Assembly: GCA_017475035.1 (NCBI GenBank)
Contig: JAFVGK010000117.1
Span: 62,001-126,000, forward strand
DNA from: Blautia sp.
GTDB lineage: Bacteria; Bacillota; Clostridia; Lachnospirales; Lachnospiraceae
Direction of reading: 5' to 3'
Length of the DNA: 64,000 bases
Below the pieces are notes generated by a model. That model was not told the origin of the DNA. It did no database searches and saw nothing but the letters and a program-made list of their open reading frames with translations. The translations under genes were made by a program, and so were the position numbers. Below, in pieces: positions 1 to 64,000 of this stretch (its first letter is position 1; every line of letters begins with the position of its first letter).

Positions 1-911
1 AAGGTTATGACCCCGATCAATATCCAGTTCTCCGTAAACGCTTTCAGATCGGTGACCGGTGCGGAGCTCAGCAGCACCCAGCCCTTTGTGGACGTGATGG
101 GCGTATGGGAGACAATACATTCCCTGCCCCTTGAATCCAGCATGGTAAACGAGCCGGTTCCGGACAGGATATCCGTAAACAGCTGCTGCTGCGCCTGGAT
201 TCCCGGCTGATTATATGATTTATAAAACTCGAAAAAGCTGGCATTTTTAAAGGAGCGTCCCCGGATGACATAGTTGCTGTCCGTGTCGATGATGGAAAAA
301 TCTTCATTCTCGTACTCTTCCTGAGGGAAAACCCACTTTTCCTCCAGGTCGGAGGTAGGAACGATGCGCAGCAGATAGGCCTGCCTCCTTTCTCCGGTCT
401 CCGCGTCACGCACTTTGATCCGATTGCAGAAAGCCAGAGACTGTTCCCCTGTAATCGGGTTCGTATAGGTCCGGGTAATGTTGATCGCCGTGCCCAGATC
501 TGCAATCCAGGCTCCGTCCCCGAGCAGCTCCATACGCTTATAGGAAACCTCATAATCCTCCGCGGTACCCGGCTTCGGCTGTGTTGAATAGCCTGTCAGG
601 GTTTCCGTATCGATCAGGTGGGCAGACGAGGTAGTCTTCACATGGGCTGCCCTGACATATGCTGCCGCTTCTTCCAGCGTCAGATCCCGGCTGTTAATAT
701 ACTGCGCCCAGTTGTCACAGATTCCCTGTTCTCCTTCCAGGTAGTTTCCCGTCACTCGTTCCATGGCAATGGTCGTGTTGACAAAATGCTCCACCTGGTT
801 CCGGTAGTTTTCTTCTCTCTCATAGTTGGAATAAAATGCGACAAAGGCCAGTATGGCAATCATCAAGGCTACATTCGCCATGACAATCCAAGATGTCTTC
901 AGACGGTTCAT
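1..911 (-). CDS. Membrane sensor protein, N-terminal part (runs off the window)
   Basis: The reading frame opens at the ATG at 911 and stays open to base 1, giving at least 303 residues. A CCTCC (GGAGG on the coding strand) at 921-925 sets the start. Residues about 7-25 form one membrane helix. About 250 mixed extracytoplasmic residues follow, ending in a typical Cache tail (a GSFTMLDSRGRE-like stretch, then TSTKGWVLLSSAP). A second membrane helix begins at the window edge. This is the layout of a dCache sensor of a histidine kinase, diguanylate cyclase or chemoreceptor; the output domain is outside the window, so its class is open. It is transcribed leftwards. Confidence 0.7.
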   Translation of the reverse strand, partial: MNRLKTSWIVMANVALMIAILAFVAFYSNYEREENYRNQVEHFVNTTIAMERVTGNYLEGEQGICDNWAQYINSRDLTLEEAAAYVRAAHVKTTSSAHLIDTETLTGYSTQPKPGTAEDYEVSYKRMELLGDGAWIADLGTAINITRTYTNPITGEQSLAFCNRIKVRDAETGERRQAYLLRIVPTSDLEEKWVFPQEEYENEDFSIIDTDSNYVIRGRSFKNASFFEFYKSYNQPGIQAQQQLFTDILSGTGSFTMLDSRGRECIVSHTPITSTKGWVLLSSAPVTDLKAFTENWILIGVIT

Positions 912-1162
912 TTCAGCGGTCCTCCGGGGATAAAATATGAAAAGGATATCATTTGCTGAATTTTGATTTCCGGTGTCAACGTATTATTAACGTATTATTC
1001 GGCCCTGCTTCCCGCATCCATCGTTTTTCTGCCCTGACCGGGCTCGCCGGATATGAAAAGTCATGGAAATTTATCTTTATTATATGCTCTAATCCGGACA
1101 GTGTCAATGTATGATGTTTTCTCCGACCGATCTAATCGTTGAAAAATTTTTAAATCCGACAC

Positions 1163-1195
1163 AAAAAACCGGCCGGACTTTTCGTCCTGCCGGCC
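1163..1195 (-). terminator. Rho-independent terminator
   Basis: A GGCCGG...CCGGCC hairpin with an internal AGGAC/GTCC extension is followed on the minus strand by six T. It closes the leftward operon that ends with the MFS gene at 1355. Confidence 0.8.
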
Positions 1196-1204
1196 AGATG
1201 AATC

Positions 1205-1237
1205 TCATAAATCTTTGGCTCTCTGCAGCACATCCAT
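1205..1237 (-). CDS. 10-codon ORF (MDVLQRAKDL), probable gene relic
   Basis: A perfect GGGAGGAG ribosome site stands 3 bases before this ATG. Ten codons later comes TGA, and then the terminator at 1163-1195. The same repeat-E/ribosome-site arrangement precedes the aldolase gene at 34854. I read it either as the 5' end of a deleted gene that kept its start region or as a tiny translated peptide. No function can be assigned. Confidence 0.35.
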   Translation of the reverse strand: MDVLQRAKDL

Positions 1238-1240
1238 AGT

Positions 1241-1342
1241 CTCCTCCCAAAACGAAGTTTTGTACGTTGACTCAATGGCTGCGGATGACTATTTTGCCCA
1301 CGCCTGCAAAAAGCGCAGCCGTGGGCAAAATATCTCTCTCAA
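1241..1342. repeat. Dispersed intergenic repeat E, copy 1
   Basis: The signature is CAAAACGAAGTTTTG (itself a hairpin), then TACGTTGACTCAATGG, then GACTATTTTGCCCACG with an inverted partner CGTGGGCAAAAT. Other copies lie at 11241-11345, 15158-15206 (partial) and 34865-34968, all in the same orientation. On the minus strand it stands directly upstream of a ribosome site. Confidence 0.75.
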
Positions 1343-1354
1343 ATGATTTGGCTG

Positions 1355-2587
1355 TCATACGTCGGTCATTTTCTGTTTCTTCACTGCTTCCGCCAGCACT
1401 CCCTGCTGCAGAATTGCCGCCGCGAGGGCGATGGCTGTCAGGATAAAATAGGAAACGGTATAATTGCCCAGGTGATCCGCGAGATATCCCGGCACAATGC
1501 CAAAGGTGAGAGACCCGAGCATATAGATTATCTGAAACAATTTTACCGCATCGGCATAATATTCTTCATGAGCTGTCCCGGCCGCCAGCTCGGAAAGTCC
1601 CACCGAGAGCATCGGGAAACCCAGCCCCAGAAGAAGCATCGCCGCATAAGCCATGGTTTTATTTCCCGGGATGCAGATCGCGCACAGCAAAGCAGCAAGG
1701 ATATAACTTCCGTGAAAAAGTGATCCTGAAAGAACCTTTCCCAGCAGATCCGCGGCAAAACCGTAGATACATTTCCCCAGGACCAGCGCCAGTCCCATAA
1801 AGGAGATCATCAAGGCTACCGCCTCCGGAGAAAATGTTTTCTCTTTCAGCAGCACCGCAAGAAACGGAGAAACGTTGAAGCTGGCTCCGGTCAGGAAAAC
1901 GCCAAGGATCAGCAGATGTTTCTCCCTCTGACCGACATGAAAGAGCTCCTTTTTTTCCTTCCGATGACTGATCTTCTCCTGTCTTGCCTTTCGGACCTCT
2001 TCCTGTTTTTCCGGGCTTGGATAATCCCGCACCAGCGTAAACACAACAGCGGCTGCCAGCAGCAGAAAGACTGCTTCCAGGAAGAAGCTCAGCTCCATGG
2101 AATGAGACTCGATCACCCTTGTAATCAGCGGAGACGCGATCACTGCTGAAAGACCTGTCCCGGCGGCACAGATGCCTAAGGCCAGCCCTTCGTGTGTATC
2201 AAACCACCGCTTGATGATGACGGAAACCGTCACCATGCCGCCCAGTGCGTAGGAGATCCCCGAAAGAGCCATAGCCGCGGCATATGCCGGAAAGGATCCT
2301 GCCAGTCCAAAAACGACAAATGCAATTGCGGCAATTCCGATTGCAGTCGTCAGCGCAAACCGCACATCCACTTTCCGTACAATGGGAACGACCAGAAACA
2401 TAAAAATGAGAGTGGCAAAATTCCGCATCATCAATATCATGGAGAGCTGCGCATTTGTCAGCCCTCCACGGGAAATCAGATATGGCGTGTAAACATTAAA
2501 ACCCGTAATCAGTAAGCCGCCGGTACAGAATAAAGCAAGTGTACAGGCAAGGCAGATCACCCATCGATTCCGTTTTCTTTCTGTCAT
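1355..2587 (-). CDS. MFS transporter (last gene of sigma-54 operon 1)
   Basis: A 410-residue protein with about 12 hydrophobic segments and a large basic cytoplasmic loop in the middle (KARQEKISHRKEKKELF), the usual major facilitator layout. The first helix follows a short basic N-terminus (MTERKRNRW). I chose the ATG at 2587 because it overlaps the stop of the upstream permease gene as TAATG, which implies translational coupling; an in-frame ATG 11 codons upstream lies inside that gene. It is the last gene before the terminator at 1163-1195. It probably moves the substrate or a product of the pathway; the cargo cannot be read from sequence. Confidence 0.85.
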   Translation of the reverse strand: MTERKRNRWVICLACTLALFCTGGLLITGFNVYTPYLISRGGLTNAQLSMILMMRNFATLIFMFLVVPIVRKVDVRFALTTAIGIAAIAFVVFGLAGSFPAYAAAMALSGISYALGGMVTVSVIIKRWFDTHEGLALGICAAGTGLSAVIASPLITRVIESHSMELSFFLEAVFLLLAAAVVFTLVRDYPSPEKQEEVRKARQEKISHRKEKKELFHVGQREKHLLILGVFLTGASFNVSPFLAVLLKEKTFSPEAVALMISFMGLALVLGKCIYGFAADLLGKVLSGSLFHGSYILAALLCAICIPGNKTMAYAAMLLLGLGFPMLSVGLSELAAGTAHEEYYADAVKLFQIIYMLGSLTFGIVPGYLADHLGNYTVSYFILTAIALAAAILQQGVLAEAVKKQKMTDV

Positions 2588-3906
2588 TATGCAATCCCCA
2601 GGCTTGTCAGCAGCATGCACAGCGGTACCTGGATCAGGAAGGAAACTGCGACCGGGCAGATAACTGTGCAGAAGCAGACATATTTATAAGCATCCTTATG
2701 GTTCGTTCCGCAGACATTAAAGACCGCCAGCAAGGCACCGGAATGCGGAAGCGTATCCAGCCCCATAGCCGCCTGTGACAGGATACGATGCATAAAGCCG
2801 ACATTATAGCCTTGCGCTCCGTATTCCAGGAAAACATTTCCCAGCGTCTGCATCGTCAGGTTGATCGAGCTGGTCGCAGAACCAAGAATCAGTGAAAATA
2901 CATTCGCCGCAATCGCCGCCAGCAGATATGGGTTAATCCTTGTGTTGGAAACAAAATTCAGGGCGGCATCATAAACCGGAGTCCGAAGCACCACCGCGCC
3001 GAAACCTACGATAACAGCGGTATTGACCAGGACCATGACCGAGGTCTCTGCACCTTCTCCCCAGGCGTGAATCCATTGTTCCACCGAAAGCTTCTTAAAG
3101 AAGAGAACGATGGAGAGAGCAATTCCCAGAAGCAGGGCGGCTTCTGCGCTCAAATGGAACAGGTTGAAGGAAAAGATGATGACGGCAATCGGGAGAATCG
3201 CCAGACCAATATGAGGAAGATTCTCATGGATCGCGGCATTCTGGATCTTTTTATCCTCAAATACAATCCCTGCAGCCGACAGCTTCTTTGCATTGTAATT
3301 GATATAAAGCGTATTGATCACCGCCACAATTCCCGCAAAGACAAAGCCGGGAACCGCGCCGGCCATAGAGCTGGTGCCAAGAGCCGCCATCGGGATCAGG
3401 TTCGGCGCCTGCGCCGAACCTGGCGATACCGTCGCGACGGTCCAGACACTGTAGCAGAAAACAGCCGGAAGAAGCCGTTTGCTGATATTTGCCTTGGCAA
3501 AAAGCTGGATCGCGATCGGGTAAACGCAGAATATCAGAACGAAGGAGCTGATACCCGACATCGTAAGCAGGTAGGAGGCAATCAGAATCGGAATAACCGG
3601 GTTGGATTCCCCGAAAATTTTTCCGAGGAAGTCAGCAATCGCAGTCGCCGCCCCGGTATCCTGGTATATTTTTCCAAAAATTGAGCCTTCCGCAAAAAGC
3701 ATCAGCCAGGTCGCTACATAGGTTCCTGTTCCGGCTGCCCAGCTGTTTTTTAATCCATCCCAGACATTAATTCCGCAAAAGAGGCAGACAATGACCGTAG
3801 AAATCGCACTGTAAAGGATGATGTTCCAGCCTTTATACGCCAGGAACATCAGCACGGCAATCGCGATCACCAGCCCCAGAATGGAAAGAGGCAGATTTGT
3901 TCCCAT
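2587..3906 (-). CDS. GntP-family organic acid permease (copy 1)
   Basis: A 439-residue, highly hydrophobic protein with 11-12 helices, matching in length and texture the gluconate:proton symporter (GntP) family. Family traits include the GTGTYVATWLMLF-type stretch and SGALLAVFNVCGTNHKDAYKY near the C-terminus (compare HSSGLFLVYDLLGLNHKNAYRH in the paralogue at 11413-12732). The start has GGAGAAA upstream and lies 3 bases after the reductase stop. GntP proteins import gluconate, hydroxybutyrate and similar hydroxy acids, which fits a hydroxy acid as inducer or substrate here. The two permeases are clearly diverged. Confidence 0.88.
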   Translation of the reverse strand: MGTNLPLSILGLVIAIAVLMFLAYKGWNIILYSAISTVIVCLFCGINVWDGLKNSWAAGTGTYVATWLMLFAEGSIFGKIYQDTGAATAIADFLGKIFGESNPVIPILIASYLLTMSGISSFVLIFCVYPIAIQLFAKANISKRLLPAVFCYSVWTVATVSPGSAQAPNLIPMAALGTSSMAGAVPGFVFAGIVAVINTLYINYNAKKLSAAGIVFEDKKIQNAAIHENLPHIGLAILPIAVIIFSFNLFHLSAEAALLLGIALSIVLFFKKLSVEQWIHAWGEGAETSVMVLVNTAVIVGFGAVVLRTPVYDAALNFVSNTRINPYLLAAIAANVFSLILGSATSSINLTMQTLGNVFLEYGAQGYNVGFMHRILSQAAMGLDTLPHSGALLAVFNVCGTNHKDAYKYVCFCTVICPVAVSFLIQVPLCMLLTSLGIA

Positions 3907-3909
3907 CGT

Positions 3910-4851
3910 TTATTTCTCCACCGCGATACCGCACATCTTTGTGCCGGACCACTTTTCATATGTATTCTGAACCAGGATGCAGTCTTCCTTTCCGCCGGCT
4001 TCCGCAATCGGAATATTCCACACCTGTGCGGTTGTCTGTCCAAAGAACGCCGGAATATTCAATTCCTTCGCAGTAGTGTTGAACAAACCGATGTCCTTGT
4101 ACATCAGCTCCAACGCAAAGTTCCATTTCTTTCCCTTAAAGAAGAGATTCGGGAACTTCGTCGTGGAAGCATTGGAGGAGCCGCCGGAGGACGAGATAAC
4201 CTTGATAGCCGTTTCCGGGTCGATGCCGGCCTTGCCGCAGACTGCCACCGCTTCTGTCGTTGCCGCTGCGCAGCAGGCGGAAAGGAAATTGTTGGCACAC
4301 TTGATCATGTCACCGGAGCCGCTGGGTCCGATGTACATAACCTTCTCCGGATTGCCAAGCGTATCCAGGATCGGACGGCATTTTTCAAAAACCTCTTTCT
4401 TTCCGCCTACCATGATGGTGAGCGTCTGGTTTGCTGCTCCGCCGACGCCGCCGCTGACCGGGCAGTCAATGATATCCATTCCGTGTTCTTCCAGGATGGC
4501 GGCCAGTTTCTTCGTGCTCATCGGATCAGCGCTTGTACAATCTACAATGATTGTCCCCGGTTTTGCATTTGCGAGGATGCCGTCTGCCCCAAGCACCAGC
4601 TCTTCGACCTGCTGGGACTTCGGAAGGCTCAGGACAAAATGGTCACATTTCTTGATCATATCAGCCTGTGAAGTGCTTCCTTCGGCTCCCTTTGACAGCA
4701 TCTCATCGATCGCAGCCTGCTTTTCCGCGGTTCTTGCCGGGCGGAAGGTCGGAAGCACGATCTTCCATCCATCCTTCACCATGCCCTGGCACATTGGCAA
4801 GCCCATATTTCCCAATCCGATAAAACCGATTTTCGCTTCTTTCAGTTCCAT
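3910..4851 (-). CDS. NAD(P)-dependent beta-hydroxyacid dehydrogenase (HIBADH / tartronate semialdehyde reductase family)
   Basis: A 313-residue member of the 3-hydroxyisobutyrate dehydrogenase family. It shows the N-terminal dinucleotide fold GFIGLGNMGLPM (residues 9-20), the substrate loop DCPVSGGVGGA, and the catalytic lysine with its following asparagines in GDMIKCANNF. The family interconverts beta-hydroxy acids and semialdehydes in the cytoplasm. Paired with an HpcH/HpaI aldolase in the same operon it recalls GarL/GarR, where the aldolase releases tartronate semialdehyde and the reductase makes glycerate; that role is inferred. AAAGGA stands before the ATG. Repeat D fills the gap to the upstream gene. 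Confidence 0.88.
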   Translation of the reverse strand: MELKEAKIGFIGLGNMGLPMCQGMVKDGWKIVLPTFRPARTAEKQAAIDEMLSKGAEGSTSQADMIKKCDHFVLSLPKSQQVEELVLGADGILANAKPGTIIVDCTSADPMSTKKLAAILEEHGMDIIDCPVSGGVGGAANQTLTIMVGGKKEVFEKCRPILDTLGNPEKVMYIGPSGSGDMIKCANNFLSACCAAATTEAVAVCGKAGIDPETAIKVISSSGGSSNASTTKFPNLFFKGKKWNFALELMYKDIGLFNTTAKELNIPAFFGQTTAQVWNIPIAEAGGKEDCILVQNTYEKWSGTKMCGIAVEK

Positions 4852-4877
4852 AATCTTATCCTTTCTGTCTCATATTC

Positions 4878-4937
4878 ATGATTGCATCGACAAAAGCCTG
4901 ATTCTACGGGTCGCTTCGCAGCGGAGCTGCTCTCGCG
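4878..4937 (+). repeat. Dispersed repeat D, copy 1
   Basis: About 60 bases reading ATGATTGCATCGACAAAAGC, then CTGATTCTACGG, then GCTTCGCAGCGGAGC (a small hairpin). Close copies lie at 13594-13655 (same strand) and 19516-19576 (opposite strand). All are in or beside the sigma-54 operons. Confidence 0.75.
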
Positions 4938-4939
4938 TA

Positions 4940-5725
4940 TCATTTATTCGCGTTTTCTTCCTTCACTTCCCGGATCGCTTCCTTCAGGATCGGGACACCC
5001 ATGGTGATCGCATGGATGCCCAGTGTGCTCACGATCTCAAAGACCTCCGCAACCTCCTGCCAGGAAGCGCCTTCATCCAAAGCCCGCTCAATGTGGTATT
5101 TCAGTTCCGATCCATGAAGGGTTACCGGCGCGGCATGCACCGCGACATAGAGAAGCTCCTTCTCTTTTGCCGTCAGGGTTCCGGATTTCCAGGGCACATT
5201 TTCAAATTTCGTAAAGGTCTCGAAATAGTCTGCGTCAAGGCGAAGGATGTTTTCCTTTTCCTGCGTCCAGTAGCCGTTGTGGGAATCCATATATGCCTGC
5301 TTCAGTTCCTTCTGCCTCTCGGTTAATTCCCCGGCCATCAGATAAATGCCTCGATTCTGGCAGGCCTCCATCAGAAGCGGAACCCCAAGCGCATAGCTGC
5401 AGGTTCCGACCATGCTGGTGATTTCCAGGGTTTCCAGGATTTCCCGCACACTGATGCCCAGCTGCAGGGAATGCTTCATATGATTCTTCAGTCCGTTCGC
5501 GTTCAGGCAGCCCGTCACGCTGTCGATGGCGACACAGATCAGCTTGCGCATCTTAATATCCAGAACCTGGCGTTTTTCGGCCACGGAAGAATAATCCGCG
5601 TATGCGTCCACGATCTCTTCGTCCAATTCCAGGATCGTATCCCACATCGCGCTCCACTTCCATGCTCCTCTCGCGTCAATAAAGTGCTGCCTGACCTCTT
5701 CCTGGCGAGGTGTCCATTCGCTCAT
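4940..5725 (-). CDS. Carboxymuconolactone decarboxylase family protein, two domains
   Basis: A 261-residue, all-helical protein built from two tandem CMD/AhpD-type repeats (about residues 40-125 and 165-250). Each carries the family core (CLNANGLKNHMKHSLQLG, then TLHGSELKYHIERALDEGAS). The AhpD redox CxxC is absent: the first repeat keeps one Cys and the second none. A peroxidase role is therefore unlikely and a decarboxylase, lactonase-like or accessory role is likelier. GGGGGAGAG precedes the ATG. It lies between the ene-reductase and hydroxyacid dehydrogenase genes. Confidence 0.82.
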   Translation of the reverse strand: MSEWTPRQEEVRQHFIDARGAWKWSAMWDTILELDEEIVDAYADYSSVAEKRQVLDIKMRKLICVAIDSVTGCLNANGLKNHMKHSLQLGISVREILETLEITSMVGTCSYALGVPLLMEACQNRGIYLMAGELTERQKELKQAYMDSHNGYWTQEKENILRLDADYFETFTKFENVPWKSGTLTAKEKELLYVAVHAAPVTLHGSELKYHIERALDEGASWQEVAEVFEIVSTLGIHAITMGVPILKEAIREVKEENANK

Positions 5726-5803
5726 CGTCTCTCCCCCTGTCTTTTCCTCCCGCAGACCGCCGCTTTTCAGGCGATCTGCGGAACAATATGCTGTAATCCT
5801 GTC

Positions 5804-7717
5804 TTACAGTTCCAAACCGGCAACAGTGCCGTTATAAATCGCATTCAGAGCATTCGACGCCTTCTGCGCATCGCCAAGGACGATGACTTTGCCGTCAAAA
5901 TCCTTCAGCTCTGCTTCCAGCGGATTGTTCGGGCGGCATCCAAAGGCAAGGACCACGGTATCAAAGCCGCCGATATGTACCAGCTCGCCATCTTTCTCAT
6001 AATCCACTCCGTCGGGATAGACATGCCTGACGGTCGCGGAGGTCAGGAGTTTTGTTCCGTGTTCGTTTAAGCGTTCCAGAAGAAGCTTCCTGGTTGCCGG
6101 ATGATCCTGGATCGCAATGACATCCTGCATCTCAATGACTGTCACATCATATCCATGCTCTCCCATATAATCGGCCGTCTCCGCACCGACCAGGCCGCCG
6201 CCCAGGACGAGAGCCTTCGTTCCGGGAGCTGCCATGCCGTTGAGCACTTCCCGGTTCGTCACACAGCCGGCATCCCGAAGTCCGGGGATGCTGCCTGGCG
6301 CAAGCGGGACGCCACCGGTCGCGAGAATGACGACATCCGGCGCGTAGGCCTTGATCATCGCCGCATCCGCTTTCGTCTCCTGGAGCATTTCCACTTTGTA
6401 TTTCCGGCACATATTCACATAATACGTAATAGCCCGCGCAAGATTCTGCTTATGCGGAGGCACGCTTGCCTGGCAGAACTGGCCGCCCGGAAGCATTCCT
6501 TCGTCCACGAGCCGGACCTGATGACCACAGGCAGCGGCCACCCAGGCCGCATTGAGACCTGCAGGACCGGCACCGACGACCAGGACGCGCTTCGGTTCTT
6601 TCGCCGGAGTAATCTTCATCGTTGTCTCGCGCATCGAGAAAGGATTGATCATGCAGCCGCGGAAAATCCCGCCGTGCCCATAATTATCATAGCATCTCTG
6701 CAGGCAGGCAACACATGGCGCAATCTCATCCTCCAGTCCGGCAGCTGCCTTATTGACAAAATCCGGATCAGCGAACAACGCCCGGCCGATCGTAATGAAG
6801 TCTACCTTTCCCTTCCTGAGGAGCATCTCCGCGTACTCCGGTTCATTGATGCGTCCTGCCACAGCGACGGGAATCTCCACCACGGAGCGTACCTCTTCAG
6901 CCGGATCCACGTTGTAGCCGGTTTCCACGGCTGCCGGGGCAATGCCGTACCCCACGCCGTTCATACCGCCGGAGACATTGATGAGATCCGCCCCGGCATC
7001 CTCCAGAATCATCGCGATCGTGGCTGTGTCGCGTGCATGGTTGCCATCCGAAACCATATCGTCACCGTTCAGTCTGACGCTGACGGGGAAGTCCCTGCCG
7101 CACTCACGTTTGATTCCCTCAATGATTTTTACCGCTGCCCTCGTTCTTCCTTTGATGTTTCCGCCAAACTCATCCGTCCTGCGGTTCGCGCTGGGAGAGA
7201 CGAAATCATTCAGAAGATAGCCATGGGAGCAATGGACTTCCACCATGTCAAAGCCAGCCTCTTTCGCACGCTTTGCCGCAGCAATGAAATCGTCGATCAG
7301 CTGGTAGACATCCTTTGTCGTCATCTCATAAGGCTGCACCCTCTCATCCTGCTTCAGGATCGAACTGGGAGCCATTACCTTTACGATGGAACGTCGGCCG
7401 CCGTGCTGCAGCTGCAGGCAGATCTTTGCGCCGCTTTCATGGATCGCGTCCGTCAGTCTTTTCAGTCCCGGAATCACTTCGTCTGACGCGACAGAGATCT
7501 GATGATCCGATGACCGGCCTTCCTCATTGACGAAGGCATATTCTGTGATAATCAGCCCGATCCCGCCGTCAGCTCTTGCTTTGAGATAGGCGATCAGCGG
7601 ATCGGAGATCGTACCGTCCGGATTTGCCAGGGCAGCCGACATCGGAGCCATGATCGTACGGTTTTTGATTTCCAGAGATCCGATTTTTCCAGGCGAAAAC
7701 AGTTTTTTATATTTCAT
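5804..7717 (-). CDS. NADH:flavin oxidoreductase / 2,4-dienoyl-CoA reductase-type ene-reductase
   Basis: A 637-residue, three-part enzyme of the 2,4-dienoyl-CoA reductase/trimethylamine dehydrogenase group. An FMN TIM barrel occupies residues 1-330. A 4Fe-4S cluster sits in C-x2-C-x3-C-x11-C near 335-357. FAD- and NAD-binding folds follow (VVGAGPAGLNAA near 385; VLGGGLVGAETADY near 500). The length equals BaiCD, BaiH and FadH enzymes. Such proteins reduce C=C bonds conjugated to a carbonyl, often on CoA esters, using NAD(P)H. In this operon it probably reduces or forms an enoyl intermediate. AAAGAGGG precedes the ATG. Expression should follow the sigma-54 promoter at 9241. Confidence 0.92.
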   Translation of the reverse strand: MKYKKLFSPGKIGSLEIKNRTIMAPMSAALANPDGTISDPLIAYLKARADGGIGLIITEYAFVNEEGRSSDHQISVASDEVIPGLKRLTDAIHESGAKICLQLQHGGRRSIVKVMAPSSILKQDERVQPYEMTTKDVYQLIDDFIAAAKRAKEAGFDMVEVHCSHGYLLNDFVSPSANRRTDEFGGNIKGRTRAAVKIIEGIKRECGRDFPVSVRLNGDDMVSDGNHARDTATIAMILEDAGADLINVSGGMNGVGYGIAPAAVETGYNVDPAEEVRSVVEIPVAVAGRINEPEYAEMLLRKGKVDFITIGRALFADPDFVNKAAAGLEDEIAPCVACLQRCYDNYGHGGIFRGCMINPFSMRETTMKITPAKEPKRVLVVGAGPAGLNAAWVAAACGHQVRLVDEGMLPGGQFCQASVPPHKQNLARAITYYVNMCRKYKVEMLQETKADAAMIKAYAPDVVILATGGVPLAPGSIPGLRDAGCVTNREVLNGMAAPGTKALVLGGGLVGAETADYMGEHGYDVTVIEMQDVIAIQDHPATRKLLLERLNEHGTKLLTSATVRHVYPDGVDYEKDGELVHIGGFDTVVLAFGCRPNNPLEAELKDFDGKVIVLGDAQKASNALNAIYNGTVAGLEL

Positions 7718-7730
7718 GGTTCTTCCCTCT

Positions 7731-8537
7731 TTATTTCAATTTCATATCCTTGCACTGTGACACGATCTGCTCCAGAGCATCGGCGATTACCAGCTGATCG
7801 GTGTTCAGACAGACTGCGCTGCATCCTTCGTCAATGACTTTCTGTACGTGTTCCGGTTTCTGTCCGGATGCCGGGGCTGAAGGACAAGCCATAAACCAGA
7901 TCCCATGCTTGCGGCAGATCTCTATCGTCTTTTCATAGCCTTCCTGTACGCCCTCGGGGAAGGTTCCGTCTTCACGAAGTCCGCCGAGCGCCTGGCCGTA
8001 ATCCGCTTTCCCGAACATCACGATATCCCTTCCCGGCTTTAATACCGAGATGATCTCTTCCAGATGATCAATCGCTGCCGGATCTTCGATCATCGGAATA
8101 AAGGATACTTCTTCGGCTTCCTTCATATATTCTTTCCAGTTCCGGGGACGGAAGCTCGTCGCGTGGTTGGAGCGGCAGGTGCTTGCTGTGCCATTCGGCG
8201 GATACCGAAGTGCCAGCTGTGCCTTTTGTGCCGTTTCCTTATCATGTACATGTGGGATCAATACACCCTTAACACCCATCTCCACCAGGCTCCGCATCTG
8301 CCACGGAATCACATCGGGCATGCGGACCAGCGGTGTAACGTCATTTCTCTCCGCAGCCATCACCATGACTTCTACTGTCTCACGGTCCATAATGGCGTGT
8401 TCCATATCAATAATCGTGAAGTCCATCCCCACAGCACCGGCGATGTACTGGATTGTCGGATCCTTAATATAATTAAAAAAACCAATCGGCGCACGTCCTG
8501 CACGGATCGCGGTAAAAATTTTATTTTCTCTCGTCAT
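7731..8537 (-). CDS. HpcH/HpaI-family class II aldolase
   Basis: A 268-residue TIM-barrel protein. The metal ligands expected for the family are visible as Glu in FIPMIEDP and Asp in FGKADY, with the early IDMEHA stretch typical of 2-oxo-acid aldolases such as GarL, HpaI and RhmA. These cleave 4-hydroxy-2-oxo acids to pyruvate plus an aldehyde. The frame extends 39 codons further upstream, but GGGGGTAGGAATC places the start at the ATG at 8537. Neighbours are the PPC protein and the ene-reductase. Citramalyl-CoA or malyl-CoA lyase-like chemistry is possible but less likely, since those have a different length and motif set. Confidence 0.87.
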   Translation of the reverse strand: MTRENKIFTAIRAGRAPIGFFNYIKDPTIQYIAGAVGMDFTIIDMEHAIMDRETVEVMVMAAERNDVTPLVRMPDVIPWQMRSLVEMGVKGVLIPHVHDKETAQKAQLALRYPPNGTASTCRSNHATSFRPRNWKEYMKEAEEVSFIPMIEDPAAIDHLEEIISVLKPGRDIVMFGKADYGQALGGLREDGTFPEGVQEGYEKTIEICRKHGIWFMACPSAPASGQKPEHVQKVIDEGCSAVCLNTDQLVIADALEQIVSQCKDMKLK

Positions 8538-8568
8538 GATTCCTACCCCCTGAACTATGTTCTGATCT

Positions 8569-9174
8569 TTACTTCTCTGTCGGAACGACATCCTGATAGA
8601 AGAATTTATGCTCATCAAGTACGGCCTGCCATTCAATTCCCGTAATCTTCGCAATCACGATGGTAAAGTGAGAAGGAAGCTCCGGATCTCCGCTTCCGAC
8701 TCTCGTTCCCGGCATCAGGTGGCCGCAGACGGTTGTGTCCTTATTGCTTGCCGTGCAGTGGGCGTGGACATAAGGTGTGCCATCGCCTCCCATTGAGCCA
8801 AGCATGTGCCATTTATCCTCTACTGTTTCCAGATATCCGGGAATCGTCGGGTACATTCCGTCGATCACTTCATCCGCGCTTTTACCTTCCGGCAGCTTCA
8901 CGACAGTCGTGCCGATCGTGCCCTGCAGGCTCATCTCGCACTTGCCTTCCATCTTTGCGATCACGACGTTCAGTCTCGGATCAATGAAGCTCTTATTGAA
9001 TGGAAAATGCTGATAGGTGAAATCCACGCCAGCGCCGCTTCCGTCCAGGATCACGCCTGTACGGATCTGATATTTGTCACAAATCTCATAGATCGCCTGA
9101 AGGATATCCTCTCCCGGAAGCAGCCTTGCATAGTAGACATCCTCGATCTTCCCCGCCTGAACCAATCTTTCCAT
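8569..9174 (-). CDS. PPC (DUF296) domain protein, first gene of sigma-54 operon 1
   Basis: A 201-residue protein dominated by a PPC/DUF296 fold (about residues 8-150). It shows the features LLPGEDILQAIYEICDKYQI, GVILDGSGAG and HAHCTAS, the last a likely metal-binding His pair. In bacteria the domain stands alone and its biochemical role is unsettled; structures suggest a small-ligand-binding trimer. A frame extension of 14 codons is rejected because AAAGGAG sits before the ATG at 9174. As the promoter-proximal gene it may be a ligand-binding or gatekeeper protein of the pathway (inference). Confidence 0.82.
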   Translation of the reverse strand: MERLVQAGKIEDVYYARLLPGEDILQAIYEICDKYQIRTGVILDGSGAGVDFTYQHFPFNKSFIDPRLNVVIAKMEGKCEMSLQGTIGTTVVKLPEGKSADEVIDGMYPTIPGYLETVEDKWHMLGSMGGDGTPYVHAHCTASNKDTTVCGHLMPGTRVGSGDPELPSHFTIVIAKITGIEWQAVLDEHKFFYQDVVPTEK

Positions 9175-9240
9175 ATGAAGCTCCTTTCTATAAACAACAT
9201 GCCTTATTTCTTTCATTTTTATAATTCTGCTTAATTATAG

Positions 9241-9257
9241 AGCAAGCGGCATGCCAA
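9241..9257 (-). promoter_or_regulatory. Sigma-54 promoter P1
   Basis: The minus strand reads TTGGCATGCCGCTTGCT, with GG and GC separated by exactly 10 bases as RpoN requires. The predicted start is near 9230, about 55 bases before the PPC gene. An upstream segment near 9270-9282 (ATTCCGCAGAAT) resembles one at 20808-20821 near promoter P3 and could be an activator site. Confidence 0.85.
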
Positions 9258-9310
9258 ATTTTACACAAATCCGAAATTCCGCAGAATACACAGCATATTA
9301 TCATAATATC

Positions 9311-9377
9311 AGGTCGGCGATCGCTGACAGATGACATCTTCCTTTGGGCGGCTCCTGGCGCCTCCGCCATAAAAAAA
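9311..9377 (-). repeat. Structured repeat C, diverged copy
   Basis: On the minus strand this reads TATGGCGGAGGCGCCAGGAG, and further on AAGGAAGATGTCATCTGTCAGC. It aligns with the better copies at 24084-24139 and 52481-52540, which fold into a GGCGCC outer stem with an inner GGTCACC/AGGTGAC hairpin. This copy has lost much of the pairing. Confidence 0.45.
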
Positions 9378-9405
9378 CTGCCGCACAGACAAGTGTGCGG
9401 CAGTT
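9371..9405 (-). terminator. Rho-independent terminator of operon 2
   Basis: An 11-bp stem (AACTGCCGCAC / GTGCGGCAGTT) is followed on the minus strand by seven T. It lies just after the esterase stop and insulates promoter P1 from operon 2. Confidence 0.88.
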
Positions 9406-9412
9406 TCCGATA

Positions 9413-10240
9413 TCAGAAATCATAAATCTTTTTCTGCGGTTTTTGCTCGACCGGCAGCCATTCCAGGAAGCGATACAGGTTACGGTCCCAGAATGCCCAG
9501 TCGTGGGCTCCTTTGTCCAGAGCGAAATCCAACGGTGCTTCCAGCTCCTCCAGATATTTCCGGTATTTGAGATTGCCTTCCAGCAACGGATCATCTTCAC
9601 CGATCCGCATGAAGATCTTCGGAAATTCTTTGCCTGAGGCTTTTACATCCGCGGCAAGCTGATATGGATCCATACCGCTGCCGTGATAGTCCTCTTCTCT
9701 GCCGAAAATCTGCTCGAAGTAGGTGCGGCTGCTTAAAAGATACATTGAAGGATCATCCGCCTTCGGGAAGGATTCTCCAAGGAATGCCGTAGAAAGCCCT
9801 CCTACATAGCCGAAGGTATCCGGATAACGGAAAGCCGTGTAAAGCGCGCCCATTCCACCCATGGAAAGTCCCCCGATAAAGGTGTCTTCCCTGCGGTCAG
9901 AGAGCCGGAACATTGTCCGCGTAAACCGGATCAGTTCATCTCCGATGAATTTCCCGAAATAATTGTGCATTTTCTCCTGATCGCTGTAGAAGCTGTTCTC
10001 TCCCGCGGGAAGGATGACTGCCAGATTGCGGTCCTTGGCCCACTTAAACAGTCTTGTCGAAGTAATCCAGTCATACTCGCCGCCATAGATGCCATGCAGG
10101 AGATACAGGGTTTTCATCGGCTTGTCAATGCTGCGAAGTCCTTCCCCGTCCATCTCTCTCTTGTCAATCGGAATGACACACATGAGATTTACCATGCGAA
10201 GCAAAGATTCCGAAAAGAAATTGACCTTTACAATTGCCAT
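9413..10240 (-). CDS. Alpha/beta-hydrolase esterase (EstA / esterase D type)
   Basis: A 275-residue serine esterase. It has the nucleophile elbow GGLSMGGMGA, an oxyanion-region LLHGIYGGEYDW near the N-terminus and the catalytic His in GAHDWAFWDRNL near the C-terminus, as in acetyl/tributyrin esterases and S-formylglutathione hydrolase relatives. There is no signal peptide, so it is cytoplasmic. I chose the ATG at 10240 (GAGAGGAGAGG upstream) over a longer frame from 10384. It is the last gene of sigma-54 operon 2 and could release an acyl ester or lactone substrate, or act as a CoA-thioester hydrolase; this is inference. Confidence 0.85.
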   Translation of the reverse strand: MAIVKVNFFSESLLRMVNLMCVIPIDKREMDGEGLRSIDKPMKTLYLLHGIYGGEYDWITSTRLFKWAKDRNLAVILPAGENSFYSDQEKMHNYFGKFIGDELIRFTRTMFRLSDRREDTFIGGLSMGGMGALYTAFRYPDTFGYVGGLSTAFLGESFPKADDPSMYLLSSRTYFEQIFGREEDYHGSGMDPYQLAADVKASGKEFPKIFMRIGEDDPLLEGNLKYRKYLEELEAPLDFALDKGAHDWAFWDRNLYRFLEWLPVEQKPQKKIYDF

Positions 10241-10293
10241 CGTACCTCTCCTCTCATTATTCTGATGCGCCGCGTAAGAGGGTCGTATCAAAA

Positions 10294-10320
10294 CCGGCAC
10301 GGCTGTCACAGCCGTGCCGG
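10294..10320. terminator. Strong hairpin between SDR and esterase genes
   Basis: A perfect 12-bp inverted repeat (CCGGCACGGCTG / CAGCCGTGCCGG) with a 3-base loop. On the minus strand it is followed by only TTTT, so it may attenuate or process the operon mRNA rather than end it. Confidence 0.6.
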
Positions 10321-10337
10321 ATGTGGTCGACCCAATC

Positions 10338-10393
10338 TCATGCAAAAATGAGCGGGCTCCTTTTTGCATGACCTTTTGTCGCACGAATCATAA
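10338..10393. repeat. Dispersed repeat F, copy 1
   Basis: A hairpin CATGCAAAAA / TTTTTGCATG followed by ACCTTTTGTCGC and GAATCATAAA. Related copies lie at 24240-24297 and 29383-29438. Confidence 0.6.
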
Positions 10394-10396
10394 ATA

Positions 10397-11236
10397 TTAC
10401 AGATAGCAGCCGCAGTCTACGCCGAGAACTTCGCCATTGATGCAGCGGGACATGTCAGATGCAAGGAAGAGAACCGCATAGGCCTGGTCGATCTCCCACG
10501 GATGCACGGTACGTACAGTGCGGGCATTACGAATGTCATTCATATAGCCCATCTCAACGGTCTTCGGGCCGCCGTCATCATGCGCATAAGCTGTCGGGCT
10601 GGGGGTATGTCCCGGAGCAACAGCGTTGCAGCGGATTCCGGTACCTGTGCAGCGGATTGCCACGTTCTTTGTCAGGGTATTCAAGCCACCCTTTGTTGCG
10701 CAGTAAGCCGCGCCGCACATCGGACGGACGCCATTGATAGAGGAGATATTGATGATGTTGCCTTCATCCTTGGTCAGGAAATACTTCACTGCTTCTCTGC
10801 ACAGGTAAAGCGGTCCCTTCATATTGGTGTCAACGACCTGATCGATCGTGGCATCATCAACCGCGTCAATCGTGATCAGCTCGCCCTTTCCGGCGTTATT
10901 GATCAGGACGTCAATATTTCCGTAAGCTTCCAGCGCTTTTTCGAAAACCATCTTGCAGTCTTCGGGCTTGGAAGAATCCGCTGCGCAGCCCGTGATCTCT
11001 CCGCCGGTCTTCTCACGGATATCCTTGATGGCTTCCATCAGGCGCTCCTCACCTCTTGCGGTAACAAAAACCTTTGCTCCCTGCTCTACCATTACCTGGG
11101 CGAACATCTTGCCCATGCCATAGCTTGCGCCGGTAACAATAACAACCTTGCCTGCCATCATCTTGTTGAAATCCGTGATGCGGAAGCTCTCGCTGAAACG
11201 GGATCTTGCTGCTTCATCAAAAGTATGCTGTGCCAT
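10397..11236 (-). CDS. Short-chain dehydrogenase/reductase (SDR) 1
   Basis: A 279-residue classical SDR: cofactor motif TGASYGMG (near residue 34), structural NNAG, active-site Ser in NISSING and YCATK (Y-x3-K). A roughly 28-residue N-terminal extension precedes the Rossmann fold. Such enzymes oxidise or reduce a hydroxyl/keto pair with NAD(P). GAGGAGG precedes the ATG. Repeat E lies immediately upstream, between this gene and the permease. It probably acts on a hydroxyacyl intermediate of the pathway. Confidence 0.9.
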   Translation of the reverse strand: MAQHTFDEAARSRFSESFRITDFNKMMAGKVVIVTGASYGMGKMFAQVMVEQGAKVFVTARGEERLMEAIKDIREKTGGEITGCAADSSKPEDCKMVFEKALEAYGNIDVLINNAGKGELITIDAVDDATIDQVVDTNMKGPLYLCREAVKYFLTKDEGNIINISSINGVRPMCGAAYCATKGGLNTLTKNVAIRCTGTGIRCNAVAPGHTPSPTAYAHDDGGPKTVEMGYMNDIRNARTVRTVHPWEIDQAYAVLFLASDMSRCINGEVLGVDCGCYL

Positions 11237-11240
11237 GATT

Positions 11241-11345
11241 TATCCTCCTCTTAACATGAAGTTTTGTACGTTGACTCATTGTCTTCGGGTGACTATTCTA
11301 CTGCTTGTCGCGCTTCGCGCTCCGGGACAGGTCTCCTTTATGAAT
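11241..11345. repeat. Dispersed repeat E, copy 3
   Basis: It carries GAAGTTTTGTACGTTGACTC and TGACTATT like copy 1, but its distal hairpin is a different sequence (CGCGCTTCGCGC). It ends beside the SDR ribosome site. Confidence 0.6.
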
Positions 11346-11412
11346 GAAAATATATAAAGTACGGTTTCAAAAATCGACTCGCAGCAAAGCTGCTCTTACA
11401 AAGAAACATTAA

Positions 11413-12732
11413 TCAGATACCCATTGTTACGCAGACGATCGTCGCAACTACTGTCACGATAAACGGAATCACAACGGAGGTTGCGAAGGAATGACGATAC
11501 GCATTCTTATGATTCAGACCGAGCAGATCATAGACCAGGAACAGGCCGGAAGAATGCGGAAGGGTGTCAAGAGACCCGGAAGCGATGGCAACCAGTCTGT
11601 GGAGAACGGGGAGGTTTGCGCCGGAGGCGATGAAGGTCGGAGCCATCGTCTCGTACATGATTCTCTGTCCGGAAGAAGAACCACCGGCAATTGCGCAAAC
11701 GATACAGGTAACAACAACGGCAAGAACAAGCGGATTCATCTTCAGGCCAAGAGCCCAGTCGATGATTCTCTGGTAAGCCGGAGCTGCTTTCACGACAGCG
11801 CCGAAACCAAGGATAGCCGCGATACCGCCGATAGAAAGCACACCGCCGGTCATACCATCTGTGAAAAGCTTGATCCAGTTGACTTTGCCAAAGAAACGGT
11901 CATAATTCAGAACGACAGTCATCAGAGAACCGATCAGCATAGCGACAACAGCGATAAAGGTAGCGTTTACGCCGCGCTTGGAACCGATAATGATGATCGC
12001 GATCAGGCAGATGATGGTAAGGAAGCCTTTCCAGGCTGCCGGAAGCTCATCCGGGTTGACTTCGTAGTTTTTCGGATCCACATTTGACGGATAGCTCCAA
12101 TGCTCGTCTCTCTGACGGGCCTTTTTGGATGCCCACTCGCCATAGAGCGCGCACATGATAAACATAGCAGCGCCGCAGATAATACCCATCAAGGGAGCCG
12201 CATTCAGGCTTGTTCCAAGATATTCCGTCGCAACCAGGTTGGAAAGCTGGGGAGATCCGGGAAGGCAGGTCATGGAAAAAGTGGAAGAACCTGCGGAGAA
12301 ACAAACAACAGTCAGATGTCTCGGAAGATCCGCCTTCTTCAGCATGGTGTAGAGGATCGGAGCTGCCGCGTAAATAACAACGAAGAGGCTGATGCCGCCA
12401 TAGGTCAGGATACCGACGATAACGATACCGACCAGGACAACGTGCTTTGTGCCAAACCATTCCGTAAACTTGTTTCCGATTGCGGTAGCTGCTCCGGAAA
12501 CATCCATCAGCTTCGCATAAAAAGCGGAAGTGACAAACAGTACCATGTAACTGGTAAATGCGCTGACATAGCCGGGTACGAAGTTACCCGTGACCGTATC
12601 CCAGACATTCATACCATTGAACAAGATAACAATCAGTGCGCCGAAAGCAGCCAGCGGAAGAGCTCCAAGCCCTTTATACGCAAACAGCATAAGGAAAATG
12701 ATCGCTAATATTAATCCGATTACTCCTAACAT
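11413..12732 (-). CDS. GntP-family organic acid permease (copy 2)
   Basis: A 439-residue polytopic protein, the same length as the permease at 2587-3906 and alignable with it from the first helix (LIFLMLFAYKGL-like) to the C-terminal HSSGLFLVYDLLGLNHKNAYRH. Clear divergence suggests a different substrate or affinity rather than a recent duplication. GAAAGGA precedes the ATG. It lies between the two SDR genes in sigma-54 operon 2, so it should be made only when the activator fires. Confidence 0.88.
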   Translation of the reverse strand: MLGVIGLILAIIFLMLFAYKGLGALPLAAFGALIVILFNGMNVWDTVTGNFVPGYVSAFTSYMVLFVTSAFYAKLMDVSGAATAIGNKFTEWFGTKHVVLVGIVIVGILTYGGISLFVVIYAAAPILYTMLKKADLPRHLTVVCFSAGSSTFSMTCLPGSPQLSNLVATEYLGTSLNAAPLMGIICGAAMFIMCALYGEWASKKARQRDEHWSYPSNVDPKNYEVNPDELPAAWKGFLTIICLIAIIIIGSKRGVNATFIAVVAMLIGSLMTVVLNYDRFFGKVNWIKLFTDGMTGGVLSIGGIAAILGFGAVVKAAPAYQRIIDWALGLKMNPLVLAVVVTCIVCAIAGGSSSGQRIMYETMAPTFIASGANLPVLHRLVAIASGSLDTLPHSSGLFLVYDLLGLNHKNAYRHSFATSVVIPFIVTVVATIVCVTMGI

Positions 12733-12768
12733 GACTCTGTTCCTTTCTAAATATGCATATTTAATTTA

Positions 12769-13560
12769 TTATCTTCTTTGCTGCCATGCTGTGTCATTGT
12801 CCTGAGCCAGGAACTTGCCGCCTGAGCATTCCAGTACAACGCCGTCAACATAGGATGACATCTCCGATGTCAGAAACAGGGCGACGTTTGCAACTTCCTC
12901 GGGCTCGCCCGGACGATGCAGGGCAAAATTCTTTGCCACCTGGCGCACGGCCTCGGCATCTCTCCCGGCTGCAGCCTGCATAGCCGTGTTGATGGTTCCC
13001 GGAGCCACGGCATTAACCCTGATACCAAAAGGTGCCAGTTCGGAAGCCGCCATACGTGTCAGACCGTTAATTCCGTATTTGCTGGTGCAATATGCACTTC
13101 TGTACATAGGCGGCATCAATCCTCCAAAGGAAGCAACGTTGAGGATATTTCCCCCTCCCTGCTCCTTCATGATCCGCCCTGCTGCCTGTATTCCGACAAA
13201 ATACGAATTCAGGTTTGTCCTCATGACGAAATTCCAGGTATCCAGATCCAGTTCCAGAATGGACTTCACGATCGTAGTCGCCGTGTTGTTCACCCAGATG
13301 TCGATCCTGCCAAGATCGCGCTTTACATGCTCCGCAAATGCGTAAAGTCTGTCTGCCTCGCTGACATCCACGCTTTCCGTATACAGCTCGCCAAGTCCTT
13401 CCGCCCTGAATTCCTCAGCTGCCTTGTCCAGCTTCGCCTGTGAGCGGGAGCAGATCGCTACCTTGCAGCCCTCCTGCGCGTAAGCTTTAGCCATCGCAAA
13501 ACCGATTCCTTCCGAACCTCCTGTGATCGCTACCACCTTTCCTTGCAGCTTTAGATCCAT
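12769..13560 (-). CDS. Short-chain dehydrogenase/reductase (SDR) 2
   Basis: A 263-residue classical SDR with TGGSEGIG (residues 14-21), NVASFGG with the active-site Ser, and YCTSK (Y-x3-K). The usual NNAG is changed to NNTA. The C-terminus ends in a VLECSGGKFL-like FabG/HSDH tail plus a short polar extension. GAAAGGGGG precedes the ATG. Together with SDR 1 it gives the operon two separate alcohol/ketone steps or two stereochemistries. Confidence 0.9.
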   Translation of the reverse strand: MDLKLQGKVVAITGGSEGIGFAMAKAYAQEGCKVAICSRSQAKLDKAAEEFRAEGLGELYTESVDVSEADRLYAFAEHVKRDLGRIDIWVNNTATTIVKSILELDLDTWNFVMRTNLNSYFVGIQAAGRIMKEQGGGNILNVASFGGLMPPMYRSAYCTSKYGINGLTRMAASELAPFGIRVNAVAPGTINTAMQAAAGRDAEAVRQVAKNFALHRPGEPEEVANVALFLTSEMSSYVDGVVLECSGGKFLAQDNDTAWQQRR

Positions 13561-13593
13561 GTTGTGATTCCCCCTTTCTTTTTTTTATTTAAG

Positions 13594-13655
13594 ATGATGA
13601 CTGCATCGACAAAAGCCTGATTCTACGGATCGCTTCGCAGCGGAGCTGGCCGCGC
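13594..13655 (+). repeat. Dispersed repeat D, copy 2
   Basis: Nearly the same as copy 1 at 4878-4937, in the same orientation, located between the CoA-transferase stop and the SDR 2 start. Confidence 0.75.
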
Positions 13656-13764
13656 GATCCCGAATCATATGATATATGTACCGCTTCCGCCGGCCCCGGG
13701 CACTTGCTGACCGGGAACGGCAAAACTGAAAATTTATGTAATACCGTATAAAGCAGCGCGCAGA

Positions 13765-14994
13765 TTATTTTCTTGACTTCGCGTAGATCGCTTCCTGCGC
13801 CTGAGCCACTTTTTCCATTACCGGATCAAACATCTGGTGCAGGGTATCCGTATCACACACCTCGCTGAGTACGTCAAAGGTATCCGCTCCAAGAGCCGCG
13901 GTCGCGTATTCGGTCTCTCTCTCCAGGTCACTCATGTGAATCGGGTTGCCCGGCACACGGAAGGAGACGCCGTTCGGATAGACTGCGTTGACAATTGTCT
14001 GGCGATATGCAACCTGAGGATGATTTGCGACAGCCTCGAAATCATTGATTTTTCCGTAAACACAGTTTCCCTTGAAGAGCATCTCCGCTACTTCTTCGCT
14101 CGTATACTGTGCGAATACCCGGTTGACTTCCGCGTCAATCGCTTTGTAATCCGCGGCGCGCTGTGTCATCGTCGCCCAGTTTTCATTGGCATACCACTGC
14201 GGCTGATCCAATGCTTCACAGAAGGTTTTCCACTGTGCATCCGTACCTACCGTGATCATAAGGGATTTTCCGTCCTTGCACTTATATGCGCCGATCGGTG
14301 CGGAAGACGCATAGCTGTTTCCCATCGGCTTCGGCACCTTTCCTGTTTTCAGGTAGGAGCTGAACTGATTCTCCAGACAGAAGATCAGGGAATCCATCAT
14401 GGATACGTCGATCCTGCGTCCGTGACCTGTCTTCTGTGCTTCAATAATGCCCATCAGCGTTCCGATACAGGCCATCAGTCCGCCTGAATAATCCGCGATG
14501 GAACCGCCGCTCTTGACGGGTTCCCCGCCTTCCGGGCCGGTGATGCTCATCATGCCTGACTCCGCCTGAACCGTCTGGTCAAATGCAGCATGTCCGGCAT
14601 AGGGTCCGTCCTGTCCGTAGCCGGAAATAGAGGTAAAGACAATCCTGGGATTAATCGCTTTGAGTACGTCATAATCAATCCCAAACTTCTTCATCGTACC
14701 TGGCTTGTAATTTTCAATGACCGCATCTGCTGTCTTTACCAGTTCCAGGAAAAGTTTTTTATGCTCTTCGTCCTTCATATTCAGGACAATGCTCTTCTTT
14801 CCTCTGTTCCTGGTAGCAAAGTGGCTGCTCACGTCATTTTCGATGATGTTCCCATAGCGGGTATTATCACCGATGGGCGGATTTTCAATTTTAATGACTT
14901 CAGCGCCAAAATCGCTCAGCAGAAGCGTACACATAGGGCCAGACATGAACTGGCTGAAATCCAGAATACGAAAACCTTCCAATGGCTTGCTCAT
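13765..14994 (-). CDS. CaiB/BaiF family III CoA-transferase 1
   Basis: A 409-residue CoA-transferase with the family opening LEGFRILDFSQFMSGPMCT, DFGAEVIKIE, and a catalytic Asp in MMDSLIF. These enzymes swap CoA between acids through an aspartyl anhydride, so they can activate a carboxylic acid without ATP. Relatives act on carnitine, bile acids, oxalate, benzylsuccinate and others. AAAGGAG precedes the ATG at 14994, about 70 bases below sigma-54 promoter P2. As first gene of the operon it probably activates the imported acid. Confidence 0.92.
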   Translation of the reverse strand: MSKPLEGFRILDFSQFMSGPMCTLLLSDFGAEVIKIENPPIGDNTRYGNIIENDVSSHFATRNRGKKSIVLNMKDEEHKKLFLELVKTADAVIENYKPGTMKKFGIDYDVLKAINPRIVFTSISGYGQDGPYAGHAAFDQTVQAESGMMSITGPEGGEPVKSGGSIADYSGGLMACIGTLMGIIEAQKTGHGRRIDVSMMDSLIFCLENQFSSYLKTGKVPKPMGNSYASSAPIGAYKCKDGKSLMITVGTDAQWKTFCEALDQPQWYANENWATMTQRAADYKAIDAEVNRVFAQYTSEEVAEMLFKGNCVYGKINDFEAVANHPQVAYRQTIVNAVYPNGVSFRVPGNPIHMSDLERETEYATAALGADTFDVLSEVCDTDTLHQMFDPVMEKVAQAQEAIYAKSRK

Positions 14995-15074
14995 GACTCT
15001 TCTCCTTTATTTAACATATTTTCTTTTTGCGAAACTTCAGAAAACTGTTTCTCAACACTTCTGACTAAATAAAG

Positions 15075-15091
15075 AGCAAGACTCATGCCAA
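15075..15091 (-). promoter_or_regulatory. Sigma-54 promoter P2
   Basis: The minus strand reads TTGGCATGAGTCTTGCT, with GG-N10-GC spacing. The predicted start is near 15063, upstream of CoA-transferase 1. Confidence 0.88.
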
Positions 15092-15157
15092 CTTTATATG
15101 AAAAGAATATTATTTTCTCTGTTTCTTAATGATATGCGCTCAGATCCCGGCTTCCCC

Positions 15158-15206
15158 CCTCCTTCCAAAACAAAATTCTGTACGTTGACCCACTGCCTTC
15201 AGTCGG
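15158..15206. repeat. Dispersed repeat E, partial copy
   Basis: Contains CCAAAACAAAATTCTGTACGTTGAC (diverged) and then departs from the other copies. A GGAAGGAGGGGGG on the minus strand follows, but no gene start does. Confidence 0.5.
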
Positions 15207-15276
15207 AAAAATCCGGTCCGTGGTATTTCTGTGCCATGAATCACAAACCGTACGGCACAATCTGCATATGACACAG

Positions 15277-15324
15277 AAAAGGCACATGAAAGCTGTCACA
15301 GTCTGATCGTTTCATGTGCCTTTT
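15277..15324 (-). terminator. Bidirectional hairpin terminator
   Basis: A perfect 15-bp stem AAAAGGCACATGAAA / TTTCATGTGCCTTTT with an 18-base loop, just after the CoA-transferase 2 stop. Confidence 0.8.
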
Positions 15325-15331
15325 CTATATT

Positions 15332-16444
15332 TTATAGAAGTGAATCCGCCGTTGTCCATTGACACGGCGTTTTTCGATGGAATTTCTCCCCATCCATCAT
15401 GATGGGATTGTCCGGTACCAGGTAAGGTTCTCCATTCCCGTCCATAGCTTCCAGCCACATCCGGCGCGCTCTTGGCTGCGGATGTGAAGCTACGGCAGCA
15501 AAATCATTAATGCAGCCGTATATACAGCTGCGCTGCTGTAAACGATCGATCAGTTCTTCCCTGGAATAACGGGAAAACGCCTGCTGCACTTCCCTGGTCA
15601 GGATCTCGTTGTTTGCCAGCCGCCGGGAGACATTGCAGAACTCCTCCCGTTCGAGCCAGTCCTCCCGTTCAACTGCTTCTGCAAACGCTGCCCACTGGGT
15701 CTCAGTGGCAACGGAAATCATGATCTCCTTTCCGTCGCCGCAGCGGAAATTTCCCACCGGCGCTGACAGGGCATAGTGATTTCCCCTGGGTCGGGGTATG
15801 ATCCCTGATTTCAGATACAGACTGAACTGATTTTCCATCCCGAAAAGAACCGCGTCCATGAGGGATACGTCATAAATCTGCCCGGTGCCATGAGCCAGGC
15901 GGTCAGCCAGACCCATCAAGGTCGCGATACAGGCAGTCATTCCTCCTTCAAATGTGGCAATATCTCCCCCACAGCGTACCGGTTCTCCGCCTTCCGCCCC
16001 TGTCGTGGAAACGAAACCGGACTCTGCCTGAATCGTCGCCTCGCTCCATAAATGCTCCGCGTAAGGACCTGACGTTCCATATCCTGTCACCTGTGTATAG
16101 ACCAGTCCCGGACAGAGTTCCTTCATCTCTTCCGCACCCAATCCCCTGGCTTTCATTTCGCCCGGCAGGCTGCCGTCCACAACGGCATCTGCGGATTTTA
16201 TCAGTTTGCGATAAAGTTCCCTCTGTGCCGCATCGTCCAGATCCAGGCACACTTTTTTCTTTCCTCTGTCACAGATCCTCTCAAACGGCACCTTGTGATC
16301 AGGAAGTGTTTCCTCTGAGTCATTATGTGCCATCTGTGACACACAGATCACCTCTGCGCCAAAATCCGAAAGAATCAGTGTACACATTCCGGCTGCCTCG
16401 GAAGATCCCACCTCAATAATTCTTATCTGATCCAGCGGTGCCAT
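15332..16444 (-). CDS. CaiB/BaiF family III CoA-transferase 2
   Basis: A 370-residue paralogue of CoA-transferase 1: LDQIRIIEVGSSEAAGMCT at the start, DFGAEVICVSQ, and the Asp nucleophile in LMDAVLFGMENQF. It is about 40 residues shorter, mainly at the C-terminus. The start is one base after the amidohydrolase stop, so the two genes are coupled. Family III enzymes can form complexes of unlike subunits, so a heteromer with CoA-transferase 1 is possible, or each may use a different acid. Confidence 0.9.
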   Translation of the reverse strand: MAPLDQIRIIEVGSSEAAGMCTLILSDFGAEVICVSQMAHNDSEETLPDHKVPFERICDRGKKKVCLDLDDAAQRELYRKLIKSADAVVDGSLPGEMKARGLGAEEMKELCPGLVYTQVTGYGTSGPYAEHLWSEATIQAESGFVSTTGAEGGEPVRCGGDIATFEGGMTACIATLMGLADRLAHGTGQIYDVSLMDAVLFGMENQFSLYLKSGIIPRPRGNHYALSAPVGNFRCGDGKEIMISVATETQWAAFAEAVEREDWLEREEFCNVSRRLANNEILTREVQQAFSRYSREELIDRLQQRSCIYGCINDFAAVASHPQPRARRMWLEAMDGNGEPYLVPDNPIMMDGEKFHRKTPCQWTTADSLL

Positions 16445-16445
16445 C

Positions 16446-17339
16446 TTAATCCTCTATATCCAGCAGCTTAGCCGGATTCTTCTTACACATCCATTCGACC
16501 TCCTCCGGGGTGCAGCCAAACTGGATCATCTGCCCGATGAACAGCCGCATTCCCATTGCAGGATCGGCATCCCAGACCTGCGCAAGATCCGTTCCCATAA
16601 TCGTGTGCTCAGCTCCGACCAGCTTTACACAATCCACATAATCGCTGGGATCCAGATTTCCCAGACGCGGCATCGTTGTGCCATAGACATGCTCGATATA
16701 GACGCCTTTCGCGGCAAGCTCCTGAATCTGTTCCAGGGTGAACCGGCTCAGTTCCGCCAGCGGATGCGTCGCCACCATCTTTGTAATCCCCATCTCGATG
16801 GCTGCGTCAAACATCTTTGTGCTCTCTTCATAAGACATGTGTCCCGAACAGACCACCATATTATAATCCTTCACGACCTTCAGGATATCATAGACTTCTT
16901 TTTTCAGGGAGCCATCCTCATTCAGGATATCAATTCCTCCGGGACGTCCGAGATAAGACTGACACCATTTCGCGTCCATTGCAGGAAACCACACAACCTT
17001 GCAGCCGATCTTTGCATTGGTTTCAATCGTCCGCGCGGCGTATTCCAGACCGCCAGTCGTTGTGTATCCGATAACCACGCTTCCGAACACGCGGAGCCCT
17101 GAGGAAACCAGGTTATTCTGAATCAGATAAGCGTCGGATGCCGTATTGTAAAAAAAGCTTTTCAGGACGACTCCGCCCATCCCTGCATCTTCCGCGTACT
17201 TCGCGACTTTGATACTGTCAATCGGCCGCTCTGCGTTAGGATCCGGGCCCGGATGAATGTGCATATCCACGCTGCCCTTCCACAGATCATCAATCACCTT
17301 AACGGGGATCCGTCCCATCGGTTTATTTCTTAGTGCCAT
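16446..17339 (-). CDS. Amidohydrolase-like protein (DUF6282 type)
   Basis: A 297-residue TIM-barrel metallohydrolase relative. It begins with the metal-binding VDMHIHPGPDP (HxH) and carries later His residues in CSGHMSYEES, VATHPLAE and YIEHVYG, then an Asp in MGTDLAQ. These are the expected ligands of the amidohydrolase/phosphotriesterase fold. Its reaction is unknown; hydrolysis of an amide, lactone or ester of the substrate, or a decarboxylation, are options. GAAAGAGGAG precedes the ATG at 17339, so the longer frame to 17450 is rejected. It is divergent from the sigma-54 activator gene. Confidence 0.8.
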   Translation of the reverse strand: MALRNKPMGRIPVKVIDDLWKGSVDMHIHPGPDPNAERPIDSIKVAKYAEDAGMGGVVLKSFFYNTASDAYLIQNNLVSSGLRVFGSVVIGYTTTGGLEYAARTIETNAKIGCKVVWFPAMDAKWCQSYLGRPGGIDILNEDGSLKKEVYDILKVVKDYNMVVCSGHMSYEESTKMFDAAIEMGITKMVATHPLAELSRFTLEQIQELAAKGVYIEHVYGTTMPRLGNLDPSDYVDCVKLVGAEHTIMGTDLAQVWDADPAMGMRLFIGQMIQFGCTPEEVEWMCKKNPAKLLDIED

Positions 17340-17363
17340 ATTATTCTCCTCTTTCACAGAATC

Positions 17364-17430
17364 TTTTGTGCCATTTGAAAAAAAGATGCATTCCGGCACA
17401 AAAAATGATACACTATTCACAAAAGGCACA
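17364..17430. promoter_or_regulatory. Inverted TTTTGTGCC / GGCACAAAA motifs between divergent genes
   Basis: TTTTGTGCC at 17364-17372 faces GGCACAAAA at 17395-17403, and AAAAGGCACA follows at 17421-17430. A similar TGTGCC...GGCACA pair lies at 15230-15259. They may be binding sites of the activator, for autoregulation and for the amidohydrolase operon, which lacks a clear -24/-12 element. Confidence 0.4.
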
Positions 17431-17466
17431 TTTCTAAAAAGACACACCACAGAAAGGACTTCATTT

Positions 17467-19440
17467 ATGGCAGACCATTCTCAGGATTCCTCTTTTTCTT
17501 ATGCCGCGCCGCTCGTTCTGGAGCAGCATAGAAAAAAGCTATCGCGCCTTTATACCTTTGTCAAGCGATATGTCGGAAAAACCATTTCTCAGGCAGGAAG
17601 CATTACCTATTCCATGGCCCTGTTCAGCGGAGACGGCATCCTCCTCGACCTCTACGCAAAGGACAACCTGATCCTTGACTGGTTCGCCGAGGATGGCATC
17701 CGGGCATCCAGCATCTGGACCGGCATCGGCCGCAATGCCGTCGCCCTGGGGCTTGCCGGCAAATCGTCCCTCGCCACCGTGGGTGAAGAAAATGATTTCC
17801 CTCCATTAAAAAAATATGCCGTCTACTTCGCTCCGATCAATATGTTAAGTCCCTATGAACCCTATGAGCCGATGGAGCAATGCGGCATGGCAATCCTGGC
17901 GCCGCTCGAACACGCCTGGCCGGAGTACCTGACCATGATCCGCGGCGCTGCCCATGACATGATGATTACCCTGCAGTTTAATAATATCGCCACCATGTAC
18001 TACGAACGCAGCGGCAAGGGCGTTCTCTCTATCGATAATCTCATGAGTCCGGACGGGGCGAATCTTGCCACCTATTATAATAAAGAATTATTCCGTGTGC
18101 TGGAAACTTCCCCGATCCATATGTACTATAAGCCTGTGGAAGCTCTGATCGACCCCGCCCCCGCCAATCAGGAGCTGTGGGACATCGTCCGCAAGCATCA
18201 GACGATAGAAAATCATCCGATGACATTGTGTATCCACGGCAAAGAAATCGACGTTATCGCCTCAACAGACGCCTTCAACCAGCCTTCGATCAACGCCCAT
18301 GGCGTCACCTTCTATTTTACGACACAGCAGAAAATCACCGCCGAGCTCTCACAGAAAATGGCAAACGGCGCGGTAAAGACCTTCGATGACATCATAGGGC
18401 AGAATTCCGTCCTTCAGGAGATGATTCAGCGTGCCAAGCGAATGGCGGACACTGAGAGCAACATTATGCTCCTGGGAGAAAGCGGTACCGGCAAGGATAT
18501 CTTCGCCCAGGCGATCCATAACGCCAGCCGCCGCCGCAACAAGCCTTTTATCGCCCTCAACTGCGGCGCGCTTCCCAGGGATCTGATTGAAAGCGAGCTG
18601 TTCGGATATGAGAGCGGCGCTTTTTCCGGAGCAAAGAAAAACGGAAATATCGGCAAGTTCGAGCTTGCCAACGGCGGCACTATTTTTCTCGATGAAATCG
18701 GAGAAATGCCGCTGGATCTGCAGGTGAAGCTTCTTCGCGTCGTCGAACAAAAACAATTCATGCGCCTGGGCGGCAGCAAAATGCTGAAAGCGGATGTCCG
18801 CATTCTCGCAGCGACCAATGTCAACATTGAAGAGATGATCCGGCAGAAGCAATTCCGTTCCGATCTTTACTACCGCTTAAGCACAATGCGCCTGCACCTT
18901 CCCGCGCTCAGGGAACGCCGGGATGACATCGTGCTTCTCGCCGAAAGCTTTATCCGGAACATCTCCAGACGGATCGGGAAAGAACGCATCATGCGTTTTT
19001 CCGATGCGGCGATGGTTCTGCTGACACAGCTGGACTGGCTGGGAAATGTCCGTGAGCTGCAGAATGTCGTCGAATGTATTGTCCAGCTCTATCCCGGCGA
19101 CATGATCCTTCCGCAGTACATTCTGGATAACGTCTCCTATGAAGAACGGCTCCGCTATGAAGCAGCCAACGTCACTCCTCCCTCCGGTGAAAAGACGGAT
19201 ATCAGGCAGGATCCGATGCCGGCGGCGCCGGCTTCCCCGCAGAATAAAGTGCCGACGGATCCCTCTCAGGCTCCCGCCAGACCTTCCGCGTCACGCAGGC
19301 ATCGCAATCTGACCGAAGAGGACATTCGGGCTGCGCTCATCGAGTGCGGCGGCAACCGCTCAAACGCAGCGGTTTATCTGGGTATCTCCAGACGCACCCT
19401 GTACAGAAAAATCGAAGAATATTCCATTCAAGACGTATAA
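17467..19440 (+). CDS. Sigma-54-dependent transcriptional activator (AAA+ / Fis type)
   Basis: A 657-residue enhancer-binding protein. Residues 1-310 are a sensory region with GAF/PAS texture similar to AcoR-like regulators. Residues 310-560 are the AAA+ domain: Walker A GESGTGKD near 336, the sigma-54 contact loop GAFSGA (a Ser variant of GAFTGA) near 384, Walker B FLDEIGEM, and the RSDLYYRL and LDWLGNVREL motifs. Residues 615-657 are a Fis-type helix-turn-helix (GGNRSNAAVYLGISRRTLYRKI). AGAAAGGA precedes the ATG at 17467; the longer frame is rejected. It presumably senses the pathway substrate and drives P1, P2 and P3. Confidence 0.93.
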   Translation: MADHSQDSSFSYAAPLVLEQHRKKLSRLYTFVKRYVGKTISQAGSITYSMALFSGDGILLDLYAKDNLILDWFAEDGIRASSIWTGIGRNAVALGLAGKSSLATVGEENDFPPLKKYAVYFAPINMLSPYEPYEPMEQCGMAILAPLEHAWPEYLTMIRGAAHDMMITLQFNNIATMYYERSGKGVLSIDNLMSPDGANLATYYNKELFRVLETSPIHMYYKPVEALIDPAPANQELWDIVRKHQTIENHPMTLCIHGKEIDVIASTDAFNQPSINAHGVTFYFTTQQKITAELSQKMANGAVKTFDDIIGQNSVLQEMIQRAKRMADTESNIMLLGESGTGKDIFAQAIHNASRRRNKPFIALNCGALPRDLIESELFGYESGAFSGAKKNGNIGKFELANGGTIFLDEIGEMPLDLQVKLLRVVEQKQFMRLGGSKMLKADVRILAATNVNIEEMIRQKQFRSDLYYRLSTMRLHLPALRERRDDIVLLAESFIRNISRRIGKERIMRFSDAAMVLLTQLDWLGNVRELQNVVECIVQLYPGDMILPQYILDNVSYEERLRYEAANVTPPSGEKTDIRQDPMPAAPASPQNKVPTDPSQAPARPSASRRHRNLTEEDIRAALIECGGNRSNAAVYLGISRRTLYRKIEEYSIQDV

Positions 19441-19515
19441 TACTCCGTCCCATTTCGGGTGGCGCATGCCAGCGGCCACCGAAGCCGTCCTTCAGGATGC
19501 GTTCAGCAACGACCG

Positions 19516-19576
19516 AGCCGGGAGAGCAGCTCCGCTGCGAAACGATCCGCAGAATCAGGCTTCTGTTGATGCAATC
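19516..19576 (-). repeat. Dispersed repeat D, copy 3 (inverted)
   Basis: Reverse complement of copies 1 and 2, lying between the convergent activator and hydratase genes. No good terminator is visible in this gap. Confidence 0.7.
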
Positions 19577-19577
19577 A

Positions 19578-20510
19578 TTATTTATATTCCAGCAGGCAGT
19601 TATCAACGATGGCTTTGCCCTCTTCATTGAGCATACGATAGATAACCTTGCCCTCTTCCAGCTTCCATGCCTTGAATGTGACATGTGTATCAGGGAATGT
19701 GACAGAGCGAAGCTGTGTCGCAATATGTGTCACTCTCTCAGGCTGATATGGGATAAATGCCTGGATTGCAAGCCTTGCCGCAAAGCCCACGGAGCAAAGT
19801 CCCGGCATAAATACGCCTTTGTATCCGTATCCCTGCCCAACGGCCGGGTTGATGTGGGTCGTGTAAGTATCGCCGGTCAGACGGTAAATCGCGGCAAGAT
19901 TGTCGGCGATGTGATCCTCGCACTCAAAATCCGGAGCTCTGTCAGGATAATTCATCTTATTGGAAACATATTTCGGGCGGCCGTTATTGCCGAAGGCAGC
20001 GATCAGATGCTGGCTGCGGACTGTAGCGACCGGATTTCCCGCGATATCATACATTTCCATCTTGCACTGGTTGACTACACCTTTCTCGCCCCAGTCAAAG
20101 ATCTCTTCGACAGAATCTTCGGTCAGGAACTTGCCGCAGAGGGCGTCAATCGGTTTGTGAACCAGAAGGTCCACTCCCATGTGAAGCCTGTTCGGGATAT
20201 AACCGCCCAGAGCTTCGATGATCAGATCGCCGGGAAGCTCATTCGGCGCATACGGCACGCGGCGCTGCGGCTGCAGCTGGATCGCGTTCAGATAGGGAAC
20301 AAACGCAAATGTCGGAAGCGCTTTCAGACCTTCCGGAACGCCCTCCCATACATAAGGAAGATCATCTTTCTTCGCTCCGACGCCGAGGGCATAGAGAATG
20401 ATATCTCTCCAGGTGTATTCCATAAAACGCGGTCCTAAGCCTTTTCCGATTACGGAATCAAAGTCGGGGGTCGGAAGTGTATGCCAATCGGGATGTGTAT
20501 TCTGTGCCAT
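19578..20510 (-). CDS. MaoC-like / hydratase 2 (enoyl-CoA hydratase) protein
   Basis: A 310-residue double hot-dog protein like full-length hydratase 2. The N-terminal half (about 20-150) is the degenerate fold. The C-terminal half carries the hydratase segment GDTYTTHINPAVGQGYGYKG followed by FMPGLCSVG, matching the family's GD-x-NP-x-H...G-x-HG pattern in part. The typical catalytic Asp/His pair appears shifted to D and H of GDTYTTH. It should hydrate a trans-2-enoyl-CoA or run the reverse reaction. GAGAAAGGAG sets the ATG at 20510. It is a single-gene unit behind sigma-54 promoter P3 with a 5' leader of about 230 bases. Confidence 0.85.
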   Translation of the reverse strand: MAQNTHPDWHTLPTPDFDSVIGKGLGPRFMEYTWRDIILYALGVGAKKDDLPYVWEGVPEGLKALPTFAFVPYLNAIQLQPQRRVPYAPNELPGDLIIEALGGYIPNRLHMGVDLLVHKPIDALCGKFLTEDSVEEIFDWGEKGVVNQCKMEMYDIAGNPVATVRSQHLIAAFGNNGRPKYVSNKMNYPDRAPDFECEDHIADNLAAIYRLTGDTYTTHINPAVGQGYGYKGVFMPGLCSVGFAARLAIQAFIPYQPERVTHIATQLRSVTFPDTHVTFKAWKLEEGKVIYRMLNEEGKAIVDNCLLEYK

Positions 20511-20896
20511 GGGAAATCTCCTTTCTCTTTGTAAAAAGCTGTCGTGCGGCTTATGCAGCATGTCCCGCGTTTTAAGCGGTTGCTGCGCATCCGCATTTTG
20601 CTCATTCCGTTAGTGGGTGCCTCCTGAGTATGTGATGTTCAGTCCGGATAAATCCAGTCATAACTTCGCATGCCCACTGTCACCACACAGGTCGTTTTTT
20701 TGCTGATGCCGGCTCCTGCCGGCATATAAATATTTCTACATGTTATATAAGCAAGTTTCATGCCATAATCATTTACCACGCCGAATTTACACCTTGCAAG
20801 AGCCGTCATTCCGCAGTAAATTCGAGATAATACTATAAGCAAAATCCGCTTCCGGCAGAAACGGAGTTTTACTTATCATTAGATGAGGAGCCGAAG
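20511..20896. other. Divergent control region of the hydratase gene and rpoN
   Basis: The 386 bases contain sigma-54 promoter P3 (20750-20766) and a long untranslated leader before the hydratase gene. The segment ATTCCGCAGTAAATTCGAG (20808-20826) resembles the region upstream of P1. A possible rpoN promoter is TTGCAA-N17-TAAATT near 20793-20821; it overlaps that segment and is weak. Confidence 0.5.
20750..20766 (-). promoter_or_regulatory. Sigma-54 promoter P3
   Basis: The minus strand reads ATGGCATGAAACTTGCT with GG-N10-GC spacing. The predicted start is near 20739, upstream of the hydratase-2 gene. Confidence 0.85.
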
Positions 20897-22285
20897 ATGG
20901 GATTAGAACTGACATTACAACAGACACAGCGCTTGTCGCAGAATATGATCCAGTCTGTACAGATTCTGCAGATGACCACGCAAGAGCTGCAGGACTATGT
21001 GCAGGAGGCTGCCCTGGAAAATCCGACGATGGATGTGGAGCTCCCCCACGGTGAGTCGATCGATGGCCGCTCTGCAGCCCTTCGCGAAGAAGAGCAGACC
21101 CATTATCTGTCCCAACGACAGAATAATGACGATGACTTCGATCCGAAAAACAGCTGGAATTTACAGGCAGAGGAAACACAGACCATCCGCGACGCGCTCT
21201 GGCTGCAGGTGGATCATCATCGATTTTCCAGGAAAGAGCTTTCCATGCTGGATTTCCTTTTAGAAAACATAGATGAAAGGGGTTATCTTTCCTTATCCCT
21301 TGAAGAAGCAGCAAAGCTTCTTCATGTTGAAACGTCACTGCTGGAACCGATGCTGGCTTATCTTCAGACCTTGGAGCCTCTGGGGATCTGCGCGAGGAAT
21401 CTCAGAGAATGCCTTCTGATCCAGCTTAAGGCAGAAGGCGAGGTCCCGCCGGCCCTGCTTTCCATCCTGGATGAAGGCCTGGAAGCCGTTGCCAGAAATA
21501 AAGTCGCGGCGCTTTCCAGACGCTTCGGGATCACTGTTTCCGAAGCAGAAAGCTATTGCCGGCGCATCCGGGCATGCAATCCAAAACCCGGAAGCCTTCT
21601 GTCCGCTTCCGGAAAGATTCCGTACATCATCCCGGATGTTTATGTGACCGTTCAGGATGGGCAGCCGGTCGTTACGCTGAATGAAAGCTTCTCTCCGCAG
21701 ATAACCGTAAATCAGTATTATCAGAGCCTGCTGTTGAACGCATCCGACTCGGAAGTCAGGGATTACCTTTCCCGGAAGGTACGCCAGACGGAATGGGTAC
21801 GCCATTGTATCGAACAGCGGGAAAAAACACTTCTCGCTGTCTCCCGCGAGATTGTAGGGCGCCAGAAAGCCTTCTTTCTCTCGGGACAGTCACAGCTGCT
21901 GCCCATGCGTATGGCAGAAGTCGCCGAAACCATCCGGGTTCACGAATCAACCGTAAGCCGCGCGATAAATAATAAATACCTCTCCTGTTCCCGGGGCGTC
22001 TTTCCCATGTCCCATTTTTTCCAGAAAAATGCCGTCTCCAAAAGGACAGCCAATACATTTATCGTGGAAGAAGCCGAAGCATCCACAGGTTACACCAACC
22101 GGCAGGTCAAAGATGCGCTTCGCGAAATCATTGCCGCGGAGGAACCTAAAAAACCATTCAGCGACCGCATACTGAGCGAAAAACTCACGGAACGGGGGTT
22201 TTCCATTTCCCGCAGAACCGTTGCGAAATACCGGGAAGAAGAAGGGATTCCCGATGCCAGCGGAAGAAAGATACGGACGAAATAG
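20897..22285 (+). CDS. rpoN: RNA polymerase sigma-54 factor
   Basis: A 462-residue sigma-54. The Gln/Leu-rich activator-contact region I opens the protein (LTLQQTQRLSQNMIQSVQIL, residues 5-24). An acidic linker, the core-binding domain and a helix-turn-helix (HESTVSRAINNKYL) follow. The RpoN box SRRTVAKYREEEGIP (near 437) differs from the ARRTVAKYRE consensus only in its first residue. GAGGAG precedes the ATG. It lies directly beside one of its own target promoters, so the whole regulon is nearly self-contained. Confidence 0.97.
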   Translation: MGLELTLQQTQRLSQNMIQSVQILQMTTQELQDYVQEAALENPTMDVELPHGESIDGRSAALREEEQTHYLSQRQNNDDDFDPKNSWNLQAEETQTIRDALWLQVDHHRFSRKELSMLDFLLENIDERGYLSLSLEEAAKLLHVETSLLEPMLAYLQTLEPLGICARNLRECLLIQLKAEGEVPPALLSILDEGLEAVARNKVAALSRRFGITVSEAESYCRRIRACNPKPGSLLSASGKIPYIIPDVYVTVQDGQPVVTLNESFSPQITVNQYYQSLLLNASDSEVRDYLSRKVRQTEWVRHCIEQREKTLLAVSREIVGRQKAFFLSGQSQLLPMRMAEVAETIRVHESTVSRAINNKYLSCSRGVFPMSHFFQKNAVSKRTANTFIVEEAEASTGYTNRQVKDALREIIAAEEPKKPFSDRILSEKLTERGFSISRRTVAKYREEEGIPDASGRKIRTK

Positions 22286-22324
22286 ATGACCGACAAGACA
22301 GACAATCGTGGAACAATTCCCTTC

Positions 22325-22353
22325 TTGACGCAGAATTCACTCATTGTTATAAT
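22325..22353 (+). promoter_or_regulatory. Housekeeping promoter of the smsC-smsB pair
   Basis: TTGACG, a 17-base spacer and TATAAT, 39 bases before the ATP-binding protein gene. Confidence 0.8.
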
Positions 22354-22391
22354 CAGCCGTATCAATGTGATAGAAAGGGAACCAGATCGTC

Positions 22392-23129
22392 ATGCTTGAG
22401 TTAAAAAATATCCGCTATGATGTGGATGACGGTGACGGACAGATCGACATTCTGAAAGACGTCAGCTTCACCATCCGCAAAAACCGATTTGTCGTGATCA
22501 CCGGTCCCAACGGGGGCGGAAAATCCACCATCGCAAAAATAATAGCCGGGGTAAAAACGCCGACAGCAGGAAGCATAACTTTCAACGGCGAAGATATTAC
22601 AGCTTTGAATATCACAGAGCGGGCCAACCGTGGCATCAGCTACGCGCTGCAGCAGCCCGTTACCTTTAAGGGACTGCAGGTCGTTGACCTCCTGCGCATC
22701 GCCGCAGGAAAGGAAATAACCATTGCCCAGTCCTGTGAATATCTCTCCCGTGTAGGACTTTGTGCCAGGGATTACATCAACCGGGAGGTAAACAGTTCTC
22801 TGTCCGGCGGAGAACTGAAGCGCATCGAAATAGCCACCATTCTCGCCCGCGGTACCATGCTCTCCATTTTTGATGAACCGGAAGCCGGTATTGACCTGTG
22901 GAGCTTCCAGAACCTGATTCATGTTTTTGAAGAAATGCGTTCTTCCATAGAAAACAGCTCCATCCTCATCATTTCGCATCAGGAAAGAATTCTTCAGATC
23001 GCGGATGACATTATCGTTGTGGCAGACGGAAGCATCAGCCAGCAGGGACCAAGGGATGAAATCCTTCCCGGGCTGATCGGGACTTCTTCCGCTGTCGCAA
23101 GCTGCGACAGGCTTCAGGAAAGGAGATGA
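22392..23129 (+). CDS. SufC-like ABC ATPase
   Basis: A 245-residue ABC-type ATPase of the SufC branch: Walker A GPNGGGKST (near 37-45), Q-loop QQPVTFKG, signature SLSGGELKRIEIA, Walker B MLSIFDEPEAGID and switch His in ISHQERI. SufC powers assembly of Fe-S clusters on the SufB/SufD scaffold in the cytoplasm. Only one SufB/D-like partner follows, as in the minimal two-gene SMS systems proposed as ancestors of SUF. It has its own strong sigma-70-type promoter. Its last four bases overlap the next start (ATGA). Confidence 0.88.
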   Translation: MLELKNIRYDVDDGDGQIDILKDVSFTIRKNRFVVITGPNGGGKSTIAKIIAGVKTPTAGSITFNGEDITALNITERANRGISYALQQPVTFKGLQVVDLLRIAAGKEITIAQSCEYLSRVGLCARDYINREVNSSLSGGELKRIEIATILARGTMLSIFDEPEAGIDLWSFQNLIHVFEEMRSSIENSSILIISHQERILQIADDIIVVADGSISQQGPRDEILPGLIGTSSAVASCDRLQERR

Positions 23130-24052
23130 GCGCATTGGATCAGATTCAGAAACGCATTCTTCAGGAGGTAGCCGATCTGCACACCGTGCCGGAGGGTGCT
23201 TACAATATCCGCGCAAACGGGGAAAGCACAGGCCGCCGAAGCACCGCAAATATCGAAATCACCTCCAAGGAAGACGGCAGCGGCATTAATATCCGTATCC
23301 GTCCGGATACCAGAAACGAAAGCGTCCATATCCCGGTCGTGCTCAGCAAGAGCGGACTCAGGGAGACCGTATACAACGATTTCTTCATTGGGGAAAACAG
23401 TGATGTTGTGATCGTGGCCGGCTGCGGCATCAGCAACTGCGGAAACCAGGACAGCGAGCATGACGGCATCCATCGCTTCTACGTCGGGAAAAATGCCAGA
23501 ATCCGCTATGTGGAAAAGCATTACGGCGAAGGCGACGGCACCGGCAAACGTATTCTCAACCCCGGAACAGAGGTTTACATGGAAGAAGGCAGCAACATGG
23601 AAATGGAAATGGTCCAGATCCGCGGCGTAGATTCCACGGAACGGATTACCACCGCAAAGCTGGATGCCGGTGCCCGTCTGGTTGTAAAGGAACGTCTGAT
23701 GACTCATGGATCTCAATCCGCCGTCAGCATCTATAAGGTGGAATTGAATGGCGACGGTTCCAGTGCGGATGTCGTTTCCCGCTCCGTGGCAAGAGATAAT
23801 TCCTACCAGAAATTCGATGCCTGCGTCACAGGAAACGCTGCCTGCCACGGTCATACCGAATGTGACTCCATCATTATGGACAGGGGACGGATCCTGGCGG
23901 TTCCTTCCCTGGAAGCAAATAACACGGAAGCGGCGCTCATCCATGAAGCTGCTATCGGTAAAATCGCCGGGGAACAGCTGGTGAAGCTGATGACCCTGGG
24001 TCTGACCGAAGCCCAGGCAGAAGAGCAGATCATTAACGGATTCCTGAAATGA
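23126..24052 (+). CDS. SufB/SufD-like Fe-S assembly scaffold
   Basis: A 308-residue protein with the right-handed beta-helix texture of SufB/SufD. The C-terminal GRILAVPSLEANNTEAALIHEAAIGKI matches the SufBD core signature that contains the conserved Glu/His. It lacks the long N-terminal domain of full SufB (about 470 residues), as expected for a minimal scaffold. The start overlaps the ATPase stop as ATGA, so the two are produced together. It is likely a homodimer that contacts two ATPases. Cysteines in AGCGISNCGN may be ligands; this is inferred. Confidence 0.87.
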   Translation: MSALDQIQKRILQEVADLHTVPEGAYNIRANGESTGRRSTANIEITSKEDGSGINIRIRPDTRNESVHIPVVLSKSGLRETVYNDFFIGENSDVVIVAGCGISNCGNQDSEHDGIHRFYVGKNARIRYVEKHYGEGDGTGKRILNPGTEVYMEEGSNMEMEMVQIRGVDSTERITTAKLDAGARLVVKERLMTHGSQSAVSIYKVELNGDGSSADVVSRSVARDNSYQKFDACVTGNAACHGHTECDSIIMDRGRILAVPSLEANNTEAALIHEAAIGKIAGEQLVKLMTLGLTEAQAEEQIINGFLK

Positions 24053-24083
24053 TCTTGGACGAAGCCGCCCTTCTGACCCCGAC

Positions 24084-24139
24084 CGGGCGCCGGTCACCGA
24101 CAGGTGACAAATATCCAATCGGCGCCCCTGCCATAAAAA
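24084..24139. repeat. Structured repeat C
   Basis: The outer stem GGGCGCCG / CGGCGCCC encloses an inner hairpin GTCACC / GGTGAC and a single-stranded AAATATCCAAT. It is followed by CCTGCCATAAAAA. A second copy at 52481-52540 keeps the same pairing with a longer GGCAG/CTGCC extension. Confidence 0.7.
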
Positions 24140-24170
24140 AGCGCACCGCTTTTAGCGGTGCGCCTTTTTA
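24135..24170 (+). terminator. Bidirectional terminator
   Basis: GCGCACCGCT-TTT-AGCGGTGCGC with CCTTTTT after it and AAAAAA before it. It ends the smsC-smsB unit. Confidence 0.9.
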
Positions 24171-24239
24171 TGCCTTTTGTACCATCTGAGAGGACAATTT
24201 TTGACCTTCCCTCAGGATCTGTGCATAAACAGCCCTTAC

Positions 24240-24297
24240 ATCCGGCGCGTCTGAATCCGCTCATTTCTGCATGATCTTTTGCCGCCTGAATCATAGC
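24240..24297. repeat. Dispersed repeat F, copy 2
   Basis: Carries GCATGATCTTTTGCCGCCTG and AATCATAG, matching copies at 10338-10393 and 29383-29438, but the upstream hairpin is weak here. Confidence 0.5.
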
Positions 24298-24346
24298 AAC
24301 CTTTTTGCGCCGGAATCATTTATACATGGATTTTCGCATCTGCACT

Positions 24347-24355
24347 TGTTATAAT
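24347..24355 (+). promoter_or_regulatory. Extended -10 promoter
   Basis: TTGTTATAAT provides a TGn extension and a consensus -10 (TATAAT at 24350-24355). The -35 (TGGATT, 17 bases upstream) is weak. Confidence 0.6.
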
Positions 24356-24403
24356 ACGTCTGAAAGGAATGTGAACCAGCATTGATGAACAGGAGGCTTA
24401 TCC

Positions 24404-27400
24404 ATGGAGAACAGACTGAATCAGGCAAGGGTCTGGACGGAACCGGTCGTCATCCCCACCTACGGTATCGGCAAGCCGGATAAAAACCCGATGTTTCTGG
24501 AAAAGCGCGTCTACCAGGGCTCCAGCGGCAAGGTCTATCCGCTGCCGGTGGTAGACAAAATCCTCGACGAGAAACAGGACGTCACATACCAGGCTGTATG
24601 GCTTGAAAACGAATATATCAGGGTCATGGTGCTGCCCCAGCTTGGCGGACGTATCCAGCGTGCCTATGACAAGACCAACGGCTATGATTTTGTGTACTAT
24701 AACGAAGTCATCAAGCCCGCCCTGGTCGGTCTGCTGGGGCCGTGGATCAGCGGCGGCATCGAGTTCAACTGGCCTCAGCACCATCGTCCGACCACCTATG
24801 CGCCGACCGACTGGCAGATCCTTGAAAACGCTGACGGCAGTGCGGCGGTGGAGCTGTCGGAGGTGGATCAGATGTACGGTACCAAGGCCAAGATGCGCTT
24901 TACGCTCTATCCTGGCAAGGCATATATCGAGGTCAAGGCGCAGCTGTACAATCGTACCAGCCTGCCCCAGACCTTCCTCTGGTGGGCAAACCCTGCCGTG
25001 TCGGTCAATGACAACACCCAGTCGGTATTCCCGCCGGATGTAACCGCCGTGTTTGACCATGGCAAGCGAGCCGTTTCCACGTTTCCCATCGCCACCGGTG
25101 AATATTACAAACATGATTACGGCGCGGGCATGGACATCTCCCGCTATAAGAATATCCCTGTTCCCACCAGCTACATGTGCGCCCATTCCGATTATAACTT
25201 TGTGGGCGGTTATGATTACGGTGCGGGCGCGGGCATACTGCATATTGCGGACCACCATATCAGTCCAGGCAAAAAGCAGTGGACCTGGGGCTGCGGCAAT
25301 TTCGGCAAGGCCTGGGACCGCAACCTCACCGATGAGAACGGCCCCTACATTGAACTGATGACCGGCATGTATTGTGACAATCAGCCGGACTTCGCCTGGC
25401 TGAAGCCCTTCGAGGAAAAAACCTTCACACAGTATTTCATGCCCTACAAGGCGGCAGGCTATGCCAAGAACGCCAGCACCGAGGTGGTTCTGAATCTTGA
25501 GAACGGCGTAGGCAAAGCCGTGATCACCGTCTACGCCACCGGTGTCTGCAAAGACGCCCGGGTCGTGCTGACAAATGAAGGCAGGATCGTCTACGACAGA
25601 GTGGCCACGATCAGCCCCACGGAGGTACTGAAGGAAGAAGCAATTGTCGACGCTCCCGACACCGCGCTGGAGCTTACCGTCTATGCGGCCTCCGGCAGAA
25701 AGCTGTTGTCCTATCGTGCGGCGGAAAAGAAAATTGAGAAAATTCCCGATCCCGCCAGACCCGCAAAGGATCCCAAGGATATCATGACCGTGGAGGAACT
25801 GTACCTGACCGGACTTCATATCGAGCAATACCGCCACGCCACCTATCTTCCCGATGACTACTACGAGGAGGCCCTTCGCCGCGATCCCGGCGACATCCGC
25901 ACGAACAACGCTTATGGAATGCTGCTTCTGCGCCGCGGTCTGTTCGCGGCTGCTGAAGCAAAGTTCCGCTCTGCCATCGCCCGTATGACAGAACGCAATC
26001 CCAATCCCTATTCCGGCGAAGCCTATCTGAACCTGGGCCTTGCGCTGTTATATCAGGGGCAGGACGACGCGGCTTACGATGCCTTCTACAAGGCCGCATG
26101 GACTGCTGCCGAGCAGGAGACGGGCTTCTACTTTCTCGCAGCCATCGACTGCCGCAGACAGGAATACGCCCTGGCGCTGGAGCACATTGAACGCAGTCTC
26201 GTCCGAAACAGCCATAATCTGAAAGCCCGCGCACTGAAGGGCATGATTCTCAACAGCCTGGGACAACGCGCACAGGCAGAGACCTGGTATGCCGCGAACC
26301 TGGAACTGGACGCCTTCGACTATCTGTCCCGCATGGAGTCCGGCGACGTGGAAGGTGCTCTCAGACTGATGAACAGGCGCGTGTCAAGCTTCCTGGAAGC
26401 CGCCATCGACTATGCCGAAGCGGGCTATTATTACAAAGCTCTCGACATACTGGATCGCTGCCCGAACCCCAATCCCATGGTTTACTATCACAAGGCGCTC
26501 TATGCCGCAAAAGCAAATGAATCCACGGCAAAGGCCGCGCTTGCGGCTGCCGGGGAAGCCAGCCCTCTGTACTGCTTCCCTAACAGGCTGGAGGACATTC
26601 CTGCTCTGGAATACGCCATCCAATGTAATCCGGCCGACAGCAAAGCGCCTTACTATCTGGGCTGCCTGTTCTATGACCGCCGCCGCTTCGACGAGGCCAT
26701 AGCATTGTGGGAAAAGAGTGCAGCTCTCAACCCTGATTATCCGACAGTATGGCGCAACCTGGCACTGGCTTACTTCAACAAGGAAAAGGCACCCGAAAAA
26801 GCCCGGGCCGCTTTAGAAAAAGCCTACGCGCTGGATGAATCAGACGCCAGGGTGCTGCTGGAGCTGGATCAGCTTTACCACAGGCTGAACGTTTCCCCGG
26901 AAGAACGCTTCGCTTTCCTGGACGCTCACCGCGGCACAGCGTTCCGTCGGGATGACCTGTATCTGGAATACTGCGCTCTCCTGAACCATCGCGGCGAATA
27001 TGAAAAAGCCCTTGAGCTTATCATGAAGCACCACTTCCATCCCTGGGAGGGCGGCGAAGGCAAGGTAACAACCCAGTATGCCGTGGCACTCAGGCAGCTG
27101 GCAAAACAGGCGCTTCAGTCCGGCGACGCTGCAAAAGCCAGACGATTATTGAACGCGGCGCTGGTATTCCCGCCCAATCTGGGCGAGGGCAAGCTCGAAG
27201 GAGCCAGGGACAACGACATTTACTACTATCTGGGTATTGCCGAAGGAGCATTGGGCAACAAAGAAGCATGTATCGAGAATCTGACCCGCGCCGCCGCGGG
27301 CAGCGAGGAGCCCGCCAGCGCCATGTATTACAATGATCAGCCCGCAGAGCTGATCCTCTACCAGGGACTGGCCAGCCGGGCTCTGGGCAACGAAAGCCAT

Positions 27401-27679
27401 GCCCGTTCCCGGTTCTACAGGCTGATCTCCTACGGCGAGAAGCATTACTATGATCAGGTAAAGATCGACTACTTCGCGGTATCCCTGCCGAATCTGCAGC
27501 TGTTTGAATCCGATCTGACCGAAGCCAACAGGGCTCATTGCGAATATCTCATTGCGTTGGGAAGCTATGGTCTGGGCGACATGTCCAAAGCAGCGAAGTG
27601 CTTTGATGCTGTACTGGCCATCGACAACGAACATCAGGGTGCCTGGCTGCACAAGGCATTGATCGATACGAAGTTCTGA
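24404..27679 (+). CDS. DUF5107 domain protein with C-terminal TPR array
   Basis: A 1091-residue protein. Residues 1-400 have the DUF5107 signature, a beta-sandwich related to aldose mutarotases: VMVLPQLGGRIQRAYDK, GPWISGGIEFNWPQHHRPT and WWANPAVSVND. Residues about 465-1090 form a long tetratricopeptide array (for example NNAYGMLLLRRGLFAAAEAKF and YLNLGLALLYQGQDDAAYDAFYKAA). There is no signal peptide. Such proteins occur beside sugar dehydrogenases and glycosidases and are thought to bind or epimerise a carbohydrate, but no activity is established. CAGGAGG precedes the ATG. It leads a three-gene operon with the 179-residue protein and a Zn-alcohol dehydrogenase. Confidence 0.88.
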   Translation: MENRLNQARVWTEPVVIPTYGIGKPDKNPMFLEKRVYQGSSGKVYPLPVVDKILDEKQDVTYQAVWLENEYIRVMVLPQLGGRIQRAYDKTNGYDFVYYNEVIKPALVGLLGPWISGGIEFNWPQHHRPTTYAPTDWQILENADGSAAVELSEVDQMYGTKAKMRFTLYPGKAYIEVKAQLYNRTSLPQTFLWWANPAVSVNDNTQSVFPPDVTAVFDHGKRAVSTFPIATGEYYKHDYGAGMDISRYKNIPVPTSYMCAHSDYNFVGGYDYGAGAGILHIADHHISPGKKQWTWGCGNFGKAWDRNLTDENGPYIELMTGMYCDNQPDFAWLKPFEEKTFTQYFMPYKAAGYAKNASTEVVLNLENGVGKAVITVYATGVCKDARVVLTNEGRIVYDRVATISPTEVLKEEAIVDAPDTALELTVYAASGRKLLSYRAAEKKIEKIPDPARPAKDPKDIMTVEELYLTGLHIEQYRHATYLPDDYYEEALRRDPGDIRTNNAYGMLLLRRGLFAAAEAKFRSAIARMTERNPNPYSGEAYLNLGLALLYQGQDDAAYDAFYKAAWTAAEQETGFYFLAAIDCRRQEYALALEHIERSLVRNSHNLKARALKGMILNSLGQRAQAETWYAANLELDAFDYLSRMESGDVEGALRLMNRRVSSFLEAAIDYAEAGYYYKALDILDRCPNPNPMVYYHKALYAAKANESTAKAALAAAGEASPLYCFPNRLEDIPALEYAIQCNPADSKAPYYLGCLFYDRRRFDEAIALWEKSAALNPDYPTVWRNLALAYFNKEKAPEKARAALEKAYALDESDARVLLELDQLYHRLNVSPEERFAFLDAHRGTAFRRDDLYLEYCALLNHRGEYEKALELIMKHHFHPWEGGEGKVTTQYAVALRQLAKQALQSGDAAKARRLLNAALVFPPNLGEGKLEGARDNDIYYYLGIAEGALGNKEACIENLTRAAAGSEEPASAMYYNDQPAELILYQGLASRALGNESHARSRFYRLISYGEKHYYDQVKIDYFAVSLPNLQLFESDLTEANRAHCEYLIALGSYGLGDMSKAAKCFDAVLAIDNEHQGAWLHKALIDTKF

Positions 27680-27697
27680 GAAAGGGGGCGGTTTTGC

Positions 27698-28237
27698 TTG
27701 AAGCAGCTGATGATTTCACCTGTTGAAATGACACGGGAAGTAATGATGGACCTGGAAGCAAGGGGACTGATTATTCGACTGTGTCCTAATCACGAACAGT
27801 TCGACGCTCCGAAAGGAGAAACAACCTGGCAGCTGATGTATGAACCGAAAGAGGATTACGGGCCTCACAGACTCATCAGCATCCGGGTCAACCGTGAGGC
27901 CTTCGCGGGCTTCGGCACCAATCCGGACAACGAAGAGTTCTGGTGCATCGGGGATGCCGATACACAGCCCATGTATCTGGCCATTGCGCTGATCGATAAG
28001 GAAACGCTGAACGACAGGATACAATCGGATACGCTCAGCGAGTCGGATTTTGTCATGCTACGCGTGCGGTACAATGATCCGGAGGTCAGCTTCTTCGTGA
28101 TGCGCGCGGAAGTGCCCCACGGTGAGGCTATTGTAGATCATGGCAGACCACCTGCGGCGTTCTATGTGACGGAAAACCGTGACCTGCCGTTGGAACTGAC
28201 GGATTTTGGCAATTATAATCTGACCGTTCGGGAATGA
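27698..28237 (+). CDS. Uncharacterised 179-residue protein (TTG start)
   Basis: I do not recognise the family. The chain is acidic, soluble and predicted mostly beta, with FWCIGDADTQPMYLAIALI and PPAAFYVTENRDLPLELTDFGNYNLTVRE near the C-terminus, suggestive of a cupin or ureidoglycolate-lyase-like sandwich. The start is the TTG at 27698, nine bases after AAAGGGGG; an ATG four codons later is too far from that site. It sits 18 bases after the DUF5107 gene and 30 bases before the dehydrogenase gene. A sugar-acid or lactone role is suggested by context only. Confidence 0.7.
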   Translation: MKQLMISPVEMTREVMMDLEARGLIIRLCPNHEQFDAPKGETTWQLMYEPKEDYGPHRLISIRVNREAFAGFGTNPDNEEFWCIGDADTQPMYLAIALIDKETLNDRIQSDTLSESDFVMLRVRYNDPEVSFFVMRAEVPHGEAIVDHGRPPAAFYVTENRDLPLELTDFGNYNLTVRE

Positions 28238-28267
28238 ACGTGTGCTATTTTGAAAGGAAGGAAGAAT

Positions 28268-29329
28268 ATGGGCAAATACCCAAAGATGATGGCGGGCATG
28301 ATGCTCCCGGGCGGTGCGCGGGTGGAAAAGGTCGAGGTGCCGGTACCCACTCCCGGACCCGGGCAGGTGCTTTTGAAGATGAAGGCAGGCAGCCTTTGCG
28401 GCAGCGACCTGAAATATATTTACTATGAGCATACCGACAAGACCGGCGGCGCCCGCTACGACAATGTAATCTGCGGTCACGAACCCAGCGGACAGGTTGT
28501 GGAAGTCGGCGAAGGCGTATTGGATTTTCACGAGGGCGACCGGGTACTGGTGTACCACATCCAGGGCTGCGGCTACTGCGACGAATGCCGCAAAGGGTTC
28601 TTCATTAACTGCCAGAATCCCGAGCGTCGGGCTTACGGCTGGCAGAGGGACGGTGCGCTGGCGGAGTACATGTTGGCCGACGTATCCACCTGCATCCATC
28701 TGCCTGATTTCCTGACCTATGAGGACGGTGCCATGATCTCCTGCGGTTTTGGCACAGCCTGGCAGGGACTGCTCCGGGCACAGGTCACCGGAGCAGACCG
28801 TGTCCTGGTGATGGGCCTGGGACCGGTGGGGCAGGCAGTCGCAATGCTGGCAAAAGGGATGGGCGCGCAGGTGATCGGCGCGGACATTTCCGAGGACCGT
28901 ATGAATATGGTCCGTGAAATCGGGTGCGACGCTGTGTTTGCAGGGGATGACAGCTGTGTTTCGAACATCATGGATTACACCGGCGGTACAGGCGTCGAGG
29001 TTGCCGTGGACTGCTCCGGCAGCGCCGTGGGCCGGCATCGCTGTCTGGAGGCGGCCCGCATGTGGGGCAGGGTGGTGTACCTGGGCGAACAGGGAACCGT
29101 CACCTTTGAGCCCAGTCCCTTGCTGCTGCACAAAAACCTGACCCTGATGGGTTCCTGGGTCACCAGTGTCGCCAACATGGAGCGGCTCGTGGAATTCCTT
29201 GTGCGCAAACAGATTCATCCGAACCGGATCGTAACCCATCGCTTTGCTCTGAAAGACGCCGCTGAAGCTTACCGCGTCTTTGCGACGGGCAAAACCGGCA
29301 AGGTCTGCATCAATATGGAAATGGAGTAG
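28268..29329 (+). CDS. Zinc-dependent medium-chain alcohol/polyol dehydrogenase
   Basis: A 353-residue MDR enzyme of the sorbitol/threonine dehydrogenase branch. It has the catalytic zinc set Cys in SLCGSD, His-Glu in CGHEPSG, the four-cysteine structural zinc lobe GCGYCDECRKGFFINC, and the NAD fold GLGPVGQA. The start is the ATG at 28268 with AAGGAAGG upstream. It is the last gene of the DUF5107 operon and likely oxidises a sugar or polyol hydroxyl handled by that system. A hairpin terminator follows at 29379-29422. Confidence 0.9.
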   Translation: MGKYPKMMAGMMLPGGARVEKVEVPVPTPGPGQVLLKMKAGSLCGSDLKYIYYEHTDKTGGARYDNVICGHEPSGQVVEVGEGVLDFHEGDRVLVYHIQGCGYCDECRKGFFINCQNPERRAYGWQRDGALAEYMLADVSTCIHLPDFLTYEDGAMISCGFGTAWQGLLRAQVTGADRVLVMGLGPVGQAVAMLAKGMGAQVIGADISEDRMNMVREIGCDAVFAGDDSCVSNIMDYTGGTGVEVAVDCSGSAVGRHRCLEAARMWGRVVYLGEQGTVTFEPSPLLLHKNLTLMGSWVTSVANMERLVEFLVRKQIHPNRIVTHRFALKDAAEAYRVFATGKTGKVCINMEME

Positions 29330-29378
29330 CCTTCGCTGTCCAGAAAATTGTACCGTATAATATGATACAGACAGCAAA

Positions 29379-29422
29379 GCGGTCATGCAAAATGAACGAA
29401 TTCCATTTTGCATGACCGTTTT
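29379..29422. terminator. Terminator between convergent genes
   Basis: GGTCATGCAAAATG pairs with CATTTTGCATGACC around a 9-base loop, followed by GTTTT. It serves the dehydrogenase operon, and on the minus strand could serve the flavodoxin pair. It is also the hairpin of repeat F. Confidence 0.7.
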
Positions 29423-29438
29423 CCGCCTGAATCATAAA
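29383..29438. repeat. Dispersed repeat F, copy 3
   Basis: The hairpin GCATGCAAAATG / CATTTTGCATGAC is followed by CGTTTTCCGCCTGAATCATAAAC. Confidence 0.6.
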
Positions 29439-29445
29439 CAGTATA

Positions 29446-29778
29446 TCATTCTTTAATAAAAACTTTATCCTTTTCAGGGACGCCGTTCTCATCCGATCTG
29501 TACCGCTCCACACGCATATGCAGATCATACTTATCCCGCAGACGCGCGATCTCTCCCATCATGGGAGAGGCATGATGGGCGTCCAGGGCATCCTGGTCCT
29601 CCCAGCTGTCAATCAACAGGACCGTATCCGGATCATTCAGCGGAGAAAAATATTCATAACGCAGGTTTCCGGACTCGGAACGTATTTTTTCCGCGGTTCC
29701 GCTGTTCTCCATCTCTTCGGCAAACCTGCGGGCATTGCCTGCCGCGCCGCTGTAATACAGATTAACTGTTATAGCCAT
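29446..29778 (-). CDS. Antibiotic biosynthesis monooxygenase (ABM)-domain protein
   Basis: A 110-residue dimeric ferredoxin-fold protein. The YFSPLNDPDTVLLIDSWEDQDALDAHHASPMMGEI stretch (in two parts) is typical of ABM/YgiN enzymes, which oxidise quinols or similar ligands without a cofactor. The ATG at 29778 overlaps the flavodoxin stop by 10 bases; a GTG four codons upstream is an alternative. Pairing with a flavodoxin suggests a small redox module in the cytoplasm. Confidence 0.82.
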   Translation of the reverse strand: MAITVNLYYSGAAGNARRFAEEMENSGTAEKIRSESGNLRYEYFSPLNDPDTVLLIDSWEDQDALDAHHASPMMGEIARLRDKYDLHMRVERYRSDENGVPEKDKVFIKE

Positions 29779-30245
29779 TCGTCTGCCCACCCTTTCAGTT
29801 CTTCAGAAGATGCGCTGCTCTTAAACCGCTTCCCGGCAGCCACCACAGCTCCTTTCGCAAGCTCCTGCATGTTCTTTCCGGAATCCCCGATCCCGCTCAT
29901 ACCGGACGTTGCGAAGGGAACCACCGTCTTCCCGCTGAAATCATATGCTTCCATGAACGTATCAATGATGGAGGGCTCACGGTACCACCAGACCGGAAAG
30001 CCCACAAACACGACATCATATTGCGCCATATTGTCAATTCCGGAGCTGATCGCCGGACGGCATCCCCTGTCATTCATTTCAACAGAACTCCGGCTTTTAC
30101 TGTTCTGCCAGTTCAGGTCCGCGTCTGTGTATGGTGTCTCAGGCTGAATCTCAAACAGATCTGCCCCGATCCCGTCAGCCAGTCTCTTTGCCAGCTTCGC
30201 GGTCACGCCGCCTGCGGAAAAATACGCAACCAATGCTTTGCTCAT
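29769..30245 (-). CDS. Flavodoxin
   Basis: A 158-residue flavodoxin-fold protein. The FMN phosphate loop is the N-terminal AYFSAGGVTAKLAKRL, and aromatic ring-binding positions lie in VFVGFPVWWYREPS and FATSGMSGIG. It resembles Flavodoxin_4 proteins common in gut Clostridia. It overlaps the monooxygenase gene and probably forms a two-gene unit with it. GAGGAAAAG precedes the ATG. Confidence 0.87.
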   Translation of the reverse strand: MSKALVAYFSAGGVTAKLAKRLADGIGADLFEIQPETPYTDADLNWQNSKSRSSVEMNDRGCRPAISSGIDNMAQYDVVFVGFPVWWYREPSIIDTFMEAYDFSGKTVVPFATSGMSGIGDSGKNMQELAKGAVVAAGKRFKSSASSEELKGWADEWL

Positions 30246-30425
30246 GTTCTTTTCCTCCGTATTCTATCGCTGATTCTACCTTTCCTTGTTCTGAATCATA
30301 TTATAAATCATATATCAATTTCAGCCCTTTTTCAAGACACAGAAAAAGCTTCAGCTGATTTCCTTTTGGTCTGCCATCCGGCGTTTATATGCTGCGAATA
30401 ATCAATGACACAAGAAGTTATAAAG

Positions 30426-31964
30426 TTAATCCCCAATTGTAATAACATCTGTGGCCACTTTTTCCTGAAATCTGATGTCATGTTCAACCAAAAGCATGGT
30501 CGGCTCATATTCCAGAATCAGTTTTTCGATCTGCATCCGCGAGAACACATCGATAAAGTTCAGCGGTTCGTCCCAGATATACAGATGTGCAGGCGTGACC
30601 AGACTTGCCGCTATCAGGACTTTCTTCTTCTGACCTTCAGAAAATTCTTCCATGTTCTTCACGAACTGTTCCCGTCCGAAATCAAGCTGCCTGAGTACCG
30701 CCAGAAAAAGAGTTTCGTTAAGTCCCCTGGATTCACAGTATTTCCACAAAGAACCGGACAAGAATGATGTATCCTGATTGACATACGATACCGTTATACC
30801 GGATGCAACGTCAAGGACCCCGGATGCTGATAATCCGGAATGCGGCTCTTTCCCCGGGTAACTTGTCTTCTGTAAGATTGCTTTCAGAATACTCGATTTT
30901 CCACAACCGTTTCCACCGGAAAGAATAACTCTTTCGCCGCGTTTCACCTGGAATCTAAGTCCTGAGAATAACTCCCTCTCAGATCCTTCGTATCTTAAAG
31001 ACAGATCATTTACATCGATCAGCACGACCTTGTGGAATCTGAGCGGTTCCATTTTCAAATCAGGCACGCTCTCGATATCCTGCAGCAATCCTTCTTTTTC
31101 TGCAATCTCACGGTCAATGCGCTGCTCGTAGGATTTGACACGTGCCTGCATCTTTTTGGTTTTCGCGCCAATAAAAGCTCTGGTTGCTATGCTTCTGTCA
31201 TGCTCTCTTACAGGATCAAATCCTATTTTGGTTTTTTCATTCTTATCTGCCCATCTGCGGCTTCTATCCGCAGCTGCCTTCAATTTTCCGATTTCCTTAA
31301 GGTGTTTCTCGTTTTCTGCCTGCTGAAATGCATCTTTCTTTTCCTTATTCTCCCACCAGGTTGTAAAGTTTCCGGCCTGTACCTCTATCGTAGATCTGTT
31401 TAAAACAAGTACGTGATCACAGACTTTATCCAGCAGATCCCTGTCATGAGAAACAAGGATAAATCCTTTTTTTGAAACGAGATATTCTTTTACGACATCA
31501 CGTGTCTTTGCGTCCAGATGGTTTGTAGGCTCATCGATCAAAAGGAACTCATTCTCCGCTGCAAACAGTACTGCCAGCATCACCCTTGTGCGTTCCCCGA
31601 AGCTCAGTGTTCCGAAAGGTCTGTAAAGACATTCCGGATCCATCTTAAGATCATTTATCTGAATCAATACCTGCCATAGTTCAATCTGCGGTTTCCACCT
31701 CTCAATTAAATCCACGGCATTTTGTGTCAAATCCGCATCTGTTGCCTGGTACGGAAAATAGTCGAAACGGATACTGGTCCTGATGCTGCCCCGGTAATCA
31801 TACCTTCCCATAAACAGATTCAGAAGGGTAGTCTTGCCTTTCCCGTTTCTGCCGATCAGTCCCAACTTCCACTCTGTATCAATACGGAATGTCACATCTT
31901 TAAGAACCTCATCCGCACTCCCATCATAAGAAAATGTCAGGTCGGTCACTTGTATCTGTGCCAT
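30426..31964 (-). CDS. ABC-F ATPase, Lsa-like ribosome protection protein
   Basis: A 512-residue soluble twin-ATPase without membrane segments. Domain 1 has GRNGKGKTTLLN, LSFGERTRVML and LLIDEPTNHLD. A basic coiled linker (residues about 210-300) follows. Domain 2 has GGNGCGKSSILK, FSEGQKKKVLIA and the altered Walker B YIWDEPLNFID seen in Lsa/Vga-type proteins. These bind the ribosomal E site and expel lincosamide, streptogramin A or pleuromutilin drugs. The start is the ATG at 31964 behind the near-perfect ATCGGAGGTGATTACC. The long leader with an attenuator (31993-32026) is typical of drug-inducible members. Confidence 0.9.
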   Translation of the reverse strand: MAQIQVTDLTFSYDGSADEVLKDVTFRIDTEWKLGLIGRNGKGKTTLLNLFMGRYDYRGSIRTSIRFDYFPYQATDADLTQNAVDLIERWKPQIELWQVLIQINDLKMDPECLYRPFGTLSFGERTRVMLAVLFAAENEFLLIDEPTNHLDAKTRDVVKEYLVSKKGFILVSHDRDLLDKVCDHVLVLNRSTIEVQAGNFTTWWENKEKKDAFQQAENEKHLKEIGKLKAAADRSRRWADKNEKTKIGFDPVREHDRSIATRAFIGAKTKKMQARVKSYEQRIDREIAEKEGLLQDIESVPDLKMEPLRFHKVVLIDVNDLSLRYEGSERELFSGLRFQVKRGERVILSGGNGCGKSSILKAILQKTSYPGKEPHSGLSASGVLDVASGITVSYVNQDTSFLSGSLWKYCESRGLNETLFLAVLRQLDFGREQFVKNMEEFSEGQKKKVLIAASLVTPAHLYIWDEPLNFIDVFSRMQIEKLILEYEPTMLLVEHDIRFQEKVATDVITIGD

Positions 31965-31992
31965 GGTAATCACCTCCGATATTTCTGATGGC

Positions 31993-32026
31993 ATAAAAAA
32001 AATCTGCTCCATACCGAAAGCAGATT
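31993..32026 (-). terminator. Leader attenuator of the ABC-F gene
   Basis: AATCTGCT / AGCAGATT hairpin followed by a run of T on the minus strand, about 30 bases before the ABC-F start. A second inverted pair (TATGCCGAA 32051-32059, TTCGGCATA 32111-32119) lies upstream and could form an alternative structure. The arrangement fits antibiotic-controlled transcription attenuation. Confidence 0.75.
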
Positions 32027-32173
32027 ACACGTACAAATGAAGACCCAACATATGCCGAAAAGCACACAGTATCATTTCATAATGGCCTCAAAATGAATAC
32101 GATAATCTAATTCGGCATACACAAACAGACCCTTTCAGGCCATAATACTTTCGTTCGCGTTCACCAAATCAAA

Positions 32174-32188
32174 TTATCTGATCTCCAT
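32174..32188 (-). CDS. Possible 4-codon leader peptide (MEIR)
   Basis: ATG GAG ATC AGA TAA follows GGGTGAAGGA in the ABC-F leader. Ribosome stalling on such a short ORF could switch the attenuator. The spacing of the ribosome site is tight, so this is tentative. Confidence 0.3.
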   Translation of the reverse strand: MEIR

Positions 32189-32237
32189 TCCTTCACCCAC
32201 ACACCCCGTGTGCCTTTCTTTATTCTTATTATAGAAT

Positions 32238-32266
32238 ATCATAGCACAGTTACGATCAAACAGCAA
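32238..32266 (-). promoter_or_regulatory. Promoter of the ABC-F gene
   Basis: The minus strand has TTGCTG, 17 bases, then TATGAT with a TG extension. A second TATAAT lies just downstream. The leader is about 260 bases long. Confidence 0.7.
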
Positions 32267-32309
32267 TAATAATTTATCAATATCCCGTTCCACCCGGGCA
32301 AAAAATAAA

Positions 32310-32355
32310 GGGCCGGATCCGTTCGGGAGCATATCGCTCCCGAACGGATCCGACC
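32310..32355 (-). terminator. Terminator of the SH3 peptide gene
   Basis: A 16-bp perfect stem GGATCCGTTCGGGAGC / GCTCCCGAACGGATCC, with CTTTATTTTTT following on the minus strand. Confidence 0.88.
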
Positions 32356-32375
32356 CTGTTTCTATCTTTTTGTTT

Positions 32376-32669
32376 TTACCGGACGTTATTCGGATTTACA
32401 TATCCGAAGACCCCGTTCTTATATGCGAAAAGCCAGCCGTCTTCAGAATAGCTTCCATGTACAAGAATAGTGTCTCCATTCTGCCAGCCTACATTCGGGA
32501 TGATCAGACCATTAGGAGTCTTTCGCAGTGTCAGGCATGCAGTATCATCATAATGTATAACATTGCATACGGTTCTCTGGATAAAACAGCTCAGATCGTG
32601 AATCCTGTCATATCCGCCCTGACCTCCTGCTACATTCTTAAGATCTTTTTCATTCATTTTGTCCATCAT
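32376..32669 (-). CDS. Small SH3-like protein with a double-glycine leader
   Basis: A 97-residue protein. The N-terminus MMDKMNEKDLKNVAGG has the form of a bacteriocin-type double-glycine leader (acidic/Leu helix ending in VAGG). The predicted mature part of about 81 residues has three cysteines and a bacterial SH3-like core (LTLRKTPNG, NGDTILVHGSYSEDGWLFAYKNGVFGYVNPNNVR). It would be exported by a peptidase-containing ABC transporter, but none is in the window. GGAGG precedes the ATG. A cell-wall-targeting bacteriocin or signalling peptide is possible; a cytosolic SH3 protein with a chance GG is the alternative. Confidence 0.65.
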   Translation of the reverse strand: MMDKMNEKDLKNVAGGQGGYDRIHDLSCFIQRTVCNVIHYDDTACLTLRKTPNGLIIPNVGWQNGDTILVHGSYSEDGWLFAYKNGVFGYVNPNNVR

Positions 32670-32994
32670 TTTCTTTTCCTCCGAATTCTTTGTATGTTTT
32701 ATTCTCTCTCAATTGCTCTCCGGGCGAACGGTAAGTTTCTGCCCGTCTGGTTTTCTTTATTTCATAAAGATATACGGGGACGGGAGCAGATATCCACCGA
32801 AAAGTTTACAGGTACAAATGACCGGTACAAATGGTGATTGATGACATTCCTGAAAAATAAACGCTTCGCGAAAAATAATTAACGTTTTTCGATAATTTAC
32901 CTCTTGACAATCCGCCGGGTGCCTGTGTATAATAGAATTATCGACAAACGATAATCTTTTATTATTTACCATTAACCGGACAAGGAGAAAAACC
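32670..32994. other. Divergent intergenic region
   Basis: These 325 bases separate the SH3 peptide gene (leftward) from the DUF2975 gene (rightward). The right part holds a strong promoter and palindromic operator (32904-32954). In the left part I see no clear promoter for the peptide gene. Confidence 0.5.
32890..32954 (+). promoter_or_regulatory. Promoter and operator of the DUF2975-HTH pair
   Basis: TTGACA (32904-32909), an 18-base spacer and TATAAT (32928-32933). A palindrome TTATCG-ACAAA-CGATAA overlaps the start point (32938-32954), and a half-site CGATAA lies at 32890. The downstream HTH protein probably binds here. Confidence 0.75.
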
Positions 32995-33600
32995 ATGAAT
33001 AACGAGACAATGGTTAAGAACGCGAAAATTTGTTATACTGTTGTAAATGTGCTTCAGAAGATCCTGTATGCTGCCATGCTTTTGTTTGCCGTGTCCCTGA
33101 TTGCGGCTGTCTTTGGGCGGACGATCGGCATCTCCCCTGACAGCAGGGTAATCTCCCTCGGGAATATATCCCTTGTTCTGGGTGAGTCAGTTACGCTCGG
33201 AGAGATGTCCTTCCAGACCCGTCTCCTCGTGACAAGCCTTGCCGCCATGGCTATCGCAGCGATATATTGCTACGGACTGGCTATCCTGAAAAACATTCTT
33301 CGCCCGATGAAGGAGGGCCGCCCCTTCGATCTGAGCGTATCGAACGGGATCCGAAGGTTAGGGGTTGTGGTTCTGATCGGAGGAATCATCCATGCTGCGG
33401 CGGAATGTATCGTACATTTTATCACCCGGGAAGACTATGTAAAACTGATGGATATCTTTCAGGAGGGAACCATAGAACAGATCCGGGTCAACCTTAACTT
33501 CAACCTGGCTTTTGTTTTTGCGGCACTTCTGCTGTTCCTGCTGGCCCATGTATTCCGCTATGGAGAAGAGCTGCAGCGCCAGTCAGACGAAACACTATAA
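32995..33600 (+). CDS. DUF2975 four-helix membrane protein
   Basis: A 201-residue protein with four membrane helices (about 22-42, 78-100, 122-142 and 170-190), as in the DUF2975 family. The conserved loop LRPMKEGRPFDLSVSNGIRRLG sits between helices 2 and 3. It is nearly always paired with a small YozG-like HTH regulator, as here (12-base gap). Its function is unknown; a sensor that sequesters the regulator is plausible. AAGGAG precedes the ATG. Confidence 0.85.
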   Translation: MNNETMVKNAKICYTVVNVLQKILYAAMLLFAVSLIAAVFGRTIGISPDSRVISLGNISLVLGESVTLGEMSFQTRLLVTSLAAMAIAAIYCYGLAILKNILRPMKEGRPFDLSVSNGIRRLGVVVLIGGIIHAAAECIVHFITREDYVKLMDIFQEGTIEQIRVNLNFNLAFVFAALLLFLLAHVFRYGEELQRQSDETL

Positions 33601-33612
33601 GGAGCGTCAGAT

Positions 33613-33858
33613 ATGGGGAAGATTATTTTACGGGTGGACCGCGTCATGGCGGATCGGAAGATGAGCTTAAAGGAGCTGTCGGAAAAAGTGGGAGTTTCCA
33701 ACGTGAACCTCTCCAAGATAAAAACAGGGAAAATCAGCGCCATCCGCTTTTCCACCCTGGAGGCAATCTGTGAGGTGCTGCACTGCCAGCCCGGGGACAT
33801 CCTGGAGTATCTGCCGGATGAGACAACGGAGCCGGATGATATCAGGAAACCTGTTTAA
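33613..33858 (+). CDS. Small Cro/C1-type HTH regulator (YozG-like)
   Basis: An 81-residue protein made almost wholly of one helix-turn-helix domain (residues 5-65: MADRKMSLKELSEKVGVSNV, LSKIKTG, FSTLEAICEVLHCQPGDIL), with a short acidic tail. It is likely the repressor or activator of its own operon through the TTATCG...CGATAA operator. It lies 12 bases after the DUF2975 gene, with a good ribosome site (AAGGAG). Confidence 0.9.
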   Translation: MGKIILRVDRVMADRKMSLKELSEKVGVSNVNLSKIKTGKISAIRFSTLEAICEVLHCQPGDILEYLPDETTEPDDIRKPV

Positions 33859-33885
33859 GAGTCAATCCGGATGTCTCCTTCTTCT

Positions 33886-33932
33886 AAAAGGGCGGTGCCG
33901 GGACTTTATTATCCCGGTACCGCCGCTCTTAT
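33886..33932. terminator. Bidirectional hairpin terminator
   Basis: A 13-bp stem GGCGGTGCCGGGA / TCCCGGTACCGCC (one mismatch) with an 8-base loop, between the HTH gene and the convergent aldolase operon. Confidence 0.75.
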
Positions 33933-33987
33933 ATTTCAAAGCCAGGCTTCACCTTTCATGTCAACATTGAACAGGAAACAGCACCTG

Positions 33988-34854
33988 TCAGTCCATCAGC
34001 GCGAAGGTGCGCATAGCGCCTTTTACATTCTCTTTCATGGCCTCCCGGGCAGCTGCCAGAACCTCAGAGAAGAAGCGCGGCTCGTTCTTTTGGAGCCCCT
34101 TGAGGTACTCCTCTGCCGCAGTGCCGCCGCTTTTATCCATGTAGGTGAAGTAATTGATCTTGCGCACGCCGGAGCGCACTGCGGTGTGGAAATCTTCCTT
34201 GCTTACGCCGGAGCCGCCGTGCATCACCACCGGCAGATTCCCGGTCAAGCTGCGTACATTGCTCACCACGCTGAAATCCAGGCGGGGTTCTGTCAGATAA
34301 ATGCCGTGCGTCGTACCAAAGGAGCAAGCCAGGGCATCCACGCCGGTATCCCGGACGAACTCCTTCGCCTGCAGCGCGTCGGTATATATCTTTGTTTCAT
34401 CCTCAGCACCGCTGTGATCGCCGTTTCCGGATTCTCTGCGCCCCATCGACCCTAACTCCGCCTCCACGCCGGCACCTTTCATGGCCGCCATTTCCACGAC
34501 CTTTTTGGTGTTTGCCACGTTTACTTCATATGGAAGTGTGGATGCGTCATACATCACTCCGGTGAAGCCCAGATCCAGGGCTTGTTGCACGTATTCCAGC
34601 GTCTCACCGTGATCGAGATGTACGCACACCGGCACGGCTGCCTTTCTGGCGGCTTCGATCATCATTGGTCCGATAACGGACAGAGGGATCCAGGATTCGT
34701 GGCACTGGGCGAACTGTATAATGACGGGCAGCTGCAGCTCCTCTGCCGCGCAGATGATAGCCTGAAGGCTCTCCAGATTCGGAGTATTAAATGCGCCGAT
34801 GGCGATATTCTGTTCCTCTGCTTTCTTTAGTATCCACTGTAATGTAACAAGCAT
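33988..34854 (-). CDS. Class II ketose-bisphosphate aldolase
   Basis: A 288-residue zinc aldolase of the FbaA/GatY/KbaY family. Metal ligands and phosphate loops are visible: HLDHGE, EAELGSMGRRE, FGTTHGIY and VMHGGSG. It cleaves fructose- or tagatose-1,6-bisphosphate or a related keto-sugar phosphate. The start is the ATG at 34854 preceded by GGGAGGAG, adjacent to repeat E. It is the last gene of an operon with a PfkB kinase and a mannitol/fructuronate dehydrogenase, so its substrate is probably the phosphorylated product of that kinase. Confidence 0.9.
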   Translation of the reverse strand: MLVTLQWILKKAEEQNIAIGAFNTPNLESLQAIICAAEELQLPVIIQFAQCHESWIPLSVIGPMMIEAARKAAVPVCVHLDHGETLEYVQQALDLGFTGVMYDASTLPYEVNVANTKKVVEMAAMKGAGVEAELGSMGRRESGNGDHSGAEDETKIYTDALQAKEFVRDTGVDALACSFGTTHGIYLTEPRLDFSVVSNVRSLTGNLPVVMHGGSGVSKEDFHTAVRSGVRKINYFTYMDKSGGTAAEEYLKGLQKNEPRFFSEVLAAAREAMKENVKGAMRTFALMD

Positions 34855-34864
34855 TTCCAGACAT

Positions 34865-34968
34865 CTCCTCCCAAAACGAAGTTTTGCACTCTGACTCAAT
34901 GGTCACGGAAGACTATTTTGCAGCCACGCCTGCCAAAAACGCAGCCGCGGGCAAAACATGTCTCCTTT
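34865..34968. repeat. Dispersed repeat E, copy 2
   Basis: CCAAAACGAAGTTTTG, then CTGACTCAATGG, then GACTATTTTG, with a GC-rich hairpin. Same orientation as copy 1 and again directly 5' of a minus-strand ribosome site. Confidence 0.75.
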
Positions 34969-34989
34969 CTCAACAGGGCAGAGGGCTGC

Positions 34990-35991
34990 TTATCTCAACG
35001 CCTGATAAAGACGCATGGTCTCCTCATAGCTGCGCATGCCCTCCGTCGCACCGGGCTGACTGAGGGAGCACGCCGCAGCAGCGGTGCCGAGTTCAATGGC
35101 TTCACTCAGCTTTTTGCCCTTCCATGCGGCATAAAGCACGCCGGAGCAGAAGGCATCGCCCGCCCCTACAGAACCCTTGATATATCCCTCCGGCAGCTTA
35201 AGACCGGGAATCTCGACATAATCGTCGCTTTCGTCCAGTCCAAAGCCGCCCTCGGGGCAATGGATCACTGCCCATGTGCTGACGCCAAGTGATTTCATTA
35301 TTTTCAGCGCTTCGATCATGTTCTCCCGGATGAGTTTCCCCTCGCCGTCCACCAGCTGAACGCCGGTCGTAGCCTGGGCCTCCGCCTCATTAATGATACA
35401 ATAGTCTGTGTAGCGAAGCGCGGGCATCACGATGTGACGGAAACGCTCACCAGCCTCCGTCACCACATCGATGGAGGTACGGATGCCGTGTTGCCGGGCT
35501 GTGTGCAGCAGCCGCGCCATTTTCGTGCCGTATGCCTCATCAGGCGCGTCCAAAGCATCCAGCAGCAGGATATAACCGATGTGCAGAAGTGATACATCAA
35601 GCCTGTCCCAATCGATGTCCGCCTCGCAGAACGCCGCGTTCGCGCCGCGGCACTGATAGAAGGACCGCTGTTTGCTGACCTCGTCAGCCATCACCAGCGT
35701 ATAGGAGGTGGTGCCTTCCCTTTTAATCTGACTGAGATCGATGTTCGGCCATACACGCATTCCTTCCAGCAGATAATCGCCCGCTTCGTCCGTACCCACA
35801 CGGCCCAGAGCCGTAAGCTTCAGCGACGGATCCAGCGCTGCCATGTCGATGATATCATTGCACAGGCAGCCGCCCGTCGCCCGGGTCATATCGCTGACGA
35901 TGGTCGTCAGCTCGCCCGGTCTGGGAAAGCCATTGATGGGATAAAGCATATCTACAATCATATTGCCCGCGACTGCTATACCCTTCTTCAT
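34990..35991 (-). CDS. PfkB-family carbohydrate kinase
   Basis: A 333-residue ribokinase-fold kinase with the opening GIAVAGNMIVDMLYPI, a substrate-clamp GG near residue 40 and the catalytic anion hole GSVGAGDAFCSG near 275. It phosphorylates a sugar or keto-acid (for example 2-keto-3-deoxygluconate or a ketose) with ATP. The upstream fructuronate-type reductase and downstream bisphosphate aldolase favour a hexuronate or hexitol route. The start has AAGGAAGG upstream. Confidence 0.9.
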   Translation of the reverse strand: MKKGIAVAGNMIVDMLYPINGFPRPGELTTIVSDMTRATGGCLCNDIIDMAALDPSLKLTALGRVGTDEAGDYLLEGMRVWPNIDLSQIKREGTTSYTLVMADEVSKQRSFYQCRGANAAFCEADIDWDRLDVSLLHIGYILLLDALDAPDEAYGTKMARLLHTARQHGIRTSIDVVTEAGERFRHIVMPALRYTDYCIINEAEAQATTGVQLVDGEGKLIRENMIEALKIMKSLGVSTWAVIHCPEGGFGLDESDDYVEIPGLKLPEGYIKGSVGAGDAFCSGVLYAAWKGKKLSEAIELGTAAAACSLSQPGATEGMRSYEETMRLYQALR

Positions 35992-36011
35992 TTCAAGCCT
36001 TCCTTTCAGTT

Positions 36012-37607
36012 TTATGCTTCCGGTTTTTCCGTCACATATTTATGCAGTGTCCGGCGGATAGCCCCTTTTCCCTGATAGAGCTCCTTCGCCATGGCTTCTA
36101 CCTTCTCGCCCAGTCCGCAGGCATAGATATCGATGCCAAAGGTCTCGCTGTGTTTAAAGAGTTCCTTCAGGCAGGAGAAGTCCTGCTCGCCTTCTTTCAC
36201 TTCCAGGCCTGCCACGATCGGCTGATACAGAGGCAGCCTGTGGTCCGGGGAACAGGTAAATGGCGTAAGATCGTCCGTAAGTCCTCTTAAGTACCGGGCA
36301 TAACCGGCAAAAAGAAGCGGTATATAGGTCAGTTTCGTCACGTCATGGCCGCGGCGGATGTGCTCCTTAAGCGTGCCGCCGAAACGGATCCCGATAGTGG
36401 TCGATGTATCGACAGCGATCCTCTGCGGCGTATCAGGAACATAAACATTTGCAAACCGGACATAAAGGCATTCATCCATGAACTTTTTCGGATCAAGGAT
36501 ACCCGGGCTTTCGCAGACCGGCAGACCTTCGTCATTGCCGATGTGCTCTAAATAGCTCAGCAGATCCGGATCAGCCATGATATCGGATACTAAATGAAAA
36601 CCCATCATGCAGCCGTAAATCGATAAAGCCACATGCAGAGGATTCAGGCAGGTACCGACCTTCATACGCTCTGTTTTCTCTACGGTCTCTCTGTCGGTAT
36701 AGATGACGCCGGCCTTTTCAAAAGGCGGCCGGCCGTTGGGATAACGGTCCTCCATGACCAGGTAGCCCACTTCTTCGGAATTCACATAAGGAGCAGTGAA
36801 GGAATGGCGGTCAGTCTCGATCCATTCATTATCCTCAAAGCCTTCATCAGAAAGAATCTTTTGTACCCGGGGATCCGGCCGGGGCGTGATCTTATCAATC
36901 ATGCTTAACGGGCAGGAAACTATTGTTTCATCCTCTGCGTAGGTCACAAAAGCTTCCGGTACCAGCCCCGCTTTGCACCAGCCCTCGGCATAAGCCCTGA
37001 CAGCAGCCTTCACTTTATCCCCGTTATTTGACACATTGTCCTGTGACTGCAGCGCCAGGGGGAATGCGCCGGCTTTAAAACGTTCATACAAAAGCGCCGT
37101 GATCTTTCCCATGGTAAGCCGGGAATCAAATCCCCTGGCAATGTCTTCTTCAGGATATCCATAGCCGTTCTCTGTAATGGAGAAAGTCACCATCTGGAGA
37201 CTCTTTGCCGTAAAGATCTCTGTAAGCCTTGCCCAGTCTTCCTCAAAGCTTTTGTCCGCCTTCAGGCTCTCCGTCATGCAGCCCACGATCTTCTTATCTA
37301 CCTGACCGTCTGCGTGAAGCACTACGGAAAGGCTTAAGTTGTCATATGGCCGGTAAGCCTTGTCGATGATATCGTAATCAAAGGCTTCTGCCACAATAAC
37401 GCCCTTGTCGAATTCACCGCGGTTTAACAGCTGCTCCAGCAAGTCACACTGATAGGCGCGGAAAATATTGCCGGCTCCAAAATGCACCCAGGCAGGAGCC
37501 TCTTTTGTACGTTCTTTCAAGGCTTCCCGGTCATAGACCGGAACCTCGTATCCCTTGTCTTCCAGCACTTTTCTCTTCTCAGGATCATAAATATCGTATA
37601 AACGCAT
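36012..37607 (-). CDS. Mannitol dehydrogenase-family enzyme (fructuronate reductase-like)
   Basis: A 531-residue long-chain polyol dehydrogenase. It has the N-terminal NAD fold WVHFGAGNIFRAYQ (near 46), FSITENGYGY, SQDNVSNNGDKV and the catalytic segment MKVGTCLNPLHVALS that contains the family's Lys and Asn-x-x-His. The family reduces fructuronate, tagaturonate or fructose with NAD(P)H. The ATG at 37607 follows AGGAGGT. It leads the three-gene operon. The length is slightly above UxuB (about 490). Confidence 0.88.
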   Translation of the reverse strand: MRLYDIYDPEKRKVLEDKGYEVPVYDREALKERTKEAPAWVHFGAGNIFRAYQCDLLEQLLNRGEFDKGVIVAEAFDYDIIDKAYRPYDNLSLSVVLHADGQVDKKIVGCMTESLKADKSFEEDWARLTEIFTAKSLQMVTFSITENGYGYPEEDIARGFDSRLTMGKITALLYERFKAGAFPLALQSQDNVSNNGDKVKAAVRAYAEGWCKAGLVPEAFVTYAEDETIVSCPLSMIDKITPRPDPRVQKILSDEGFEDNEWIETDRHSFTAPYVNSEEVGYLVMEDRYPNGRPPFEKAGVIYTDRETVEKTERMKVGTCLNPLHVALSIYGCMMGFHLVSDIMADPDLLSYLEHIGNDEGLPVCESPGILDPKKFMDECLYVRFANVYVPDTPQRIAVDTSTTIGIRFGGTLKEHIRRGHDVTKLTYIPLLFAGYARYLRGLTDDLTPFTCSPDHRLPLYQPIVAGLEVKEGEQDFSCLKELFKHSETFGIDIYACGLGEKVEAMAKELYQGKGAIRRTLHKYVTEKPEA

Positions 37608-37643
37608 TCTGGGGTACCTCCTGTTCATAATCTTTCACTTTAC

Positions 37644-37672
37644 ATGGTAACCTTTTCTATAAAAAAAGTCAA
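37644..37672 (-). promoter_or_regulatory. Promoter of the fructuronate reductase operon
   Basis: TTGACT, 17 bases and TACCAT on the minus strand, about 40 bases before the reductase ATG. The -10 is weak. Confidence 0.5.
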
Positions 37673-37771
37673 TGTCCTTCTCTTTTTTTCAGACCGGAGC
37701 ATCTCAAAAGGATAGCAGATTGACACATCCGCTGTTTTTCCGGAAAACAGATTTGTACGGACATCAGAATC

Positions 37772-38299
37772 TTAATCATTGATTACCTGTACCTGGCAGG
37801 AACGCATTGTCTCCAATGCCGCCAGGTGTTTTTCCGGTGTGACCCCGGCACAGCATGAAGCGTCAACCGTAATCTTCACCTCCGGCATTGTCGCTTTCAT
37901 AAGCAGCGCATTGGAAACTACACAGATATCCGTGCAGAGCCCGATCAGCTCCAGTTCGATTTCTTCCTTCTCCGACATTTCCTTCAGATCCGCTGCCAGT
38001 GCAGTGCTGCCGAATGTGGGCTTCTCATAGATCTTTGCCCCTGTCAGAAGCCCCGCGATATCCGGGCGGATCTGCCAGCCTTCCGAACCTTTGATACAAT
38101 GTGGTACCGGCAGATATTTTCCTTCCTGTGTCTCCATGTAATTCTCTGTATGTGTATCCATAGTCGCGAACACATCTGCCGCAGGATAAGAAAGGATCTT
38201 CTCCTTTACCGCTTCCACAATAGCCGCTGCTTCTTTCGTGCCAAGCGCAGCGTCAATAAAATCATTCTGCATATCTATAACGATCAGTATCTTTCTCAT
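37772..38299 (-). CDS. Isochorismatase/nicotinamidase-like cysteine hydrolase
   Basis: A 175-residue cysteine hydrolase: catalytic Asp in VIDMQNDF (residue 9-11 region), metal or substrate positions in ATMDTHTENY, and the nucleophile in GLCTDICVVSNA. It most resembles nicotinamidase, which makes nicotinate from nicotinamide for NAD salvage, but other amides are possible. It is a single gene. GAGGATAG precedes the ATG. Confidence 0.85.
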   Translation of the reverse strand: MRKILIVIDMQNDFIDAALGTKEAAAIVEAVKEKILSYPAADVFATMDTHTENYMETQEGKYLPVPHCIKGSEGWQIRPDIAGLLTGAKIYEKPTFGSTALAADLKEMSEKEEIELELIGLCTDICVVSNALLMKATMPEVKITVDASCCAGVTPEKHLAALETMRSCQVQVIND

Positions 38300-38371
38300 G
38301 CTTCTATCCTCATTTCCTGTAACCAGGCTATCGGGTTGAGAGTCGATTCCTTCGAATCAGGCAACGCTTAA

Positions 38372-41161
38372 TCACATGGTTCCTTTTCCCATAACAACAT
38401 TGCACACGACGATAAGAGCTTGCTGCAGAAGATTATATCTGGTATTAATATTCTTCATCCGGATCCGTTTCTCATATCTCTCCTCGTCAAATCCTACATC
38501 GATTTTCACCTGCACTTCATCAAGAAGACCGATGATGCCGGATATCACCTCTGTTCCCTTCTTAACCTTATCTCCCACCTCTAATCCAAGTTCCTCTTCC
38601 AGGTCCGCCACCCAGGAGAATTTACCTGTAAATTCCGACTTCAGGACTTCCCACACAGCATTGTCGACTTCCAGCGCGGCCTCGAGCAAATCAATCCTGC
38701 TTTCCAGTTCCAGCCGGAAAAATTCATCCTCATTTCCATCATCTTCGTTCTGTTCCACGCCATCGTTCTGCCCTGAGTTCCGGGATATACTCTCCTGTAC
38801 CTTTTTCCAGGATGCCACCGCGTTTTCATATCCGGACAAATCCGGAGCATCCCCGCCATCTTTGTCTGAACCGGTAAGGAAACTGTTCGTCTCCTCGATC
38901 AGTTCATCCAGTGAAAGGAGGAAATTCTCAGGCAAATCCTCCGACATGTCAGCATTTTCGGCCGGATATATTCCGGACATATATTTCATAATCGCAGAGA
39001 GCCGATAGTTTAACGCCTCCATCGTCCAAAATGACATTTCAGAATCCGCCAGCATCATTGCCTCATCATAAGCCTCATCGACCACCTCCTGCGGCACATC
39101 ATATACCTCGGCTCTCTGGTTTTCCTCCTGCTCCGAAGACGGGAGCGTGCCGGCGTTGTAAGACAGGCCGTATCCCCGCTCATACAACAGCTCACTGCCA
39201 ACGGTTATCGTTCCATCCTCATTCGTCTCAATGACAGGTATGTTCACCGGCAGCTTCCCAACCGGATCGTTGCCGCCAAATGCCGTCTCAATTGCCGCAA
39301 GTATATTCGCGTTGATTGATTTCATATTATCCGAACCGCTCTCCCGCTCCGTCGGGTCGACGCCAAGACCGCTCCCCATATAGGCAAGCAGGATAGCGTC
39401 CGCATCCTGGTAACGGGCGGCGTCATACGGCAGATTGTCACTGATCAGAATAAACGCGCCGTCTGCCGCATGCGTATCATCGATCGCCTTGCGGATCCCA
39501 AGGTATTGCAGAGAATCTTCCGCAAGCATCTTCAGGTTGGAGGTTCTTGAAAAACCGATCACTACGTCCGCCTCTTTGATCTTCGAACTCAGCTCTTCCG
39601 TATAATGCGGCTCATTGTCAGGAGAAGAGGGGACATTATAATAGTCAACATAGGGCTGTGCAACCGCATCGAGAAGATCTTGTTCCTTAAGAATCCGCAG
39701 CGCATATTCAATGGTCACCTTGTCCTCTTCATCCCGGTTGAGGAAAACAATATTCTTTTTCTCCTTTGAAATCGGGAGTATGTCGTTCTCATTTTTCAAT
39801 AATGTGACAGCTTCATCGGCGATTTTCTTCTCTGCATCATGGTGTTCCGCCGACCCCACAACCTGTCTGGCATATTCCACGGCTTCTTCCAGCTCATCCG
39901 TCTCGGGAACGGCATCGAGGATCCCGTATTTTCCCTTCAGCTCCAGAATCCTCATCACGCTCTCGTCAATCCGCTCGGCAGGGATCGCCCCTTCCTCGAC
40001 CTTTTTAACAAGACCCTCAATATACCCGTCATAGGAGTCGGCTGCTTCCTGACTATTCAGATCCAGCGGAAGCAGGAGTATATCCACTCCGGCATTGATC
40101 ACTTTTTCAGCGATATTCACCCGATACTCCGTCGAATCCTGCTCTCCTTCAACCAACCCCGCCGTGCGTATGGCGTCCATCTCCAGGGCATCCGTGACTA
40201 CCACTCCGTCAAAGCCCATGTCCCCACGAAGAATGTCCGTAATGATCCTTTTGGACATGGTCGCCGGATAGACACCCTTGGTTTCCCCATCCGGGAATGT
40301 CACCTCATCGTCGATCAGCGGATAGGTGATATGAGCGGTCATGATCATCTCTGCCCCATTTTCAACAGCGAAAAGAAACGGTGCCAGCTCTGTATCCTTG
40401 AGCTGTTCATATGTCTTCTCGACAGTAGGCGTCCCGATATGGCTGTCTGTATCCGTATCCCCATGTCCCGGAAAATGCTTGAAGGTCGGTATGATATTAT
40501 TCTCCTCAAGCCCTTCGGCATAAGCAAGGCCGAGTTTCGATACCACCTCCGGGTCATCCGAAAAAGACCGGGTTCCAATAACAGGATTTGAGGGATTATT
40601 ATTCACATCGACGACAGGAGCATAATCAACATTGAACCCGACCGCAGCAATTTCCTCCCCAAGCACCTGTCCGGTCATGTTTGCATTGTCTTCAGCATTT
40701 TCAGAAGCAGCTCCGATAGACATATTGCCTGTCATACGGGTTCCGAAAGACAAACGCAGCACCGCTCCGCCCTCTTCATCAACAGGCATAAAATATGGGA
40801 TGTGCACAGATACATCCGTATTTTCCGCATTGTTCAGCTGCAGATCCCGGATCAGGCGGACAGTCTGGCCAACCTCTTTAATATTCATGGCAAAAAGGAT
40901 CACTCCGCCATACTGGTGCTTCCTGAGTGCCCGGGCAAGCTCAGGCGCTTCCGAGAGATCCGTCAGTTCAGCTCCATCCCAGCTTCGGACAGCCGGAATG
41001 ATCATCTGGGAAATCTTCTCCTCCATAGTCATCTGAGCCAGAATCTCCTCCTCCCGCGAAACGCCTTCATATGCAGAAACCCGGGACATGCACATTGACA
41101 TCTGTAAAGCAAGTATTGAAGCAATGAACACAGCAAATATACAGGTTGACTTTCTCTTCAT
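38372..41161 (-). CDS. Secreted glycoside hydrolase family 3 (NagZ-like)
   Basis: A 929-residue exported enzyme: signal peptide (residues 1-30, ending SRVSAYE) and a GH3 barrel with KHFPGHGDTDTDSH near 228, which supplies the His/Asp dyad of beta-N-acetylhexosaminidases. The nucleophile Asp is in VVTDALEMDAI near 322. A second alpha/beta domain follows (about 450-680). The last 230 residues are acidic and helical with no family I recognise (SGQNDGVEQNEDDGNEDEFF...), possibly a surface or wall-binding stalk. It probably trims muropeptides or chitin/mucin glycans outside the cell. AAAAGGAG precedes the ATG. Confidence 0.88.
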   Translation of the reverse strand: MKRKSTCIFAVFIASILALQMSMCMSRVSAYEGVSREEEILAQMTMEEKISQMIIPAVRSWDGAELTDLSEAPELARALRKHQYGGVILFAMNIKEVGQTVRLIRDLQLNNAENTDVSVHIPYFMPVDEEGGAVLRLSFGTRMTGNMSIGAASENAEDNANMTGQVLGEEIAAVGFNVDYAPVVDVNNNPSNPVIGTRSFSDDPEVVSKLGLAYAEGLEENNIIPTFKHFPGHGDTDTDSHIGTPTVEKTYEQLKDTELAPFLFAVENGAEMIMTAHITYPLIDDEVTFPDGETKGVYPATMSKRIITDILRGDMGFDGVVVTDALEMDAIRTAGLVEGEQDSTEYRVNIAEKVINAGVDILLLPLDLNSQEAADSYDGYIEGLVKKVEEGAIPAERIDESVMRILELKGKYGILDAVPETDELEEAVEYARQVVGSAEHHDAEKKIADEAVTLLKNENDILPISKEKKNIVFLNRDEEDKVTIEYALRILKEQDLLDAVAQPYVDYYNVPSSPDNEPHYTEELSSKIKEADVVIGFSRTSNLKMLAEDSLQYLGIRKAIDDTHAADGAFILISDNLPYDAARYQDADAILLAYMGSGLGVDPTERESGSDNMKSINANILAAIETAFGGNDPVGKLPVNIPVIETNEDGTITVGSELLYERGYGLSYNAGTLPSSEQEENQRAEVYDVPQEVVDEAYDEAMMLADSEMSFWTMEALNYRLSAIMKYMSGIYPAENADMSEDLPENFLLSLDELIEETNSFLTGSDKDGGDAPDLSGYENAVASWKKVQESISRNSGQNDGVEQNEDDGNEDEFFRLELESRIDLLEAALEVDNAVWEVLKSEFTGKFSWVADLEEELGLEVGDKVKKGTEVISGIIGLLDEVQVKIDVGFDEERYEKRIRMKNINTRYNLLQQALIVVCNVVMGKGTM

Positions 41162-41237
41162 AGTTTTCTCCTTTTCTTAAGGCATATGAGTCACGAGGAC
41201 AGCTTGAGCACCACTCTTCCGGGATATCTTCAGGTGT

Positions 41238-41292
41238 AAAAAACGCTTCCCGTTTTTAACGTAAGCAGTTTTGCGTTTTTGATAAAAACGCC
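41238..41292 (-). terminator. Terminator after the BspA-like gene
   Basis: Two small stems (GCGTTTTT / AAAAACGC and AAAAACG / CGTTTTT), the second followed on the minus strand by T residues. They lie between the BspA-like gene and the GH3 gene. Confidence 0.6.
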
Positions 41293-41356
41293 AACATTAA
41301 ACATTCTCCTTCTTCATATCATTTTCCGCTTCCGATTACAGGAAAAAGGATTGCTT

Positions 41357-42760
41357 TCAGAAACATTTTCGTTTAAGCTTATCCGGAAGATCGGCCGCGT
41401 CTTTCCCTGCATGTCCCAGCAAATCCAGAACCTTTGCTGTACAAAGATACGACCCGTAATCCTGCAGGACTTTTAAAACCCTCCGCAGATCTTCCGGGCC
41501 CGGAATGCCGGATCCGGCAAAACAGACAAAGGATCCTTCATCCAGAATCGCTGCGGCTCTTTCTGTAGCTTCCCCTGCGTTTTCTCTCAGATATGCAGTC
41601 AGGGCGGAATCGGTCACGTTCTGCTCACCCGAAAAGGAGAAAACAGCGAAATCCATTCGTTCATCCCTGGCCTGAATAAAGGGAAACAGGCTGTTCCAGG
41701 CATCTTTCTGAAAAACCGGAGAATTCCATATTTTCACAGCCCTTTCCACTCCGGTTTCAGAAAGGCTGTGCGGAAGAAGCACTGTACCCCTGGTCCTCCG
41801 GTCAGCCTGAAGAACCCGTACTACCGTTCCTGCCGTTTTTTTTGAACCGCAGGCGGAGAGAGGCGTTCCGAATTTCATATGCCTGTAAAAAGGCGGCAGG
41901 AGCGCATCAATCAGCCCCGGTACCGTCCCCTCCTGCACAATGACCCGGTCTGCCCCGCACAAGGCTCCGGATTGAAAAGTATTCCGGCCTGACGGCACAC
42001 TGTTTTGCCCGGAGCTGCAGAGCGGGCTCCGCAGCACAGTGTCATCAGGATGATATGCCGGTGCCGGGCTGCATTCCGGGAGAAGAACAACTTCAAGAAA
42101 ATCACCTTTTCCATCGAATGCTTTCGGATGGATTCTGCTGGTTTCCTGCTTTAAGTTGATGGATGAAATATCCCGAGGGACAAAGTAAAGCATATTCCCT
42201 ACATAGACGGGGCCTTTATGGCGGTCAAGCCAGGCGGAGTCCTCAAAACAGCCCCAGGGAGCTTCAATATCAGGATTCTCAAATATGATATCAGGGCATG
42301 TACTTTTCACAAAAGCTTTACTTCCCAGTCTTCTTGTGCCTGCAGGCACGACAGCCGGCTCAGAGCTCAGACCGCCCGCAAGCGACAGGTACAGTTCCTT
42401 CCCGGAATCCCTGTACAGCATTCTGCCATCGCTTTTATAGATCTGATTGGCTTCATCTATACTCAGCTCGACAAGGTCGGGAAACAGGTCATTTTGTTCC
42501 GGATATTTCCCCAGATACCTCGGAAGACAAAGCCTTTTCACTCCGGGGAACGAAACCGGACAGACTCCCTTCCCGGGAGCGAAGGAAGTTACCGGATCTC
42601 CGTCTATTTTCTCCGGTAATTCCAGTACCTCTCCATACGACAGAATGCCCTTAATGATGTAATTTCTGGTTCCCGGGGAGGCGATCCGTAAGATATGTTC
42701 TTTACATTCAACAAGGAATTCCGCATCCTTATACCGTATGATCTCTGCACCGGATGACAT
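41357..42760 (-). CDS. Uncharacterised protein with degenerate BspA-type leucine-rich repeats
   Basis: A 467-residue protein without signal peptide. Residues about 40-220 show LRR_5-like units (LELPEKIDGDPVTSFAPGKG, VVPAGTRRLGSKAFVKS, and SRIHPKAFDGKGDFLEVVLLPE). Residues 280-467 are mixed alpha/beta and not recognised. BspA-like cytosolic proteins of this kind often accompany MoxR ATPase/VWA pairs in Clostridia, and here the divergent neighbour is the VWA gene. It could be the target-binding subunit of that chaperone-like system; this is inference. The ribosome site is weak (GAAGAAGG). Confidence 0.6.
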   Translation of the reverse strand: MSSGAEIIRYKDAEFLVECKEHILRIASPGTRNYIIKGILSYGEVLELPEKIDGDPVTSFAPGKGVCPVSFPGVKRLCLPRYLGKYPEQNDLFPDLVELSIDEANQIYKSDGRMLYRDSGKELYLSLAGGLSSEPAVVPAGTRRLGSKAFVKSTCPDIIFENPDIEAPWGCFEDSAWLDRHKGPVYVGNMLYFVPRDISSINLKQETSRIHPKAFDGKGDFLEVVLLPECSPAPAYHPDDTVLRSPLCSSGQNSVPSGRNTFQSGALCGADRVIVQEGTVPGLIDALLPPFYRHMKFGTPLSACGSKKTAGTVVRVLQADRRTRGTVLLPHSLSETGVERAVKIWNSPVFQKDAWNSLFPFIQARDERMDFAVFSFSGEQNVTDSALTAYLRENAGEATERAAAILDEGSFVCFAGSGIPGPEDLRRVLKVLQDYGSYLCTAKVLDLLGHAGKDAADLPDKLKRKCF

Positions 42761-43181
42761 GGATTCAACGCACCTTCTTCCTGTATCACTCTAAAGATTG
42801 AGTCAGAAAATACCGTCCCGAATTACCTGTCTTTTTGTCTGGGAGCATAACTCAAAAATCAGTTATGGTATGCGCACGAATTTGCTGCGGAATCACGCCG
42901 CTTGCAGCGGCGTAAATTCGGCGCAGTAAACGAATCAAAACCCAAGCATTTTATTCGTTTACTATACAAGTAAGGATCTGTGTATAAGTATACTGTAACC
43001 TATCAGCCTCATGAAAGCAAGCATCTGTATCAAAAAAACAGCCACTGTATCCCTCACCAGCTAAGCCTATAAGGCTGCAAAGGACTGTTGTGGAGCCGGT
43101 CTGTCCTGCAGCGGGGTTCGGAGCGGCAGTCAGAATATCTGAAATCCGGCTTTTATAAATAAACTACCATAAGATGAACGA
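42761..43181. other. Divergent intergenic region with a moxR deletion scar
   Basis: These 421 bases contain short palindromes (for example GCCGCTTGCAGCGGC) and, at 43060-43160, a fused copy of the sequences that flank moxR at 46312-46344 and 47607-47680. The moxR gene itself is missing from exactly between its start and stop codon regions. Confidence 0.65.
43060..43160 (+). repeat. Fused moxR flanks (scar)
   Basis: Bases 43061-43091 match 46313-46344, the moxR ribosome site and start region (about 24 of 30 by eye). Bases 43091-43160 match 47607-47680, the moxR stop and following spacer, at roughly 80%. The junction is at GTTGTG|GAGCC, where the other copy has GTTATG...ATATGAGCC. Confidence 0.7.
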
Positions 43182-44582
43182 ATGAAAGAGACAGTAATGA
43201 TGAACGAAAAGGAAAAGCTTGCCCTGGACATTCTGGAGGCCTCAAGAGACAGACTGCTCCTGCAGCTTACATTCCTGGCTCCGGCGATCTTCAGGCTTCC
43301 TCTTGTGTCGGATCCCGAAGGAACACTGTTTACCGACGGTTCACAATTGAACTATGGAGTCATGCATGTACTGAAAACCTGTAAACTGCAGAAAGAACTG
43401 ATGATTCACGATTACCTGCACACCGTGCTGCATTGTCTCTTCCGCCATCCTTTTATAGGAAAAGCTGTCGTCAGGGAATATTGGGATCTTTCATGCGACC
43501 TCGCTGTAGAAAATGCGCTTCAGGAGCTGGACATATCCTGCGTGGAATCTTTCCGGACGCTTCAGCTCAGAGAAGTACTTGAAAAGATCCGTGGAAAAGT
43601 CAGTTTGATGAGCGCGGAACATATTTATCAATATATGAAAAATGATGCGGAAGCTTCGGAGAATCTTTTACGGTATTCTGCTCTGCTGAAGGCTGATGAC
43701 CACAGCTGCTGGTATGTACTTTCCGAAAAAACCGGAGGCAGAAACAAATCTTCCGGCAAAACCGATGACAAAGACAAGGCTTCCGGGAAGGAAAACCTGC
43801 CGGATTCCCGTGAAAACATAAAAGAGCAGATCTTTGCATTGGCGGGATCCGGCAAAGCCCGCAAACAATGGCTGGATATCTCTTCCTTCGTACAGAGCGA
43901 TATGGAAACGTTCTCCAAAAGCAGGGGCAAGGGATATGGAAAGCTTTTAAAAGTCCTTGCATTCACAAACAGAGAACGGTGCGACTATGCGGCCTTCCTG
44001 AAACGATTCAGCGTTTACGGCGAAGTCAACCGGTTAAGCCACAATGAGTTTGACTATATTTATTACACGTTCGGACTGAATCGGTACGGCAATATGCCTC
44101 TCGTCGAGCCGTTGGAATATTCTGAATCCAAGAGGATCCGGGAATTTGTGATTGCAATCGATACCTCGGCCTCGGTGGACGGAAAACTGATCAGGAAATT
44201 TATAAAGAAAACCTGGGAATTGCTGAAATCCGAAGAAAGCTATTTCAGGAAAGTAAATATCCACATCATCCAATGTGACAAGGAAATCCAAGAGGACCAC
44301 AAAATCACAGGATTGAAGGAGCTGGATGATTTTCTTGCTTCTTTCCAGGCAAGAGGCTTTGGAGGGACGGATTTTCGTCCCGTTTTCGATTACGTGGACA
44401 GGCTCATAGAAGAAAAAGAATTTCAGAGACTGAAAGGACTGATATATTTTACGGATGGTGACGGGATCTTCCCTCCCAGGAAACCTGCCTATGATACGGC
44501 CTTTGTATTCCTTGATAACGGTTATGCCGGAAGGGACATCCCGATATGGGCTGCATGTATCAGATGGGACGAGTATACCTGA
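43182..44582 (+). CDS. VWA-domain protein with DUF2201-like metallopeptidase N-terminus
   Basis: A 466-residue protein. The N-terminal part (about 15-180) matches the putative metallopeptidase domain found before VWA modules, with HTVLHCLFRHPF near 80, but the expected HExxH is HTVLH, so Glu is replaced by Thr and peptidase activity is doubtful. A charged low-complexity linker (SSGKTDDKDKASGKE) follows. The VWA domain (about 318-460) has a complete MIDAS: DTSAS, GGTDF and FTDGD. Such proteins work with MoxR AAA+ ATPases as metal-dependent chaperones or co-activators. The cognate moxR (46342) lies 1.8 kb away instead of next to it. Confidence 0.8.
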   Translation: MKETVMMNEKEKLALDILEASRDRLLLQLTFLAPAIFRLPLVSDPEGTLFTDGSQLNYGVMHVLKTCKLQKELMIHDYLHTVLHCLFRHPFIGKAVVREYWDLSCDLAVENALQELDISCVESFRTLQLREVLEKIRGKVSLMSAEHIYQYMKNDAEASENLLRYSALLKADDHSCWYVLSEKTGGRNKSSGKTDDKDKASGKENLPDSRENIKEQIFALAGSGKARKQWLDISSFVQSDMETFSKSRGKGYGKLLKVLAFTNRERCDYAAFLKRFSVYGEVNRLSHNEFDYIYYTFGLNRYGNMPLVEPLEYSESKRIREFVIAIDTSASVDGKLIRKFIKKTWELLKSEESYFRKVNIHIIQCDKEIQEDHKITGLKELDDFLASFQARGFGGTDFRPVFDYVDRLIEEKEFQRLKGLIYFTDGDGIFPPRKPAYDTAFVFLDNGYAGRDIPIWAACIRWDEYT

Positions 44583-44630
44583 AAACTTTTAAGAATACAC
44601 GTGTGTCCATCATCTTCCCGGAAACCGGTC

Positions 44631-44715
44631 CGTGATGGCGATGCAGGTCTTTCCGATCAGTTGTTCAGACTCACAGAACCCGTGAATACCGCGTAATATC
44701 ACGCGTTTCCCGGCT
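44631..44715 (-). pseudogene. Relic of the lysS 3' region
   Basis: About 85 bases match 57636-57720 inside lysS at about 75 of 85 positions by eye. Read on the minus strand, the peptide [20 protein letters not shown] and IAIT corresponds to [20 protein letters not shown] in the LysRS tRNA-binding domain. Nothing of the rest of the gene is present. Confidence 0.8.
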
Positions 44716-44755
44716 AATCCACCCGAAGGAATGTCATCCGGTATGAAACTAAGTC

Positions 44756-44784
44756 TTGCAAGCAGTTCTGAATCTTTTTATAAT
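44756..44784 (+). promoter_or_regulatory. Promoter of the NSS transporter gene
   Basis: TTGCAA, a 17-base spacer and TATAAT, about 60 bases before the start at 44845. Confidence 0.75.
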
Positions 44785-44844
44785 GAATCCGTCAAATAAT
44801 ACGAGGCTATAACGCCCTTTTAGAATTAAATGGAGTGGATTCTT

Positions 44845-46245
44845 ATGGAAAAGAAACGTCCCCAATGGGGAAGCAAAATTGGATTCATACTCGCGGCAGC
44901 GGGTTCAGCAGTCGGTCTCGGCAACATCTGGAAGTTTCCGGGCAGGGCCTTTGAAGGTGGCGGAGGCAGTTTCCTGCTGATCTATCTGCTGATTGTACTG
45001 TTCCTCGGCGCACCGCTGATGCTGACGGAGCTTTCCGTAGGACGGGCAAGCCAGACAAATATTGTCGGAACGTTTCGCAGACTCGGACACAGGCGTTTTT
45101 CCTGGGTCGGTCTGATCGGCATAGGCGGTGCTTTTGTCATTACCTGCTATTATTGCCACGTCGGCGGCTGGGTATTGCGCTATGTCCTCGGTTATGCGAC
45201 GGAAGCACCGAAAATCTACGCGGATTCCATCGACTATTTCTACAACATGCTTGGCTATCACGGTGAAGGCGCGACAATCTTTCCGTGGGTGGCCATACTC
45301 TTCGCGGCAATTTTCATGACGCTCAATGCCGTGATTATCATTCGCGGTGTGGAAAGCGGAATTGAAAAGTTCAACAAGATTGGTATGCCGGCGTTGTTCC
45401 TCCTTCTGTTGATTCTGCTGGTTCGCGCCGTGACCCTGGACGGCTCCCAGGCCGGTCTTCACTATATGGTATCGCTGGACTGGAGCAAGGTTTCATTCGA
45501 CACCTTCCTTGCTGCGCTGGGACAGGCTTTTTACTCTTTGTCCATTGGTGTGTCCATCATGATCACCTACGGATCGTATCTCCCAAGAACGGAGAATATT
45601 GCCAGAAATACCGCGGTGGTTTGCGCTATGGATACGTTGGTTGCGATCCTGGCGGGCTTTATCATTGTTCCCGCAGTATTCGCCACCCTCGGCGAGCAGC
45701 AGATCGGCAAAGGCGGCGGCTTTGCTTTTGTTTCGCTGGCTAAAGTATTCGAACAGATGCCGGGAGGCACCTTTTTCGGTGTGGTCTTTTATCTTTTGCT
45801 CCTCTTTGCGGCGCTGTCCTCCTGCATGTCCCTTGTGGAGAGTATCGTGGCTTTTCTGACAGAACATTTTTCCTGGCAGCGGAAGGGTACGACGATTTCT
45901 GTCTGCGCTGTGATGTTCTGCATTGGCTGTCTGTATACCTGCTCTCAGGCGGCCTATCCAATCAAGGGCGTCTGGTTTGACGCCGCCAATGGCATAACCT
46001 TCCCGGCATTTTGCGACTTCATGGAGTTTTTGACCGACAGAATCATGATCCCTGTATGTGCTCTGGGCTGCTGTATCTTTGTAGGGTGGGTCTGGAAACC
46101 TGAAAAAGCCATTGCTGAGATTGAGCAGAATGGCATCCGCTTCGGCCTTGCGAGGACTTATTCCATCCTTGTAAAATACGTTGCCCCGCTCGCTATCCTG
46201 ACCATACTGGTCATGAGCTTTGCCACAGGATCAACCCTTAGTTGA
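44845..46245 (+). CDS. Sodium-dependent neurotransmitter-symporter-family transporter
   Basis: A 466-residue, 11-12-helix permease of the NSS family (LeuT/MhsT/Tyt1 relatives). The helix-1 signature GSAVGLGNIWKFPG carries the unwound sodium/substrate site, followed by LTELSVGRAS. It imports an amino acid with sodium; the specificity is not readable. GGAG before the ATG at 44845 favours this start over the ATG five codons earlier. It has its own promoter and separates the two halves of the split moxR-VWA locus. Confidence 0.9.
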   Translation: MEKKRPQWGSKIGFILAAAGSAVGLGNIWKFPGRAFEGGGGSFLLIYLLIVLFLGAPLMLTELSVGRASQTNIVGTFRRLGHRRFSWVGLIGIGGAFVITCYYCHVGGWVLRYVLGYATEAPKIYADSIDYFYNMLGYHGEGATIFPWVAILFAAIFMTLNAVIIIRGVESGIEKFNKIGMPALFLLLLILLVRAVTLDGSQAGLHYMVSLDWSKVSFDTFLAALGQAFYSLSIGVSIMITYGSYLPRTENIARNTAVVCAMDTLVAILAGFIIVPAVFATLGEQQIGKGGGFAFVSLAKVFEQMPGGTFFGVVFYLLLLFAALSSCMSLVESIVAFLTEHFSWQRKGTTISVCAVMFCIGCLYTCSQAAYPIKGVWFDAANGITFPAFCDFMEFLTDRIMIPVCALGCCIFVGWVWKPEKAIAEIEQNGIRFGLARTYSILVKYVAPLAILTILVMSFATGSTLS

Positions 46246-46341
46246 AAGAAAATGTTGAAGCCCAGTCGCTTTCTTGCACTCGGTGAGCAGGTTAGCGGCT
46301 GGACTTTCTTTGTAAAGCCTTAAAGGCTGTGAAGGATTGTT

Positions 46342-47610
46342 ATGAATATTAAAGAAGCAAAGAAACAGATTAAAAATACCCTGATTGCCTACCTTTCCAG
46401 AGATGAAAACGGCAGCTATGAAATACCGGCAGAGCATCGGCGCCCGGTTTTCCTGCTGGGAGCGCCTGGTATAGGGAAGAGCGCAATCATGCGCCAGATT
46501 TCCGAAGAACTGAGGATCGGGCTGGTCTCATACTCGATGACACATCATACCCGCCAGTCAGCTATAGGCCTGCCTTTTATTGAGGACAGAATTTATAACG
46601 GCAAAGAGTACAAGGTCACCGAATATACGATGTCGGAGATTATTTCGTCTGTTTATGAAGAAATGGAACGTTCCGGATGCACGGAGGGGATCCTTTTTCT
46701 GGATGAAGTCAACTGTGTTTCCGAGACGCTTTCCCCTTCCATGCTGCAGTTTTTGCAGTATAAGACCTTTGGACGTCATCAGATACCTGAAGGCTGGTTA
46801 ATCGTAACTGCAGGCAATCCGCCTGAATACAATGATTCTGTCCGGGACTTTGACATTGCTACCATGGACCGTTTGAAAATGATCGATGTGGAACCGGATT
46901 TTGAGATATGGAAAGAATACGCGTATGAAAGGAGTATCCATCCTTCCATCATCACCTACCTTGAAACAAAGCAGGATCATTTCTATAAAGTTGAAAGCAC
47001 GCCAAAAGGAAAAAGTTTTGTAACTGCCAGAGGCTGGGAGGATCTGTCCAAAATAATCCGGGTCTATGAAAAAGAAGGTGTGGAAGTGGACCACTACCTG
47101 ATGGAACAGTATCTGCACAATGAGAATATTTCCAGGGAATTTGCGGCTTATTACAGGCTTTACTGCAAATACAGATCCGATTACCGGATCCCCGACATAC
47201 TGGCAGGAAACGCTTCCGATGAAATCAAGGCCAGAGCCAGGAAAAGCAGCTTTGATGAGCGCTTTGCGCTTTTAGGTCTCTGCATTGATATGCTTACTGA
47301 GGATGCAAAGAAAGTCAGGTCCATGGAAGAGAGCCTGGAAAAGGCGGGAAAAGCAGCGAGCGGAGAAGATCCGGAAGCAGCGGCGGCACACCTTTCGGAC
47401 AGAATAGATATGCTGTTTTCTTTTTGTGAAGAGGTATTCCCGGACGGCCAGGAGCTTCTGATCCTGGTAACAGAACTCACAGTCAACAAATACATTGCCG
47501 AATTTATCGGAACTTATGGCTGCAAAAAATACTACGAACATAACCGGGACCTTCTTTTTTACGAACGCGATCAGGAAATTGAAAAAAGGCTTTCTCTTCT
47601 GGATATATGA
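46342..47610 (+). CDS. MoxR-type AAA+ ATPase
   Basis: A 422-residue AAA+ protein: Walker A LLGAPGIGKSAIM near 40-50, the MoxR insertion with TMSEIISSVYEEM, Walker B ILFLDEVNCV, sensor-1 in IVTAGNPPEYN, and a C-terminal helical lid. MoxR ATPases act with VWA partners to remodel or load cofactors into target proteins. AAGGA precedes the ATG. Its flanks match the scar upstream of the VWA gene at 43182, so it is probably the partner of that protein. Confidence 0.88.
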   Translation: MNIKEAKKQIKNTLIAYLSRDENGSYEIPAEHRRPVFLLGAPGIGKSAIMRQISEELRIGLVSYSMTHHTRQSAIGLPFIEDRIYNGKEYKVTEYTMSEIISSVYEEMERSGCTEGILFLDEVNCVSETLSPSMLQFLQYKTFGRHQIPEGWLIVTAGNPPEYNDSVRDFDIATMDRLKMIDVEPDFEIWKEYAYERSIHPSIITYLETKQDHFYKVESTPKGKSFVTARGWEDLSKIIRVYEKEGVEVDHYLMEQYLHNENISREFAAYYRLYCKYRSDYRIPDILAGNASDEIKARARKSSFDERFALLGLCIDMLTEDAKKVRSMEESLEKAGKAASGEDPEAAAAHLSDRIDMLFSFCEEVFPDGQELLILVTELTVNKYIAEFIGTYGCKKYYEHNRDLLFYERDQEIEKRLSLLDI

Positions 47611-47872
47611 GCCGGACTGACCTGCAATGTGATTCGGCGCGACAGTCAAAATGTCTGAAAACCTGTTTTTATAGAAAGAAGAACATATGGAAGAAACACC
47701 TGTTTTGCGATTTTTGCTGCAGTAAGGCTGAGTTGTTATTTTTAACACAAAAGAAGGATCCTGGGCTTTGATAAACCCTCGATCCTTCTTTGTTTTTCAG
47801 GCTATGCTTTTCAGAGTTTTCTTTCTTCTCTTGTGGAGTCTTTCAGTCAGCCTGAAGAACTGAAAGAGTGAA
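47611..47872. other. Spacer with a VWA-gene remnant and terminator
   Basis: After moxR, bases 47607-47680 repeat the region upstream of the VWA gene. ATGGAAGAAACA at 47687 then resembles the VWA start ATGAAAGAGACA, and the short frame closes after 12 codons (ending RFLLQ, compare DRLLLQ in the VWA protein). The terminator at 47749-47797 follows. Confidence 0.5.
47749..47797. terminator. Bidirectional terminator
   Basis: AAAGAAGGATC / GATCCTTCTTT stem with GTTTTT after it, shared by moxR and the convergent M13 peptidase gene. Confidence 0.85.
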
Positions 47873-49948
47873 TCACCAGATCGCGACACGGTCTTCGGGA
47901 GCAAGATACATATTGTCTCCTTCCGTGATGCCGTAGAAATTAAGGAAGTCGTCATATTGCTGCAGAGTTGCGTTAACGCGCAGATAGTTCATGGGGTGCA
48001 TATCCATCAGGCGTATCATGGCTGCCTCGATGGTATCTAAACAGGCATAGCGATCGGCGTAGGCGCGGAAGAATGCGTCATAATCGAAATTCTCTTTTTC
48101 GGCAGCGATGAGAAGAATACACTTTAAAGCCGCCATATCCGCACTGGCTTCCCCTTTCATATTTTCACCGTCAAAGTCCTGCCCCTCCCACGGATGCATC
48201 GCATTATAGTAGGCGACCAGCTTTTCGTTCTTTTTGAGGAAAGCAGCACGGTCTTCCTCTGTCCACCAGTTGTTTATATTCCCGTCCTTGTCGTACTTTG
48301 AACCTTCTATGTCGAACGCATGTGAGATCTCATGTGCGATGCCGGCTCCCACTTTCGCATATAGTTCTTCGTCTGACATGCCCGGATCATAGTTATTGCC
48401 CCGTGCAAATGCAGCATAGATAAAGATCCCGTTGACAGAAGGATCATAGCCGCAGTTGGGTGTAAAAGGAAAGCCGCTCCAGACTGTCCGGTCATAAGGA
48501 CCGGCAGCCTTCGAGACAGCCATTTTATGCTCATGCTTATTGATCGCGCGGAATGCTTCCCATAAACTGCCGCCCTCTTCTTTTGAGGCAAAGTCCACAT
48601 CCTCGAAACTATAAGGCTCCCAGCTGTCCGGATACAAAACGTTTTTGGACAGATGATCCAGCTTTGCATAGGCGCCGGCGCGGGTCTCTTCGGAAATAAA
48701 ATCTGCCTTGTCGATGATGCCATAATAGGCATGAATGATCTCGTCAACAAGCTTCGAAATGCGCTCTTTATCCCGGGGATCCGTATAGTTTTCCACATAA
48801 AGCCGTGCGACAGGCCAGCCAAGGAAAATGTTCACATCGTCATAGGCTTTGGTCTCAGAATAGGATGCCTTGTCTAATGCAGGAGCGTCATCATCATGAT
48901 CAATAGCCGCTAAGCACTCCTCCAGCAGCACATAACTCTCCCAATCCAGGACATATGCCGTATCCAGGATTCCGTGCAAAATAATAAAGTCACGCATAAG
49001 AGGCAGGTTTTCTTCTGTATAAAGCTCGTTCAGCCTCTCAAAGAATGACGGATCCTGAATAAAATATTTTTCCATCTCGGGATATCCGTCAGCCTTCTCC
49101 AAAGCCTCCAGAAGGGGTACATTCGGAGAGATCGCCATCAATTCATTGCGGGTGCGGATATGATCGATATCATTAGTGAACTCCGAACTGCTGCTGTCCC
49201 CTTCAGCTGGATCTACAGAATTCATCATCGTCTCCCACGCAAAACAGTTATCAAACTTCTGCCTTGCCTCTTCCTCACTGTATCCTAACTTTGCCAGCAT
49301 TTTCTGAAAGAAAGAGGCAAATACCTCTTTCTGGTATTTCCCTTCAGCAGTCATCTCCCGATATTCTGCGTGATCTTTGATGAAAAAGACACTGTTTCGT
49401 AAAGAGAGTATACTGTTGCCCGGATTTTCCGGATCCTGCCTGTCTTCCGATCTCCAAAAACAGAAGAGACGATCTTCCCCCGGTGTATGGACCAGATACT
49501 CTGTCAGATCATCCAGACTTTTAATTTCTTCCACGACGTCAGCCATTTCCTTTAAAGGAGCGACGCCGATGGCATCCCGGGTGGCCCAGTCAGTAAGAAG
49601 GTAATAGTAGTCATAAGCGAGTCTGGCATCATGATTTTCCGGAACTTTTCCATGGAACATAGCCATTGTGTCAGCGTCAGCCTGCTCCGATAGGTCAACA
49701 GTGTCTCCGGCTGTCAGATACCCTTCCGGGATCTTAAGGCTGAGGATCCTGTCTTTGTTAGCCCAGAGAGCAAAGTTATCCTTCGGGTCTGCAGGCGTAT
49801 CAGCGGTTACATTGCCTATCAGATCGATATCCACCCATGGAGTACCTGTAGTATAATCGATCTCCTCAGAAGAGTTCTCTGCAGCAGCGCAGCAAATCAT
49901 AGACAGACAAAGAATAACGGTTACTAAAATACAAACTGCTTTTTTCAT
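47873..49948 (-). CDS. Secreted M13-family (neprilysin-like) metallopeptidase
   Basis: A 691-residue exported zinc peptidase. The signal peptide is residues 1-23 (MKKAVCILVTVILCLSMICC, possibly a lipoprotein). The zinc motif HEISHAFD lies near 537, the third ligand and structural Asp in GEASADMAAL, and the C-terminal RVNATLQQ...VAIW is diagnostic of the family, including the near-terminal Trp. M13 enzymes cut peptides of up to about 40 residues. The Glu-Asn-x-x-Asp signature is altered to Glu-Ala-Ser-Ala-Asp. GAAAGGG precedes the ATG. It is beside a second exported peptidase transcribed the same way. Confidence 0.9.
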   Translation of the reverse strand: MKKAVCILVTVILCLSMICCAAAENSSEEIDYTTGTPWVDIDLIGNVTADTPADPKDNFALWANKDRILSLKIPEGYLTAGDTVDLSEQADADTMAMFHGKVPENHDARLAYDYYYLLTDWATRDAIGVAPLKEMADVVEEIKSLDDLTEYLVHTPGEDRLFCFWRSEDRQDPENPGNSILSLRNSVFFIKDHAEYREMTAEGKYQKEVFASFFQKMLAKLGYSEEEARQKFDNCFAWETMMNSVDPAEGDSSSSEFTNDIDHIRTRNELMAISPNVPLLEALEKADGYPEMEKYFIQDPSFFERLNELYTEENLPLMRDFIILHGILDTAYVLDWESYVLLEECLAAIDHDDDAPALDKASYSETKAYDDVNIFLGWPVARLYVENYTDPRDKERISKLVDEIIHAYYGIIDKADFISEETRAGAYAKLDHLSKNVLYPDSWEPYSFEDVDFASKEEGGSLWEAFRAINKHEHKMAVSKAAGPYDRTVWSGFPFTPNCGYDPSVNGIFIYAAFARGNNYDPGMSDEELYAKVGAGIAHEISHAFDIEGSKYDKDGNINNWWTEEDRAAFLKKNEKLVAYYNAMHPWEGQDFDGENMKGEASADMAALKCILLIAAEKENFDYDAFFRAYADRYACLDTIEAAMIRLMDMHPMNYLRVNATLQQYDDFLNFYGITEGDNMYLAPEDRVAIW

Positions 49949-50035
49949 TTGTTTCCCTTTCTTTTTTTATCGGCTTCTGACAGAAGCTGATCCAGCGTAT
50001 CCATGCAGGCCTGCATGTCCATTTTCCCGACCGGA

Positions 50036-52030
50036 TCATTTCAGTTCCCGAAGGTATTCGGCCAATGCAGGACGATCATAGTAGGACTCGGGCTTGTCCA
50101 GGAAGAAGTGGGGGACTATACCGGAGTCAGTATTGTAGAAGGAGCCATTCTGAATAATGGATATCTGCATGGAACCGGATATCCGGAAAACGGCTCCTGC
50201 GGCGGTAGTGCAGGGCAGTACGACACAGGATCCTCCGCCTGTGGTCTGTCCGACCAATGTAACCTTGCCGGAGCTCTTGCAGGCCGCGGGCACAAGATTG
50301 CCGCAGGAAAAAGAGCAGTTGCTGGTCAGGCAATAGAGCTTATAGCCGGTCCCAACAGTATCATCTTCGTTAAACTCTCCGTCCAGGTTCACATCTGCCA
50401 GATACATTGCATTCGTTTCTGCGCCGGTAAAGACATCTCTCAGGGCAATATCCGCTTCTCCCAAAAACCACGAGATCACAAAGATGGCTGAAGAAAAAGC
50501 ACCTCCGTAGTTATTGGACAGGTCCAGCACAATGTTCTTCACAGGGCTGTCTTCCCGTTTGATCTGTTTATGCGCATATATGATCAGGTCGATCGTATCC
50601 TGCGGCTGATCACGGTCGATCCCAGGCTCATAATAGTTTTCACGATTTCTGTCAAAAATGTCAAATGTAATAAAAGCTGTGTCGCCTACCTCCTCGTAAC
50701 CAGGTACCTGGTTACCGTAGACTTCTTTGCGTGCATATTTGAATATATCATCCAGTTCGGCATATTTCCTTCTGCTGGGGCCCTCATACACGGCCTCGAC
50801 CTGTGCTTCGATACCCGGATCCCTCTTACAGAGATAAGACCCTCGGATGAAACCGCTGTGCAGGTCGTCAAAATAAAGTGATGTGAGTTTGATCAGGGAA
50901 AGGCTTGCACGCATGGGATCGGTACTGACAAGATCGGATACCAGATACGTATTAATGTTCAGGAAGGTTTCGAAATCTTCAATACCGTGTTCCGGCTTCA
51001 GCCCATATTTACAATCCAGGAGCAGCCGCAGTTCATTATAGTTGAATAAGGCAAATTCTTTACTCATGTAGTGCTTGGGTGCGGAATCCATCGCATTGAT
51101 CAGATCACAGTCAGCGCCGGAACCCAGCACTTTTTCGCCATCAAACACGTAAAGTACATATGTATGGTTTTCCAGCAGATCGTTCATGGTCTGAAACGGA
51201 ATATAGCACTCATCGTCTGAAGCAATGATGTCGATCTCATAATCGCTGAGGTTCAGCATGACAGCATCTCCGGCGCGGTTTAAATATTCACCATATTTTA
51301 TGGCAAACATCCGGGGCTCGTCTTCATTCTCTTCATTCCCCGCATCTGTTACATCCTCTTCAGCTTCTTCATCTCCCGCATCTGTTACATCCTCTTCATT
51401 CTCTTCATTTCCCGCATCTGTTACATCCTCTTCATTCCCTGTATCTGTAATCTCATCTGTCTCTGTTTCCTCTTCAATAGTGTCTGCGGCCTGTTCCTGT
51501 ATCTCAGGATCCGTTTCCGGGTAACCATGAAGTTTTTTCAGCAATGTGATAACGTCCACCATTTCTTCTTCAGGAATATCCATTGCAGATACCAATGCCT
51601 TGGTACCTGCAGCCTGGATAAATGAGTTGAAGTTATCGAATATCATGATGTCCTGGGCCGGATCGATGAGAAGCGCGCTTTGATTATCAGGGCGGGTGAC
51701 CTGGAAAGTGATGCCATTACCGTCTCTTCTTTTTTCAATCTCATAGGTGATATCGCCCTTTTCAAGATCCTTAAACAATCCGCTGAGGAACTGCATGTAC
51801 TCCGAAAGAGCAACGTAAGGGATATCCCCTCCATCAACAAAATACAAGGTCATCTCGTCTTCTGAGATATCTTCTTCAGCCTCAATCTGTCGCAGGTAGG
51901 GATATGTCTTTCCCTCCACAGTATGGGAAGCGGTATTGTTCCCGGCAGATTCCGCCAGAACAGTTACGGGCAGAGACATAAGCAGTAAAAGCAGCAGTGC
52001 AAGGTGCAATTTCGAAATTTTTTTCATCAT
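50036..52030 (-). CDS. Secreted S41-family peptidase with acidic tandem repeats
   Basis: A 664-residue exported protein: signal peptide 1-27 (LLLLLLMSLPVTVLAES), an acidic repeat region (about 195-237) with three near-copies of a 12-residue EEDVTDAGNEEN unit, then a C-terminal-processing-peptidase fold. The probable nucleophile Ser is in TSNCSFSCGN near 575, after VLDLSNNYGGAF. An unusual DVNLDGEFNEDD loop near 545 looks like a dockerin/EF-hand calcium site inserted in the catalytic domain. CAGGGAGG precedes the two ATGs. It may be surface-attached and process oligopeptides. Confidence 0.85.
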   Translation of the reverse strand: MMKKISKLHLALLLLLLMSLPVTVLAESAGNNTASHTVEGKTYPYLRQIEAEEDISEDEMTLYFVDGGDIPYVALSEYMQFLSGLFKDLEKGDITYEIEKRRDGNGITFQVTRPDNQSALLIDPAQDIMIFDNFNSFIQAAGTKALVSAMDIPEEEMVDVITLLKKLHGYPETDPEIQEQAADTIEEETETDEITDTGNEEDVTDAGNEENEEDVTDAGDEEAEEDVTDAGNEENEDEPRMFAIKYGEYLNRAGDAVMLNLSDYEIDIIASDDECYIPFQTMNDLLENHTYVLYVFDGEKVLGSGADCDLINAMDSAPKHYMSKEFALFNYNELRLLLDCKYGLKPEHGIEDFETFLNINTYLVSDLVSTDPMRASLSLIKLTSLYFDDLHSGFIRGSYLCKRDPGIEAQVEAVYEGPSRRKYAELDDIFKYARKEVYGNQVPGYEEVGDTAFITFDIFDRNRENYYEPGIDRDQPQDTIDLIIYAHKQIKREDSPVKNIVLDLSNNYGGAFSSAIFVISWFLGEADIALRDVFTGAETNAMYLADVNLDGEFNEDDTVGTGYKLYCLTSNCSFSCGNLVPAACKSSGKVTLVGQTTGGGSCVVLPCTTAAGAVFRISGSMQISIIQNGSFYNTDSGIVPHFFLDKPESYYDRPALAEYLRELK
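51320..51445. repeat. In-frame 36-bp tandem repeat
   Basis: The phrase CCCGCATCTGTTACATCCTC recurs at 51338, 51374 and 51410, a strict 36-base period that encodes the acidic 12-residue repeats of the S41 protein. Copy number may vary between strains by slippage. Confidence 0.85.
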
Positions 52031-52208
52031 GTAGATCCTCCCTGATCTGTGTTGAATAAATTATACCCGGTAACGGATACCTTTGACGAGTTCCTCAACG
52101 TATAACAAGTGAACGCCCCTCCTTTCCAATCTAAAAATGGCAGTTCATTGCGTTCACGATTATTACAGTTCTCGATTCTTGACTTAGGATCTGTACGTAA
52201 ATAACCTT

Positions 52209-52473
52209 GGTGGGTAAAATACTGATGTTAAAATTTACAATGGAAAAGCCATTGGTATTCCTGTATAGTGGTTGTCGACCAAAACAATTCACGATAAGAA
52301 GGAATACCAATGGTTTCGTCCTTTAGTATACTAAATCTGTTCTGAATATCAACCACAATTCTATTTATGTCACTGAATGTGAAGAAAAAAAGTTGCAGTC
52401 CGCCGCTATAGTCTGGAATATAAGCAAACACAGATTTTTGTTCATGTAAGACCATATAAGTGTCTGCAGAACA
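52209..52473 (-). repeat. Inverted repeat A, left copy
   Basis: About 265 bases, the inverse of 55918-56184 at roughly 90% identity by eye. It contains an internal palindrome, GGAATACCAATGG against CCATTGGTATTCC, about 50 bases apart. The frame on the minus strand (GIPSYRELFWSTTTIQEYQW) is open in this copy but not in the other, so it may be a decayed coding end. Confidence 0.85.
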
Positions 52474-52480
52474 TCTGTCC

Positions 52481-52540
52481 CCGGCAGCGCGCCGGTCACC
52501 TTCAGGTGACAAAATTCCTTTCGGCGCCCTGCCATAAAAA
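52481..52540. repeat. Structured repeat C, copy 3
   Basis: GGCAGCGCGCCG / CGGCGCCCTGCC outer stem, inner hairpin GGTCACC-TTC-AGGTGAC, then ATAAAAA. Pairing is kept although the bases differ from 24084-24139. Confidence 0.7.
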
Positions 52541-52683
52541 TAAATAGATCAATTCTCGCGTCTAAATCACTGTATGCTTCGTTGTCGTCGGTCGTCGATG
52601 GCCGTATCGACTTCCTCCTCCGCCTCGCCTGCAGTGATTTATCCCGTGAGACTTGTTCCATTTATTTTTGCGGCTATCCTTAG
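52534..52683 (-). repeat. MITE-like element B, left copy
   Basis: About 150 bases with imperfect terminal inverted repeats (minus strand begins CTAAGGATAGCCGC, AAATAAATGGAACAAGTCTC; the far end reads GAGAATTGATCTATTTATTT) and a central GTCGATACGGCCATCGAC hairpin. It is almost identical to 54404-54565 in the opposite direction. Confidence 0.8.
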
Positions 52684-52726
52684 CGTTGCAGCACAAATTT
52701 GAAAAATGTATGTAATTTTATTGTAA

Positions 52727-53074
52727 ATAAATTGCAATAAAAAAGAGATATCTCTTAGTGGAAAATCTGCTATTCTTGTTATTGGAATCATTCTTCGAAC
52801 TGATTTACGGAAAAAACATTGCCGGGTTGTGAAAGAGAACCTTCCTGGTCTGAGAAAAAATAACAGATACATTATTTTTGTCGGTGATGGTTCAAAAGGT
52901 TCTAAAGAAGGCAAGTATATGCCCGGAGTGAAAAAATACAAACAGGAATCCGAAACGCAGAGCAAACCGGAAATGATTTTTGGTCATCTATGGGGACGCA
53001 TAGGTTTACTGATCATTATAAATGGTCAGATTTCCTGTACACCAATGACCAATAAGATTCATGATGGTTTGTAA
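52727..53074 (+). pseudogene. DDE transposase remnant
   Basis: The open frame from 52727 to 53074 reads KSAILVIGIILRTDLRKKHC, then YIIFVGDGSKGSKEGKYMPG, VKKYKQESE and FGHLWGRIGLLI. These match the GDGxKxxKEGxxMPGVKKxxQESE...FGHxxG block of a DDE-type transposase. The N-terminus is cut off by a stop and repeat B, and the C-terminus ends after IHDGL. It is certainly inactive. Confidence 0.75.
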
Positions 53075-53237
53075 GGCATGGACAAGAATGACCTGCAGCG
53101 AATGGCAGCCTACGAAAAGTGGATACCCAGGCAGCGGTGGATCTGAAAGAGGCATTCTGAAAGGGATGCGAAATGTGACCGTATTCGTTGGAACTGACGA
53201 GATTTTTTATCCTGACATTACGATGAGAAAGGAATTT

Positions 53238-54401
53238 ATGGAACAGAGCAGGAAGGGCAGCTATGTCTGCTATGTCGTACTTTTTTTCTTTTTTTATTAT
53301 TGTATGGGCGCATTCGGCTCGGTTCTTTCGGTCTACCTGACCGGAATAGGCATCGGCATTGCAGATCTGTCATTGATTGTCTCTGCCTCCAGCCTGTTCG
53401 GATTTGTCGTGATCCCGGCCGTAGGCTTCTTTTGTGATTTTACCGGAAAACCACGGCAGATCGCAGCAGTTCTGATGATCGGGATCGGTATTTTTTCTGT
53501 CTTGTTTTCCTTCAGCCAGCAGGTGCGAATTCTCTTACTCCTCAATGGTCTGGCAATGTCGTGTATAAACGCAGTCATGCCTGTTCTGGAACGTATAGCC
53601 GGCGCTGCGAGATACCGTTACGGGGTGCTGCGGATTTGGGGAACGATCGGATATGCGGCAGGTGCGCAGGCCGCAGGGCTGTTTTTGCAATACGCCATAC
53701 CTAAGCTGCTGTTTATTTCTGTTCTGGTTGCCGGGTGTCTGGCAGCTGTCGGAATTGTCGGAGCAGACGATCCGCTGACACAAAAAGAACAAAGGAACTA
53801 TACGGCCGGTTCCGGGTCCATCCTGTCGCTTCTTAAAATCCGGCAGTATCTGTTATTTCTGATACTCGCATTCCTTTTCTGGGGATGCTCCGGAGTGAAT
53901 ATGACTTATATTCCAATCCTGCTCACAGATCTGGGCATAAAGACAGGCGGCGTAGGAACGGTCCTGCTATTCAGCACATTAATTGAGATTCCGATCATTT
54001 TGTGCTCAAACACTTTCATGGACCGGTATTCCAGCAGAATCCTGATGTGGGCAGCCTGTTCTTTGTCTCTTGCAGAGTTTGTCACATACGGATTCTCCCG
54101 TTCTGCGCCTCTGGTAGTAGCCATTGTTGTAACAATGAAAGCACTTGCCACGACATTGTTTATGATGATCACGCTGAAAGTGGTATGGTGCCTGGTGCCT
54201 GCAGACCTTACTACTACCGGCCTGGCGGTGGTAACCACCTGCAACAGCATAGGAATGATCATTCTGCAGAATCTCGGAGGGATCCTGGTAGAAAAAACAT
54301 CGATTCCCGTTTTTTACCGTATCATGGCCTGCATTATCGTGGGCATCATGCTGCTGACTTTCTTGTTGCGGGCAGATAATAAAGAGTCGATCTTTGGCTG
54401 A
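53238..54401 (+). CDS. MFS transporter (MFS_1-like)
   Basis: A 387-residue, 12-helix permease. The first helix is FFFFYYCMGAFGSVLSVYLT, and the DFTGKPRQIAA loop between helices 2 and 3 replaces the classical GxxxDRxGR. The N- and C-halves resemble the nucleoside/oligosaccharide symporter-like MFS group. I take the ATG at 53238 (AGAAAGGA upstream), not the frame start at 53061, which would overlap the transposase remnant. It sits inside the inverted repeats B, next to a secreted nucleosidase gene, so nucleoside or base uptake is a reasonable guess. Confidence 0.82.
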   Translation: MEQSRKGSYVCYVVLFFFFYYCMGAFGSVLSVYLTGIGIGIADLSLIVSASSLFGFVVIPAVGFFCDFTGKPRQIAAVLMIGIGIFSVLFSFSQQVRILLLLNGLAMSCINAVMPVLERIAGAARYRYGVLRIWGTIGYAAGAQAAGLFLQYAIPKLLFISVLVAGCLAAVGIVGADDPLTQKEQRNYTAGSGSILSLLKIRQYLLFLILAFLFWGCSGVNMTYIPILLTDLGIKTGGVGTVLLFSTLIEIPIILCSNTFMDRYSSRILMWAACSLSLAEFVTYGFSRSAPLVVAIVVTMKALATTLFMMITLKVVWCLVPADLTTTGLAVVTTCNSIGMIILQNLGGILVEKTSIPVFYRIMACIIVGIMLLTFLLRADNKESIFG

Positions 54402-54403
54402 GG

Positions 54404-54565
54404 TTTAAGATAGCCGCGAAAATAAATGGAACAAGTCTCACAGGATAAATCACTGTAGGCGAGGCGGAGGAGGAAGTCGATGCGGGCATCGACGACCGAC
54501 GACAACGAAGCATACAGTGATTTAGGCGCGAGAATTGATCCATTTATTTACGTGGCAATCCTTAG
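54404..54565 (+). repeat. MITE-like element B, right copy
   Basis: About 160 bases beginning 3 bases after the MFS stop. Its termini, TTAAGATAGCCGCGAAAATA with AATGGAACAAGTCTC and GAGAATTGATCCATTTATTT with CGTGGCAATCCTTAG, are inverted repeats of each other. Confidence 0.82.
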
Positions 54566-54745
54566 TTCCTCTGCAAAGATACCGATTCCTGCAAAGCTGA
54601 CACCAAACGTGGATAATATGAGTCCTGCCCTGGAAGCAGTCAGTGAAACGACAAATCTTACCTTATGGAAAACAGATTGCAAAAAGATCTTCGCAGCTTT
54701 ATAATAATATCAGAATCAGTAGTCGTGCATTTGGGGGAGTATATC

Positions 54746-54919
54746 ATGAAAGAAAAAGGCAGGATATGTTTTCTCATGCTGGTGCTTGCGCTGATCTTCG
54801 CAATGGTTCCGATGACAGCCATAAATGCAGAGGCCGCATCTAAAAAAACGACTGTTAATGTATTTTCCTCTATCAAAGTCAAGAATGGCTCTGAAAGCTG
54901 CACGACAAAGATCAGTTAA
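54746..54919 (+). pseudogene. Truncated secreted protein (57 codons)
   Basis: A clear signal peptide (MKEKGRICFLMLVLALIFAM, then VPMTAINAEAA) and 26 further residues end at TAA at 54919. The same frame continues for 20 sense codons (KNGFKSLLANGSVYTVIPKK) to a second TAA, suggesting a nonsense mutation in a longer gene. GGGGGAG precedes the ATG. No family was recognised. Confidence 0.45.
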
Positions 54920-54998
54920 AAAAACGGATTTAAATCATTACTTGCAAACGGATCAGTGTATACAGTAATACCAAAAAAACAATAAGGAGGTATCAAAA

Positions 54999-55772
54999 TT
55001 GAAGCGAACAATAGTGTTTCTAATCCTGTTAAGTATTCTTCTTCCCGCAGCAATTCTTCATGCGGAAGATGCAGAATCACGAATCGGTATCATTGGGGCG
55101 ATGGAAGAGGAAGTGGCATTACTCAAGGAAAACATGGACATTGATGAGGTGATTACAGTAACAGGAATGGATTTCTATCTGGGCAGTATATCCGGAAAAC
55201 CGGCAGTCGTTGTTCAATGTGGTGTTGGAAAAGTAAATGCCGGTATCTGTACGCAGACACTGATAAACGAATTTGACGTATCTAAAGTGATAAACACAGG
55301 CGTGGCAGGATCATTGGATAATGCTATTGATATTGAAGACATTGTAGTGTCTACTGATTGCGTTCAGTATGATTATGATGTAAGCCCTCTCGGCTATGAA
55401 AAAGGAGAGATTCTGTATACCGGACTGTATGCTTTCCCGGCAGATGATAAACTTCAGGATCTGGCACTGAAAGCTATTGAAGAAGCGGTACCTGATGTAT
55501 CGTCATTTTCCGGGCGGATATGTACCGGAGATCAATTCATATATCTTACTGAGCAGAAAGACGCTATTGTTGAGTCATTCGGCGGATATTGCTGTGATAT
55601 GGAATCAGGAGCTATAGCCCAGGTATGCTATCTTAATGAAATTCCTTATGTGATCCTTCGGTCAATTTCTGATAAACCTGATGGATCGGAAGAGATGGAG
55701 TATAATCTGTTTAAGGATCAGGCAGCTGAGAGGAATGAAAAGGTAGTTCTTAAGATGCTTGAAGAGATGTAA
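54999..55772 (+). CDS. Secreted MTA/SAH nucleosidase-like protein (TTG start)
   Basis: A 257-residue nucleoside phosphorylase-fold hydrolase. The body matches 5'-methylthioadenosine/S-adenosylhomocysteine nucleosidase: IGIIGAMEEEVALL, VVVQCGVGKVNAG, NTGVAGSL, CDMESGAIAQVCY (purine and ribose contacts) and ISDKPDG with the catalytic Asp. Unusually it begins with a signal peptide (KRTIVFLILLSILLPAAILHA), so it should act outside the cell. AAGGAGG fixes the TTG start at 54999; there is no ATG in the right place. The intact active site implies adenine release from extracellular thioadenosines or SAH. Confidence 0.88.
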   Translation: MKRTIVFLILLSILLPAAILHAEDAESRIGIIGAMEEEVALLKENMDIDEVITVTGMDFYLGSISGKPAVVVQCGVGKVNAGICTQTLINEFDVSKVINTGVAGSLDNAIDIEDIVVSTDCVQYDYDVSPLGYEKGEILYTGLYAFPADDKLQDLALKAIEEAVPDVSSFSGRICTGDQFIYLTEQKDAIVESFGGYCCDMESGAIAQVCYLNEIPYVILRSISDKPDGSEEMEYNLFKDQAAERNEKVVLKMLEEM

Positions 55773-56237
55773 ATGGTTTTGCGGTCCTCGGATGAAGAAA
55801 CACAGCGTATCCGGCAGATAATCCAGCCCTTGATTAAATGGGCTGATATTTTGGACTCTTATGCAATAACAAGCGGGGCCTCGAATTTTTCAGCAGACAC
55901 TGCATATAGGGCAGAGGTCCTGCATCCGCTTATATGGCCTTACATGAACAAAAACCTGTGTTTGATTATATTCCTCACCGTAGCGGTGGACTACGACATT
56001 TCTTTCTTCACATTCAGTGACATGAATACAATTGTGGTTGATATTCAGAACAGATTTTAGTATACTAAAGGGCGAAGCCATTGGTATTCCTCCTTATCGT
56101 GAATTGTATTGGTCGACAACCACTATACAGGAGTACCAATGGCTTTTCAATTGTAAATTTTTAATAGCAGTTTTTACCCACCCATGAAGCAGAAGACCGC
56201 TTCTTTCCCATATATTAAGGACTCCGGATCTCCCAAT
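55773..56237. other. Gene-free right border of the cassette
   Basis: These 465 bases contain a short low-confidence reading frame (55773-56060) that runs into repeat A (55918-56184). I see no independent gene. Confidence 0.6.
55918..56184 (+). repeat. Inverted repeat A, right copy
   Basis: Inverse of 52209-52473. A 17-bp palindrome (56075-56091 with 56129-56145, AAGCCATTGGTATTCCT / AGGAGTACCAATGGCTT) could be a transposon end or a terminator. Confidence 0.85.
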
Positions 56238-56705
56238 CTATAATCTACATACCATGATGTATTCTTCTTCATTCTCATCAACGGTTTGAAATCCGACTGC
56301 TTTATACATCCGCACCGCATAATTTGCTTTCTGTACAGCAAGAGAAGCCTTTTTATATCCCTGATCCTTCAGCAGATCCAGCATCCTCCGCATCAGCTCT
56401 GTGCCGATTCCCTTCCCCCGGTACTCTTTATACAGCGAGATGGCAAAGGATGGTGTCGCATCATCCACGTGACCATAATCATTCATGATCCGGGTCCAGA
56501 CCGCTCCAGCCACCCTGCCGTTATCATCCGCCACAATACAATAATCCGCCTGTCCGCTCCCGAAATCCTCATAGTATAGAGACAGTTCCGGCTGTCCGAT
56601 AATGGATCTGTCCGGCGGCGTTGCACCTTCCGGAATAAATATTGCCTCGTACAGAAAATCTTTCAGGTGCCCGTATTCGTCTGGCCGCATTTCCCGGTAA
56701 ATCAT
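56238..56705 (-). CDS. GNAT-family N-acetyltransferase
   Basis: A 155-residue GNAT protein with the acetyl-CoA loop YKEYRGKGIGTELMRRM (R/Q-x-x-G-x-G/A form) and the C-terminal VQKANYAVRMYKAVGFQTV. It transfers an acetyl group to an amine of unknown identity. The start overlaps the stop of the 68-residue gene as ATGA, so the two are co-translated. Confidence 0.88.
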   Translation of the reverse strand: MIYREMRPDEYGHLKDFLYEAIFIPEGATPPDRSIIGQPELSLYYEDFGSGQADYCIVADDNGRVAGAVWTRIMNDYGHVDDATPSFAISLYKEYRGKGIGTELMRRMLDLLKDQGYKKASLAVQKANYAVRMYKAVGFQTVDENEEEYIMVCRL

Positions 56706-56908
56706 ATCTTCTCGATAATCAGCTCGTCCGAGCCGTCCTCAAAGGAATTATACTCGTCATAATGAATGTGACTGCCCGGTTCTTCTCCGGCCAGCGTTAC
56801 GAGCTGCTCCGCCAGTGACAAAAGGCCGTTCCGATTGGCCGATATGACTGCGGTACTGCCATCAATACGGAACCGGATTTCAAAATCATCTTTCCACGTT
56901 ATTTGCAT
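56702..56908 (-). CDS. Small conserved-looking protein (68 residues)
   Basis: An acidic protein with a compact alpha/beta pattern and a His-rich motif GSHIHYDEYNSFEDGSDEL. It resembles a widespread group of small hypothetical proteins and, loosely, Imm-type immunity proteins, but no function can be claimed. It overlaps the HEAT-like gene by 23 bases and the GNAT gene by 4, and AAAGG precedes the ATG. Confidence 0.65.
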   Translation of the reverse strand: MQITWKDDFEIRFRIDGSTAVISANRNGLLSLAEQLVTLAGEEPGSHIHYDEYNSFEDGSDELIIEKI

Positions 56909-57251
56909 AGACCGTCTGCCTTTCTGCCGCCTTGATTGCTCCCAGACAGTAAATTCTTACGATACGGTTTTCATCAGTTTCCGATATTTGCTGCAGTTCT
57001 TCCACATAAGGCCCGACGAACTCCGGCCTGCGTTTGCCGAAAACCCGGAAAATCTCCAGCGCTTCCATTCTGACCTTATCATCGTGATCATACAGGAGCT
57101 TCTCAAACACCGGTAAGTGATCCTTGCGGAAATGAAATAGACAGTCATTTCCCTTGCCTGTTCGCAAAACAGTGGTCAGGAACATATCCACGGTTCTGCC
57201 TGTTCGCACTTTTTGTTCCAACATGCTGCGGAAGCGGCTGCCGTCTGTCAA
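56886..57251 (-). CDS. HEAT-repeat-like protein, possibly 5'-truncated
   Basis: A 121-residue helical protein with one clear HEAT-like pair (FEKLLYDHDDKVRMEALEIFRVFG, in two helices). The assigned start is the TTG at 57251 with GGGAACGG upstream. The frame is open for 13 more codons and reads like protein (NPGAVIIYRER), which suggests that the natural N-terminus was lost. It forms an overlapping trio with the next two genes. Confidence 0.55.
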   Translation of the reverse strand: MTDGSRFRSMLEQKVRTGRTVDMFLTTVLRTGKGNDCLFHFRKDHLPVFEKLLYDHDDKVRMEALEIFRVFGKRRPEFVGPYVEELQQISETDENRIVRIYCLGAIKAAERQTVYANNVER

Positions 57252-57497
57252 CCGTTCCCGGTAAATGATTACAGCCCCAGGATTTTTTAGGTCTCAGGGC
57301 TGCCGTCATATATTATTCTTTTGTTTTATCGCTCCTACACCCTTGTTTTCGCAGTTTCCCGGCTGTCAAGCCTGCGGGAAAATCCGCTCTGCATCGCTTT
57401 CTGCACCTAATGGTGTAAGTGTGTAAGTTTCCGGCCATTTCCGACAATGAAGTACGTCATGTTTTTCCACTGCCGGAGACCCTCGCAAAACCCGTTT

Positions 57498-59471
57498 TTA
57501 GTACAGCTTCGCGCCGGCAGGAATCGCGGGATCGACCATCAGAAGATGGAGTCTTTCCTCTTCGCCTTCCTTGTGGAGAGCACTGATCAGCATGCCGCAG
57601 GAATCGATGCCCATCATCTTCCTGGGAGGCAGGTTCGTGATGGCGATGCAGGTCTTTCCGATCAGCTGTTCGGGCTCGTAAAACTCGTGAATACCGCTTA
57701 AAATCACGCGTTTCTCGGCTGTTCCGTCATCCAGGACGAACTTCAGAAGCTTCCTGGACTTCGGTACGGCTTCACATTCCAGAACCTTCACGGCACGGAA
57801 ATCGGATTTGCTGAAGGTCTCAAAATCGACCTGATCCTCGAACAACGGCTCAATGTTCAGGTGCTCGTAATCCGGAACCTTCGCGTCGAAAAGCGGCATT
57901 TTCGGATCGTTCACCTTCACTGCCGGCGCTGCCTCGGGAGCTTCTTCAGAAGCCTCAGCGCTTACACCATTTGCCTCATTGCCTGTCTTTAACGACTTCA
58001 TCGTCGGGAAAAGCAGCACATCACGTATCGCCTGGCTGTCCGTCAGCAGCATGCACATCCTGTCAATGCCATATCCGATACCGCCCGTGGGAGGCATACC
58101 GATTTCCAGTGCGTTCAGGAAATCTTCATCCGTGGTATTGGCTTCCTCATCGCCCTGGGCAAGCTGCTCTTCCTGGGCTTTGAAACGCTCTCTCTGATCA
58201 ATCGGGTCATTCAGCTCAGAGTAAGCGTTCGCCATTTCCCAGCCGTTCATAAAGAACTCAAAACGCTCCACATATTCCGGATCATCCGGCTTTTTCTTTG
58301 TCAACGGGGAAATCTCAATCGGATGGTCCATGACAAAGGTCGGCTGGACCAGATGCTCTTCTACAAACTGTTCAAAGAACAGGTTCAGGATATCTCCCTT
58401 CTTATGTCTGGCTTCAAATTCAACGCCGTGTGCCCTGGCAGCCTCACGAGCCTCCTCGATGGTATGGATTTCATGAAAATCAACGCCGGAGTACTGCTTA
58501 ACCGCATCCACCATCGTAATCCGCTCGAACGGTTTTCCGAGATCCATCTCCACGCCATTATATGTGATCGTGGTCGTCCCAAGTACCTCCCGCGCAACAT
58601 AGCGGTACAGGTTTTCTGTCAGATCCATCATCCCGTGATAATCCGTATAAGCCTGGTACAGCTCCATCAGGGTGAACTCCGGGTTATGTCGTGTATCGAG
58701 ACCTTCATTTCTGAAGACACGTCCGATTTCATAGACGCGCTCCAGACCTCCTACGATCAGCCTCTTGAGGTAAAGCTCCAGGGAAATGCGGAGCTTCAGA
58801 TCCTCATCCAGAGCATTGAAATGCGTCTCAAAAGGTCTTGCCGCCGCTCCTCCGGCGTTTGACACCAGCATAGGGGTCTCCACTTCCATGAAGCCCTGGC
58901 TGTCCAGATATCTGCGGATCGCGCTGATAATCCTGGAACGCTTGATAAAGGTATCCTTTGCCTCCGGATTCATAATCAGGTCCAAGTATCTCTGGCGATA
59001 CCGCAGATCCCGGTTCGTCATCCCGTGATACTTTTCCGGGAGGATCTGCAGACTCTTGGACAATAAGGTCAGCTCTGCCGCGTGAACAGACATTTCTCCG
59101 GTCTTGGTCTTAAAAACCTCGCCCTTGATCCCGATGATGTCACCGATATCCAGCTTCTTAAACTCCTTGTATGATTCCTCTCCGACAGAGTCACGAGCCA
59201 CATAACACTGTATCGTTCCTTCCAGATCCTGTACATGGCAGAAGGATGCTTTTCCCATCACGCGCTTGGACATCATACGTCCTGCGAGCGTTACGGTGCT
59301 CCCCTCCAGCTCCTGGAAGTGATCCTTGATTTCCTGGCTATGATGCGATACATCATATTTAACAATACGGAACGGATCCTTGCCCTCTTGCTGCAAAGCA
59401 GCCAGCTTTTCCCGTCTGACCGCCCGAAGATGGCCGATATCCTCCTCCATTACTACCTTTTCTTCTGCCAA
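57498..59471 (-). CDS. lysS: Lysyl-tRNA synthetase, class II, with C-terminal tRNA-binding domain
   Basis: A 657-residue LysRS. The OB anticodon-binding domain (about 55-150) precedes the class II core with motif 2 [15 protein letters not shown] and motif 3 [13 protein letters not shown] (ending near 500). An Ala/Glu-rich linker leads to a MetG/Trbp111-type tRNA-binding domain (about 545-657: [38 protein letters not shown]). The extra domain is absent from classical 500-residue bacterial LysRS. GAGGAGGGG seven bases upstream selects the TTG at 59471; an ATG 7 codons later is the alternative. It attaches lysine to tRNA-Lys. Confidence 0.95.
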
Positions 59472-59553
59472 CGTGCAGCCCCTCCTCTTACAATAATAAT
59501 TGTAACCGACATACCGTCGGGATGACGATTTTGTTTCCTATAAATACCCTGTA

Positions 59554-60036
59554 TCAGAATGAATGATCAATCTTCAGAATCTGGTATTCCACCATGCCCA
59601 TCGGCGCCTCAACAGTAATGATATCTCCTATGCGGGCGCCGAGCAGGGCCTGTCCCAGAGGTGATTCATTGGAAATCTTGCCGCCCAGGCTGTCCGCCTC
59701 GCTGGATCCTACGATCTGGAATTCCAGATTCTCATCAAACTCCAGATCATGGACGCTGACCGTACAGCCTACGTTAATCCGGTCCAGGTCAATCTCATCC
59801 TCATCCACAACTTCGGCATTTTTTAAGATCTTCTCAATCTCCTCAATCCGCGCCTCAATATCCCTCTGCTCATCCTTTGCCGCATCATATTCGGCATTTT
59901 CGGAAAGGTCACCCTGTTCTCTGGCTTCCTTTATTTTCTGCGCGATTTCTCTACGCTTGACCGTTTTCAGATCATCCAGCTCTTCTTCAAGTTTTCTTAA
60001 GCCTGCGTATGTCAGGAGATTTTTTTTCTCTTCCAT
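59554..60036 (-). CDS. greA: Transcription elongation factor GreA
   Basis: A 160-residue GreA. The N-terminal coiled coil (residues 1-75) holds the acidic tip GDLSENAEYDAAKDEQ that enters the RNA polymerase channel, and the C-terminal FKBP-like domain includes ISNESPLGQALLGARIGD. It rescues backtracked polymerase by stimulating RNA cleavage. CGAGGTGATG precedes the ATG. It lies 82 bases upstream of lysS and is probably co-transcribed with it, with a structured leader upstream. Confidence 0.96.
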   Translation of the reverse strand: MEEKKNLLTYAGLRKLEEELDDLKTVKRREIAQKIKEAREQGDLSENAEYDAAKDEQRDIEARIEEIEKILKNAEVVDEDEIDLDRINVGCTVSVHDLEFDENLEFQIVGSSEADSLGGKISNESPLGQALLGARIGDIITVEAPMGMVEYQILKIDHSF

Positions 60037-60053
60037 CTTTCATCACCTCGTCG

Positions 60054-60115
60054 CGCCGGGTATATCCCGAACGCACAATCCTTGTTCCTGATACAATTCT
60101 TATCAATACCCGGCG
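60054..60115 (-). promoter_or_regulatory. Long-range hairpin in the greA leader
   Basis: CGCCGGGTAT (60054-60063) pairs perfectly with ATACCCGGCG (60106-60115), closing a 42-base loop between the promoter and the greA ribosome site. It may regulate greA expression or mRNA stability. Confidence 0.5.
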
Positions 60116-60146
60116 TGAACGCCTTTCTTTTTCAGAATCGCTCTTG

Positions 60147-60175
60147 ATTTTAACAATCCTATACTGGTTTGTCAA
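60147..60175 (-). promoter_or_regulatory. Promoter of greA-lysS
   Basis: TTGACA, exactly 17 bases and TAAAAT on the minus strand. The -35 overlaps the end of the helicase gene. Confidence 0.85.
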
Positions 60176-62565
60176 ATCGTTTTTATGTCCAGCAAGCCTT
60201 TCTCAAACAGCAGCCAGAGTTGAAATCTTATTTCCTTGTTTTTCTGCAGCTTCCGTCTGGCAGAATCCGTATTTCCGTTTCCCTCCGGAAAACAGATTTT
60301 CACCTCGCCCTTTTCCTCATCCAGCGCCGTTACAATGCCGTCTCCGAAGGTTTTATGGGTAACCATAATTCCCTCCCCGAGCTGACGGGTAAATGCCGCA
60401 TAACGCCGGGCGATGCTTTCGGTGCTTTCCTGTTCTTTTGGGGGAGCCGGCTGTTTCAGATATACGCTTTCCTGTCTTGACACCGGTCCGGATGCCGCAT
60501 TGATGAAGAGATCCCATTTATGCCCATATGGTCCGGACTCCTTTCTGTCTGCGTTTTCACCTCCGTTGGATTGCAAAGCCTGCGGTTTTCCGATCAATTC
60601 CCTCACAAATGAGCTTTTCTTCGTTAATGAAAACACCGTAAGGCGTTCCTTTGCCCTGGTGACTGCTACATAGAACAGCCGCCGCTGTTCCTCATAAGCC
60701 TCCTGCTCTTCTGTTGACGCATGTTCCCAATAATTCGGTATCACGTCCGGAAAAATCCCATCTATAACATCGATCAGATACACACTGTCATATTCCAGCC
60801 CCTTACTGGAATGGATCGTAGAAAGGATGAGCTTCGCCTGCCTGTCAGAACCTGACAGCAGTTCTTCCTCCAGCTGCCCGATTCTTTCAAGCAGGCTCCG
60901 GGCAGAGGCTTCCTTGTAAGAAAGCATTTGCAGAATGTACAGCTTATTGTCACTCAGGCCGCATCGGCGCAGATAATCCCCGTATTCCATTTCATCACGG
61001 ATCCTCTCCAACGCCTGTACCGCGCTGTCCGTAAGCAATTCCTTCAAAGATGCCTTCCGTTCACGAACTGCCCTTGCCAGGGACGAACCAGGCTCCGTAT
61101 ACAAAAGCACCGCGTCCAGGATAGAGATCCCCCGGCTCTGAGCTTCGCGGCATGCCAGCTGTGCTTTTTGCTTATTCAGATACAGATTCAATTTATAATA
61201 AATCTGAAGAAAGCTTTCCTCATCACTTTGATCTAAAGCAAACCGGATAATGTTCCTGATGTCTGTCACAATCCTGCTGGTAAAGAAGGTCAGCTCCGTC
61301 CTTCTGTACCTGAAAGGGATTCCCGCTCTTTTCAGAAGGTCAATCAAAACTACCGCGCTGTCATTATCCCGGTATAAGATCGCTGTTTCCTGCTGACAAT
61401 CCGCTGCCGCCTTGCATAAATAGGTAAATTGCTTATATCGGCCGGACAATGCAATCTCACGGATCTCTGAGCCGGCGCTTCGCGCTGCACGCATCCGCTT
61501 TTTATGGCGGTACCGGTTTTTCTGGATAAAACGATCCGCTGCTTCCACGATCTGCAGCCGGGATCGGAAATTCACTTCCATCAGAAGTACCGACGCCCCT
61601 TTATGGTCGTTTTCAAAATCCAGAAGCGCTTTTGGATAAGCTGCCCGAAATCCATAGATACTCTGATCTTCATCCCCCACCATAAACAGATTTCCCGTAT
61701 CCCCGGTAATCAAGGAAATGATTTTATGCTGGATTTTGGAGGTATCCTGTGCTTCATCAACGCAGATATAGGGATACTGCCTTCTTAGAGCCGAAAGCAT
61801 TTCTTTGCTGGAATGCAGAATAGAGCAGGTGTAGGTCATCTGATCATCATAATCCATCAGCTTCTCTTGTCGGAGGCTCGAGCAATATTGTGCGTAAATC
61901 TCCGCCAGCGGCAGATCCTGGCTCTCACCGCCGTTTCTCTGACCACGTTGATGTCTTCCGCTGCTGCTTCCGGTATTACCTGATTCCTTTCCCTGACGCC
62001 GGCTATTCTGTGATTTTCCGCCTTCCCATCCTTCCTCCCGGTCTGTGTCCTGCTTTCCTGCTAAGGCTTCGATCTCCTTCGCCGTCAGCATCATGTTCTT
62101 AATGAAAGTTATTTTTGAGGCAAGCTCTCTGATTTCACTCTCTGTCGGATACTCTCCCGTCAGATCCTGGCAGATCTGCGCAAGCCGTTTTCTCTGGATT
62201 TTTTCATCGGAAATCAGGGAAAACGGAGTCTTTCCGATCTTTCGGCCATAAGCAAGTATAACCTTCGCACAGACGCCATTGATCGTGCGAAATTCCGGGG
62301 ACGGAATCTCCGCCCAGGAGAAAAATCTGACAAAACGTTCCTTCATCTCCTGCGCAGCTGCGACCGTGTAGGTCAATACCAGGATCCGGTCAGCCGCAAT
62401 GTCTCTGCATAGAATCATATAACCCAGCCTCGCCACCAGCACTGTGGTTTTGCCGCTGCCCGGAACAGCGAGAAGAAGAAGGAACTGGTCCGCCGCGCAC
62501 ACAGCTTCTTTCTGCTGGTCATTCAGTTTTACGGGGAATTTCTCGAAAAATTCCTGTCCGGTCAT
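60172..62565 (-). CDS. UvrD/PcrA-like ATP-dependent DNA helicase
   Basis: A 797-residue superfamily 1A helicase: Walker A AVPGSGKTT near 33, motif Ia LTYTVAAAQEM, DEAQD near 268, GDEDQSIYGFRAA, and HSSKGLEYDSVYLIDV plus VAVTRAKERL in the second half. An unusual hydrophilic insertion (about residues 170-220, rich in Gly, Ser, Arg and Gln) lies in domain 1B, and the C-terminus has a PcrA-like tail (FGDGIVTAL). It unwinds DNA 3' to 5' in repair. The ATG at 62565 overlaps the previous stop (ATGA), so translation is coupled; the GTG further upstream is rejected. Confidence 0.92.
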   Translation of the reverse strand: MTGQEFFEKFPVKLNDQQKEAVCAADQFLLLLAVPGSGKTTVLVARLGYMILCRDIAADRILVLTYTVAAAQEMKERFVRFFSWAEIPSPEFRTINGVCAKVILAYGRKIGKTPFSLISDEKIQRKRLAQICQDLTGEYPTESEIRELASKITFIKNMMLTAKEIEALAGKQDTDREEGWEGGKSQNSRRQGKESGNTGSSSGRHQRGQRNGGESQDLPLAEIYAQYCSSLRQEKLMDYDDQMTYTCSILHSSKEMLSALRRQYPYICVDEAQDTSKIQHKIISLITGDTGNLFMVGDEDQSIYGFRAAYPKALLDFENDHKGASVLLMEVNFRSRLQIVEAADRFIQKNRYRHKKRMRAARSAGSEIREIALSGRYKQFTYLCKAAADCQQETAILYRDNDSAVVLIDLLKRAGIPFRYRRTELTFFTSRIVTDIRNIIRFALDQSDEESFLQIYYKLNLYLNKQKAQLACREAQSRGISILDAVLLYTEPGSSLARAVRERKASLKELLTDSAVQALERIRDEMEYGDYLRRCGLSDNKLYILQMLSYKEASARSLLERIGQLEEELLSGSDRQAKLILSTIHSSKGLEYDSVYLIDVIDGIFPDVIPNYWEHASTEEQEAYEEQRRLFYVAVTRAKERLTVFSLTKKSSFVRELIGKPQALQSNGGENADRKESGPYGHKWDLFINAASGPVSRQESVYLKQPAPPKEQESTESIARRYAAFTRQLGEGIMVTHKTFGDGIVTALDEEKGEVKICFPEGNGNTDSARRKLQKNKEIRFQLWLLFEKGLLDIKTI

Positions 62566-63860
62566 GAAACGGTTGCCTCTTTCACTGTGCTCCACTCACT
62601 GTACCAGTTTGTGGAGCCTACTTTTTTATAGGATCGAAGCTTGAGGTAATATTTCTTTCCGGATGTCAGGCCGGTAACAAGACTTTCGGTCTCATTGGCG
62701 TCCTTCACCGTGATTTTTTTCACCCCGGAGCCAAAGCTCTTGTTCGTACAGACCCAAAGCTGATATCCCTCCGCCTGGGTATCCTTATTCCAGGCAGGTT
62801 TTAATTCTCCCGGAGCCGGCTTGCCCACAGATCGAATGGAGGTTTTCTTCAGCGTAATCTTAAAGGTCGCCTCCCCGGTAAGTCCTTTGTATTCTCCTTT
62901 CCCCTTCACGGTAACGGTGGCTTTGCCGACATTCTTATTGTCCTTGTATGTGACTGTGTAATTTGCCTTTGTCACGGTTTTGCCTCCGGCAGTTACCTTC
63001 GGGGCGGGTGTATGTGCCTTTCCGTCATATACATAGGAAGTTTTGGTAAGCTTCACCGTCAGCTTCTTCGCCTTCGATGCGGCGGATTGCGTGGAACTCC
63101 CGCTGCCCTGGGTTCTGACAATATGAAAAGAGGTCTGCCTCGTGCCTGTATAGCTTCCTTTTCCGGTAATCGTGACGCGAGCCGTCCCAACGGAAATGTT
63201 GTTGGAATAGCTTACCGTGAAATCCGTATTTTTCTTTAATCGTGTCCCGTTATAAGTCACCGTCACGGTAGGTTTGATTTCATTTCCGGTATACTTCTGG
63301 TCCGCAATCGCCTTTATTTCACAATCCTTAAGGGACCTGCTTGTGATCCCAAGCAGATTCAGGATATCCAGAAGTCCCATAGAGCCTTCTTCTGTACCGG
63401 CCGCTGCGCTGCTGCTTCCGGAACTGCTCCCGCTGCCTAAAGAACCTAAGCCTGCTTCCAGCGCAGCCGACAATAAAGATGATAAATCCAGGCCTCTCTG
63501 CGCTGTTTCTTCGTCACCGATATCTTCCAGGCCTGACAGATCAAGCACCTGATGCACTCCTTCCTCGCTTAATTCCTCTGGTTCTTCTTCTTTCACCAGC
63601 TGCCGTACTCTTTCCACATCCACATCCTGTAAACCGATCGCGTCAAGGAACTGACGCAATTCCTCATCGTCCAATTCTCCCAGCAGGGATAAATCAAAAT
63701 CCTGCGTATCTGTGTCCCCCGAATCCGCAGTCTGCTCCTCCTTCCTCGTCTCTTCTGCCTCCACGTAAGATGTCCGCAGAGCAAAGACACTCAGAAAACA
63801 TATGCTCAGGAATAACGCTGCGCATCTCACCTTCATCTGCTTTGATATCTTTTTCATCAC
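62562..63860 (-). CDS. Secreted protein with two Ig-like repeats and a fibronectin III-like domain
   Basis: A 432-residue exported protein: signal peptide 1-35, an acidic helical region (40-165) with internal LDLSGLEDIG-like repetition, a Ser/Gly linker, two related 75-residue beta domains (SLKDCEIKAIADQKYTGNEI, and the pair ending GKGSYTG and GKGEYKG), then an Fn3-like domain (about 345-432, YYLKLRSYKKVG). Such domains occur in surface adhesins and enzymes of gut Clostridia. There is no catalytic domain or wall anchor, so it may be a binding module. Coupling to a cytosolic helicase gene is odd. Confidence 0.78.
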   Translation of the reverse strand: MMKKISKQMKVRCAALFLSICFLSVFALRTSYVEAEETRKEEQTADSGDTDTQDFDLSLLGELDDEELRQFLDAIGLQDVDVERVRQLVKEEEPEELSEEGVHQVLDLSGLEDIGDEETAQRGLDLSSLLSAALEAGLGSLGSGSSSGSSSAAAGTEEGSMGLLDILNLLGITSRSLKDCEIKAIADQKYTGNEIKPTVTVTYNGTRLKKNTDFTVSYSNNISVGTARVTITGKGSYTGTRQTSFHIVRTQGSGSSTQSAASKAKKLTVKLTKTSYVYDGKAHTPAPKVTAGGKTVTKANYTVTYKDNKNVGKATVTVKGKGEYKGLTGEATFKITLKKTSIRSVGKPAPGELKPAWNKDTQAEGYQLWVCTNKSFGSGVKKITVKDANETESLVTGLTSGKKYYLKLRSYKKVGSTNWYSEWSTVKEATVS

Positions 63861-64000
63861 CTATCCCCGCCTTTCCTTACAGAGAAAATCCAGGAGTCCA
63901 AACCAAAGCCGCAGATCGGTCTGTATCATCCCGATATGCGCAGTGCGCTCAGGATCCGTGCCCAAAGCGCCGGGCGCGCACTGCCCTTAAGAAAAAATCT
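63861..64000. other. Right end of window
   Basis: Contains an inverted repeat (GCAGTGCGC / GCGCACTGC) and the start of an upstream region. No supportable gene fits in these 140 bases. Confidence 0.4.

Follow-up and report, generated by a model that had tools for sequence, protein, structure and literature searches.

A sigma-54 regulon with its own activator and rpoN in a Blautia draft genome: a possible private switch for one catabolic gene set

Sigma-54 is usually described as one gene that serves many activators. A cluster of about 21 kb in a Blautia draft genome, in which catabolic genes, three predicted sigma-54 promoters, an activator gene and rpoN lie together, raises the question whether this factor can also belong to a single pathway. 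An original prediction, made from the 64,000-nucleotide stretch of DNA analysed here (the window), described the locus as a self-contained sigma-54 regulon for an unknown organic acid. We propose that a dedicated sigma-54 switch is probably carried together with its own catabolic genes and that the cluster may use the normally global factor privately, to control a single pathway.

Promoter sites, activator and rpoN

The pattern TGGCAT-N5-TTGCT (TGGCATNNNNNTTGCT) has three exact matches in the window, all on the minus strand, where 0.08 are expected, and none of 100 dinucleotide shuffles reached this number. These are the three sites predicted originally, with end coordinates that had been one base too long (Table 1). 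All are intergenic (ORFs of at least 150 codons, overlaps resolved by length), show GG-N10-GC within TGGCAY...TTGCW and face a catabolic unit, as had been claimed, namely PPC-HpaI-OYE-CMD-bHAD-GntP-MFS, CaiB1-SDR2-permease-SDR1-esterase and MaoC. The site of the PPC unit lies 25 bp upstream of the first start of the ORF and approximately 67 bp upstream of the likely ATG. When one mismatch was allowed, five sites were found in the window, including the three exact ones, against 4.92 expected by chance; the signal therefore resides in the exact sites, and the looser pattern was dropped and the work restricted to exact or high-scoring sites. Across the draft genome, TGGCAY-N5-TTGCW is not enriched by itself (10 versus 7 for a reversed control), and the strict TGGCAT/TTGCT form occurs four times, three times in the cluster and once within an ORF. 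A fourth unit, DUF6282 hydrolase-CaiB2 (17339-15332), has no canonical sigma-54 site in the source genome; such a site is present for this unit in both relatives described below (L025:8490 and L038:2447).

Table 1. Positions of the cluster's features in the window
Feature	Position	Strand	Basis
MFS transporter	1355..2620	-	PF07690; 59% in UBA3785
GntP-type permease (GntP1)	2587..3906	-	PF02447; 86% in UBA3785
Beta-hydroxyacid dehydrogenase (bHAD), semialdehyde-reductase type	3910..4851	-	PF03446, PF14833
Carboxymuconolactone-decarboxylase-like protein (CMD), two CMD stretches	4940..5725	-	PF02627; PDB 2q0t E 3.9e-49
OYE/2,4-dienoyl-CoA-reductase-type flavoenzyme, BaiCD-like	5804..7717	-	PF00724, PF07992
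HpcH/HpaI class II aldolase	7731..8540, ORF to 8654	-	PF03328; TIGR02311 89 bits, below cut-off
PPC/PCC-domain protein	8569..9174, ORF to 9216	-	PF03479; 61-89% in relatives
Sigma-54 promoter before PPC unit	9241..9256	-	exact pattern match, intergenic
Alpha/beta-hydrolase esterase	9413..10240, ORF to 10384	-	PF00756
SDR1 dehydrogenase	10397..11236	-	PF00106; 83-94% in relatives
Permease, distantly GntP-like (permease 2)	11413..12732	-	no Pfam match; 85-91% in relatives
SDR2 dehydrogenase	12769..13560	-	PF13561; 82-86% in relatives
CaiB1, class III CoA-transferase	13765..14994	-	PF02515 389 bits; 89 and 92% in two relatives
Sigma-54 promoter before CaiB1 unit	15075..15090	-	exact pattern match, intergenic; TGTGNC copies upstream
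CaiB2, class III CoA-transferase homologue	15332..16444	-	PF02515
DUF6282 amidohydrolase-type hydrolase	16446..17339	-	PF19799
Sigma-54 activator	17467..19440	+	PF00158 235 bits; PF02954
MaoC-type hydratase 2	19578..20510, ORF to 20561	-	PF22622, PF01575; 82 and 84% in two relatives
Sigma-54 -24/-12 promoter before MaoC	20750..20765	-	exact pattern match, intergenic
rpoN (sigma-54)	20897..22285	+	NCBIfam TIGR02395, 398 bits vs 277 cut-off

The rpoN product has an intact RpoN box (SRRTVAKYR) and AID, CBD and DBD domains, and is the sole PF04552 match found in the source draft genome (5.08 Mb, 200 contigs, 93.59% complete, 5.03% contamination). The activator has the features of a bacterial enhancer-binding protein, a Sigma54_activat AAA+ domain with a GAF[TS]GA-type loop, present as the predicted GAFSGA, and a C-terminal Fis-type HTH. 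It is the sole full-length PF00158 match found in the genome, where two further matches above the family cut-off (34 and 27 bits) cover part of the domain. As no other full activator or rpoN was found in the draft, sigma-54 is likely to serve this regulon alone. The regulon is thus self-contained in a stronger sense than originally claimed; both genes had been placed within it and are indeed there, rpoN just beyond the interval first assigned to the cluster.

That all units respond to one signal, as had been suggested, follows by elimination only, one activator having been found in a genome of the completeness given above. Activator sites would be expected 100-250 bp upstream of the promoters. 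The motif TGTGNC, chosen post hoc, occurs six times in the 300 bp before CaiB1, four times in the 117 bp between the activator and the hydrolase, once before MaoC and not before PPC, and candidate activator sites are seen for CaiB1 and the hydrolase and not clearly for PPC or MaoC. In a 6-mer enrichment, TGTGTC, likewise a post hoc motif, was present in 8 of 11 upstream stretches against 1.6 expected, and among the 40 dyads listed by dyad enumeration none was common to more than two of ten upstream stretches. For the N-terminal region of the activator, a Pfam search with a limit of E 5 matched nothing in the proteins of the window and G111, and in the UBA3785 protein one family, HVO_0513_N, below cut-off (E 0.16). 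No Rfam match at the gathering threshold was obtained for window positions 1-24000, and no tRNA was found in the window.

The catabolic gene set and its putative substrate

Of the named pathways considered, those for itaconate/citramalyl-CoA, bile acid 7-dehydroxylation, nicotinate fermentation and phloroglucinol, none is known to match this gene set. Every NCBIfam match listed for the cluster enzymes is below cut-off (for the OYE enzyme and the SDRs, among the best 25 matches); the flavoenzyme, for example, scores 512 bits against the BaiCD model NF041087, whose cut-off is 825. The nearest solved structure for bHAD is the 2-hydroxymethylglutarate dehydrogenase 3cky. The MFS transporter had been omitted from the gene list originally given, and of the two GntP permeases in that list one is assigned by Pfam, whereas permease 2 is GntP-like only through its G111 orthologue, which is retrieved by a GntP1 query with 28.8% identity over 437 aa.

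The list also contained two CoA-transferases. The catalytic Asp, whose role in class III CoA-transferases is described in PMC9196870, is aligned in CaiB1 and three relatives, whereas CaiB2 has T at this position in the source genome and S and A in two relatives; the Asp is found in each of the four solved enzymes for which an alignment was inspected. Since CaiB2 lacks this residue, the two proteins, judged by sequence, may be one enzyme, with probably one catalytic and one Asp-less subunit. Benzylsuccinate CoA-transferase (PDB 9fn0, two different chains) is likewise built from two paralogous class III subunits, although it is distant by sequence (E 2e-21 for CaiB2, 3.5e-39 for CaiB1). The DUF6282 hydrolase shows the HxH, K, H, H, D pattern of the amidohydrolase superfamily, with H27, H29, K60, H167, H192 and D251 invariant in 12 of 12 aligned sequences, and we take these residues to be metal ligands. 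On two of three plasmids examined, TRAP transporters and aldolases are encoded close to DUF6282 genes, and a literature search on DUF6282 found no paper.

An organic acid is a plausible but putative substrate, given the CoA-transferase, the GntP-type permease and the plasmid neighbourhoods of DUF6282. In the mechanism that we propose, the activator would use its N-terminal region to recognise a signal inside the cell, probably the acid after uptake or the CoA ester formed from it, and would then assemble an AAA+ ring and remodel RpoN-RNA polymerase at the three -24/-12 promoters, so that the CaiB1, PPC and MaoC units would be switched on together. The acid could be taken up via the GntP-like and MFS permeases and loaded with CoA by CaiB1, with CaiB2 as the likely partner. 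Its chain might be reworked by MaoC, the flavoenzyme, the SDRs and the hydrolases and cleaved by HpaI, and bHAD might reduce the resulting aldehyde.

Conservation of the cluster and phylogeny of RpoN

Most cluster genes and the activator are also present, with 50-94% identity, in G111, a genome of another genus, and in Lachnospiraceae UBA3785 (G299). Despite rearrangement, PPC, HpaI, CMD, OYE, both SDRs, permease 2, CaiB1, CaiB2, MaoC and the DUF6282 hydrolase are common to all three genomes, and seven further high-scoring sigma-54 sites, all intergenic, were found, four on the G111 contig (68.3 kb, of which four stretches were scanned) and three in 27.4 kb of UBA3785. The 16-mer of the MaoC promoter has an identical copy before MaoC in UBA3785. 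Genes, activator and sites thus recur together instead of being scattered, and the co-conservation of this set supports the prediction of one pathway. bHAD, the esterase, GntP1 and MFS are variable; the esterase is present in UBA3785, no homologue of it was seen in the G111 stretches, and no bHAD was seen in those of UBA3785. Across 38 ORFs of the cluster flanks, comparison between genomes gave no orthologue-level match, and the best one (37%) was partial. DNA to the right of the cluster also gave no match in the congener G263, in a comparison where an empty result is uninformative. In UBA3785, rpoN adjoins the cluster, and one rpoN and one activator were found (PF00158 at E<=1e-20). The linkage is not universal, as G111 has its rpoN on a contig other than that of the cluster and four PF00158 matches.

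A full rpoN match was found in three of 60 genus genomes sampled. In an RpoN tree of 20 rows, with six long branches flagged including that of the congener G334, the window RpoN is sister to that of UBA3785 (support 99/97), and a tree holding the RpoN proteins of the three congeners together was rejected (p-AU 1.5e-36). The RpoN phylogeny follows the cluster rather than the genus, and the descent of rpoN appears tied to the former, not the latter. Sigma-54 here looks like a portable cassette part and not a global factor, which would imply transfer. The window RpoN shares 50% identity with that of UBA3785 and is far more diverged than the enzymes, which is not predicted by recent joint transfer.

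A survey of 299 family genomes found 43 that carry rpoN as well as an activator-type gene, and the two lie at most 12 kb apart in 19 of these, where approximately 0.9 are expected; the other 24, drafts with some of the genes near contig ends, are without linkage. Linkage was seen in 10 of 15 genomes with one PF00158 match and in 9 of 28 others (Fisher p 0.052), for which we claim no excess. Fifteen family genomes have a PF00158 match but no rpoN, hence not every such match is a sigma-54 activator. Two rpoN genes, each adjoining its own activator, are found in G057. We suggest, tentatively and with somewhat more doubt than confidence, that across the family, probably the Lachnospiraceae, sigma-54 is part of a cassette and no resident global factor: rpoN, activator, -24/-12 promoters and catabolic operon would come and go as a set, with a different nutrient for each cassette, and genomes would in this way acquire sigma-54 as a private switch. 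The cassette in the window would also code for an anaerobic, CoA-dependent acid pathway that has not been described.

Alternative readings and known systems

The activator might be all that the genes share, in one regulon with two functions, an acyl-CoA module of MaoC and CaiB1 and a second one of PPC, HpaI, OYE, CMD and permease. The four variable genes fit this, as does G256, in which CaiB1 (65%) and MaoC (56%) lie side by side and adjoin ORFs that, judged by eye from their translations, resemble acyl-CoA dehydrogenases and ETF; the 30.5 kb retrieved there contain no hydrolase, SDRs, HpaI, PPC, CMD or OYE. Against it stands the recurrence of the eleven genes in three genomes, and we consider it rather unlikely. 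Ordinary sigma-54 control, in which the sites and the activator are real but rpoN stands beside the cluster by chance and serves further promoters, and in which the activators not found lie in sequence absent from the assembly, we judge unlikely as well: the one-rpoN, one-activator, adjacent layout is repeated in UBA3785, 57 of 60 genus genomes are without a full rpoN match, and both the RpoN tree and the family linkage argue against it, even though the genome is an incomplete draft, the G111 cluster has its rpoN elsewhere along with four PF00158 matches, and Clostridiales sigma-54 regulons are known to span one to many operons (PMC6615313). Lastly, contig C90 could derive from a contaminant, which would void the comparison with congeners. 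The contamination estimate and the absence of rpoN from most congeners would fit; however, short repeats of the cluster (window approximately 4846-4941 and 10322-10403) are found again on 34 further contigs of the bin, the GC content in 4 kb segments of the first 24 kb is 50-54%, within the 43-56% of the remaining window, and the UBA3785 arrangement stands regardless, so that such an artefact is very improbable.

A genome of this kind permits a clean test, as one rpoN deletion would read the whole regulon, and the pathway itself, kept in three genomes, gives a defined target in the search for the nutrients of these bacteria. Literature searches on the gene set and on sigma-54 with Lachnospiraceae and CoA-transferase found no paper, and searches on rpoN and activators gave, among the titles listed, none on rpoN-activator cassettes in this family. 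The cluster shares the OYE-type flavoenzyme superfamily with BaiCD of the bile-acid bai operon, and a CaiB-type protein and SDRs lie beside both. The gene content of the bai operon is otherwise unlike that of the cluster.

The closest framework is the study of Clostridiales sigma-54 regulons by Nie et al. (2019, PMC6615313), which, in the sections considered here, reports the consensus TTGGCATNNNNNTTGCT, one-component activators beside their target operons, GAFSGA among the accepted loop variants, and targets with maoC, caiB and gntT (CrbR, YctR), all as in the cluster. Those sections do not mention sigL-activator linkage, no target operon in Table 1 has the cluster's gene set, and species with one activator are reported but not treated as cassettes. 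They also state that sigma-54 distribution in Clostridia has no obvious correlation with phylogeny, a patchiness that a family with a rare, often single-purpose sigma-54 beside its sole activator would help to explain. In Cereibacter sphaeroides, each RpoN studied works with a separate activator and serves a subset of genes (PMC11999139), but that genome carries four rpoN paralogues, whereas the rpoN described here is single and would be dedicated because it is alone. The sigma-54 of Lactobacillus plantarum also works with one activator, with a direct connection to the mannose PTS (PMC3162934), and serves the uptake of a sugar where we propose a CoA-dependent acid pathway.

Promoters, activator and rpoN of the regulon

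Judged by sequence, the regulon is real and conserved. Three exact matches to TGGCATNNNNNTTGCT were recovered in the 64 kb window where the original prediction had placed sigma-54 promoters, all on the minus strand (0.08 expected from shuffles, with at least three reached in 0/100), and according to an excerpt of Nie et al. the Clostridiales consensus equals that of TGGCATNNNNNTTGCT with one T in front (PMC6615313). All three sites were scored as intergenic, and a gene starts 25 bp downstream of the first and 81 bp downstream of the second. For the third no start was listed; the ORF overlap filter had swapped MaoC for a longer opposite-strand ORF, and the MaoC ORF starts 189 bp, and its likely ATG lies ~240 bp, downstream of the site. 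The resulting leader of ~240 bases (45 in the relative UBA3785) had no Rfam match. Across the whole draft genome (G000), a looser site pattern was hardly above its reversed control (10 vs 7), and the case therefore rests on conservation and on the strict form, which occurs four times, three in the window and the fourth within an ORF.

The RpoN model PF04552 identified one rpoN in G000, that of the window. The activator model PF00158 gave three matches, namely the full-length window activator (238 bits) plus two matches to part of the domain (34 and 27 bits) that still exceed the cut-off, a threshold at which matches also appear in 14/14 control genomes. Both the one rpoN and the one full activator detected in this draft genome belong to the cluster, which supports the self-contained regulon of the original prediction. 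Given the known sigma-54 mechanism, any sigma-54 promoter in G000 must therefore answer to the window activator, unless a second one is encoded in the missing 6%.

Of the 6-mers upstream of the sites, TGTGTC was enriched most strongly (8/11 stretches, 1.6 expected); the motif was chosen from the very sequences in which it was counted. In the window, the 300 bp before CaiB1 contain six copies of TGTGNC and the 117 bp that separate activator and hydrolase contain four; MaoC is preceded by one copy and PPC by none. If this motif is right, the activator would bind upstream of CaiB1 and next to its own gene, leaving PPC and MaoC to rely on activator binding that is weaker or farther away. Short intergenic repeats of ~60-95 bp, whose copies are mostly 86-98% identical, occur in the window and on 34 other G000 contigs.

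Features of the cluster, its relatives and other loci
Feature	Genome or locus	Position	Content or remark
Unit 1	window		MFS, GntP, beta-hydroxyacid dehydrogenase (bHAD), CMD, OYE flavoenzyme, HpaI aldolase, PPC
Unit 2	window		esterase, SDR1, permease without Pfam match, SDR2, CaiB1
Unit 3	window		MaoC alone
Fourth unit	window		CaiB2, DUF6282 hydrolase
Activator	window		plus strand, between catabolic units
rpoN	window	20897-22285	divergent from MaoC
MaoC leader	window	20510-20750
Repeat	window	~4846-4941
Repeat	window	~10322-10403	contains 26-nt inverted repeat
Gene order	G111		activator, then in divergent orientation hydrolase, bHAD, CaiB2, CaiB1, PPC, HpaI, SDR2, permease, SDR1, CMD, MaoC, OYE
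Sites	G111		before 3-hydroxyacyl-CoA-dehydrogenase-like gene, hydrolase, CaiB1, CMD
Contig	UBA3785		CaiB1-SDR2-permease-SDR1-esterase
Contig	UBA3785		PPC-HpaI-OYE-CMD-GntP1-MFS
Contig	UBA3785		CaiB2-hydrolase, activator, MaoC, rpoN
Sites	UBA3785		before hydrolase, MaoC, probably CaiB1 (contig end after CaiB2)
ORF at contig start	G111, L024	83-940	by eye, part-tyrosine-recombinase-like; ~25 kb from cluster
978-codon frame	G111:C85, L048		matches sigma-54 DNA-binding model in part and activator AAA+ model; perhaps LevR-like regulator
Site	L031	11642	before MaoC homologue
Sites	L032	9522, 12422	also before acyl-CoA-dehydrogenase-like ORF (by eye)
Activator beside rpoN	G341, L053	12626-14534	two overlapping ORFs, possibly frameshift-split
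rpoN-activator pair	G057, L096	7105-9561
rpoN-activator pair	G057, L097	5334-11044	cytosine-deaminase- and allantoate-amidohydrolase-type proteins beside it
Linked pair	G334, L055		trimethylamine-methyltransferase-family protein beside it
Linked pair	G028, L058		aromatic amino acid lyases, BCCT transporter beside it
Linked pair	G109, L061		molybdenum hydroxylase beside it
Linked pair	G202, L065		PatB-type C-S lyase, dicarboxylate symporter beside it
DUF6282 near aldolase/citrate lyase and TRAP genes	alphaproteobacterial plasmid, L112	7028-8673
DUF6282 near aldolase/citrate lyase and TRAP genes	alphaproteobacterial plasmid, L113	5214-7894

Relatives of the cluster and the history of its rpoN

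A search of related genomes for the gene set and its sites had been proposed; most of the set, together with such sites, was found in G111, a genome of another genus, and in Lachnospiraceae UBA3785. To judge by the nearest named relative, the family is probably Lachnospiraceae. Protein searches of 299 family genomes matched the activator in two (own and G111; E<=1e-100) and MaoC in eight, own included (E<=1e-3), and one contig-level scan, which detects close relatives only, returned the single UBA3785 locus. The DUF6282 hydrolase had matches in 13/391 class genomes, none apart from its own above 49% identity, in a sample whose list of matches lacks G111. The cluster therefore looks rare. The G111 cluster showed neither the esterase nor any close GntP1 or MFS; in UBA3785, the cluster is spread over three contigs, each keeping the window gene order, on which bHAD was not seen. 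Between the window and UBA3785, twelve products are 82-94% identical, the activator 69%, MFS 59%, CaiB2 55% and RpoN 50%; for G111, the values are 55-92% for the enzymes bar CaiB2 (50%), 65% for the activator and 44% for RpoN.

Seven more sites of the window's score class lie in these two genomes, all seven intergenic, with no additional one on the 68.3 kb G111 contig (four stretches) or in the remaining 12.8 kb from UBA3785, where a contig end is too near PPC for any site there to show. The MaoC site is an identical 16-mer in the window and UBA3785. Unlike the hydrolase in both relatives, the window hydrolase unit has no site of that score class, and it therefore either uses another promoter or has lost its sigma-54 site. 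MaoC homologues of 39-40% identity near an activator also occur in G025 and G071, where high-scoring sigma-54 sites precede them.

Among 60 sampled genomes of the genus (32 of them >=90% complete and <=5% contaminated), PF04552 matched 15 at E<=0.001, six over cut-off and three in full (G000 and its congeners G334 and G341), the other 12 matches being short and weak. In a tree of 20 RpoN rows, the window protein is sister to that of UBA3785 (99/97), G111 and G202 come next (98/96), and the G334 and G341 proteins fall in a distant clade; six long branches including G334 were flagged, and one long-branch pair meets elsewhere in the tree. Forcing the three congeners together, a group defined by genus yet tested after the tree was seen, cost 136 log units (p-AU 1.5e-36). 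The simplest reading is that the window rpoN would have arrived with its cluster. That RpoN is far more diverged than the enzymes counts against a recent joint transfer, and this divergence may reflect faster rpoN evolution or rpoN exchange.

Enzymes and proposed substrate class

Gene families were assigned by Pfam and NCBIfam. All listed NCBIfam matches of the cluster enzymes score below the model cut-off (those for OYE and the SDRs being the best 25), and curated models therefore name none of the pathway steps. Class III CoA-transferases pass CoA from one acid to another, hydratase 2 enzymes hydrate enoyl-CoA, HpaI aldolases split off pyruvate-type fragments and beta-hydroxyacid dehydrogenases reduce semialdehydes. 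Since the families assigned to the cluster include no thiolase, HpaI cleavage is the likelier pathway exit. Six hydrolase residues, which presumably act as in the amidohydrolase metal site that they resemble, are kept in 12/12 aligned sequences.

Two CoA-transferases had been predicted, and two class III homologues are present, but CaiB2 has T at a position where CaiB1, like four class III enzymes of solved structure in the alignment, has Asp; CaiB2 of the two relatives has S and A there. Because this Asp is called essential in an excerpt of PMC9196870, CaiB1 and CaiB2 may rather represent one catalytic plus one supporting subunit.

DUF6282 was matched in 47 plasmid records. In two of the three inspected, its gene has both an aldolase/citrate-lyase gene and a TRAP transporter no farther than ~2 kb away; in the third, an alpha/beta hydrolase adjoins it. 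These neighbours agree with an organic acid as substrate, as originally proposed.

Linkage of rpoN and activators in the family

At E<=1e-20, PF00158 matched 58 and PF04552 45 of the 299 family genomes, with both models in 43, rpoN alone in two (G152 and G230) and PF00158 alone in 15; some PF00158 matches are therefore not sigma-54 activators. The nearest rpoN-PF00158 pair is <=12 kb apart in 19/43 genomes (draft contigs); random placement in genomes of 3.4 Mb would yield 0.86. Linkage was seen in 10/15 genomes with a single PF00158 match vs 9/28 of the rest (p 0.052). Some non-linked pairs are on separate contigs and some at contig ends, and G067 is unlinked on long contigs. Two rpoN, each <5 kb from its own activator, are present in G057. 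Surroundings were inspected in 13/14 other single-match genomes with rpoN (G104 left out), two congeners and G057, and the gene content beside linked pairs varies between genomes.

A portable rpoN-activator-pathway cassette recurring in a family was not found described in the excerpted literature on systems that are already known, namely sigma-54 catabolic control in Clostridiales (PMC6615313), dedicated RpoN copies in Cereibacter (PMC11999139) and one-activator genomes (PMC3162934, PMC6615313).
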